Source: a virus
Strand: one strand, 5' to 3'
IMG/VR virus record: IMGVR_UViG_3300046463_000543
Span: 1-26,516 of that record
DNA length: 26,516 nt
Below are positions 1 through 26,516 of the stretch, piece after piece (positions within the stretch are counted from its first letter, which is position 1; the number at the start of each line of letters is the position of its first letter). A model generated the notes under the pieces. That model searched no databases. It was given only the letters and a program-made list of their open reading frames with translations, and had not been told where the DNA came from. A program made the position numbers and the translations under genes.

Positions 1-126
1 AACGCTTGTCAGCACCTCCAATTTTTCCTCGCCTTGCATCGGATCATCTGCGTTGAATAGCGTCGACACAATGTCTTTGGGCGTCACTAACTTGCGGGCC
101 TTGCGCGGTTTGCGGTTGCTTGGCAT
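1..126 (-). CDS. Hypothetical small basic protein, C-terminus cut by window edge
   Basis: The ATG (126-124) opens a frame that stays open to base 1, giving 42 residues of an incomplete protein. The first 12 residues are strongly basic (MPSNRKPRKARK), followed by LVTPKDIVSTLF and an acidic stretch. It begins 1 nt after the stop of the preceding tiny frame, as expected in this tightly packed leftward operon. I do not recognise the family; short Lys/Arg-rich N-termini of this type are common in small phage proteins. The function cannot be stated, and the true length is unknown because the gene leaves the window. Confidence 0.55.
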   Translation of the reverse strand, partial: MPSNRKPRKARKLVTPKDIVSTLFNADDPMQGEEKLEVLTSV

Positions 127-127
127 A

Positions 128-187
128 TCAGACTTTCCAGTTTGCGCGGGTCAACTCGATGACCCGCTTTGCTGCTGCTTCAATCAC
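128..187 (-). CDS. Possible 19-residue translationally coupled peptide
   Basis: A GTG at 187-185 overlaps the TGA of the upstream gene (GTGA) and has a GGGAGAG ribosome-binding-like run 5-11 nt upstream. It encodes MIEAAAKRVIELTRANWKV and stops 1 nt before the next ATG. The peptide looks like one amphipathic helix. The coupling on both sides is what supports it; the length is too short for certainty. The longer frame that reaches 355 would lie across the upstream gene and has no good start. Confidence 0.35.
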   Translation of the reverse strand: MIEAAAKRVIELTRANWKV

Positions 188-591
188 TGCTGCTCTCCCG
201 CTTTCTGTGACAGGGCGGCGTCGATGGCCCGCTGAACCGCCGTGGCGAACTCTGCTTCGGTCGGCGGCACACCAACGCACCTTAGCGACAGATACGATTC
301 GCCGCTTGTCACGATGTTTTGCTGCATCAGCAATTCGTAAAGCGTCAGTAGCCACGCATCCCGCCCGTCTCCCTTTTCAAGAGCGGCGGTGGGGACCTTC
401 AAGCTTTCCGAGGCCAGTTCTGCTATTCCGAAGGTGATTGCGAACCTCCTGCCTGTTTCTGGATTCGTGACGGTGAACTGCATGGAGTTGTCTCCATTGC
501 CTGCGTCGCGCAGATCACTACTGATCTCCATAGAGCCCCCATCAGGATCGGTAAGAAACAACGCTTGGAGTTGCTTAATATCTCGGCTCAT
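184..591 (-). CDS. Hypothetical phage protein, 135 aa
   Basis: The start ATG overlaps the stop of the upstream gene (ATGA) and has GGGGAAAG as ribosome-binding site. The protein begins MSRDIKQLQALFLTDPDGGS and has a beta-rich N-terminal half (MQFTVTNPETGRRFAITFG) and a helical C-terminal half ending in an Ala-rich helix (AVQRAIDAALSQKAGEQQ). No cysteines form a metal site and no membrane segment is present. I do not recognise a family. Placement near the end of the early operon suggests an accessory, non-essential role, but the sequence does not show one. Confidence 0.7.
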   Translation of the reverse strand: MSRDIKQLQALFLTDPDGGSMEISSDLRDAGNGDNSMQFTVTNPETGRRFAITFGIAELASESLKVPTAALEKGDGRDAWLLTLYELLMQQNIVTSGESYLSLRCVGVPPTEAEFATAVQRAIDAALSQKAGEQQ

Positions 592-1127
592 TGCTTTCCC
601 CTCGGATTGATGTCGCCTGCCAACGCGTCGCTATGTTCTTGCTCGATTCGCCCAGCCCCATTGAAGCCGTTCCACGGACGGGGGCCGCTAAAGCCGTCAG
701 AGTCAGGCCCATCGGAAAATTCCGGGCCTTTCTCGTCGGTGAATGCAGCGCGGATTTCGTAAAGCGCAGCGGCTATTACTTCGTGGGCGAATTGAAGTTC
801 AAACTCGCGATCCGACCTGACCTTTCTGCGGCGCCAAACGTCCTCAGCAATTCCCCATATCCGCTTGTCAGACAATGGCATCACCGCCTCTTTCCCTGCT
901 GCCGCGAGTAGAGCGTCGTGCTCGGACTCAAGGGCGGTTAGGCGGGCGGCTTGCTGTTCGATCATGTCGGCGCACTCTCGGCGCTCACGTGCCCTGAATT
1001 CAAGGCCCGCAATAATGTCCTCGGGATCGTCAGCCGTGTAATGCATGGGATCGAGTTCTTCGGCCGCTACTTCATCAGCGTCAGCGGCGTCACGCAGGCG
1101 CTTTATCAGTTTCAGGTCTTCAACCAT
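588..1127 (-). CDS. Hypothetical coiled-coil protein with Gly/Pro-rich tail, 179 aa
   Basis: I chose ATG 1127 (MVEDLKLIKRLRDAADADEV) because it has a GGAG site 8 nt upstream and overlaps the previous stop by 8 nt; the frame stays open to 1376, but that extension lies on top of the upstream gene and reads like a shadow. Residues about 45-80 form a heptad-like helix (RARERRECADMIEQQAARL). The middle has MPLSDKRIWGIAEDVWRRR, a pattern met in other small phage proteins. The last 50 residues are Gly/Pro/Asp rich and probably disordered. Function unknown. Confidence 0.7.
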   Translation of the reverse strand: MVEDLKLIKRLRDAADADEVAAEELDPMHYTADDPEDIIAGLEFRARERRECADMIEQQAARLTALESEHDALLAAAGKEAVMPLSDKRIWGIAEDVWRRRKVRSDREFELQFAHEVIAAALYEIRAAFTDEKGPEFSDGPDSDGFSGPRPWNGFNGAGRIEQEHSDALAGDINPRGKQ

Positions 1128-1386
1128 TATTTGTCTCCGTGGCGAGGGCGCGGATGTCGGTAGCGCATTCGCGCGCTGCATCTGCCTTGCTGTCGTATGT
1201 GCCGTCGTAGTTGCCTTTCGCGGTCTCGTCCCATGCTGCCGCTGACTCGTCGCAGATCTTGGCCGCTTCCTCAAGCGCTGCGCGGCGGGATGCCTCTGCA
1301 AAGTCGAGCATCTGCTGTTTCGAGTAGGCCGGATATGAGTGGTCTGCGTATGTGCACCGCGGCGTTGGCAATTCAAGTTTGCTCAC
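1120..1386 (-). CDS. Hypothetical phage protein, 88 aa (CDESAAAWD motif)
   Basis: The start is a GTG at 1386 that overlaps the upstream TGA (GTGA) with GGAGGG just upstream. The protein carries PAYSKQQMLDFAEASRRAALEEAAKICDESAAAWDET, then a second helix rich in Asp/Ala. Small phage proteins with an A-K-I-C-D-x(5-6)-W-D helix are common in Burkholderiaceae phages; their role is not known to me. It is predicted to be soluble and mostly helical. The longer open frame upstream of the GTG overlaps the preceding gene by nearly 190 nt and is rejected. Confidence 0.72.
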   Translation of the reverse strand: MSKLELPTPRCTYADHSYPAYSKQQMLDFAEASRRAALEEAAKICDESAAAWDETAKGNYDGTYDSKADAARECATDIRALATETNNG

Positions 1387-2717
1387 GATTTCCCTCCGCT
1401 TGCTGATTGAGAGGTGGTCAGGGCGGCGTCGATAGCTTCGTGGATCGTCCAGTCGAATTTGTCTGCGCTGTCGATGTCGGTCCGTTCGCCGGTCGGGTCG
1501 ATCAGATACACGCAGCCTGCGCCCTGTTCTAGCGTTATCTCGATCTCCCATCCTTCGGGCAACTCGCCGCACGCGCGTTGCACCGGGTCGGTGTTGTAGA
1601 TCGGGTTCCAGTGACTGCGCGCATCATCGGTTAGCGGTGTCTGTGCTGGCGGGGCCATCAGCGCCACGAGATCGGACGCGCGAGAGGTCGCAGCAGTAAA
1701 TAAGCGCGTGAATTCGTAGTGATGCAATTCGGCAGCGGTGACAATCTCGTCGTCAGATAGATTTCCTTTAATGGCTAGTGCTCGACAGATGCGCGCGCGC
1801 AGTGCCTGCTCGTCTTGAATAGCCGCACCCTGCGCCACATTGGCGGAAGTTGATGCGGCGCGGGCGTCTACAGCGCGCTGAAGCCGTTCCGCAGCCTCGC
1901 ATGTGCCAACAAACACGTCGCCGCCGCCAACGTCGTGTTGGTGCCCGTTCGCCAATACTTCTTTCGCCGCAAGCAGCAACTCGTCCTGCTCGGCAGATTG
2001 CGCGGGCTGTTGCTCGGTTGCATACGCTGCACATGGTCCTTCATGGCCTTTATCACGCGTGCAGTACCATCCTTCTGGCGGCAAGTCGCATTGCGCCTTT
2101 CTCCCGGAGCGTATGAGTCCCGCGCACACCTTCGCGGCGCTCCGAAATAGTGAATTGCGGCTTTGCTCCATGACGTCCTCGCACATAGTCGCATTCAATT
2201 CACGCATCCACGTGCACGCCGCACGCCAAGCCTTTTCCGTAATCGCGTTATTCCAGAAGCCGGAAGTCCTGAACCATGCTTCGAACGCCTGAAGCTCACC
2301 CGTCACTGGCTCTTGCCCCGCCACCTTTTCGGCGGTAAGTGCGGCGCGGCTTATGAAGTCGTAAGCCTCGATTGCCCATGCGTTCAGCCGGTCAACGTCA
2401 TCCGGGCCGTAATTGCTCATGTTCAATTCGATGTAATCGGCCAGCAGCGCTTCCCGCTCCCCAATCGCCACATTTGCGGCGTCCTCACCGCTCAGCGAAG
2501 TGCGGTTGCTTGGCTGGCACACTCGGTAGCCAATTTCGCGTGCGCATGTGCACTGATCTTCGTCGAGGCAGAATCCATGCTGCGCAATCAGGGCCGCGCG
2601 TACGGTTCGCGCCGTCAGATTTTCGCGGGTAACGCCGGGCATCTTCGCCTGGTCGTTCTCGATGTTGCGAATCTGCTCATCGGTGAGCGCGGGCGAAGTG
2701 TGATTTGTCGTGGTCAT
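1383..2717 (-). CDS. Mosaic hypothetical protein with repeated linkers and two Cys clusters, 444 aa
   Basis: The ATG overlaps the upstream stop (ATGA). The protein is built from short blocks separated by low-complexity linkers: it starts TSPALTDEQIRNIEN, has a Cys cluster near residues 50-70 (CLDEDQCTCAREIGYRVC), a second one near 210-230 ending in KGHEGPC (a Cys/His knuckle seen in many phage proteins), then PAQSAEQ, STSANVAQG and APPAQTPLTDDA linkers, and ends TSQSASGGKS. The same linkers, partly identical at DNA level, occur in the gene at 17197-18006. No enzymatic motif is visible. The architecture suggests recombination-driven shuffling of phage accessory modules; function unknown. Confidence 0.7.
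   Translation of the reverse strand: MTTTNHTSPALTDEQIRNIENDQAKMPGVTRENLTARTVRAALIAQHGFCLDEDQCTCAREIGYRVCQPSNRTSLSGEDAANVAIGEREALLADYIELNMSNYGPDDVDRLNAWAIEAYDFISRAALTAEKVAGQEPVTGELQAFEAWFRTSGFWNNAITEKAWRAACTWMRELNATMCEDVMEQSRNSLFRSAAKVCAGLIRSGRKAQCDLPPEGWYCTRDKGHEGPCAAYATEQQPAQSAEQDELLLAAKEVLANGHQHDVGGGDVFVGTCEAAERLQRAVDARAASTSANVAQGAAIQDEQALRARICRALAIKGNLSDDEIVTAAELHHYEFTRLFTAATSRASDLVALMAPPAQTPLTDDARSHWNPIYNTDPVQRACGELPEGWEIEITLEQGAGCVYLIDPTGERTDIDSADKFDWTIHEAIDAALTTSQSASGGKS
1827..1865. repeat. 39-bp exact repeat of 17554-17592
   Basis: Partner of the linker repeat in the gene at 17197-18006; see that entry. A separate 18-bp match, 1638-1655 with 17341-17358, encodes the APPAQT linker in both genes. 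Confidence 0.8.
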
Positions 2718-3685
2718 TTGCTGTCCTTTGCGCGCGCGGCATCGGCCGTGGCTCGAAGAAAGCCGCCGACAGCCAGTTTGAAATCATCGAAGCCGGCGAC
2801 GTCTGCGGTTTTCCACAGTTCGATAGCGACACCATTGATCCATGAAGCCGTCACCGCCTCGTCTGCTTGCTCGGCGGCGCAAGGAAGGGCGTAATGCCGG
2901 TCGATATAGCCTGCGCAGTAGCTTTCCAAGTCTCGCGAGAATCCGTCTTTGGTCGCGTGATCGAACGCCCGAAGTGCAGCCGCCTCGACATCGCACGATG
3001 CCGATTCATCGAATGGCGCGTTGGCGATCGCATTCAGAGCGCATTCGCGCAATTCTTCGAGCGTCGCAACAATCGCATCGGGCTCGTCATCAGGACTATT
3101 GCGGTCGGGAATCTCGCAGACATTGGTGAGGAACGCGTCGAACCAATCCGGCAGTTTTGGCGCGGTCAGCAACGCGATTGCGTTACGCTGGATTTCGGGC
3201 GCAACCGCGGTCATGGGAGCGTCTGCTTGCTCGGCGTCACCGCACGATTGCGCGGGAGCGGCGATATGCGCAATGAAGTGATCGTGACCGACGTTCTCCG
3301 GATCGCATGCACATGCTCGGCGCGGCGTATTGGCGCAACTTACGCCAGCTTTTATCAGGGCCGGTGAGCAATGAAACCATTGGCCTGACTGCGCGGGAGC
3401 GGTGTGCTCCGATATGCAGCTTCGCGTTCCGTACCGGCAAGCGCGGCTTGAGAAGTTGTCGATCTGGCACGCGTCGCGAGTCGATTGCGCGGGAGCGGTG
3501 GGGGTGCACTGAATCGTGAGAAGGTTGGTCAAGATTTGCATGGCGCACATGACCGGATATTCGGCCTCAATCTCCTCTTGAGGCATGTCGTCATCAATCA
3601 TCGGATCGCTATCGCCCAGTGCGGTATCGAGTAGATCGATTGCGCGCTTTAGCAGCCTTGTTACTGCGTCTGTATCGGTATTCAT
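2714..3685 (-). CDS. Mosaic hypothetical protein with three APAQS linkers, 323 aa
   Basis: The ATG at 3685 overlaps the stop of the frame that lies inside dcm (ATGA) and sits 9 nt after the dcm stop, with AGGAA as ribosome-binding site. Residues 1-60 are acidic and helical. Residues about 65-150 are Cys-rich and contain three copies of (T/A)APAQS, encoded by nearly identical 16-18 bp DNA at 3246, 3387 and 3483. Two further repeated segments, AEQADAP and AEQADEA, flank the middle. The C-terminal third ([30 protein letters not shown]) is compact. No family recognised; architecture matches the neighbouring 444-aa mosaic protein. Confidence 0.68.
3246..3500. repeat. Three near-identical copies encoding APAQS
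   Basis: GATTGCGCGGGAGCGG (A/C variants) occurs at about 3246, 3387 and 3483 in one gene and encodes (T/A)APAQS each time; the copies are 141 and 96 bp apart. They mark module borders in the mosaic protein. Confidence 0.7.
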
Positions 3686-4602
3686 GTCGGGTTCCTATTG
3701 TTCGATTGCTTCGCGCGCGGCATGGATGAACTCGGCTGCCGCTTGCGCGTTGATCGCGTTACCGTAGGCGCGCAGTCGTCCCACTCGGGCGGGAGCCCCA
3801 TCAGCCAGCGGGAATGAGCCGGGTCTAACTGGCCGCCACTTTTCGTCCCGGCAGAGCAGCCAGTCAGCAACTCGCCAGAAGCCGCTAGTCGGGCTGGGCC
3901 GTTCAGGCTCAACTGCGCTGCTGTGTGAAGCGCCATGCCGCCCTGACGATTCGCTGAGTTGCCCGGGCCGTTCGTGTCTGTCACTTTCGGTGTCGGCCAA
4001 CTCGCGAATGTCGCTACGTGATTCAGGCTCACCGCCACCTTGCGACCGTCCGGCGTCTTTCCCGTCGCGCTCAATCCCTCGAATGACTGCGATCCCATCG
4101 AGTTGCCGACCGTTTGCGTCGGCCACGATGCCAACCACGCAACCCGGCCCAGCAGAGCGTTCAGTGGCACGTTCGCGCACTCGCTGCCGTCCTTGTGATC
4201 GCGCGTGGTCGGCGTCGGCCACGAAGTACGTTCTGTCGCGGATGTGCGGAGCACCGACGCCCGCAGACGGGAAAGGTGTCGCCCCGCAGGCGTAACCCAA
4301 GGCTTCCAGGTCATCGAAAACAAGGTCGATCCAAGGGTCGACGTCCTTGCTTGCAACCTGCTCGCCAAAGAGGGTTGCAGGTGCGCGCTCCTGGATGAGC
4401 CAGTGCCACGCGGGCCAGAGGTGCCGCTCGTCAGCAAACCCAAGTCCTTTGCCTGCCGCGCTGAAAGGTTGGCACGGACAGGAACCGGTCCAAACAGGTC
4501 GGTCGTCAGGCCAGCCGGCGAGTCGAAGCGCGAACGACCAGACACCGATTCCGGCGAAGAAATGGCACTGGGTGAATCCGCGAAGGTCGTCTGGTCGAAC
4601 AT
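3682..4602 (-). CDS. Overprinted 306-codon frame within dcm (WPTP-repeat protein)
   Basis: This frame lies almost entirely inside the cytosine methyltransferase gene, shifted by one base. Its ATG (4602) has GGAG 8 nt upstream and its TGA overlaps the ATG of the next gene (ATGA), just as for ordinary genes here. The product has three SWPTP/SWPTQ segments (for example [14 protein letters not shown]), a Ser/Arg-rich N-terminal third (FSMTWKPW) and a C-terminal block [19 protein letters not shown] recall similar proteins in phage annotations, also at methyltransferase loci. The WPTP segments fall where the methyltransferase frame reads VADAD or LADTES, so a translation artefact of conserved DNA cannot be excluded. 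Function unknown. Confidence 0.45.
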
Positions 4603-4711
4603 CCTCTATGCTCCGTTCATCAACTTCGCCGGCGGCAATGTGACCGGCGGCTATCAGGTTGCGCAGCCACTGCGCGGCGTATGGGTCGATCTCGTTGTAA
4701 TACGCGGCCAT
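3695..4711 (-). CDS. dcm: DNA cytosine-5 methyltransferase (Dcm family), 338 aa
   Basis: Transfers a methyl group from S-adenosylmethionine to C5 of cytosine in DNA. Visible motifs in order: motif I CHFFAGIG near residue 49, motif [10 protein letters not shown] with the catalytic Cys near residue 79, a motif VI-like LFGEQV (Gln-Val in place of the usual Asn-Val), motif [12 protein letters not shown], and motif [10 protein letters not shown] near the end. The region between VIII and X is the target-recognition part and is rich in ADxD/ADTES segments. The start ATG has GAGGAA 5 nt upstream. An intrinsic terminator lies just upstream. In phages such enzymes usually protect against host restriction; a solitary role without a partner endonuclease is likely here. 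Confidence 0.92.
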
Positions 4712-4742
4712 CGGTTCCTCGCCGGCATAGCCGAACAGTTGT

Positions 4743-4769
4743 AAAAAACGGGCGCTGACCTAGCCGCCC
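4743..4769 (-). terminator. Intrinsic terminator upstream of dcm
   Basis: Read leftward, a GGGCG/CGCCC stem with a short bulged extension is followed by G and six T. It separates the 111-aa gene (4809-5144) from dcm within the same leftward run. No promoter of the dispersed family lies between it and dcm, so dcm expression would need readthrough, antitermination or an unseen promoter. Confidence 0.6.
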
Positions 4770-4777
4770 TAAGCACG

Positions 4778-4794
4778 CCGCGCTGTCTGCGCGG
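4778..4794 (-). other. Perfect hairpin CCGCGC-AGACA-GCGCGG
   Basis: A 6-bp GC-only stem with a 5-nt loop lies 8 nt upstream of the terminator hairpin and 14 nt after the stop of the 111-aa gene. It may protect the 3' end of the message or take part in termination or antitermination; the sequence alone does not decide. Confidence 0.4.
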
Positions 4795-4808
4795 TTCGGG
4801 GGTAATCG

Positions 4809-5144
4809 TTATGCTGCCGCCGCGCTTGGGATCGGCTTGCGTGTGATTGCGGGTATGTTGCCGATGCGAATGCTCACCTGATCGTGGTTATCGCGCGCAA
4901 GGATGGCTGCAGTTGCCGCGATCAGGTTGTGCGTCAGTTGACTTGTAGGCGTGATAGAGCGCAGGTATGCGTCTGTCGCCTGGGCGAGCGCGCGGGCAAG
5001 TTGGTCTTGTTTCACCGTGCGGGTTCCGATGTGGCGCTTTGAGGCGGCCGCCCGGCGCGCAGTGACTGAGCACGCGCTTACACGAGCGGCCATGATGGCG
5101 TTCGCAGGCGTGCGTAATAATGCTGAAAATTTCGTGTAGAGCAT
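4809..5144 (-). CDS. Hypothetical protein, 111 aa, first gene of the 5.2-kb promoter unit
   Basis: ATG 5144 follows the operator-promoter at 5195-5223 by about 50 nt and has only a weak GGAA site. The N-terminal 45 residues are basic and Ala/Ser/Thr rich (SVTARRAAASKRHIGTR); the middle is a helix (DQLARALAQATDAYLRSI) followed by HNLIAATAAILARDN. No known domain is visible. It ends directly before a GC hairpin and an intrinsic terminator, so it may be a single-gene transcript under repressor control. A frame in another phase (to 5223) covers the promoter and is less likely. Confidence 0.6.
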   Translation of the reverse strand: MLYTKFSALLRTPANAIMAARVSACSVTARRAAASKRHIGTRTVKQDQLARALAQATDAYLRSITPTSQLTHNLIAATAAILARDNHDQVSIRIGNIPAITRKPIPSAAAA

Positions 5145-5194
5145 GGTTCCGTTCCGTTTGTTGTTGATTATTGGTGTGTGCTGCTATTGGCGTA

Positions 5195-5223
5195 ACGATA
5201 CCGCAACAGTATCTGTAACGCAA
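5195..5223 (-). promoter_or_regulatory. Promoter with embedded operator (GATAC-N7-GTATC)
   Basis: Leftward -35 TTGCGT (5223-5218), 17-nt spacer, -10 TATCGT (5200-5195). The perfect palindrome GATACCGCAACAGTATC at 5197-5213 covers the spacer and -10. The -35 begins 4 nt after the stop of the preceding gene. The same arrangement recurs at 12.2 and 15.5 kb, which is the main support. Confidence 0.75.
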
Positions 5224-5226
5224 TAC

Positions 5227-5586
5227 CTAATTTCGTGTTTTCATGCATAAATCGCGGAAGCGGCGCTGTTCAGCCTCGTATCCGATGAGATTGCGGTGCA
5301 TCCAGACCGGCGATGCACTCCGTTTTGTCTTTCGTTCGATCGCTTCGCGCAGTGCATCGCCTTCGAGCAGGGCATAGCGCACGCGTGACGTCGTGGCGTC
5401 GCGCCAGATGACGCCTTTCGCGACGAGTGCATGCAGCGTGTCGCGTACAGCAGCGCGCGGGCGGTCGTTGAGCAGGGCGAATATCTCGTCGAGCGTGAAC
5501 TGGTAGTTAGGGTCCATTGCCGCGATCATGTCTTCGTGAGCGACGGTCTCGGCGGTGCGTGTACTGCTGATGGCGATGTTTCTCAT
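5227..5586 (-). CDS. Winged-helix DNA-binding protein, 119 aa
   Basis: ATG 5586 overlaps the stop of the Ea22-like gene (ATGA) with GAGGTG upstream; longer readings run over that gene. Residues about 28-75 fit a winged helix: FTLDEIFALLNDRPRAAVRD then TLHALVAKGVIWRDAT and a wing RVRYALLEGD. The C-terminal part (WMHRNLIGYEAEQRRFRDLC) is helical. It is probably a small regulator or DNA-associated accessory protein of the phage. It is the last gene before the promoter at 5195 and its stop lies 4 nt from that promoter's -35 box. Confidence 0.68.
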   Translation of the reverse strand: MRNIAISSTRTAETVAHEDMIAAMDPNYQFTLDEIFALLNDRPRAAVRDTLHALVAKGVIWRDATTSRVRYALLEGDALREAIERKTKRSASPVWMHRNLIGYEAEQRRFRDLCMKTRN

Positions 5587-5948
5587 TTGGCACCTCGCGC
5601 CGCGTCGTTGTACGCGTCCACTGCGTCCATCCCGAACTGAGCGAACAGCCCCTCGCACCGATCGCGGAAGAAGCCATGGAACTCCCGCAGCGCCCGCACC
5701 TCGGCGATAAGGGCGAGGATTACAACCGGATTGGTTGCGGCAATGAATTGCATGTCGCGCCTGCCGCGGCCTGCGTCCCAATGATTCGGCTGAATACCGC
5801 CTGCATCCGGTGCAATGTCAGCCTTGTCGGCGGACGTGTCCACATACCACCCTTCGTCCTTACCGTCATAGCTGCCGTAGTCGACAGCCTCCCACGGTCC
5901 CGGCGTCGCCGCCTTCGCCAGCGCTTCCAGTTTGTCGATGTCGATCAT
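5583..5948 (-). CDS. Ea22-like (Ead) phage protein, 121 aa
   Basis: The N-terminus MIDIDKLEALAKAATPGPWEAV and the later FIAATNPVVILALIAEVRAL are the hallmark blocks of Ead/Ea22-like proteins of lambdoid phages: a helix, an ATPGPW turn, a variable middle, then an xFIAAxNPxxxLxLIAE helix. The length is within the usual range. The biochemical role of the family is unknown; in lambda, ea22 lies in the dispensable early b region. Start ATG overlaps the upstream stop (ATGA). The acidic variable middle contains a Gly/Asp-rich stretch. Confidence 0.82.
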   Translation of the reverse strand: MIDIDKLEALAKAATPGPWEAVDYGSYDGKDEGWYVDTSADKADIAPDAGGIQPNHWDAGRGRRDMQFIAATNPVVILALIAEVRALREFHGFFRDRCEGLFAQFGMDAVDAYNDAARGAK

Positions 5949-6175
5949 GCTTGCTCCTTATCCTTCGTCGCGTATTCGTTGATCTCGATGGCGTCGAGCG
6001 TCGCATCAGTGTGAGCCTTGGTGAATCCGCTGTAGCTGACCCACTTCCGGTATCTCTCAGCGTCGAGCAGTGCGGCGTTGCGCTCCGCCACCACCTTTTC
6101 ATACTCCGCGTGCATCACGAAGATTCCCGAGTCACAGGGCATTGCGCTTGCGCCGTAGCGTTGTGGTCTGGTCAT
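5945..6175 (-). CDS. Hypothetical coiled-coil protein, 76 aa
   Basis: ATG 6175 overlaps the stop of the HNH gene (ATGA). The sequence has a helix AEYEKVVAERNAALLDAERYRKWVS with heptad character, then FTKAHTDATLDAIEINEYATKDKEQA. Small phage proteins of the form (coiled coil)-ERYRxL-(short tail) are frequent in Burkholderiaceae phages, always without known function. Coupled on both sides to neighbours, which supports translation. Longer readings upstream overlap the HNH gene and are rejected. Confidence 0.68.
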   Translation of the reverse strand: MTRPQRYGASAMPCDSGIFVMHAEYEKVVAERNAALLDAERYRKWVSYSGFTKAHTDATLDAIEINEYATKDKEQA

Positions 6176-6603
6176 ACCGTCTCCATCTGTGGTTGTGTGA
6201 TGCCGGTCTCCCGGCGAGTCTGTTCGAGCAATTGCGCCTCGGTTCCGTATAGGCGCTCCCATTCCTCCTGGCCGGCATGGATTGCGACGCCATAACCACC
6301 GATTCGGTGATGCCGCGGGCAAAGCGGGATCGTGTCGAGATTGCTGCTGCGCTGGCCGCCGCCGGCGAGGTAGCGGACGTGATGCACCTCGGCCGGCGAA
6401 TCGCCATAGCCAAGATTTCGGCACACTACGCAGCAGAGTCCCGCGACGACGCCCATGTGTTCGCGCTCAGCCTTTGTCGCAGCCTTCCGCGCGCGCTTCT
6501 TCATCGGCTTGCGCTCCAGTTCCTTCGTCGCGCTGCGAAAGCTGCTGAACGACGCGCCGGGCTTGCGCTTGAATGCGCTTGACTTCAATGCAGAGCGCTT
6601 CAT
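6172..6603 (-). CDS. HNH nuclease, Ref-like (RecA-dependent nuclease family), 143 aa
   Basis: After a basic N-terminal 45 residues (KRARKAATKAEREHM) come a CVVC zinc pair, AEVHHVRY, then TIPLCPRHHR, a His-Ala-Gly segment and ERLYGTEAQLL. This order matches the P1 Ref family of recombination-enhancing, RecA-stimulated HNH nucleases, where LCxxHHR and the final (F/W)ExxYGxxxxLL helix are typical. It would cut DNA near RecA-like filaments during phage recombination. ATG 6603 overlaps the stop of the HTH gene (ATGA) with GGAG about 10 nt upstream. It sits next to NinB and RusA, a recombination context that fits. Confidence 0.78.
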   Translation of the reverse strand: MKRSALKSSAFKRKPGASFSSFRSATKELERKPMKKRARKAATKAEREHMGVVAGLCCVVCRNLGYGDSPAEVHHVRYLAGGGQRSSNLDTIPLCPRHHRIGGYGVAIHAGQEEWERLYGTEAQLLEQTRRETGITQPQMETV

Positions 6604-6995
6604 CGTGCCGACTCCAGCAATCCGGCGAACGGATGCGCGCGGCCATTGCAAGCACTCCTACGCGCCTTGAATACGCCGGAATATTTGCGGTAGTGACGAG
6701 CCGATGCCTGTTGGCGTGCCTCGGTGCGATCCGGCTCCGGCTTGTCGCGCTTGTCGCCAGCAGCGTAGACGGCGCCCCACAAGCCGCTCTTGCCGACCAT
6801 GCGGTGCCAGTCGCAGATGTAGACCTGCTTCGGCGTCTGAGTGCGCAAGATGCGCAGATGGCGACGCACGCCGGTTTCAGCGATGCCGACGATTGCTTGC
6901 AGCTCGATCGCAGTCATCGGCTCCTGTCCGAGCAGTTCGACAATCTTGCGTCGCGTGTCGTTGCGCACGCTGTTCGGATTGAGCTTGCCGGTCAT
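6600..6995 (-). CDS. Helix-turn-helix DNA-binding protein, 131 aa
   Basis: ATG overlaps the NinB stop (ATGA), with GAGGGA upstream. Residues about 14-55 form an ArsR/MarR-like winged helix: RRKIVELLGQEPMTAIELQ then AIVGIAETGVRRHLRIL, followed by a wing (KQVYICDWHRM). The C-terminal half is basic (DKPEPDRTEARQQASARHYRK) and ends unstructured. Likely binds DNA; target unknown. Placement inside the NinB-HNH cluster suggests it belongs to the recombination block, perhaps as its regulator, which is inference. Confidence 0.7.
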   Translation of the reverse strand: MTGKLNPNSVRNDTRRKIVELLGQEPMTAIELQAIVGIAETGVRRHLRILRTQTPKQVYICDWHRMVGKSGLWGAVYAAGDKRDKPEPDRTEARQQASARHYRKYSGVFKARRSACNGRAHPFAGLLESAR

Positions 6996-7438
6996 GCTGC
7001 CAGTCCCTCATATCCGGCCGGAGCGGGGTCTTTCCACTTGACATCGTTTTCGGCGCCAAAGGCATAAAGGAATTCGATGAACTCTGACGCGTGGCGCTTG
7101 CTGAACTTGCGCGTCTGCACGCCAAGCTGCACGAAGCCGGTTCCGTCGAGATTGGGGATGATCGCGCCGACGCCTTGCACCGGATCGCCTTCTGCCGCTT
7201 TCACGCGCGCGAACGCGTCGACGAGCAGGCGCTTCCACGTTTCAAGGTCGCGCATTGATCCCATGAATGGAACTTGAGCGGCGACATCGGCGAACATCGC
7301 GTGATACTTGGCCTGCTGATCGCTAGATTTCGTCGGCGGCTTGATCTCGACTATGAAGCCGTCTGGCGCGTGGATGCATGCGCGGCTCGCTAACTGGCGC
7401 GCGGTGGGATGCACAAGGCGGTAGAGTTGCTTATCCAT
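6992..7438 (-). CDS. ninB: NinB-like recombination mediator (lambda Orf family), 148 aa
   Basis: NinB/Orf binds single-stranded DNA and SSB and can stand in for RecFOR functions in phage recombination. The sequence shows the family layout: LVHPTARQLASRACIHAPDGFIVEI, then a strand-turn KPPTKSSDQQAKYHAMFADVAAQV (the usual TRSxxQNAKxxAMLxDIAxQV block), then DLETWKRLLVDAF and a C-terminal FVQLGVQTRKFSKRHASEFIEFLYAFG. Length (148) is close to lambda NinB. ATG 7438 shares its A with the TGA of rusA, giving tight coupling. Upstream extension to 7465 overlaps rusA and lacks family similarity. Confidence 0.85.
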   Translation of the reverse strand: MDKQLYRLVHPTARQLASRACIHAPDGFIVEIKPPTKSSDQQAKYHAMFADVAAQVPFMGSMRDLETWKRLLVDAFARVKAAEGDPVQGVGAIIPNLDGTGFVQLGVQTRKFSKRHASEFIEFLYAFGAENDVKWKDPAPAGYEGLAA

Positions 7439-7812
7439 CACGCCCCCATGACCATGACTTGGCACCGGCCGCCCTTGACAATGTCGCCGCGCGCGACGAA
7501 TAGCTCGTCGATCTGGCTGTCGTCGTCGTAGACGCCAGCATGCGTCAGCGCATCGAGCGCGGCCTTGACGCGGTTGTCAATGTCGGCCACGCGTCGATCT
7601 CGCATGCTGACGTGCATCGCCACGCACAGGCGCGCATCGCCGAACTTGATGGCTTGGCGCTCGGCAACGATCTCGGCGACGCGCTGGCGGAAGTCCTTTC
7701 CCTCGCGGGTTATATACATGCCCCGCGGCGACTTCCTCCAATATGAATTGATCGACGGCGGAAGGGGGAGCGTTAGAAACTGTGCAACGCCGGATAATGG
7801 ATGGTCTGTCAT
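7438..7812 (-). CDS. rusA: RusA-family Holliday junction resolvase, 124 aa
   Basis: RusA dimers cut four-way DNA junctions. The N-terminal LTLPLPPSINSYWR and the central block RVADIDNRVKAALDALTHAG followed by VYDDDSQIDEL match the family; the catalytic Asp residues are the two in DIDN and one in DDSQ. The C-terminal strand FVARGDIVKGGRCQVMV completes the fold. ATG 7812 overlaps the stop of the TGT-like gene (ATGA) with GGAGG upstream. Lies next to NinB and the Ref-like nuclease, forming a recombination cluster. Confidence 0.92.
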   Translation of the reverse strand: MTDHPLSGVAQFLTLPLPPSINSYWRKSPRGMYITREGKDFRQRVAEIVAERQAIKFGDARLCVAMHVSMRDRRVADIDNRVKAALDALTHAGVYDDDSQIDELFVARGDIVKGGRCQVMVMGA

Positions 7813-8567
7813 GCTGCCTCCAGGGCAAAACCTGTTTGAACCGGCGCCAGTTCTCGTATCCAAAATGTCGGCGACTGATGAGCTTCGATCCGGTCTCGCA
7901 TAACTTGAGCGCGAGATTCCTTGGTCGCTGGTGTGTAAGGTCCGCGCCACTTGCTATCGATGCCGATGTTCTGGCCGATGTTTGTGCTATCTGCGCTGGC
8001 GAACGGAAAGCGCGTGAATACGTCAGGGTCAAGCATGCGGAGACCATGAATCTTGCAAATTGGCCTGCCGCTCTTGTCGCATAGAACATCCATGGCTTCG
8101 GCCATGCGGACATACCAGGCTTGTGATCCCACCGAAGCAAATTCGCCGGAACTGCCTAAACAGATGCGCGGCCATGCGGACGCTAGGCGATCGAGTCGGT
8201 CGAGACTCTCGTGCAAGTGCCATACAGGGGCGCCTATCCACGGCGCGCGCTCGCGCCACGGCCATTCGGCCAGCAGGGCATCGTTTGCTGCTTCATCGCC
8301 ATCAATTACGTCAGGGATGACAGCAAAGTCGAAAGATGGATAGCGATGCAGTTCTGCAACCCATTCATAGAATGGTCGCCAGTCAGTCACTGGATTCCCG
8401 CTGCGCCATGCACTGAAAGCACCGTTGTCGACCGCGAACGTCTGAGCAACATCAATTGCAAGGCCAAGCTGCTCAGGGTGCCGGAAAGAAACAAACGCGT
8501 GACCGCCTGAATAAACTCGCACGGCGGCCGTTGCGGGCGTAATAGGGGAGCCGTGGTAGTGAATCAT
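7809..8567 (-). CDS. TGT/DpdA-like TIM-barrel protein (possible DNA or RNA transglycosylase), 252 aa
   Basis: ATG 8567 overlaps the XRE gene's stop (ATGA). The order of conserved blocks resembles tRNA-guanine transglycosylases: FAVDNGAFSAW in the position of the TGT DSGGFQ block, FAVIPDVIDG like the second Asp block, VWHLHESLDRLDRL like the substrate Gln block, ICLGSSGEFA like AIGGLA, IHGLRMLDPDVF like the MGVGT block, and FASADSTNIGQN where TGT has DxxDCxxPTRNGR. In phages the TGT-related DpdA proteins insert 7-deazaguanines in DNA. No queuosine or preQ0 synthesis gene is nearby, so host precursor would be needed. Assignment is from motif order only. Confidence 0.55.
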   Translation of the reverse strand: MIHYHGSPITPATAAVRVYSGGHAFVSFRHPEQLGLAIDVAQTFAVDNGAFSAWRSGNPVTDWRPFYEWVAELHRYPSFDFAVIPDVIDGDEAANDALLAEWPWRERAPWIGAPVWHLHESLDRLDRLASAWPRICLGSSGEFASVGSQAWYVRMAEAMDVLCDKSGRPICKIHGLRMLDPDVFTRFPFASADSTNIGQNIGIDSKWRGPYTPATKESRAQVMRDRIEAHQSPTFWIRELAPVQTGFALEAA

Positions 8568-8806
8568 GCTCGGCCCCGCTGCACGTAAGGGTTGCACTCG
8601 TGCTCAGTGAGTCCAGCGATGTAATCAAGGCTGACGCCAAAGACGCGCGCTAAATCGGCTGCCATAGTGAGGCCGGGAGCGTGCTCGCTCCGCTCAACCT
8701 GACCGATGTAGCTGGCATGCATGCAAATGCGCTCGCTAACCGTTGCCAACGTCATGCCGCGCTCTTTTCGAATGCGCCGGATACGCTCACCAATGGCCTC
8801 ATTCAT
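8564..8806 (-). CDS. XRE-family helix-turn-helix regulator, 80 aa
   Basis: Residues 3-62 form a typical XRE/Cro-CI HTH: IGERIRRIRKERGMTLATVSERI, then the recognition helix region MHASYIGQVERSEHAPGL and TMAADLARVFGVSLDYIAG. It is a minimal one-domain protein with an 18-residue tail. ATG 8806 overlaps the preceding stop by 8 nt; the frame is open further upstream, but that part overlaps the previous gene. It may regulate part of the early region or a host gene; no operator can be assigned. Confidence 0.82.
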   Translation of the reverse strand: MNEAIGERIRRIRKERGMTLATVSERICMHASYIGQVERSEHAPGLTMAADLARVFGVSLDYIAGLTEHECNPYVQRGRA

Positions 8807-9047
8807 CGCCGCGCACCGTTTCAATATCGACGCCGTGGTGATGTGCGCGCATAGTTTGCAGGCCGCCGAAACGCGAGTGCAGATCATCTGCAATCGCCTC
8901 ATGAAACGCGCGCTTGTGCAGCGCTGCTGCGGTGACAATGTGCTCGACCTGAATTACGGAGCTGGTCTCGATGCATAAGGCGTAGACAATCGCCTTGTCA
9001 TTGTTCGGGCAATGACTCACGAACTCATGGCGGTATATGTTTTTCAC
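8799..9047 (-). CDS. Conserved phage hypothetical protein, 82 aa
   Basis: GTG start at 9047 overlaps the upstream TGA (GTGA). The sequence MKNIYRHEFVSHCPNNDKAI, VYALCIETSSVIQVEHIV, and a final RAHHHGVDIETVRGDE resembles a conserved hypothetical protein in many phages of Gram-negative hosts: a beta strand pair, then FHEAIADDLHSRFGG, then HHHGVDIET. The His cluster (HHH) might bind a metal. Function unknown. The GTG overlap and conserved N-terminus fix the start well. Confidence 0.75.
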   Translation of the reverse strand: MKNIYRHEFVSHCPNNDKAIVYALCIETSSVIQVEHIVTAAALHKRAFHEAIADDLHSRFGGLQTMRAHHHGVDIETVRGDE

Positions 9048-9232
9048 GTTTTACGGTCCGATCTTATGTAATTCCAGATTTCTTTCTTCGCCCGCTCTGC
9101 CACTTCTTCGCCGGCCTTGCTGCGCACGCTCTCGACGATCTGCTTCGCGCGCTCGAACGATCCGCTGCGACCGTCGCGCACCGCGGCCATGAAGCGCTGC
9201 CTGCAATCCTGTAAGTGGTCGGCTGTCGTCAC
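9044..9232 (-). CDS. Hypothetical small helical protein, 62 aa
   Basis: I place the start at GTG 9232 because it overlaps the TGA of the 36-aa gene just upstream (GTGA) and gives TTADHLQDCRQRFMAAVRDG; a longer reading to 9277 would overlap that gene. The remainder is one or two charged helices (RAKQIVESVRSKAGEEVAERAKKEIWNYI). Its stop overlaps the next GTG. No family recognised. Confidence 0.65.
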   Translation of the reverse strand: MTTADHLQDCRQRFMAAVRDGRSGSFERAKQIVESVRSKAGEEVAERAKKEIWNYIRSDRKT

Positions 9233-9339
9233 TGGATGCAAATGTCGGAGTAGGCGACAGTTCTGCGAATGAACCACCTGAAGCCGTCGAAGCCGTATTC
9301 GCTGTAGCTATCGAACTTCAGGCGTAAGTTGGTTCGCAT
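9229..9339 (-). CDS. Small aromatic protein, 36 aa
   Basis: ATG 9339 with GAGAA upstream opens MRTNLRLKFDSYSEYGFDGF followed by RWFIRRTVAYSDICIQ and a TGA that overlaps the next gene's GTG. The peptide is rich in Phe/Tyr/Arg and is compact enough to be a real small protein; coupling to the next gene is the strongest support. Function unknown. Confidence 0.55.
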   Translation of the reverse strand: MRTNLRLKFDSYSEYGFDGFRWFIRRTVAYSDICIQ

Positions 9340-9352
9340 GGCGGTTCTCGAC

Positions 9353-9853
9353 TTAGCGAATATCCAAACGCTGGCCGCGAACAAGTCGGCAGCCCGGCAC
9401 TTCAAAGCCGTCTTTCAGCGCGGCGGCGATCAACTTCTTGTCTGGCGCCGGAACTGGCGGCAGTGGATCGGTCTTGTACTCGGCAGGGATCAGGGATTCG
9501 TCGTCGATCTGCACCGCAGCCGGGTTGTCGCGAATCGCGAGCTTGAAAAACGGCGTGTCGATCTTCGGCACGTTCGCCAGCCTCATGCCGTCGAACAGGT
9601 ATTGCTTGACCGACGTTGCACGGTTCTCCAGCGCCTTCGCCCGGTCGAGCATCGCCTTGGCGTGCGCCTTAATCTGCTCTGCGCTGGCCTCGATGTTCTT
9701 GATGACGAAGCCGATGTTCTGCGCCTTCGTCGTCAGATCGCCGCTAATTGATTCCAGCGTATCGCGCACGGTCGTTTCGTCCAGATCCAACTCAGCCAGC
9801 GTGTCGGCTGCATCGCGGTACTCGCGGGAGATTTCGAACAGGTTGAGTGACAT
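9353..9853 (-). CDS. Siphovirus Gp157-family protein, 166 aa
   Basis: The layout is that of Gp157 proteins: MSLNLFEISREYRDAADTL, a central long helix TLESISGDLTTKAQNIGFVI and KNIEASAEQIKAHAKAMLDRAKALENRATSVKQY, then VKQYLFDGMRLANVPKIDTP and FFKLAIRDNPAAVQIDD, ending near IPAEYK. The family occurs next to phage single-strand annealing/Sak4 systems and is linked to phage resistance in streptococci. ATG 9853 with GAGGAAC upstream is 50 nt after the operator-promoter at 9901-9931, so it is the first gene of its unit. Exact activity is unknown. Confidence 0.88.
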   Translation of the reverse strand: MSLNLFEISREYRDAADTLAELDLDETTVRDTLESISGDLTTKAQNIGFVIKNIEASAEQIKAHAKAMLDRAKALENRATSVKQYLFDGMRLANVPKIDTPFFKLAIRDNPAAVQIDDESLIPAEYKTDPLPPVPAPDKKLIAAALKDGFEVPGCRLVRGQRLDIR

Positions 9854-9900
9854 TTCGGTTCCTCTTGTTTGATCTGTGCGGCGGTATCGGTACATGCATA

Positions 9901-9931
9901 AAGATACCATGCCGGTATCTGTAGCGGTCAA
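9901..9931 (-). promoter_or_regulatory. Promoter with embedded operator (GATAC-N7-GTATC)
   Basis: Perfect 17-bp palindrome GATACCATGCCGGTATC at 9903-9919. Leftward -10 TATCTT (9906-9901); -35 TTGACC (9931-9926) with a 19-nt spacer, preceded by an A7 tract that is also the end of the upstream gene (its TGA lies in AAATTTGACC). Drives the Gp157 gene. Confidence 0.72.
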
Positions 9932-10170
9932 ATTTTTTTGCGTCGCAGACCGCGCCATTCGAAGCCGCCTTCGCGCTCGGCCTCGGCGCTCGGCCGGTGC
10001 TTGCAGGACTCGGCGCCGCGTGGCGTCTGCGCGGTGTAGGACCAGCGCTTGCCGGTCCAGTAGCTGAACAGGCGAAAGATGGTCTTGCCGTTCGGCTTGC
10101 GGCGCACTTCATAGACGCCAATGTGTATCGGCTTGGTGCTCTTGTCGAACCAGACTGTGAACTCTTGCAT
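9928..10170 (-). CDS. Hypothetical phage protein (WRGL type), 80 aa
   Basis: ATG 10170 has AGGAG 7 nt upstream. The protein begins MQEFTVWFDKSTKPIHIGVY, continues EVRRKPNGKTIFRLFSYWTG and KRWSYTAQ, and ends EWRGLRRKKI. Small phage proteins with GVYEVR, a Y(S/F)xWxGKxW block and a terminal WRGL are widespread and probably adopt a small beta barrel; role unknown. The last codons form the A-tract upstream of the 9.9-kb promoter, so coding and promoter sequence overlap. Confidence 0.72.
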   Translation of the reverse strand: MQEFTVWFDKSTKPIHIGVYEVRRKPNGKTIFRLFSYWTGKRWSYTAQTPRGAESCKHRPSAEAEREGGFEWRGLRRKKI

Positions 10171-10188
10171 GGGAGGTCTCCTGGCTGA

Positions 10189-10206
10189 CGCCGGCGCGGG
10201 CCGGCG
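10189..10206. other. Intercistronic GC hairpin
   Basis: CGCCGG-CGCGGG-CCGGCG forms a 6-bp stem between the SSB-like gene and the 80-aa gene, close to the latter's ribosome-binding site. No T-run follows on the leftward strand, so it is not a simple terminator; it could protect the upstream message or modulate translation. Confidence 0.35.
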
Positions 10207-10228
10207 ACGCGGTTTTATTGCGCGTACC

Positions 10229-10885
10229 TCAAAAGGGGATGTCGTCCGCCATCGTGTCGAATCCGCCGAAGTTTTCATCGGCGATGTGGCCGCCGTTGCT
10301 CGATGCCGTCGACTTCTTCAGCGGCCGATCCTTCAGGGCGGCGACTAGCTGCGGCAACTTGGTCGGCGTCGTCTTGCGGTCAAGGATTTCGGATGCCGTC
10401 AGTTCGGTGTCGGCCTGAAACACGGCATTCAGGCGAACGCTCCAGCCGGTCTCGCCAGTCGGCCGCTTGTTCTGATCGCGCTTCTCGTATTCCTCCATTG
10501 CGATCAGGATGCCGACGCGCTTGTTCAGCAGTTCCGGGAATTGGCTCAGCGTCTTGCTGACGTTGGCCGCCGCGTCCTTGTCCCAGACCATCGATGCAAC
10601 CTGCGCCGGCTTGATGTCCTTAACACCGAGGCACGTCATCAGTGCCATCAGCGTCCCGAAGTCGCCGAGTTTTTCGCCGTTCGACTTGATCGTGTAGATC
10701 GAGAAGTTCGCTTTCTGGCCGTCGTCGGTCTCGAACGTGAATGCGATGCCGCGTGTGCCGCTTGCCGCGGTGATGTCCTCGGCGCGCGTGAACTTGCCGA
10801 CATACTTGCCTTTTTCGTCGATGAAGCTCGTCCGTTGCTCGGCCTTGCGTGCTGCTTGCGCGGACTCGTTGTTCAGTGCGTACAT
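10229..10885 (-). CDS. Phage single-stranded-DNA-binding-like protein (DUF669-like), 218 aa
   Basis: The protein ends FGGFDTMADDIPF, matching the acidic DDIPF tip by which bacterial SSBs recruit partners. The body is beta-rich (KYVGKFTRAEDITAAS, GIAFTFETDDGQKANFSIYT) and resembles the SSB-like proteins found between Gp157 and Sak4-like ATPases in siphoviruses. It would coat single strands during replication and recombination. ATG 10885 with AGGAAA upstream; the neighbours on both sides fit the Gp157-SSB-Sak4 set. The disordered linker before the tip (STASSNGGHIADEN) is also SSB-like. Family name is inferred. Confidence 0.72.
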   Translation of the reverse strand: MYALNNESAQAARKAEQRTSFIDEKGKYVGKFTRAEDITAASGTRGIAFTFETDDGQKANFSIYTIKSNGEKLGDFGTLMALMTCLGVKDIKPAQVASMVWDKDAAANVSKTLSQFPELLNKRVGILIAMEEYEKRDQNKRPTGETGWSVRLNAVFQADTELTASEILDRKTTPTKLPQLVAALKDRPLKKSTASSNGGHIADENFGGFDTMADDIPF

Positions 10886-10909
10886 GGTGCGTTTTCCTGT
10901 GGTTGCTTG

Positions 10910-11560
10910 TTAGGCCGTAGCCGTGAGGGAGTAATACTCGGTGATAGCCGCGTCGACAGCCGCCAGGTCATTCGGGATCGTGTCATCCTCGAATAGACCC
11001 ATCGGCGACTTGCATGTATTGCGGCCGTTGTTTTGCGTGATGAACCGATAGTCACGGTCCATCACATCGGTTTGCAGGACGATCGTCACCATGCCTTCAA
11101 GGCAAATTTTGTCGTCCAGCATTTTTCCGATGCTTTTCATCTTCGTAGTCCCGTCGTCGCTTTTCTCTGTGTGCGACAGGACGTAGACGCGCACATCGTC
11201 GGGCAGGGCAGTCGCCGCGTTCAGAATGTCCCACGCGTGCCGGCCAATCTCGGTGAACTTCTCGTACCCCTTCTCGTCGCTCCGTCGCATGAATTCCGAC
11301 GACATCACATACTGAAAGTCGTCGAGCACGATCACCTTGCGCTGCGTTCGCGTCATGTACTTGATGATGCTGTCCGATTGATCGCAGACGATCACGTTTC
11401 CACGCGGCGTGTCCTTGGACAGATAGCCCCATCCCGCCGAGCGGAAAGGCAATGGCTTCTTAAGAGCCTGTATCAAAAGGGTCGACGAAGGATCGAGATT
11501 GCGCATTGACGTGCTCTTGCCGGTGCCCGATGCTCCGAGAATGAAGGTTACGATTGCCAT
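10910..11560 (-). CDS. Sak4-like RecA-fold ATPase (AAA_24 type), 216 aa
   Basis: A RecA-like NTPase used in phage single-strand annealing recombination. Walker A is FILGASGTGKST near residue 7; Walker B is KVIVLDDFQYV near residue 75; a sensor-like segment VRVYVLSHTEK lies near 125. No long C-terminal extension is present, as expected for the short Sak4 ATPases. The order Sak4-like, SSB-like, Gp157 in one direction is typical of siphovirus recombination cassettes. ATG 11560 with GGAGAGG upstream. Some homologues are annotated only as ATP-binding protein, so the annealing role is inference from context. Confidence 0.8.
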   Translation of the reverse strand: MAIVTFILGASGTGKSTSMRNLDPSSTLLIQALKKPLPFRSAGWGYLSKDTPRGNVIVCDQSDSIIKYMTRTQRKVIVLDDFQYVMSSEFMRRSDEKGYEKFTEIGRHAWDILNAATALPDDVRVYVLSHTEKSDDGTTKMKSIGKMLDDKICLEGMVTIVLQTDVMDRDYRFITQNNGRNTCKSPMGLFEDDTIPNDLAAVDAAITEYYSLTATA

Positions 11561-11660
11561 TTGCCTCTCCTGTTCGTTCAGTTCGTTCGTTCAGTTCAAT
11601 TTGTTGCTGCTCTTCAAGCTCGGCTTGCCACTGCCAGCCGTCGTCGTCTGGCGCGTACAT
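11460..11660 (-). CDS. Small protein overlapping the Sak4-like gene, 66 aa
   Basis: ATG 11660 follows the stop of the 78-aa gene directly and has AAGGTGAG upstream. The first 33 residues are in non-shared DNA: MYAPDDDGWQWQAELEEQQQ then IELNERTERTGEA, acidic and Gln/Glu-rich. The last 33 overlap the Sak4-like gene in another phase (HSRSIGHRQEHVNAQSRS), so that part may be fortuitous. The NERTERT segment is encoded by a 13-bp tandem repeat. Translation is plausible; function unknown. Confidence 0.45.
   Translation of the reverse strand: MYAPDDDGWQWQAELEEQQQIELNERTERTGEANGNRNLHSRSIGHRQEHVNAQSRSFVDPFDTGS
11572..11597. repeat. Tandem 13-bp repeat (two copies)
   Basis: GTTCGTTCAGTTC occurs twice head to tail directly in front of the Sak4-like gene's ribosome-binding site. 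It encodes part of an ELNERTERT segment in the small overlapping gene. It may be simple slippage. Confidence 0.6.
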
Positions 11661-11897
11661 CTAGCTCACCTTGACGTGCAGGAAATGGCGCGCGATGTAG
11701 TGGGGCACGTAGCCGCTGCTGATCGCTACGCGGGGCTGCACACCGCGACGAGCGAGATCGGCTTTGGCTGCACGCTGGCGCTGCTCAGTGCGCGCGCAGA
11801 GTGCTTTGTATTCGGCGTCAAGAATCTCGGATTGCGACAGGCGCACGTTCGTCTGAACGTGGCGAAGGTCATTCAACGATTTGGCGATCAGTTGCAT
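11661..11897 (-). CDS. Hypothetical protein, 78 aa
   Basis: ATG 11897 has GGAG 8 nt upstream and overlaps the stop of the membrane protein before it. It starts MQLIAKSLNDLRHVQTNVRL, continues SQSEILDAEYKALCARTEQR and ends PHYIARHFLHVKVS. The first 55 residues look like two helices, the second a possible coiled coil; the end is a short beta segment. No family recognised. Confidence 0.62.
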   Translation of the reverse strand: MQLIAKSLNDLRHVQTNVRLSQSEILDAEYKALCARTEQRQRAAKADLARRGVQPRVAISSGYVPHYIARHFLHVKVS

Positions 11898-12115
11898 TGC
11901 AGGCTCCGGGAGAAACTCAATACGATCATCACGGCGAGAGCCATTGCGCACGCGCCAGCAGAGAAAGCGAGAAACAGGTCGTTGACCTTGCAAACGCTAG
12001 CTACTACGGTATCCGTCACGTACAAATTTTTTTCCGCAGCGTCGGACTGACGTGCGCGGAAAATCGTTGCGGAGCGTAATAATAACGCGTTCTTGAGGCT
12101 GCAGGCTATGTTCAT
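11888..12115 (-). CDS. Small single-span membrane protein, up to 75 aa
   Basis: One clear membrane segment near the C-terminus, LFLAFSAGACAMALAVMIVL, precedes a short tail (SFSRSLQCN). ATG 12115 has GGAAG about 11 nt upstream and would give a 45-residue N-terminal part that is unremarkable. A degenerate copy of the dispersed promoter-operator (GGTATC at 12008-12013) lies inside this N-terminal part, so translation may instead start further in. It follows the promoter at 12168-12196. Role unknown; small phage membrane proteins of this kind often affect host physiology or exclusion. Confidence 0.5.
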   Translation of the reverse strand: MNIACSLKNALLLRSATIFRARQSDAAEKNLYVTDTVVASVCKVNDLFLAFSAGACAMALAVMIVLSFSRSLQCN

Positions 12116-12167
12116 GGTCTAATCTTCCGTTCGTGGTTTTGGTTTGTGTTTTGTGCTGCTGAAATGA

Positions 12168-12196
12168 AGGATACTAAAACGGTATCTGTAACGCAA
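12168..12196 (-). promoter_or_regulatory. Promoter with embedded operator (GATAC-N7-GTATC)
   Basis: Perfect palindrome GATACTAAAACGGTATC at 12170-12186. Leftward -35 TTGCGT (12196-12191), 17-nt spacer, -10 TATCCT (12173-12168). Upstream lies AAAAAAATTGACGC, an A-tract like that of the 9.9-kb copy. The preceding gene ends at 12227, about 30 nt before the -35. Confidence 0.78.
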
Positions 12197-12226
12197 GTGC
12201 TTGCGTCAATTTTTTTGTGCGTTCGC

Positions 12227-12433
12227 CTACAGTCGCATCCACGTCTGATAGTCGGCTTCGCTCAGTCGCTCGTTCATCGGAGTGGGATTGGGCTTGTGCT
12301 GATCGCAGTACGGTTCGCCACGGTGAATCCATGTCGCCTCTACGCGGTTGCCAAATCCATCTGGAAGCCGCTTGCAGAAGCAGCAATAGCGCTTGCCACC
12401 CTTGGCGATCATGCTCGGAGTGATGCGCTTCAT
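12227..12433 (-). CDS. Small zinc-ribbon-like protein, 68 aa
   Basis: ATG overlaps the upstream stop (ATGA). MIAKGGKRYCCFCKRLPDGF and HRGEPYCDQHKPNP give Cys-x2-Cys and Cys-x2-His pairs about 25 residues apart, enough for one zinc site. The C-terminus is short and acidic-aromatic (EADYQTWMRL). Many phages carry single-zinc-ribbon proteins of this size that bind nucleic acid or protein partners; no specific role can be given. It is the last gene before the promoter at 12168. Confidence 0.7.
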   Translation of the reverse strand: MKRITPSMIAKGGKRYCCFCKRLPDGFGNRVEATWIHRGEPYCDQHKPNPTPMNERLSEADYQTWMRL

Positions 12434-12834
12434 GCCGTCTCCTTCAGTTCTGTCGGCATTGCGCTGACATGCTTCAGCGCAGCCTGCGCATGCTCAAGCT
12501 GGCGATTCAGGTGATGGATCTGCCATTCCTTGCGAGCGATGAACGACTCGCGGGCCAGTTCCTCTGTCGGATACGCCCACTTCTTGCGCGCGCTGTCCAG
12601 AACGAAGCGCTCATGGCCGTGGTAATCCTCGATCCAGCATCCTTTCGGCGTGACTCGCTTGATCTCATAATGCACAAGGAAGATTGTCACTTTCAGCGGA
12701 AGCCACGATTCTTCGCGGTGCGCTTGCGACTCATATCGGCACAGGCTGCCGAGCTTCCACCAAGGCAGCGGCTCGCGTCCGCGCACCGTTATTTCCGGCG
12801 CGTCGCTGAGCAGCAGATCGAATGCTTCGCTCAT
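12430..12834 (-). CDS. Conserved phage hypothetical protein, 134 aa
   Basis: ATG 12834 lies 1 nt after the upstream stop. The C-terminal half is characteristic: RFVLDSARKKWAYPTEELA then RESFIARKEWQIHHLNRQLE and HAQAALKHV. Proteins with a KKxxAYPTxEEAxxSFIxRK block followed by a coiled coil are common in phages of proteobacteria. The N-terminal half has strands (LPLKVTIFLVHYEIKRVTPKG) and may bind the coil of a partner. Function unknown. Confidence 0.75.
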   Translation of the reverse strand: MSEAFDLLLSDAPEITVRGREPLPWWKLGSLCRYESQAHREESWLPLKVTIFLVHYEIKRVTPKGCWIEDYHGHERFVLDSARKKWAYPTEELARESFIARKEWQIHHLNRQLEHAQAALKHVSAMPTELKETA

Positions 12835-12835
12835 C

Positions 12836-13123
12836 TCAATGCACTCCCGTTACATGAAACGTTCGATGCGTCTGGCCGGCGATCTGCACGGATGCTTGCA
12901 GGGCGGCAGCCGACTCCAGGCAGCGTGCGGCCAGCTTCGCGTCGTCAGTCTTTGGCGCGTCTGGCGAGTCGTACATGCATCCGTTGCTGCACGAGTGGCC
13001 TTGCATGCCGACATCCCTCGCATACTGGCATTCGGTGTCACATGGATGCTTGGCAAGCAGAGCATCGGCAGCAGCCTTTAGCGCGGCGATGGCGTCGATC
13101 ACCTTGTCTGAACTAACTTGCAT
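12836..13123 (-). CDS. Cys-rich hypothetical protein, 95 aa
   Basis: ATG 13123 shares a base with the upstream TGA (TGATG) and has GGGAG upstream. After a helix (DAIAALKAAADALLAKH) comes a Cys cluster CDTECQYARDVGMQGHSCSNGC that could bind zinc. The rest is helical (AKLAARCLESAAALQ). The long in-frame extension to 13147 overlaps the upstream gene. Function unknown. Confidence 0.66.
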   Translation of the reverse strand: MQVSSDKVIDAIAALKAAADALLAKHPCDTECQYARDVGMQGHSCSNGCMYDSPDAPKTDDAKLAARCLESAAALQASVQIAGQTHRTFHVTGVH

Positions 13124-13470
13124 CACTCGCTCCCTTCGTGTTTCCACGGCTGGTTGTAGTGCCGAGCTGAGTAATCGGTCAGCTCGATCGGCTCTCCGCG
13201 CTCAAAGATCCCGCTGCGCTCACATTCGCGCGCACACCATTTGTTCATTGCGTGCGGGCCGCTAGGCTTGCCGTGACCGCCTTCCCATGTGCCAGGCTGT
13301 TCGGGCGCATCGCCTAGTTCACCATCGGCGAGCCATGCAACGTCGTCTGGCTCGTTCTCGTCAAACGCAATCGAGGGGCGCGTGTTGATTCCCCATGCCT
13401 TCGAGCACGCGCCGTCACACGCCAGCGTCACATGCCGGTCGAACCAAAGGATCTGCTTCTGATGGATCAC
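13123..13470 (-). CDS. Conserved phage hypothetical protein with Cys motifs, 115 aa
   Basis: The start is GTG 13470, which overlaps the TGA of the 26-aa gene (GTGA) and has CGAGGTG upstream. The protein has ILWFDRHVTLACDGACSKAW near the start and HAMNKWCARECERSGIF near the end: CDGxCxKAWG and MNKWCARECER occur together in a conserved phage protein family of unknown role. The four Cys could form a zinc site joining both ends. A longer reading in the same phase would run through the coding sequence of the small membrane peptide. Confidence 0.75.
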   Translation of the reverse strand: MIHQKQILWFDRHVTLACDGACSKAWGINTRPSIAFDENEPDDVAWLADGELGDAPEQPGTWEGGHGKPSGPHAMNKWCARECERSGIFERGEPIELTDYSARHYNQPWKHEGSE

Positions 13471-13547
13471 GCGGCACCTCGAAGCAGAGCTACTGGAATC
13501 ATGGCGACGACGAGCCATGCGATCATGAAGATGGTTAAGCCGCTCAT
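13467..13547 (-). CDS. 26-residue membrane peptide
   Basis: ATG 13547 overlaps the upstream stop (ATGA) and its TGA overlaps the next gene's GTG (GTGA), so it is coupled on both sides. The peptide is almost one hydrophobic helix: SGLTIFMIAWLVVAMIPVAL then LRGAA. Such tiny membrane peptides are usually missed in annotation. Role unknown; insertion in the inner membrane is expected. Confidence 0.65.
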   Translation of the reverse strand: MSGLTIFMIAWLVVAMIPVALLRGAA

Positions 13548-13774
13548 GCGTCACCTCTAGCGCGGATCATGGCGCCGGCGATGCGGTATGCTGACCGAGC
13601 CAGCAGATCGGCGCGCTCATCGGTGCCGATCTTTACAGCCGGGTCTGCTAGCATTCCGCCCATCGCTTTAGCTGCAAAATAGTCGCGCAGCGTCATGCCG
13701 AGGTTGATGGTCGGCGTCTCGTTCAAGTCACCGCACCACGGGAACGCGCGGCCTCCGGTGTTGATCTCGCTCAT
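13544..13774 (-). CDS. Conserved phage hypothetical protein (GMTLRDYFA), 76 aa
   Basis: ATG overlaps the coiled-coil gene's stop (ATGA). The sequence NTGGRAFPWCGD, GMTLRDYFAAKAMGGML and LARSAYRIAGAMIRAR belongs to a widespread phage type with xGGxAFPxxx, GMTLRDxFA and a final AYxxADAMxxAR helix. Its role is unknown. Its stop overlaps the start of the 26-aa membrane peptide. Confidence 0.8.
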   Translation of the reverse strand: MSEINTGGRAFPWCGDLNETPTINLGMTLRDYFAAKAMGGMLADPAVKIGTDERADLLARSAYRIAGAMIRARGDA

Positions 13775-14898
13775 GCTGCTACCTCCTGCGCTTCGGTCTG
13801 GCTGGCGATAGCGATAGCGCCCAAGGCGGACTGGTACGCATTTTCCAGTTCAGCGCGATCGTTTGTGTCGGTCGCATGCACGAACTGGCGGCAGGCATCA
13901 AGCAGAGCGGGCGCGGCGTTGCGCAGTGCAGTCTCGACTGCTTCGCGAGCGCGTTTCTCGACTACCTCGCGCTCGGCTTGTGCACGGCGCTCTGCTGCGG
14001 CGGCTTCTTCGGCTTCGCGGCGCTTGGCGGCAGCGACAGACTCCTCGGCAAGCAGGCGGGCTGCTTCTTCTTCGGCGATGCGTTGGCGCTCTGCATCGAT
14101 TGCGGCCTGCTGCCGCGCGATGTCGGCGCGTTGCTCGTCGATCTTGCGTTGCTCGGCTTCGCGTTCCGCGCGGCGCGTTGCTTCCTCTGCCTCTCGATGC
14201 TCGCGGTCAATGCGCTCCTGCTCGGCGCGCGCTGCGGCTGCTTGCCGGTCACGTTCCTCCTGCTCGGCGCGCAGCTTTGCCAATTCCGCACGTTCTGCCG
14301 CCAGTTGCGCGGCTTCCTCAGCACGGCGCACTGCGTTCGCGTGCATGTCACGCAGTTTGGCGAGAACGTCGGTGCGCGCGAGGTGCGCGGCGTCGACGAA
14401 CTCTGCGAAGGCGCCCGCAGTAACCTCGTATTCCTCGACATCGGCGATTGCATTCGTCAGCCGTTCGGGCGTTGCGTCGACCAGGCCGACAGGGATGTTG
14501 CGCAGATCGTCAATCATTGCGCGGGTCGCGGCGATACGGTTTGCTTCGGCCTGCGCCTTCTCCCGGCGCTCGGCCTCGCGGGCTGCGTCCCAAGCGTCGC
14601 GCAGAGCCTGCAAACGCTGCTCCGACGGCTCAATGATGGCGACGAGCCGGTCTTCTTCGGCAATGACGGCCTTCTGAAACTTGGTTGCGTCGTCGCGCGC
14701 CGCTTTCCCGGCCTTGCGAATGTCCGTGCGCCGCGTCTTCAGCGTCATGTACGCGCCGTGCACCTGCGTGCGGCCGTCAGCGTTCTTGATCTCGGTGATG
14801 TCGGCGGTCTGCTGCACCATCTCGACAAGCGCCGGTTCATGGTCGGTACTGCGAAGCGCTTGCTTTGCGCGGTCCAATACGGTCAGTTCAGTGCTCAT
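13771..14898 (-). CDS. Long coiled-coil protein (TolA-like low complexity), 375 aa
   Basis: ATG 14898 has AAGGAG upstream. Residues 1-100 are a mixed helical domain (LVEMVQQTADITEIKNADGR, YMTLKTRRTDIRKAGKAARD). Residues about 105-320 are a long Ala/Glu/Arg-rich coiled coil (EREAEQRKIDEQRADIARQQ and similar). The last 50 residues are a compact helix pair. Related coil-containing proteins sit next to recombination genes in many phages; the exact role is unknown. The low-complexity DNA produces long open frames on the other strand, which are shadows. Similarity to TolA is compositional only. Confidence 0.75.
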   Translation of the reverse strand: MSTELTVLDRAKQALRSTDHEPALVEMVQQTADITEIKNADGRTQVHGAYMTLKTRRTDIRKAGKAARDDATKFQKAVIAEEDRLVAIIEPSEQRLQALRDAWDAAREAERREKAQAEANRIAATRAMIDDLRNIPVGLVDATPERLTNAIADVEEYEVTAGAFAEFVDAAHLARTDVLAKLRDMHANAVRRAEEAAQLAAERAELAKLRAEQEERDRQAAAARAEQERIDREHREAEEATRRAEREAEQRKIDEQRADIARQQAAIDAERQRIAEEEAARLLAEESVAAAKRREAEEAAAAERRAQAEREVVEKRAREAVETALRNAAPALLDACRQFVHATDTNDRAELENAYQSALGAIAIASQTEAQEVAA

Positions 14899-14908
14899 GA
14901 TCTACTCC

Positions 14909-15115
14909 TTAGAAGGCTAGAACTTCGTCGCAATGGCGGCGAAACGAGTTAATATTTTCGGACGTTGCTTCCTCAACGCGCGAAACCTCGCCATCATTCC
15001 CGCTCAAGAACGTTTCAAAAGCCGCCTTGCTGGCTTCGTCTGCGCCTTCGTGATCGTCAATTTCGACCAACACCGATTTCCATATCGCTATATCGACTTT
15101 GAACCACTTACTCAT
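14909..15115 (-). CDS. Small acidic protein, 68 aa
   Basis: Two adjacent ATGs are possible (15118 and 15115); the second has GGAGG at 6 nt and is preferred. The protein starts MSKWFKVDIAIWKSVLVEID, a beta pair, followed by acidic loops and a helix (EEATSENINSFRRHCDEVL). It resembles other short phage proteins with a VxVxVxID strand but no family is certain. Confidence 0.62.
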   Translation of the reverse strand: MSKWFKVDIAIWKSVLVEIDDHEGADEASKAAFETFLSGNDGEVSRVEEATSENINSFRRHCDEVLAF

Positions 15116-15414
15116 CATTCACCTCCAGCCAGACGGCGCTTAACGAGCGTTTCCTTCGCATCGGTAAGCAGCGTGTGAATCGTGTGCAGGTCGTCTTTCT
15201 CACCGCGCGCCAGTGCCTGCATGAATTCCTCGCGCTGCACGCCGTTCAGCTCGACCAGCAGTTCCATCAGGTCGTCGAACGTGACTCCGCGCTCGATCTG
15301 TTCGCGGCGGTCGTGTGCGGCAAGGGCTGCGTTGTCGGCCGCTTCGAGATCGCGGTCGAACAGCCAATTGCCGTATGCTTGCGTGCGGGAAACTAACTGC
15401 GGTACGTGGCTCAT
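15115..15414 (-). CDS. Hypothetical protein, 99 aa, first gene of the 15.5-kb unit
   Basis: ATG 15414 with AAGGACGG upstream lies about 60 nt downstream of the operator-promoter. The N-terminal part MSHVPQLVSRTQAYGNWLFD is followed by long helices (LEAADNAALAAHDRREQIER, LMELLVELNGVQREEFMQAL). The extension to 15513 would cross the promoter and is rejected. Function unknown; all-helical fold is expected. Confidence 0.66.
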   Translation of the reverse strand: MSHVPQLVSRTQAYGNWLFDRDLEAADNAALAAHDRREQIERGVTFDDLMELLVELNGVQREEFMQALARGEKDDLHTIHTLLTDAKETLVKRRLAGGE

Positions 15415-15472
15415 GATTTCCGTCCTTGTTGTGATTGGCGACGAATACTGCTGCGGTGTGTCGATGAGTTGA

Positions 15473-15501
15473 ACGATACCGTAACAGTATCCGTCACGCA
15501 A
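15473..15501 (-). promoter_or_regulatory. Promoter with embedded operator (GATAC-N7-GTATC)
   Basis: Perfect palindrome GATACCGTAACAGTATC at 15475-15491. Leftward -35 TTGCGT (15501-15496), 17-nt spacer, -10 TATCGT (15478-15473). The preceding gene's TGA is directly followed by AAAAATCGC, then the -35, so only 8 nt separate stop and promoter. Confidence 0.8.
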
Positions 15502-15509
15502 GCGATTTT

Positions 15510-16109
15510 TCACTGTTGCGTTTCTGCCTCACGCGGAATCCACGCGCGTCTCTCGAACGCCGGCCGTAACTTCTCGTGTGCTGAGGTGCGTAAGTCGGCG
15601 ATTGCAGGCGTGACCTTGGCCGCCATGCGCGTGACCGTCTGCGGATGAATGCCGAACTCGCGCGCAATACGGTTCAGACAAGGGCAATACGACTGGCCGA
15701 AAACGAACTCGCGCGCGATCAGGGCGCGGACCACGGACCGATTTCGGTGCGCTCCTTCGAGCAGGCATACAAGCCGCTCAACGCCCGCGTGACGCTCTCC
15801 GCGCTCACCGCCATAGGTGGCATCCAGCAGGGCGCGCTGATCGAGCGAGAGGTGCGATTCGATGACATCGTGCACGTATTGCGCCTGCGCTTTCTTCTCA
15901 TGCACAGACAGGAGCAGGGCGGCGCCGTCCGGTCCGGTGTATTCGCCAATCTGCCCGATCTTCACGCCGGGCCGCGCGCGCCAGGTGTAGGCAAAGGACA
16001 ATGCCGCCTCCATCGAGCGGAACATCGGCGCGCGACTGTCGTCTTCCGGCTTAGGAGTGCGAAGGGTGAGGCGACCAAGTGAGCTTTCGTGTGCGGTGCA
16101 TACTTGCAT
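15510..16109 (-). CDS. HTH-containing hypothetical protein, 199 aa
   Basis: ATG 16109 with AAGGACC upstream. The last 60 residues contain CLNRIAREFGIHPQTVTRMA, a good helix-turn-helix, followed by AKVTPAIADL. The middle has HDVIESHLSLDQRALLDATY and RLVCLLEGAHRNRSVVRALI, the form of proteins that resemble late-gene antitermination or sigma-like factors in other phages, but no zinc motif of lambda Q is present. It may be a regulator; confidence in a specific role is low. The frame open to 16253 lies upstream of any good start. Confidence 0.66.
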   Translation of the reverse strand: MQVCTAHESSLGRLTLRTPKPEDDSRAPMFRSMEAALSFAYTWRARPGVKIGQIGEYTGPDGAALLLSVHEKKAQAQYVHDVIESHLSLDQRALLDATYGGERGERHAGVERLVCLLEGAHRNRSVVRALIAREFVFGQSYCPCLNRIAREFGIHPQTVTRMAAKVTPAIADLRTSAHEKLRPAFERRAWIPREAETQQ

Positions 16110-16120
16110 ATCGGTCCTTG

Positions 16121-16417
16121 TCAGTGGAGCGGGGCGGTCAGCAGATCGGGAGCGGCTTGGATTACCTTGACAGTCTGGCCCGTATGCGGGCATTTTCGCG
16201 TTGATGGCTCGATGACATGGCCCTCGGCGCGCAGCTCGGCTACTCTCGCGCAAACGCTAGATAGCCGGATGCCGGTCAAGTTCGCAATGTCGAGCCGCGA
16301 CAAGGCCGTCGCCGGTATCGTGCGCAGCAGTGCGAGGATCTTGGATTGCTGGTTGGCGACCGTCCCATCGTCGCGCACGGACAGGTAGGCTTGTAAGCTG
16401 GTTTCGCCGGTTATCAT
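16121..16417 (-). CDS. Winged-helix DNA-binding protein, 98 aa
   Basis: ATG overlaps the upstream stop (ATGA) with AAGGAG before it. Residues 24-80 fit a MarR-like winged helix: QQSKILALLRTIPATALSRL, DIANLTGIRLSSVCARVAEL, RAEGHVIEPST, and a wing TGQTVKVIQAA. Probably a phage regulator; no target can be assigned. Lies in a block with two other wHTH-like proteins (15510 and 16677). Confidence 0.72.
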   Translation of the reverse strand: MITGETSLQAYLSVRDDGTVANQQSKILALLRTIPATALSRLDIANLTGIRLSSVCARVAELRAEGHVIEPSTRKCPHTGQTVKVIQAAPDLLTAPLH

Positions 16418-16680
16418 GCTGGCTCCTTGATGTCGTCGGTCACTTCGTCGTTTACAGGAACGCCGCTTATGGGGCGAAGCCATGCGTCTGGAACATCCAA
16501 TTCGACGAGAAGCGAGTCATCCGTCATGACCAGAGGCGACGTTGCTTTAACATTCCAAGAAGGCCCGAATTCGCTATCGAATCCAAAGAACGATTTGACT
16601 TCGACGACCTTTCCGGCATTTGGACTAGGGCTTTCCATGCCGGCGACTATATAAGCGAGATCCCCAGGTTTTACGTTCAT
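16414..16680 (-). CDS. SH3-like conserved phage protein, 88 aa
   Basis: ATG 16680 overlaps the upstream stop (ATGA). VKPGDLAYIVAGMESPSPNA and GKVVEVKSFFG form an SH3/KOW-like barrel start, and WLRPISGVPVNDEV closes the domain. The pattern KPGDLAxI.......GxVVxV...W.V is frequent in small phage proteins. It probably acts as a protein-interaction module; role unknown. Confidence 0.72.
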   Translation of the reverse strand: MNVKPGDLAYIVAGMESPSPNAGKVVEVKSFFGFDSEFGPSWNVKATSPLVMTDDSLLVELDVPDAWLRPISGVPVNDEVTDDIKEPA

Positions 16681-17072
16681 TGCCGAACCCCCATTCGCAC
16701 GATTGCATTGACAGCGTTGAGCAGCGTCGGATCGGCTTTCGGCCACCACTTAGCGCGCGGGCGGTGCAGGGCGTCCAATTGCTCGTCCGTCATTTCTTCT
16801 TCGTGAATCTGGCTATCGCTCACCGGGCAGGCCCGCAGATAGGTGTTATCGCCTTTGCCGATCACATAGCGCACTGCGCCGTGATTGCCGCCACGGTCCA
16901 TCGCGTGCAACTCCTGATGCTGGCCGGGTGCGCGCGCCAGACGCAGGAAGTCGTTCACGTTGCTAACGTCGCGGTCGACTGCCGCGGCGATTTCCTGCGC
17001 GGTGCGCGGCTTGCCGTCAGCCATCAGAGTGCGGACTAAGCCGGCAAGCATCGATGCTCGGGTAATGGTCAT
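16677..17072 (-). CDS. Winged-helix protein, 131 aa
   Basis: ATG 17072 overlaps the stop of the 43-aa membrane protein (ATGA) with GGAG upstream. Residues 9-60: LAGLVRTLMADGKPRTAQEI, AAAVDRDVSNVNDFLRLARA make a winged helix, followed by a wing GAVRYVIGKG. The C-terminal part (MTDEQLDALHRPRAKWWPKA) is a short helix that includes another TDEQL segment. Likely DNA-binding; target unknown. Confidence 0.72.
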   Translation of the reverse strand: MTITRASMLAGLVRTLMADGKPRTAQEIAAAVDRDVSNVNDFLRLARAPGQHQELHAMDRGGNHGAVRYVIGKGDNTYLRACPVSDSQIHEEEMTDEQLDALHRPRAKWWPKADPTLLNAVNAIVRMGVRQ

Positions 17073-17200
17073 GCGGTCTCCGACGTGCAGGAAAGAGGAT
17101 GGGCACCGTAGTAAAGGCGGAAGTGGCCGATGCCGAATGTGCCGAGCAGCGCGAGCACGAGAACGATGGCGCCGACTACGGACAGGACAGTTTTTGTCAC
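17069..17200 (-). CDS. Small membrane protein, 43 aa
   Basis: GTG 17200 overlaps the TGA of the mosaic gene (GTGA) with GGAG 7 nt upstream; the stop overlaps the next ATG. After TKT the sequence VLSVVGAIVLVLALLGTFGI is a single membrane helix, followed by GHFRLYYGAHPLSCTSETA. The topology is probably short N-terminus in, C-terminus in the periplasm. Function unknown. Confidence 0.68.
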   Translation of the reverse strand: MTKTVLSVVGAIVLVLALLGTFGIGHFRLYYGAHPLSCTSETA

Positions 17201-18006
17201 TTGGCGTCTCCGCTTGCGGATTGAGCGGCGGCCAAAAACTCGCGAAGCTGGTCCGTGTTGTCGAAAATCCAGCCGTCTGCCGCAGTCCTGCATTCACACG
17301 CTTGAATCGCGCACGCAGCAATCTCGGCGTCGGTGAGCGCTGTCTGTGCTGGCGGGGCGGTGTCGCATAGCGGATGATGAAAGCCTTTCCAATCCCCCAG
17401 GCGTTGGCATTTGCACGTTTCCACCGCCTCCGCACCCTGCGCCACATTGGCGGATACGATTTGCCGCAATGTTTCCTCTACCCAATGGAATCCATTAGCG
17501 CCCATCACGTCAGCCGCTTGTGTGACGGCAGATTTCTGTTCGTCAGTCAGAAAACCCTGCGCCACATTGGCGGAAGTTGATGCGGCGCGGGCAAGCGCTG
17601 CCCGTTGCGCGGTATCTGCGAACACTACGGCGTCTTTCCTGCGAGCACCAACTCCGTGCGGCGCATGCTGCATTGTGTCCATGAGGTCGTTAAGCTCGAC
17701 AAAATTCAACGCCCCGCGCTCGTCCTGCTCGACCTCTTCACGCGTTACTGCGGCCTCTTGCTTGTCTATAGCGGCAGGCTGGCGGGCGTCGGCCGGATCG
17801 TGATTCACATCGCAATCCGCGATGCATCCCTTTATTTGAGCAATAGCAAGCCGGATTTGCTCCGCTGCTTGCGCCGGATCGGACCCGTTATCGAGCCATC
17901 GAGCCGTGCATTCCAATGCGAATACCGCGTGCTCAAGGTCAGTTTTTTCAGTCGTACTGTATTTTTGTACAGTACTTTGTCCTAAAGATGCCTCGTTAGT
18001 GTTCAT
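17197..18006 (-). CDS. Mosaic hypothetical protein with SANVAQG repeats, 269 aa
   Basis: ATG 18006 with AAGGAA upstream follows the operator-promoter at 18089. The N-terminal half is helical and acidic (LEHAVFALECTARWLDNGSD). The second half contains two SANVAQG copies, FLTDEQKSAVTQAADVMGAN, a Cys pair (CKCQRL), APPAQTALTDAEI and ends AAAQSASGDAK. Parts are identical at DNA level to the 444-aa gene 16 kb away: 39 bp at 17554-17592 equals 1827-1865. Both genes look like assemblies of exchangeable modules joined by the same linkers. Function unknown. Confidence 0.72.
   Translation of the reverse strand: MNTNEASLGQSTVQKYSTTEKTDLEHAVFALECTARWLDNGSDPAQAAEQIRLAIAQIKGCIADCDVNHDPADARQPAAIDKQEAAVTREEVEQDERGALNFVELNDLMDTMQHAPHGVGARRKDAVVFADTAQRAALARAASTSANVAQGFLTDEQKSAVTQAADVMGANGFHWVEETLRQIVSANVAQGAEAVETCKCQRLGDWKGFHHPLCDTAPPAQTALTDAEIAACAIQACECRTAADGWIFDNTDQLREFLAAAQSASGDAK
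17554..17592. repeat. 39-bp exact repeat of 1827-1865 (ARAASTSANVAQG linker)
   Basis: A 39-bp identical stretch is found here and at 1827-1865; a 25-bp part (17430-17454) is found a third time and matches 1823-1847. All three encode a SANVAQG linker in two different proteins. Such identity across 16 kb in otherwise unrelated genes implies recent copying or recombination. Confidence 0.8.
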
Positions 18007-18069
18007 TCTCAGTTCCTTTTTTTATTTCTTCACATGAAAGATTTCTAGTCGATTTCCGCCCGGAAAACC

Positions 18070-18105
18070 GATACCGTCATTATAAACGGATACTACCACG
18101 GTATC
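18070..18105 (-). promoter_or_regulatory. Promoter with operator GATAC-N7-GTATC plus extra half-site
   Basis: Perfect palindrome GATACTACCACGGTATC at 18089-18105 and an additional GATACC half at 18070-18075. A consensus leftward -10 TATAAT (18084-18079) lies between them; no good -35 is visible at 17 nt, where the palindrome sits. The dnaB stop is followed by AACAATTTTTTGCG, the A/T tract of this copy. Confidence 0.68.
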
Positions 18106-18127
18106 GGTGAAGTTCGCAAAAAATTGT

Positions 18128-19507
18128 TCAGTCCATTCCACGGCTGCGGGCTCTCGGGCGGTCAGGTTCGGAGCGCTGACCGAATGCATGACCGTGCGCC
18201 AGATCCTCGAACAGCGTTCGCTCTCCGTGGAAAACCAAGCCGGTGATGCCGGTTTCGCCCTGTCGTTGCTTAGTGCAGATGACCTCGCAAATGCCCTTGT
18301 CTGGCGAGTCGGGGTTGTACACCTCGTCGCGGTACAGGAACAGGATCGTGTCGGCGTCGGCTTCGATGTCGCCGGAATCCTTCAGGTCAGACGAGAGAGG
18401 GCGCTTGTTCGGCCGTTCCTCGCACTTGCGCGAGAGCTGCGACAGCAAGACTACGGGCACGTCGAGTTCCTTCGCGAGGTTCTTCAGCCCCTTCGTCAAC
18501 GCGCCGATTTGCAGGTCGCGGCGTTCTTCGCTGCCCGTAGCCATCAGGCCCAGATAGTCGACAACGAGCAACGACAGCCCATGCTTGCGCTTGACAGCGC
18601 GCGCCTTGCTGCGCACTTCGAGCAGCGTCAGGTTCGGTTGGTCATCAAGGTACAGGTGCAGGTCCTTGATCGTTTTCGCCGCTTCGGTGATCTCGTGCCA
18701 GTGCGATTGATCCAGGCTGGCAGGGTCGCGCAACTGCGCCATCGTCACGCCGCTAACCGACGACACAAGGCGTTGCTGTAGCTGAACGTTCTTCATTTCC
18801 ATCGACAGAAACAGGACCGGCATATCGCGCGATACGTTCTGTGCAACGGTCAACGAGAACGCGGTCTTGCCCATTGATGGGCGCGCGGCGACGATCACCA
18901 GATCACCGCCATAGAAGCCGCCGCCGAGTTTGCGATCAAGGTCCGTAAGGCCGGTAGGTACGGGCTTTATCAGGCCGTCTATCTGCTGATCCATGTAATC
19001 CAGATAGTCGGCAAGCGACTGGCCGGCGTGCACTGGCTCCGACTTGACGATCGCCTCGCCAAGCTTTTCCAGCTTGGCCGATGCCTGGTCGATCAGTACG
19101 GCCGCGCTGTCAGGCGTTGCGCCGACTGAATCCTGAATCTCGTGCGACAGAGCTAGCAGGCCGCGCTTCTGCGCACGGTCGCGCACGATCTCCGCATACC
19201 GCGTAATGTTCGCCGAACTAGGCGTGTTCTGCGATAACGCGTTCAGGTACGCGAGGCCGCCGGCGTCCGCGGCGCGCCCTTTGGCTTGCAGGCGTTCGAA
19301 CACGGTCATCATGTCCGCGCCAACGCTCGCAGAGATCAGGTCGACAATCTCGGTGAAGATCAGCCGATGGTCGGCGCGAAAGAAGTGTTCAGCGCGCAGA
19401 TCGCCAAGGCGGTCGATCGCATCGTTGTCGATCAGCAGGGCGCCGATGACCGATTGCTCAGATTCAATGCTTTGCGGGATGGAGCGTTGCAGTTCGTTGG
19501 CGCTCAT
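18128..19507 (-). CDS. dnaB: Replicative DNA helicase DnaB, 459 aa
   Basis: Hexameric helicase that moves 5' to 3' on the lagging-strand template. N-terminal domain: SIPQSIESEQSVIGALLID. ATPase core: Walker A ARPSMGKTAFS near residue 210, Walker B LLVVDYLGLM, H4-type VVLLSQLSR, and the arginine-finger region TKQRQGETG near residue 430. Length is normal for DnaB. ATG 19507 overlaps the stop of the O-like gene (ATGA). Together with the O-like initiator and its iterons it forms a lambda/P22-type replication module; carrying its own DnaB removes the need for a P-type loader. Confidence 0.95.
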   Translation of the reverse strand: MSANELQRSIPQSIESEQSVIGALLIDNDAIDRLGDLRAEHFFRADHRLIFTEIVDLISASVGADMMTVFERLQAKGRAADAGGLAYLNALSQNTPSSANITRYAEIVRDRAQKRGLLALSHEIQDSVGATPDSAAVLIDQASAKLEKLGEAIVKSEPVHAGQSLADYLDYMDQQIDGLIKPVPTGLTDLDRKLGGGFYGGDLVIVAARPSMGKTAFSLTVAQNVSRDMPVLFLSMEMKNVQLQQRLVSSVSGVTMAQLRDPASLDQSHWHEITEAAKTIKDLHLYLDDQPNLTLLEVRSKARAVKRKHGLSLLVVDYLGLMATGSEERRDLQIGALTKGLKNLAKELDVPVVLLSQLSRKCEERPNKRPLSSDLKDSGDIEADADTILFLYRDEVYNPDSPDKGICEVICTKQRQGETGITGLVFHGERTLFEDLAHGHAFGQRSEPDRPRARSRGMD

Positions 19508-20514
19508 GCTGCTTTCCTCTGTCGGTGTGCGCCTTCTCTGGCGCGTAAGTAGGTTTCCTGCCGGATGAGCCAGTCAAATCCGCAAGCGTCGAATGGTTCC
19601 ATGTTGCCAGCGCAGTACTCGAAATACTTGCGGGCCATGTCCGGTATGTCGCGGAACCCAAGAAATTCGCGGATTGCAGTAGCGCGCGGTGCGCTGTACG
19701 GCTCGGCAACAGCCCGCGGCCACTCAGGCCCCATCAGGTCGTTGTAAAGCTCGATCACTTCCAACTCCTTCGCGTCGTATTCCGTCTTGCCAGCAGAATC
19801 CAGCCAGCCCTCAGCATTGATCCACGAAGCCGGCAGAGGGATGAACTGACCGTCGTCTCGCTTCCAGTCGCTGCGGGTCGTCATCGCCAGGTTCACGGCG
19901 TCGATCATGGTCTGCACGAGAGCGTCGTCCGGGTTCAGTTTTTCAAACGCTTTCAGAGCCGCTTTCCTGTTCCGCTTTTTCGGGTATGCAGCGTAGAAGC
20001 GGTCGAAACGTTCGTGCTGCACGGCAGTGCTGCACATGTCTTTTGGAGTTGTCTTTTGATTGTCTTTAAAACCTTTCTTTTGTGGTTGCTGATTCGGTAA
20101 CCCCGAAATGACCAATTCGGTAACCCCTTCGTGACCGTTTTGGTAACCCCCCGTTACCACTTCGGTAACCGGTTGCTCTTTCGGTAACCGGGTTACTGAT
20201 TCGGTAACCCCCCATTGCTTGTGGTTCTTGTTCAGGCCGAGTTCTTTGGCGTGGTGTCCGTCCGTTCGCACAAGGATTTTCATCTCGACCAGTTCGGTGA
20301 CGGTGCGGCTGCAATGCGGCTTGGCGATGCCAGTCATCGCGCTAAGTTGGGACAGTCCAATCTCGTCGGATTTTTTGTTAAATCCATACGTCTTGCGGAC
20401 TACGGCCATCACAATGGCCCATTGGCGCGAAGAAAGTCCCGCCCGCAACAGAGCGTCCAGAAGCTCATTGGCGAGCCTGGTGTAGCCGTTTTCGAGTTGC
20501 GGGTTCGCGACCAT
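19504..20514 (-). CDS. Phage replication initiator, lambda O-like, 336 aa
   Basis: The N-terminus fits the Phage_rep_O winged helix: GYTRLANELLDALLRAGLSS, RQWAIVMAVVRKTYGFNKKS, QLSAMTGIAKPHCSRTVTEL. This domain binds origin iterons. The middle (residues about 100-140) is the translated iteron array, giving repeated VTE segments (GVTESVTRLP, PVTEVVTGG, GVTELVI). The C-terminal half, with FDRFYAAYPKKRNRKAALKA, is common in phage initiators and presumably contacts DnaB. ATG 20514 shares its A with the upstream TGA. The origin lies inside the coding sequence, as in lambda. Confidence 0.88.
   Translation of the reverse strand: MVANPQLENGYTRLANELLDALLRAGLSSRQWAIVMAVVRKTYGFNKKSDEIGLSQLSAMTGIAKPHCSRTVTELVEMKILVRTDGHHAKELGLNKNHKQWGVTESVTRLPKEQPVTEVVTGGYQNGHEGVTELVISGLPNQQPQKKGFKDNQKTTPKDMCSTAVQHERFDRFYAAYPKKRNRKAALKAFEKLNPDDALVQTMIDAVNLAMTTRSDWKRDDGQFIPLPASWINAEGWLDSAGKTEYDAKELEVIELYNDLMGPEWPRAVAEPYSAPRATAIREFLGFRDIPDMARKYFEYCAGNMEPFDACGFDWLIRQETYLRAREGAHRQRKAA
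20041..20209. other. ori: Putative replication origin: iterons plus AT-rich stretch
   Basis: TTCGGTAACC occurs at 20093, 20116, 20161, 20180 and 20200 and as TTTGGTAACC at 20139, with spacings of 23, 23, 22, 19 and 20 bp; inverted GGTAAC pieces lie at about 20152 and 20190. Next to the array, 20041-20090 is AT-rich (TTTTGATTGTCTTTAAAAC). The arrangement, iterons then AT-rich DNA inside the O-like gene, is that of lambda ori. Confidence 0.85.
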
Positions 20515-20651
20515 CAGTCAGGCCCGCGCGAAGACATGCCGCGGTAACTCTCAGGGTGGCAGCGTAACGAAGGGCTGCGCAAAGTAAAGCTGACCTTGTA
20601 GATGCCGGGCATCGCGTCGCTTTGAAGTACAAACCCAAATCCGTGATTCAT
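20514..20651 (-). CDS. Short GIY-YIG/T5orf172-like fragment, 45 aa
   Basis: ATG 20651 overlaps the stop of the 36-aa gene (ATGA); its TGA shares a base with the O-like ATG. The sequence GFGFVLQSDAMPGIYKVSFT followed by LRSPSLR resembles the first half of T5orf172-type GIY-YIG domains (Y-V-L-x-S-x(2)-MPGLxKIGFTxRSPxxR), but the protein stops after 45 residues and lacks the rest. Either a truncated remnant kept for coupling or a small protein using half the fold. Function unknown. Confidence 0.5.
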   Translation of the reverse strand: MNHGFGFVLQSDAMPGIYKVSFTLRSPSLRCHPESYRGMSSRGPD

Positions 20652-20758
20652 TTCCTGGCCCCCGCAATCAGTTGCTTCAGTGATTCGCAAAGCTTGTGAA
20701 CCTGCGCCTGCTTTGCGGCCTTGTTCTTGAGGTGCGCGATATTTCTGGCCATAGCCAT
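20648..20758 (-). CDS. Small basic helical protein, 36 aa
   Basis: ATG 20758 (or 20752) opens MAMARNIAHLKNKAAKQAQV then HKLCESLKQLIAGARK, a single strongly basic amphipathic helix. Its TGA overlaps the next ATG. No clear ribosome-binding site is visible, so translation might depend on the upstream gene. Similar short MARNIAHLKNK-like peptides near phage replication genes are plausible but I cannot name a family. Confidence 0.55.
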   Translation of the reverse strand: MAMARNIAHLKNKAAKQAQVHKLCESLKQLIAGARK

Positions 20759-20774
20759 TTAAAGATCGGCTATA

Positions 20775-20794
20775 GCCCGCGCGGGTACGCGGGC
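20775..20794. other. Strong hairpin after the Cro-like gene
   Basis: GCCCGCG-6 nt-CGCGGGC forms a perfect 7-bp stem 5 nt after the stop of the Cro-like gene. Leftward it is not followed by a T-run; rightward it is followed by TTCTCTC. It could be a weak terminator or an attenuator between the first regulator and the replication genes, in the position of lambda tR1. Confidence 0.5.
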
Positions 20795-20799
20795 TTCTC

Positions 20800-21120
20800 T
20801 CATTGGTCGTCCTGTTCGGTTGGCTCGGCCGCGACGGCCGGCAGATCGGGGATTGCTTCGATGACGGCCGGGCCGCGCGCTTTGCCGACGAGCTTCGGCA
20901 TTTCGTGGCGCAGGCCGATCATGTCGATGACGGTCAGGTGCGGCTTGTTCGGTCCAACTAACTGCGCGCTGACTCGTGCGAATTCGAGCGCGCGTTTCTT
21001 GCCGACCACCTTGTGACCGTTGCGGATGTTGCTCCAGTAGATCGGGCCAATGCCGATGTGGTCGAGCAGCTGGTTGACCACCTTCGCCCCGTATGCATCG
21101 TGAAATTCTTGTGCGTTCAA
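20800..21120 (-). CDS. Cro-like HTH regulator, first gene of the leftward early region, 106 aa
   Basis: I place the start at TTG 21120: AGGAG lies 7 nt upstream, whereas the nearer ATG (21125) reads ATG AAT TGA and stops at once. Residues 10-55, VVNQLLDHIGIGPIYWSNIR then NGHKVVGKKRALEFARVSAQ, align in pattern with the HTH of the divergent CI-like protein (YLSNLNTGSKTIGLRTAREI). The C-terminus is Pro/Glu-rich. Position, size and divergence from the repressor fit a Cro-type regulator. The operator at 21168 lies in its promoter region. Confidence 0.68.
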   Translation of the reverse strand: MNAQEFHDAYGAKVVNQLLDHIGIGPIYWSNIRNGHKVVGKKRALEFARVSAQLVGPNKPHLTVIDMIGLRHEMPKLVGKARGPAVIEAIPDLPAVAAEPTEQDDQ

Positions 21121-21132
21121 TTCATGGCTCCT

Positions 21133-21200
21133 TTGCCGGGTTATAATTGCAATACAGTATAGCATCGGATACCGTGACGGTTAGCGTTTAGGATGAAATT
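21133..21200. promoter_or_regulatory. Divergent control region between Cro-like and CI-like genes
   Basis: Leftward -10 candidates TATACT (21164-21159) and TATAAC; rightward TATAAT at 21142 and TTGCAA-N17-TACCGT (from 21148). The palindrome GATACCGTGACGGTTAG at 21168-21184 is a degenerate member of the GATAC-N7-GTATC family. A second small palindrome ATACAGTAT is at 21152-21160. This is the expected place for the immunity switch. Confidence 0.6.
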
Positions 21201-21218
21201 TTGTCGGGAGATAACCCT

Positions 21219-21338
21219 ATGAACTTATTGAAAAATGATGCCTTTACGGTTGCATTTGCAGCCGGAAACCTTCAAGATTTCACGAACGGATGCCGCGATT
21301 TAATCGGGACAGGCATCCCACCAAGTGGCGTGCCTTGA
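21219..21338 (+). CDS. Leader peptide-like protein, 39 aa
   Basis: ATG 21219 has GGGAG 8 nt upstream, the best ribosome-binding site in this region. The peptide MNLLKNDAFTVAFAAGNLQD continues FTNGCRDLIGTGIPPSGVP and stops 33 nt before the CI-like gene. It would be the first translated frame of the repressor transcript. No family recognised. It may be a real small protein or a leader whose translation affects the repressor. Confidence 0.55.
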   Translation: MNLLKNDAFTVAFAAGNLQDFTNGCRDLIGTGIPPSGVP

Positions 21339-21370
21339 CGCGCCCTATACGACTAAGGATTGGGAATCAC

Positions 21371-21808
21371 ATGGCTATCGAAACGATCGACGCATTGCGC
21401 GCACGAAACTTCCACCTGCTTTTCGAGCAGTTCAAGGAAGGGGTGAGAAGGGATGACCCGACCGCGCCCGATCGGGGAATGCTGAGGCGCTTCGCTGCGC
21501 ACCTGGAAATGAACCCGGTCTACCTGTCGAACCTGAACACAGGATCGAAGACGATCGGACTGCGGACGGCGCGCGAGATTGAGTCCCGGCTGAAGCTGCC
21601 GGAAGGCTGGATGGACACGGACCACAGCAACAACGAAGCCGAGATGAGCGATGACGACCTGGCGTTCCGTGATTCGGTGATGGCGATGTACCGGCAGGCG
21701 CCCGAGGCGTCGCGCGCGGCCGTTCTCCGGGTGCTTCAGGCTCTTGTCCTGGGTAAACCCATAGAGGACGTACTTTCTACCGACAGATTCCGCAAGAAAG
21801 CGAATTAG
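21371..21808 (+). CDS. CI-like repressor with HTH, no peptidase domain, 145 aa
   Basis: ATG 21371 (MAIETIDALRARNFHLLFEQ) is preferred to an in-frame ATG at 21290, which lacks a ribosome-binding site and lies inside the 39-aa gene region. Residues 35-80: GMLRRFAAHLEMNPVYLSNL then NTGSKTIGLRTAREIESRLK form a Cro/CI-type HTH. The C-terminal 50 residues (FRDSVMAMYRQAPEASRAAV) are helical and probably dimerise the protein. There is no S24 (LexA-like) self-cleaving domain, so induction would not be by RecA-stimulated autocleavage. Best candidate to bind the dispersed GATAC-N7-GTATC sites. Confidence 0.72.
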   Translation: MAIETIDALRARNFHLLFEQFKEGVRRDDPTAPDRGMLRRFAAHLEMNPVYLSNLNTGSKTIGLRTAREIESRLKLPEGWMDTDHSNNEAEMSDDDLAFRDSVMAMYRQAPEASRAAVLRVLQALVLGKPIEDVLSTDRFRKKAN

Positions 21809-21832
21809 ACGCGCGCAAACATTTGCGGATTG

Positions 21833-21861
21833 TTGCAACCGCTGAAAATGTAAAATATTGT
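21833..21861 (+). promoter_or_regulatory. Possible promoter for the 68-aa gene
   Basis: TTGCAA (21833-21838), 17-nt spacer, TATTGT (21856-21861) in an AT-rich stretch. A GATACC half-site lies further downstream at 21933. No perfect operator is present. Prediction by eye only. Confidence 0.35.
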
Positions 21862-21964
21862 ATCGAAACTTGTTGCGAGAGCGGGACTGGTGCGGATATT
21901 ATTACATCACCGCTTAAGTCTTTGCGGGAAAAGATACCGGTTGCGCAATCCAGAGAGGCATCAG

Positions 21965-22171
21965 ATGACGAGTTCTAGCACTGCTGGCAGTACAGAAAAA
22001 AACAACGCTGCCGCTGGTGTACTGGCGGAAGGCTTACGCAGCGACGATAGCGAATACCAGATCGCCGCCGCTGCCGCCGCCATCCCTGCGCATATTCGCC
22101 GGGAGGTTCTGGCCCACTTGCGCGAGCTTATTTGCGCCGACGCAACGCACACCGTGGCGGTATGCAAATAG
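21965..22171 (+). CDS. Hypothetical protein, 68 aa
   Basis: ATG 21965 has GAGAGG 6 nt upstream. The N-terminus is Ser/Thr-rich (MTSSSTAGSTEKNNAAAG), followed by helices (GLRSDDSEYQIAAAAAAIPA, HIRREVLAHLRELICADATH). No motif points to a function. It is the last rightward protein gene before the RNA-rich region, directly upstream of the promoter at 22175. Confidence 0.62.
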   Translation: MTSSSTAGSTEKNNAAAGVLAEGLRSDDSEYQIAAAAAAIPAHIRREVLAHLRELICADATHTVAVCK

Positions 22172-22174
22172 TGC

Positions 22175-22203
22175 TTGCGATACTGTGAAGGTTTTGATAC
22201 GAT
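22175..22203 (+). promoter_or_regulatory. Rightward promoter with degenerate operator
   Basis: TTGCGA (22175-22180), 17-nt spacer, TACGAT (22198-22203). GATACTGTGAAGGTTTT (22179-22195) is a half-preserved member of the operator family and GATAC recurs at 22196. It lies just after the 68-aa gene and before two terminators, so it may make a short RNA. Confidence 0.5.
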
Positions 22204-22209
22204 TTATCT

Positions 22210-22312
22210 AGCATGTCGTTTTTGCGTCTAGCGAGGCGGTGTGTTCATGTTGGTTCCGTTCGTAGATCCCCAGATCTACTTTCCGCTCTCCTGATGGATT
22301 GAGCGGCTTTTT
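22210..22312 (+). ncRNA. Possible ~100-nt leader or small RNA
   Basis: Between the promoter at 22175 and the terminator at 22283 there is no reading frame of note but a perfect 7-bp hairpin GTAGATC-CCCA-GATCTAC (22262-22279). The layout promoter, structured leader, terminator(s) resembles the lambda pR'-tR' arrangement. Existence and ends are inferred. Confidence 0.35.
22283..22312 (+). terminator. Intrinsic terminator
   Basis: CCGCTC, 12-nt loop, GAGCGG, then CTTTTT on the rightward strand. First of two terminators in a row. Confidence 0.75.
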
Positions 22313-22320
22313 ACAAGTTG

Positions 22321-22352
22321 GCCCTCGCTCGATGAAAGTCGGCGGGGGCTTT
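22321..22352 (+). terminator. Second intrinsic terminator
   Basis: GCCCTCGC pairs with GCGGGGGC (8 bp, one G-U) around a 13-nt loop and is followed by TTTGCATTT. Back-to-back terminators fit a strong block at the end of the repressor transcript or a late-gene leader. Confidence 0.7.
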
Positions 22353-22519
22353 GCATTTGATGGCTGCGCATAGCGCGCTACTGGTAATGCCGGTTCGACT
22401 CCGGCTCGTTAGCCGAGGTTCGGTAAGGGAAGGCGGGTTCGAATCCCGCACATGTGCCGGGTCAGGTATCCGGCTGTGTAGCCGATGGATCGGCGGGCTT
22501 GGCAGCCGGGAAAGACCGG

Positions 22520-22610
22520 CGCTCTCATTGCTGGCTCTTCGCCGCGTAACCGGTGAGAAGTCCCATCCCGTCCTTACGCAAAGGGCAGCGAGGGGCTAGC
22601 CATGAGAGCG
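22520..22610 (+). promoter_or_regulatory. Long-range stem that hides a start codon
   Basis: CGCTCTCAT (22520-22528) is the perfect complement of ATGAGAGCG (22602-22610), which contains the ATG of the 16-codon frame; GGCT (22533) with AGCC (22598) extends it, and GCGTAA (22544)/TTACGC (22574) is nested inside. A second partner, CGCTCTCA (22704-22711), lies downstream, so two exclusive pairings are possible. Confidence 0.45.
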
Positions 22611-22652
22611 AATGCGCAGGCTGCTGCGCCTGTAACACCGAAGCCGAAGTAA
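22602..22652 (+). CDS. Possible 16-residue peptide
   Basis: ATG 22602 with GAGGGG 7 nt upstream encodes MRANAQAAAPVTPKPK and stops with TAA. The Ala-rich start and Pro/Lys tail do not suggest a fold. The start codon is inside the long-range stem at 22520-22610, so translation may be controlled by structure. It is equally possible that this is not translated. Confidence 0.3.
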   Translation: MRANAQAAAPVTPKPK

Positions 22653-22722
22653 AAGTAGCGTGCAGGCGAAGTCAACGTGACTGCAAGCCGGGTTAGCACC
22701 GGCCGCTCTCAATCAAGCAAAA

Positions 22723-22741
22723 AGCCAGCGCAAGGCTGGCT
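22723..22741 (-). terminator. Leftward intrinsic terminator
   Basis: AGCCAGC, 5-nt loop, GCTGGCT is a perfect 7-bp stem; leftward it is followed by TTTTTGCTT. It ends the small leftward operon (22751-23059) and faces the rightward RNA region. Confidence 0.75.
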
Positions 22742-22750
22742 CTCTGCGAT

Positions 22751-22792
22751 CTATAACCGCAGCACAGGATTCCTCTGCAGGCGCGCCGTCAT
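22751..22792 (-). CDS. Possible 13-residue peptide
   Basis: ATG 22792 with AGGCGG 5 nt upstream encodes MTARLQRNPVLRL and ends 10 nt before the terminator stem. It follows the 30-aa gene closely. Too short to be sure; included because of the ribosome-binding site and position. Confidence 0.25.
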   Translation of the reverse strand: MTARLQRNPVLRL

Positions 22793-22801
22793 GGCGACCG
22801 C

Positions 22802-22894
22802 CTACGCGTTAGCGATCTGCTGTTCTCGCCGGTCGGTTGGTGGACTACCGACCGGCTGACGTAATAAGCGGAGATGCAGGTTAGTCGAGTTCAT
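22802..22894 (-). CDS. Small protein, 30 aa
   Basis: ATG 22894 has AAGGAACGGAAG upstream. It encodes MNSTNLHLRLLRQPVGSPPT then DRREQQIANA. No motif. It lies between the 42-aa acidic gene and the leftward terminator; the operon setting supports it. Confidence 0.4.
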   Translation of the reverse strand: MNSTNLHLRLLRQPVGSPPTDRREQQIANA

Positions 22895-22930
22895 GGCTTC
22901 CGTTCCTTATGGTTGTGACTTCGTGGTGAT

Positions 22931-23059
22931 TCAGTCGCTGTCGGCGTCGCTATCGTCGGCGTCGTCGTCCAGCTCAGGCTCGCCATAGCTCTCGTCGCAA
23001 TAGCGAGCGGCAACACGCGCAAGGTCTGATTCGACCGCAGTGTCGAAAGCTGTTTTCAT
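22931..23059 (-). CDS. Small acidic-tail protein, 42 aa
   Basis: ATG 23059 has AGGAG 7 nt upstream. MKTAFDTAVESDLARVAARY is a helix; the tail after CDESYGEPEL is a run of Asp/Ser/Ala (DDDADDSDADSD). Tails of this kind can mimic DNA or bind basic proteins. First gene of a small leftward operon whose control region contains the near-operator at 23194. Function unknown. Confidence 0.6.
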   Translation of the reverse strand: MKTAFDTAVESDLARVAARYCDESYGEPELDDDADDSDADSD

Positions 23060-23193
23060 GGCGCACTCCTAATGATCCTGAGATACGTTGAAGAAGGCCC
23101 TAGGTGCTTCTGGTGCGCGCGCCCGATGAACGGGCGTCGTTGCTGCGATCCTGACGACAAACTCGATTGCCGTAGATCAGCACATGACCGAAT

Positions 23194-23308
23194 GATGCCA
23201 TAACGGTATCTTTGAGTGCGAGAAGTTTTTGTTACAGGTTGTATTCGTGGATAGTGTTGCGCGTTTTGTGTTCGCTGGCGCACATTGCACGGATACCGTG
23301 AAAGCATC
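23194..23308. promoter_or_regulatory. Second divergent control region with two near-operators
   Basis: GATGCCATAACGGTATC (23194-23210) and GATACCGTGAAAGCATC (23292-23308) each match the 17-bp GATAC-N7-GTATC palindrome with one substitution. They flank an 80-bp spacer between the leftward 42-aa gene and the rightward small genes. Clear -10/-35 boxes are not evident; the leftward side has AAAAACTTC upstream. Confidence 0.6.
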
Positions 23309-23331
23309 TCGAATGGCTAGACGGAGGCCGC

Positions 23332-23478
23332 ATGAAGTTTGCCGCTTACATGGTTTGCTGGCCGCTGCTTGGCGTGTTCGCTGTGATGGCATTCGTCACT
23401 GACGGAATGATCGACGCGTGCGAGGCGATGGACTGCGTTATCAGCAAGCTAGAAGACTACGCGGAACTCGACGCATGA
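23332..23478 (+). CDS. Small membrane protein, 48 aa
   Basis: ATG 23332 has GGAGG 5 nt upstream. MKFAAYMVCWPLLGVFAVMA is a membrane helix (or signal-anchor), followed by an acidic, Cys-containing tail (DGMIDACEAMDCVISKLEDY). Its TGA overlaps the next ATG. First gene of the rightward set downstream of the near-operator at 23292. Function unknown. Confidence 0.62.
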   Translation: MKFAAYMVCWPLLGVFAVMAFVTDGMIDACEAMDCVISKLEDYAELDA

Positions 23479-23660
23479 CCCTCCTGCAAGCAATCGCAGT
23501 CGCGCGCCGCGTGATGGCCGAGCACGGCGGGATCGAACTTGAGATCGTCGGCATGCGTGGCCGTATGGTGGCTGTGAACCCTGACAACCCGCAGCAGGTT
23601 GAGTGCGCCGAGGCGTACAACACACTTTCCGCGGTGACTTCGATCGAGGACATGCAATGA
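23475..23660 (+). CDS. Hypothetical protein, 61 aa
   Basis: ATG 23475 overlaps the upstream stop (ATGA). MTLLQAIAVARRVMAEHGGI then ELEIVGMRGRMVAVNPDN gives a helix and a beta hairpin; the end is EAYNTLSAVTSIEDMQ. A longer reading from 23418 overlaps the membrane-protein gene and is rejected. No family recognised. Confidence 0.64.
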   Translation: MTLLQAIAVARRVMAEHGGIELEIVGMRGRMVAVNPDNPQQVECAEAYNTLSAVTSIEDMQ

Positions 23661-23761
23661 CGCTTGAACTGATCGCATGCACTGGCTTCGCACTGTTCTT
23701 CGTCGGCGTGGGCATTCTCCTGGGCGTGCTGATGAACGTGACGATGGAGCCGAGCAAATGA
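23657..23761 (+). CDS. Small membrane protein, 34 aa
   Basis: ATG 23657 overlaps the upstream stop and its TGA overlaps the next ATG, so it is coupled on both sides. LELIACTGFALFFVGVGILL is a single membrane helix. It is short for a holin and lies far from any lysis gene, so I do not call it one. Confidence 0.62.
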   Translation: MTLELIACTGFALFFVGVGILLGVLMNVTMEPSK

Positions 23762-23973
23762 GCGCCGGCGCACGCGACCCCCACGCGGACATTCAGGCGC
23801 TATGCGACGCGCTGGCTTGCGCGATGTCCGTCATCGAACGCCAAGGGCTCGACAGCCCCGCCGAGTGGCGCGCGGCGATCGACGGCCGCGTCGAGATGCT
23901 CAACGGTCAGCACGAACAGGAAATCATCGGCGCTGGCATCGAGATCATGGGCCGCAGCCGAACGATGCACTGA
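23758..23973 (+). CDS. Hypothetical protein, 71 aa
   Basis: ATG 23758 overlaps the upstream stop (ATGA). ADIQALCDALACAMSVIERQ then GLDSPAEWRAAIDGRVEMLN and QEIIGAGIEIMGRSRTMH form three helices. No known motif. It ends a four-gene coupled set of small rightward proteins. Confidence 0.64.
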   Translation: MSAGARDPHADIQALCDALACAMSVIERQGLDSPAEWRAAIDGRVEMLNGQHEQEIIGAGIEIMGRSRTMH

Positions 23974-24267
23974 TATACCGCGCGCACTGTCAGGGCTGGA
24001 ACCCGGCAACACATACGGGCAGTGTGCACGACCCATCACGCGCGCTCGCGGCCAAATCTTCATATGACCCGTAGCAAATCACCCGGCCGGGGAGCGCGCA
24101 CCCATTACCCGACTGCTTGCAGTCACGCGCCTGGCCGGTGAGTGGCGCGACGCTTCACGAGTAACCCCGGCAGGCCACGATAGATCGGAAGCTGTTCCTC
24201 CCTGGCTTCGGCCAGTTTCTGCAGCGCTAGGCGTGGCCAACCCAAACACATCAACCGAGGAATGGAA
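23974..24267. other. Gap of about 290 nt without a clear gene
   Basis: No convincing reading frame: a 25-codon frame at 24063 has no ribosome-binding site. A CACTGT...GCAGTG inverted pair spans about 23988-24025. No consensus promoter is evident, though a late promoter could be here. Confidence 0.4.
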
Positions 24268-24483
24268 ATGAGCGAAGACAGGCGGGTGCGAGACGTAACG
24301 CATGGCGTTGCTGATGGCCCGCAAGGGTGGGTCAAGATCCCGATTCAATTGCTGATGCGCGCCGAGTTCGAGCTGACGCACAGCGAGCGCAGCGGAGACA
24401 TCGATTTGAAACTTCTCCCTGAACTGCGCGCATTCGTGAACGATCACGACGGTTCACACGCAAGGGCGAGCGGAATCATCTAA
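24268..24483 (+). CDS. Hypothetical protein upstream of terminase, 71 aa
   Basis: ATG 24268 has GAGG 7 nt upstream and is preferred to ATG 24262, which is too close to it. GPQGWVKIPIQLLMRAEFEL is followed by a helix LKLLPELRAFVNDHDGSH. No family recognised. Its position 44 nt before the small terminase gene suggests it belongs to the packaging transcript. Confidence 0.6.
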   Translation: MSEDRRVRDVTHGVADGPQGWVKIPIQLLMRAEFELTHSERSGDIDLKLLPELRAFVNDHDGSHARASGII

Positions 24484-24526
24484 CTGCCCGCGAGCCGCAA
24501 GAAATAATTCACTCAACAGGACCAGT

Positions 24527-25285
24527 ATGGCGCTGACAGACAAGCAGCGCCGCTTCGTGGACGAGTATCTGATCGACTTGAACGCCACACAAGCGGCGAT
24601 TCGAGCGGGATACAGCGAGCGCACCGCGCGTTCGATCGCCGCAGAGAACCTGACGAAACCTGACGTCGTGACCCATTTGGCCGTGCGCCGAAAGGAATTA
24701 GCGAGCAAGACGGCAATCACGCCCGAAATGATCGCGCAACGCTGGTGGGAACTGGCGAACGTCGATGTCAATGAGATCGTCGAATACCGGCGAGCGAACT
24801 GCCGCCACTGCTGGGGCGAGGATCACGAGTACCAATGGACGCACGGCGAGTTCGAGAAAGCGCAGCGCGATGCTGAGAATGAGGGCAAGCCTGAGCCGTC
24901 CATGATTGGCGGTTTCGGCTTCGACCGCAACCGCGAGCCAAACCCGATCTGCCCTGAGTGCGGCGGAGAGGGGCACGGCAAGATCCATGTGCATGACACG
25001 CGCCGATTGAAGGGTGCGGCGCGCAGGCTTTATGCCGGCGTGCATCAGGGCAAAGACGGTCTCAAGGTGCTGACCGATGACCGACTTAAGGCGCTCGACG
25101 CCGTGACTCGCATCTACGGGCTGTACAACGACAAGCGCGACGACGAGACGAAGGCGCTCGCCGCTGAGAAGCTGCGCATCGAGAACGACCGGCTGCGCAA
25201 GGGTCTGGACGATCCGGACGATACGCCGCCAGAATCGAAACGCTTTGTGATCGAGGTGCGAGACGCGAGGAAGCGCGATGCCTAG
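24527..25285 (+). CDS. terS: Terminase small subunit (Terminase_2 family), 252 aa
   Basis: Recognises phage DNA for packaging and recruits the large subunit. MALTDKQRRFVDEYLIDLNA and TQAAIRAGYSERTARSIAAE then NLTKPDV are the classical N-terminal HTH of the family. A middle insert carries CRHC (near residue 92) and CPEC (near residue 145), a likely zinc site seen in the longer members. The C-terminal part is a charged helix with DETKALAAEKLRIENDRLRK, which would bind TerL. ATG 24527 with AGGA upstream; the stop overlaps the terL start by 8 nt. Confidence 0.92.
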   Translation: MALTDKQRRFVDEYLIDLNATQAAIRAGYSERTARSIAAENLTKPDVVTHLAVRRKELASKTAITPEMIAQRWWELANVDVNEIVEYRRANCRHCWGEDHEYQWTHGEFEKAQRDAENEGKPEPSMIGGFGFDRNREPNPICPECGGEGHGKIHVHDTRRLKGAARRLYAGVHQGKDGLKVLTDDRLKALDAVTRIYGLYNDKRDDETKALAAEKLRIENDRLRKGLDDPDDTPPESKRFVIEVRDARKRDA

Positions 25286-26516
25286 TCTGAACGTGCCGCA
25301 ATCGCAGTTTCTGGCGATGGAACACAAGTTCCGCGCCTATGTGGCGGGATTCGGGTCAGGCAAGACGTGGGTCGGCTGTGGCGGGCTCATGCAACACTTC
25401 TGGGAGTATCCGCGCATCAATGCCGGCTATTTCGCGCCGACCTATCCGCAGATTCGGGACATCTTCTATCCGACCGTCGAGGAAGTGGCGTTTGATTGGG
25501 GCTTGCGAGTCACGGTCAACGAGTCGAACAAGGAAGTGCACGTTTTCGAGGGGCGCAAGTCGCGCGGCACGGTAATCTGCCGCTCGATGGAGCGGCCCGA
25601 GACGATCGTCGGCTTCAAGATCGGCAAGGCGCTCTGCGACGAAATTGACATCATGAAGGCCGACAAGGCCCGCAATGCATGGCGAAAGATCATCGCGCGG
25701 ATGCGTTACAACGTCGATGGCCTGAAAAACGGCGTCGACGTCACGACCACGCCGGAAGGTTTCAAGTTCGTGCACGAGCAGTTCGTCAAGCAGCTCGGCG
25801 CCAAGCCGGATCTCGGCCGGCTGTATGGGCTGATCCAGGCGAGCACGTACGACAACGAAGCGAACCTGCCCGACGATTACATCGACTCGCTGTTCCTGAC
25901 GTACCCGCCGCAGCTGATCGACGCGTATCTACGCGGCATGTTCTGCAACCTGACGAGCGGCAGCGTTTATCCGAACTTCGACCGCAAGCTGAATCACACG
26001 AACGCCGAGATGAAGGATGGCGAGCCGCTGCATATCGGAATGGACTTCAACGTCCTACGCATGGCCGCGGTGGTGTACGTCATCCGTGACGGCGCGCCGC
26101 TGGCGGTCGACGAACTGGTCGACGTGCGCGATACGCCAGACATGGCACGGTTGATTGGTGAGCGCTGGCGCGATAACGGGCATGCGATCACGATCTATCC
26201 CGACGCCAGCGGCCAGAACACGAGCAGCAAGAAGGCGTCCGAGTCCGACATTTCGATTCTCAAGCAGGCGAAGTTCACGATCAACGTTGGATCAACGAAC
26301 CCGGCTGTCAAGGATCGCGTGCTGTCGACAAACGCCATGCTGCTGAACGGCCAGGGCGAACGCCGCATGAAGGTGAACACGCGGCGCTGCCCGAAGTTCA
26401 CCGAAGGTCTAGAACAGCAGGCATACGACGAGCGCGGAGAACCGGACAAGTCGAGCGGCGTGGATCACGTCAACGACGCCGGCACGTATCCGATCGTCCG
26501 CATGTATCCCATCGTG
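25278..26516 (+). CDS. terL: Terminase large subunit, C-terminus cut by window edge
   Basis: Packaging ATPase-nuclease. Walker A YVAGFGSGKT near residue 25, Walker B KALCDEID near residue 118, coupling motif VTTTPEGF near residue 157. The nuclease part begins at HIGMDFNVLRM (first catalytic Asp), followed by ITIYPDASG, and VDHVNDAGTY near the window edge. 413 codons are present with no break. ATG 25278 lies within the last codons of terS. Related to the PBSX/Terminase_3-6 type by motif spacing. Confidence 0.95.
   Translation, partial: MPSLNVPQSQFLAMEHKFRAYVAGFGSGKTWVGCGGLMQHFWEYPRINAGYFAPTYPQIRDIFYPTVEEVAFDWGLRVTVNESNKEVHVFEGRKSRGTVICRSMERPETIVGFKIGKALCDEIDIMKADKARNAWRKIIARMRYNVDGLKNGVDVTTTPEGFKFVHEQFVKQLGAKPDLGRLYGLIQASTYDNEANLPDDYIDSLFLTYPPQLIDAYLRGMFCNLTSGSVYPNFDRKLNHTNAEMKDGEPLHIGMDFNVLRMAAVVYVIRDGAPLAVDELVDVRDTPDMARLIGERWRDNGHAITIYPDASGQNTSSKKASESDISILKQAKFTINVGSTNPAVKDRVLSTNAMLLNGQGERRMKVNTRRCPKFTEGLEQQAYDERGEPDKSSGVDHVNDAGTYPIVRMYPIV

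Follow-up and report, generated by a model that had tools for sequence, protein, structure and literature searches.

A single locus of the window (the whole analysed stretch of 26,516 nt, a viral contig) very probably codes for an M.EcoHK31I-type DNA (cytosine-5) methyltransferase made up of two subunits, both of which would derive from one stretch of DNA with the second being translated separately. The first chain, alpha (dcm, 3695..4711, minus strand, 338 aa), is the catalytic chain of a C5-cytosine methyltransferase and carries motifs I-VIII and X without motif IX. The second, beta (3682..4602, minus strand, 306 aa, ATG start), is a nested gene in the +1 frame relative to alpha and probably represents the small-domain subunit. 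The overlap covers nearly all of beta. Pattern searches and alignments show that motif IX is absent from alpha, that a likely equivalent lies in beta and that the same block is found in the alpha frame of actinophage relatives.

The phage genes of the window comprise terminase subunits, a DnaB-like helicase, a replication initiation protein, a Sak4-like annealing protein, NinB and RusA. On the minus strand, 6172-6651 belongs by its PF16786 match (E 3.6e-11) to the Ref-like family of RecA-dependent nucleases. Inside the replication initiation gene, at 20092-20209, two short repeat arrays (TTCGGTAACC...) lie side by side, with periods of 23 and 20. Lambda O-type origins have repeat arrays within the replication initiation gene, and the arrays seen here are possible origin iterons. 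A gene at 7809-8597 (minus strand) matches phrog_887, 'queuine tRNA-ribosyltransferase' (E 3e-72), with no Pfam match. It could be a DpdA-like 7-deazaguanine DNA modification gene, in which case DNA modification by the phage may extend from C to G.

Layout and conservation of the nested frame

The first-pass annotation had described a 306-codon frame inside dcm in a different phase, and the ORF at 3682-4602 (minus strand) is indeed present. Its further details are correct as well. A Shine-Dalgarno sequence, GGAG, is found 8 nt ahead of the beta ATG (4603..4622, minus strand; upstream sequence AACGGAGCATAGAGG-ATG) within the alpha R-S-I-E codons. The stop codon TGA of beta (3684-3682) shares bases with the ATG (3685-3683) of the downstream gene (2714-3685), forming an ATGA overlap which may couple this gene to beta as well, and alpha stops 9 nt short of the same ATG. 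The locus was also said to be, if translated, one of the longest dual-coding phage loci, but it is not special in this respect as the beta ORFs of relatives reach about 380-450 codons.

Using alpha as sole query, 80 viral loci (L082-L161) were collected. A beta match in the same phase is found in 80/80 of them, with an open frame of 235-471 codons. In the non-redundant subset the +1 frame is free of stops in 40/41 loci, where 2.15 would be expected if the synonymous codons of alpha are shuffled. The +2 frame is open in 0/41 and has 13 stops on average. Stops in the alternative frame among dcm homologues, which had been named as an observation that would refute dual coding, are hence not what these loci exhibit.

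Searches with beta as query gave relatives encoded in 443 viral stretches as well as in 55 genome loci, besides matches to 202 phage records. Phages of Proteobacteria, Paenibacillus and Mycobacterium share the alpha/beta layout. A search for relatives outside phages in 296 Enterobacterales genomes gave matches in 3 genomes. Loci with a broken frame (L164, L171, L173, L180, L204, L209 and L212) are mostly damaged or rearranged. In L171 (Consotaella salsifontis) alpha is stopped at about codon 210 and beta is intact with 383 codons. Two others stem from Rhodobacterales-type contigs: L204 shows a deletion or rearrangement in alpha by which the N-terminal part of alpha continues into the beta frame as one ORF, and in L212 alpha is rearranged with its two halves on opposite strands. 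Judged by its recurrence among relatives, beta is a conserved gene and no chance ORF.

As a rule public records annotate only a single protein of the pair, at times the wrong one. In Pseudomonas phage PMG1 (NC_016765.1 36867-37628, L219) the beta frame is annotated as 'DNA methyltransferase', similar to an 'Mte8-like' protein, and alpha is unannotated.

Selection on both frames and start signals of beta

Since beta is read in +1, the first base of an alpha codon serves as the wobble base of beta. In 60 disjoint locus pairs, differences at alpha positions 1:2:3 number 128:92:526 over the first 35 codons, which do not overlap beta, and 2769:1770:2793 inside the overlap. According to a sliding map, third-position changes dominate in alpha codons 1-80, indicating that alpha rules there. 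Changes at third positions are suppressed in codons 81-160 and 281-320, where second positions change least, pointing to a rule of both frames. In codons 161-280, corresponding to the WPTP region of beta, first-position changes are highest with positions 2 and 3 being about equal, as would be the case if beta rules. We know of no RNA-level constraint that would yield an excess of first-position changes.

A shuffle test was performed on 72 distant disjoint pairs, in which alpha codons were shuffled such that alpha is preserved and the resulting beta identity was compared with the real one. Presuming near-saturated synonymous sites, an assumption of which the codon-position test is free, beta identity is above expectation in 72/72 pairs for alpha codons 81-160 (0.564 vs 0.324 shuffled), 161-280 (0.358 vs 0.198) and 281-320 (0.696 vs 0.371). 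The effect is small in codons 37-80 (0.395 vs 0.333, 55/72 pairs). After a shuffle preserving beta, alpha identity in codons 161-280 is only slightly above the shuffled value (0.259 vs 0.201). Read from these substitution patterns, the beta frame is shown to be under protein-level selection across most of its length.

The first-pass annotation had stated that the two proteins constrain each other. True dual coding is supported and the constraint is mutual, but it is not symmetric: the WPTP region conserves the beta frame while alpha largely follows. A substitution pattern explicable by dcm alone, likewise named beforehand as refuting dual coding, is seen neither in the position counts nor in the codon shuffles.

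The same data bear on the view that the +1 frame is a by-product without a gene, kept open through G+C-rich codon use and alpha conservation. A G+C content of 59% in the window and the weak extra conservation of beta over alpha codons 37-80 are compatible with it. However, an open frame in nearly all non-redundant loci against about two expected, the concentration of changes at the wobble position of beta, the recurrence of the layout in Paenibacillus phages and two alpha residues (304 and 307) which vary under a constant beta residue all speak for a gene. The substitution pattern refutes a by-product as far as sequence can show, and we consider its probability to be close to nil.

In most loci the beta ATG follows the start of alpha by about 109 nt. 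At this position it is not conserved in distant Rhodobacter-type loci, and the end positions of beta and alpha vary among relatives. In front of the ATG, the Arg-Ser codons of alpha spell GGAG in 56/91 non-redundant loci, where 14.5% would be expected (p 8e-25), and AGGAG in 33/91 (3% expected). The ATG is created by an alpha Asp codon, for which GAT is used in 83/99 loci vs 35% elsewhere (p 3e-23). Both p-values assume independent loci and are indicative only. By this codon usage the start signals of beta are shown to be conserved. Conservation of both ATG and Shine-Dalgarno sequence supports an independent initiation of beta.

A programmed +1 frameshift that fuses the N-terminal part of alpha to the beta frame would be an alternative to separate initiation. 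It would place motifs I-VIII and IX in one chain; no specific tool result stands behind it. The constraint on beta sets in near alpha codon 81, far ahead of motif VIII, and would be left unexplained by a shift at that motif. Moreover the start codon at +109 and its Shine-Dalgarno sequence are conserved far above codon expectation, and a second shift would be needed as motif X lies in the alpha frame. We thus regard a frameshift as very improbable and favour a separate start of beta.

Catalytic motifs in alpha and a likely motif IX block in beta

Motifs I (4526..4567), IV with the catalytic Cys (PCQ, 4445..4486), VI (TLFGEQVAS with the Glu of ENV kept, 4349..4375), VIII (RxR, 4217..4261) and X (3725..3781, GN invariant in the alignment) are located on the minus strand in the alpha frame. 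As invariant motif columns they identify alpha as a DNA (cytosine-5) methyltransferase. The Pfam family PF00145 matches residues 74-166 only (profile positions 65-161 of 324, E 1e-11) and the alpha profile aligns with M.HhaI residues 71-178 only, while phrog_363 matches over 1-336. The AF2 model of alpha is confident for most of residues 1-167 and for the C-terminal helix 322-337, and its best folds in the PDB are M.HhaI and M.HaeIII. Residues 172-317 have a pLDDT mostly below 50 and do not form an ordered small domain in the model. The motif IX pattern is found in 0/153 alpha proteins, while 7/7 canonical enzymes are positive, and in 153/153 beta proteins.

Beta contains a conserved block at 4240..4332 (minus strand) with nearly invariant columns, a predicted beta-hairpin opposite motifs VI-VIII of alpha. 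It is the best-scored part of the AF2 model of beta, and both frames are constrained there. Three WPTP repeats follow on the same strand, which had been reported to fall opposite ADAD and ADTES of alpha. This is correct: repeat 1 (4186..4224) lies opposite ADAD with the beta frame dominating, repeat 2 (4102..4128, SWPTQTVGN, thus WPTQ) opposite ADAN, and repeat 3 (3976..4002, SWPTPKVTD) opposite ADTES.

The putative motif IX block of beta is located at 3769..3834 (minus strand) and was assigned by a pattern match and by alignment to single-chain relatives. The first-pass annotation had noted a conserved-looking block; it is conserved, but it had not been identified as motif IX of C5-methyltransferases. 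In this region alpha Gly311 is GGA in 97/101 loci vs 12% elsewhere, and Arg309 is CGA or AGA in 93/101 vs 16% elsewhere. At alpha residues 304 (H/D/N/Y) and 307 (P/A/T/S) the amino acid changes among loci whereas beta keeps Leu. By this codon choice and these variable alpha residues, beta dictates the DNA at the motif IX block. A direct profile comparison of beta with the canonical motif IX gives the right register but is not significant (E 0.05-0.13). The beta block is nevertheless likely the equivalent of motif IX, based on single-chain intermediates and pattern matches.

The frame of this block was followed across phage families. It lies in +1 in 78 window-type loci, in 63/65 Tadhana-type loci where it was found (Paenibacillus phage query) and in 15/15 such Rhynn-type loci (Mycobacterium phage query). 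In JKSyngboy-type loci (Gordonia phage query) it is located in the alpha frame, in 25 loci or, with a looser pattern, in 66/80. Across these four types it never occurs in +2. The beta profile matches Tadhana- and Rhynn-type betas over 226 columns (probability 99.8, E 4.6e-30). Against the in-frame block of the single-chain family the beta profile reaches E 1.9e-5, and the Tadhana/Rhynn betas 5.5e-9. The single-chain JKSyngboy enzyme matches the alpha family phrog_363 over 1-353 and the beta family phrog_1008 over its last 107 residues (247-353, E 1.3e-32); beta itself matches phrog_1008 with E 2.3e-35. In JKSyngboy-type loci (L263-L342) the change over alpha codons 160-279 is biased to first positions, and phrog_1008 also matches in +1 (record MT723937.1 2709-3326). 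By these matches and substitutions a WPTP-type +1 frame is conserved there without motif IX.

Beta might instead be a translated overprinted protein without being a methyltransferase subunit, e.g. an independent DNA-binding or anti-restriction factor. It has no match in Pfam or NCBIfam, and its WPTP part is conserved in +1 even in the JKSyngboy-type loci with their motif IX in the alpha frame, which would fit such a protein. On the other hand, beta carries the motif missing from alpha in all proteins inspected, the block belongs to the methyltransferase chain in single-chain relatives, and no ordered small domain is predicted in alpha itself. We hence rate an independent protein as unlikely. 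Given that its conserved block is the likely motif IX, beta most likely supplies what the methyltransferase chain lacks, as the second chain of M.EcoHK31I does, and would not be an unrelated overprinted protein.

Structure prediction for beta alone is poor (AF2, pLDDT 60, pTM 0.26), which might be expected of an obligate partner. A fold search with this model gave no match, although the low confidence of the model makes the search meaningless. The beta profile matched no PDB sequence, and a search with the single beta sequence likewise gave no match.

For the two-subunit enzyme the following scheme is proposed. Alpha would provide the large domain with cofactor and catalytic motifs I-VIII and a C-terminal helix with motif X. 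Beta would be translated in +1 from its own Shine-Dalgarno sequence and ATG inside alpha, i.e. by internal initiation on one mRNA, and would supply the small domain with motif IX and presumably a target-recognition domain around the WPTP repeats. Both chains may assemble after translation into one active enzyme, which would methylate phage DNA and probably evade host restriction, a role suggested by the usual one of phage methyltransferases. We infer translation of beta in vivo, assembly with alpha, specificity via beta and the biological role from the locus as described. If the scheme holds, alpha cloned alone would yield an inactive enzyme.

More tentatively, and with less than even confidence, the WPTP modules of beta may form the target-recognition domain with the matching alpha stretch being little more than a linker, and the same may apply to the actinophage +1 frame. 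Specificity could then change in one frame at little cost to the other. In actinophages, whose motif IX lies in the alpha frame, recognition would still depend on a domain supplied in +1; such a division would not have been described previously.

To our knowledge, few long same-strand overlaps have been documented in bacteria and phages for which selection on both proteins is clear. Here hundreds of loci, spread over several host phyla and showing how the two frames divide the work, make ideas on overprinting directly testable.

Comparison with known two-subunit methyltransferases

Lee, Kam and Shaw are said to have described in 1995 that the second gene of M.EcoHK31I begins inside the first one, in another frame. 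The nesting of beta in +1 within the alpha gene resembles this arrangement. Two-subunit enzymes of this kind are already known, while their spread across phages appears to be undescribed in the literature searched: open-licence papers yielded none on a phage-wide pattern or on dual-coding phage methyltransferases.

In known C5-methyltransferases, motifs I-VIII and X make up a large catalytic domain, and a small domain holds motif IX and the region for target recognition (PMC3404938). M.AquI (CYCGRG) is a two-chain enzyme with catalytic motifs on one chain and motif IX together with X on the small chain (PMC3404938). The locus of the window shares with it the split of a C5-methyltransferase over two chains with the catalytic motifs apart from motif IX. 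In contrast to M.AquI, alpha retains motif X, and almost the whole of beta lies within the overlap of the two genes. The M.AquI type was ruled out on the grounds that motif X stays in alpha.

M.EcoHK31I (YGGCCR) is composed of alpha and beta, and in the passages of PMC3404938 that deal with it the large chain carries motifs I-VIII and X and the second, smaller chain motif IX alone. The locus of the window shows the same distribution. According to the same passages M.EcoHK31I is part of a restriction-modification system and its target-recognition domain is predicted in the large chain (PMC3404938). The locus of the window differs in belonging to a phage, and no gene for a restriction enzyme was seen in its neighbourhood. 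Furthermore its expected target-recognition region is conserved in the beta frame and not in alpha, although such domains are variable by nature.

Single-chain phage C5-methyltransferases of the Gordonia phage JKSyngboy type share with the window the catalytic family, an LSPxFVEWMMGLPxGW block and motif X. Unlike the window they have motif IX in the alpha frame and keep a WPTP-like +1 frame without it. Paenibacillus phage Tadhana gp54/gp55, both annotated as DNA methyltransferase, exhibit the same alpha/beta overlap as the window at about 43% identity in the core of alpha, with a shorter beta of 234 aa.

Follow-up and report, generated by a model that had tools for sequence, protein, structure and literature searches.

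A Dispersed Family of Palindromic Putative Operators in the Early Promoters of an Uncultured Temperate Phage Group

Palindromes of the Early Region

The window, that is, the whole stretch of DNA analysed here, is a 26.5-kb virus fragment from IMG/VR (IMGVR_UViG_3300046463_000543; 26,516 nucleotides), whose leftward (minus-strand) early region codes for a methyltransferase, a Gam/Gp157-like protein, SSB, a Sak4-like protein, DnaB, and an O-like initiator. An initial annotation had placed five perfect copies of GATAC-N7-GTATC between genes, directly after the stop of the preceding gene, and this description is borne out. The window has exactly five perfect copies (at 5197, 9903, 12170, 15475, and 18089), where 0.022 would be expected (Poisson p about 4e-11), and the reversed pattern, used as a control, has 0 matches in the window. 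All five are intergenic and belong to the leftward early region, lying 8–40 nt past the upstream stop codon and 49–82 nt ahead of the following start codon. Moreover, GATAC-N7-GTATC ranks first among the inverted repeats of the window when all 5-mers are compared at gaps of 0–13. The element, hereafter referred to as the operator, is a symmetric 17-bp palindrome with the consensus GATACYRYNRYRGTATC.

The altered copies that had been listed alongside the perfect ones are likewise present, and their places are conserved in relatives. The copy at 21168–21184 (minus strand; GATACCGTGACGGTTAG) carries three mismatches but keeps its left half intact, and sits in the promoter of a Cro-like gene within a divergent immunity region, with TATACT just downstream. 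On the plus strand, the copy at 22179–22195 has two mismatches and overlaps a rightward promoter-like TTGCGA-17-TACGAT, while those at 23194–23210 and 23292–23308 have one mismatch apiece and mark the start of the right arm; the latter, 98 bp past the former, is preceded by TTGCAC 1 nt upstream and lies before the first right-arm genes.

Other sequence features were observed in the window. A cluster of GGTAAC/GTTACC repeats at 20090–20215, inside the O-like initiator gene (19504–20514), probably represents origin iterons as in lambda O. A repeated stretch (ccctgcgccacattggcgga) at 1790–1870 and 17430–17600, in the genes 1383–2717 and 17197–18006, encodes protein repeats of the ANVAQG type. The interval 22300–22720 comprises about 400 bp devoid of clear genes, contains the T-arm-like ggttcgactcc and ggttcgaatcc, and is for the most part about 96% conserved in the related contig G001; ARAGORN and Rfam gave no matches in it, and no RNA families or tRNAs were found.

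Promoter Elements at the Sites

The promoter elements that had been read at four of the perfect copies are as described, namely TTGCGT with a 17-nt spacer at three of them and TTGACC with a 19-nt spacer at the fourth. Thus, the operator at 5197–5213 (minus strand, as are all five perfect copies) lies in the promoter TTGCGT-17-TATCGT of the gene 4809–5144, that at 12170–12186 in the promoter TTGCGT-17-TATCCT, which serves 11888–12115 and, further along, the Sak4-like and SSB genes, and that at 15475–15491 in the promoter TTGCGT-17-TATCGT of 15115–15414 and the genes beyond, whereas the operator at 9903–9919 is associated with TTGACC-19-TATCTT, after an A-tract, in the promoter of the Gam/Gp157-like gene 9353–9853. 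The operator at 18089–18105 represents a class of another register, with a conserved TTGCGA 14 nt upstream, TATAAT/TATACT 4 nt after the palindrome, and then a conserved second half-site at 18070–18077.

Across the seven related contigs referred to below as clade 1, the commonest form is TTGCGT-17-TATCNT, in which the palindrome covers the spacer and the -10, and the -10 TATCNT is present at most sites. At 45 of the 48 perfect clade-1 sites, the early strand has a TTG ahead of the palindrome, at a distance of 10, 12, or 14 nt, versus 4 of 48 on the opposite strand. Weak hexamers characterise the palindrome promoters, none of which is picked up by a strict sigma-70 consensus scan, so their function as promoters is argued from position and conservation; judged from sequence, the sites seem to overlap early promoters.

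Both G001 (10847/10706) and the window (12170/12006) have a leader ORF that contains a second promoter–operator copy, 141–164 bp further downstream than the first. In G001 this second copy is perfect, while in the window it is reduced to a half operator with an A-tract and TTG (12006–12013, minus strand) in ORF 11888–12115, apparently a decayed remnant. The copies of this class in G001, G005, and G016 are located inside predicted ORFs whose starts are uncertain, as is a single 9903-class copy in G001. Read in frame, the leader-ORF-embedded copies (11990–12056 in the window and L039:10706–10863 in G001) give EKNLxxTDTVxxSV. Duplication of leaders was considered and discarded, since in the window 5' leader similarity above background is confined to the pair 5197 and 12170.

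Conservation in Two Clades

The two divergent HTH proteins of the immunity region served as queries against IMG/VR to retrieve relatives, and numerous metagenomic contigs, as long as 54 kb, were obtained. Clade 1 consists of seven related metagenomic phage contigs, the window included, amounting to about 268 kb. The motif search that the initial annotation had proposed for the phage and its relatives found 48 perfect sites in clade 1, all with a spacer of 7, while the other spacers between 0 and 15 gave none; the sites occupy orthologous places and do not occur elsewhere. Each complete early region holds eight perfect sites, with six in G002 and fewer in the shorter pieces; the 5197 site, for instance, has orthologues in G001, G002, G003, G005, G016, and G018. 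With a weight matrix, weaker conserved sites emerge at 22179, 23194, and 23292, whose positions are kept in G001, G003, and G005, and in the vicinity of the integrase; the 21168 copy is conserved as well, and both there and at 18089 the operator and its -10 remain paired. The class at 16535, seen in G001 and not in the window, adjoins the integrase gene, on whose strand a good promoter match is present. An integrase is present in six relatives, which shows a temperate life style, and the group is one of uncultured, myophage-like temperate bacteriophages. The late structural genes of G001 are on the plus strand; a gene predicted to encode a lipoprotein, located where its late region ends (L039:9838–10803), lies under two of the operators and may be one that CI silences in the lysogen.

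In clade 2 (G012 and G013), where CI is 49–50% identical, relaxed sites, mostly with one mismatch, accompany the same genes. They are located after DnaB (G012 5858/G013 4388, orthologous to 18089), after the homologue of the HTH gene 15510 (7572/6609, orthologous to 15475), before the Gam-like gene (9835/8659, orthologous to 9903), after the homologue of 5227 (13358/12221, orthologous to 5197), and in the divergent region (3241/1343, corresponding to 21168). The strict promoter–operator block has 0 matches in 257 Gb of GTDB genomes. Prophages of the group in these bacterial genomes were considered and discarded, as CI relatives were likewise absent from them, and isolated phages and plasmids gave only distant HTH matches. 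The sites, their positions, their conservation, the register of the promoter elements, and the absence elsewhere can be read directly from these sequences. Altogether, the seven clade-1 contigs, the second clade, the directional TTG, the constant spacer of 7, and the absence from GTDB strongly support, at the level of sequence, the proposal that dispersed operators are built into the early promoters. The possibility that the operators act as recombination joints of a mosaic early region was rejected, as homology breakpoints are not enriched near the sites (P>0.2 in five of six genomes and P=0.02 in one).

The CI/Cro-Type Pair as Candidate Binders

The divergent region comprises a CI-like gene on the plus strand (21371–21808) and a Cro-like gene on the minus strand (20800–21117) with the operator 21168 between them, and this arrangement is kept in clade 2. 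The Cro-like HTH protein, of 105 aa with a TTG start, has a positional counterpart of 31–36% identity in clade 2. The CI-like repressor (145 aa) has an HTH domain, is assigned to the regulator family phrog_5736, and matches phage CI structures in the PDB, with a weak profile match to the repressor 5d50 (SPC32H Rep). It has no peptidase family match, S24 included, and the C-terminal peptidase-like domain of its longer relative L019 is missing; the predicted CI structure is of low confidence (pLDDT 57).

The HTH regions of both proteins match each other, the CI recognition helix is largely conserved in clade 2, and the CI and Cro-like genes co-occur with the sites in both clades. This conservation fits CI and Cro as the probable binders and does not prove it. 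Conservation also extends to other HTH and wHTH proteins of the early region, and exclusion therefore does not single out the binder. The small XRE gene at 8564–8806 was also considered as the binder and was ruled out, as it is missing from all relatives.

A Possible Route to Induction

Since CI lacks the S24 self-cleavage domain, induction probably needs an inactivator or antirepressor. Exactly one SOS (LexA-type) box is found in each of the seven clade-1 contigs, against 0 by chance, and it is missing in clade 2. In the window it spans 17955–17974 (TACTGTATTTTTGTACAGTA), in the 5' end of ORF 17197–18006 and hence within an ORF rather than intergenic, downstream of the operator 18089, and it is kept while neighbouring codons vary. 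This box is a candidate trigger that would link induction to DNA damage. Gifsy phages carry non-cleavable repressors that are inactivated by LexA-controlled antirepressors encoded outside the immunity region (PMC3121763). By analogy, a putative antirepressor encoded in the unit below operator 18089 is a reasonable idea, although no antirepressor gene was identified.

Proposed Mechanism and Alternative Explanations

With a probability of roughly 85%, the palindrome serves as operator for a CI/Cro-type pair encoded by the phage itself, with CI silencing each early promoter through the spacer and -10. Each early transcription unit would have a promoter with one built-in operator, and further copies would serve the divergent immunity promoter, the neighbourhood of the integrase, and the start of the right arm. 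CI dimers would, in the lysogen, cover each promoter's spacer and -10 and keep RNA polymerase out, and silencing would thus proceed promoter by promoter and not via one or two master promoters. As the same palindrome occupies the promoter of nearly every early block, one repressor could probably silence the whole early region. After infection or induction, the Cro-like protein would probably act at the same sites and lower early transcription, while CI would be disabled by an inactivator, with the SOS-box unit next to operator 18089 as the candidate link to DNA damage. A more far-reaching version is considerably more tentative, namely a decentralised switch in which one small non-cleavable CI, together with Cro, governs about a dozen promoter-embedded operators, including those of the integrase region and the right arm, with no master promoter plus antitermination and with the single SOS-box unit as the only entry for DNA damage.

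The covering of the spacer and -10, where repressors act, is also what renders it unlikely that the palindromes are instead sites of an early activator or timing regulator of the phage, such as the products of the HTH genes 15510, 16121, 16677, or 6600. These genes are conserved in clade 1, with 15510 and 6600 also present in clade 2, and weak hexamers are frequent in activated promoters; nevertheless, the CI/Cro divergent region itself holds a copy, and the sites accompany CI and the Cro-like gene in both clades. Sites that chiefly block elongating polymerase between genes, as the stoperators of cluster A mycobacteriophages do, would account for dispersed, intergenic positions directly past stop codons and for the lack of enrichment of terminator-like sites between the units, which have no clear terminator bounds and are thus only presumptively separate in transcription. 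However, the present sites are symmetric and have the one-strand TTG at a fixed distance noted above (45/48), while L5 sites are asymmetric and monomer-bound (PMC9283540), which makes this explanation still less probable, although blocking of read-through may be a second effect of the sites.

It is very hard to sustain that the motif is a signal for DNA modification, segregation, or packaging. A bipartite palindrome with a fixed spacer would suit such a role, and a cytosine methyltransferase is encoded at 3695–4711, but the motif occurs only upstream of early units, with none in the long late region, and its promoter register is constant. The reading preferred here, namely operators of the CI/Cro-type pair, would provide a test bed for how one repressor coordinates many promoters, as the operator is defined, a CI/Cro pair is at hand as the candidate, and the two clades supply natural variants; the same variants bear on how early gene blocks may be gained or lost without rewiring control.

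Comparison with Known Systems

Lambda shares the divergent arrangement of CI- and Cro-like genes around an operator, but its six operators are located at two promoter regions, and it lacks dispersed repeats. Moreover, lambda CI is self-cleaved, whereas the present CI lacks the S24 autocleavage domain. A de novo inverted-repeat test found no dispersed repeats in lambda, the negative control, and 15 copies of ACTCACGTGAGT in phiC31, the positive control. The repressor of about 150 aa without a peptidase resembles those of the Gifsy/SPC32H type; the many dispersed operators, and the failure to identify an antirepressor gene here, set the present phages apart from that type.

Dispersed operators as such are not new, and the novelty implied by the initial annotation was overstated. 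In P1, one C1 repressor serves 22 dispersed 17-bp operators (PMC8546580), and 18–30 dispersed repressor sites have been reported in phiC31 and L5 (PMC4557955); the present system thus follows a known strategy. P1 is likewise a temperate phage of Gram-negative bacteria with many genome-dispersed 17-bp operators for one repressor, but its operators are asymmetric, whereas here there are a symmetric palindrome, a nearly fixed promoter register, and a divergent immunity region of the CI/Cro type. The phiC31 sites are also dispersed, perfect inverted repeats, yet they occur in the late region as well, and the phiC31 repressor is larger, has three isoforms, and is located after structural genes with no divergent CI/Cro pair. 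The L5 stoperators, 13-bp sites that are oriented with transcription and stop elongation (PMC9283540), share with the present family the many intergenic repressor sites; the contrast drawn earlier with them holds, as the sites here are 17 bp long, symmetric, and embedded in promoters. The present phages, an uncultured myophage-like group, would join the small number of phages known for promoter-by-promoter lysogenic silencing, and what is new is the combination, in such a group, of symmetric promoter-embedded operators with a small peptidase-less CI and a Cro-like partner.
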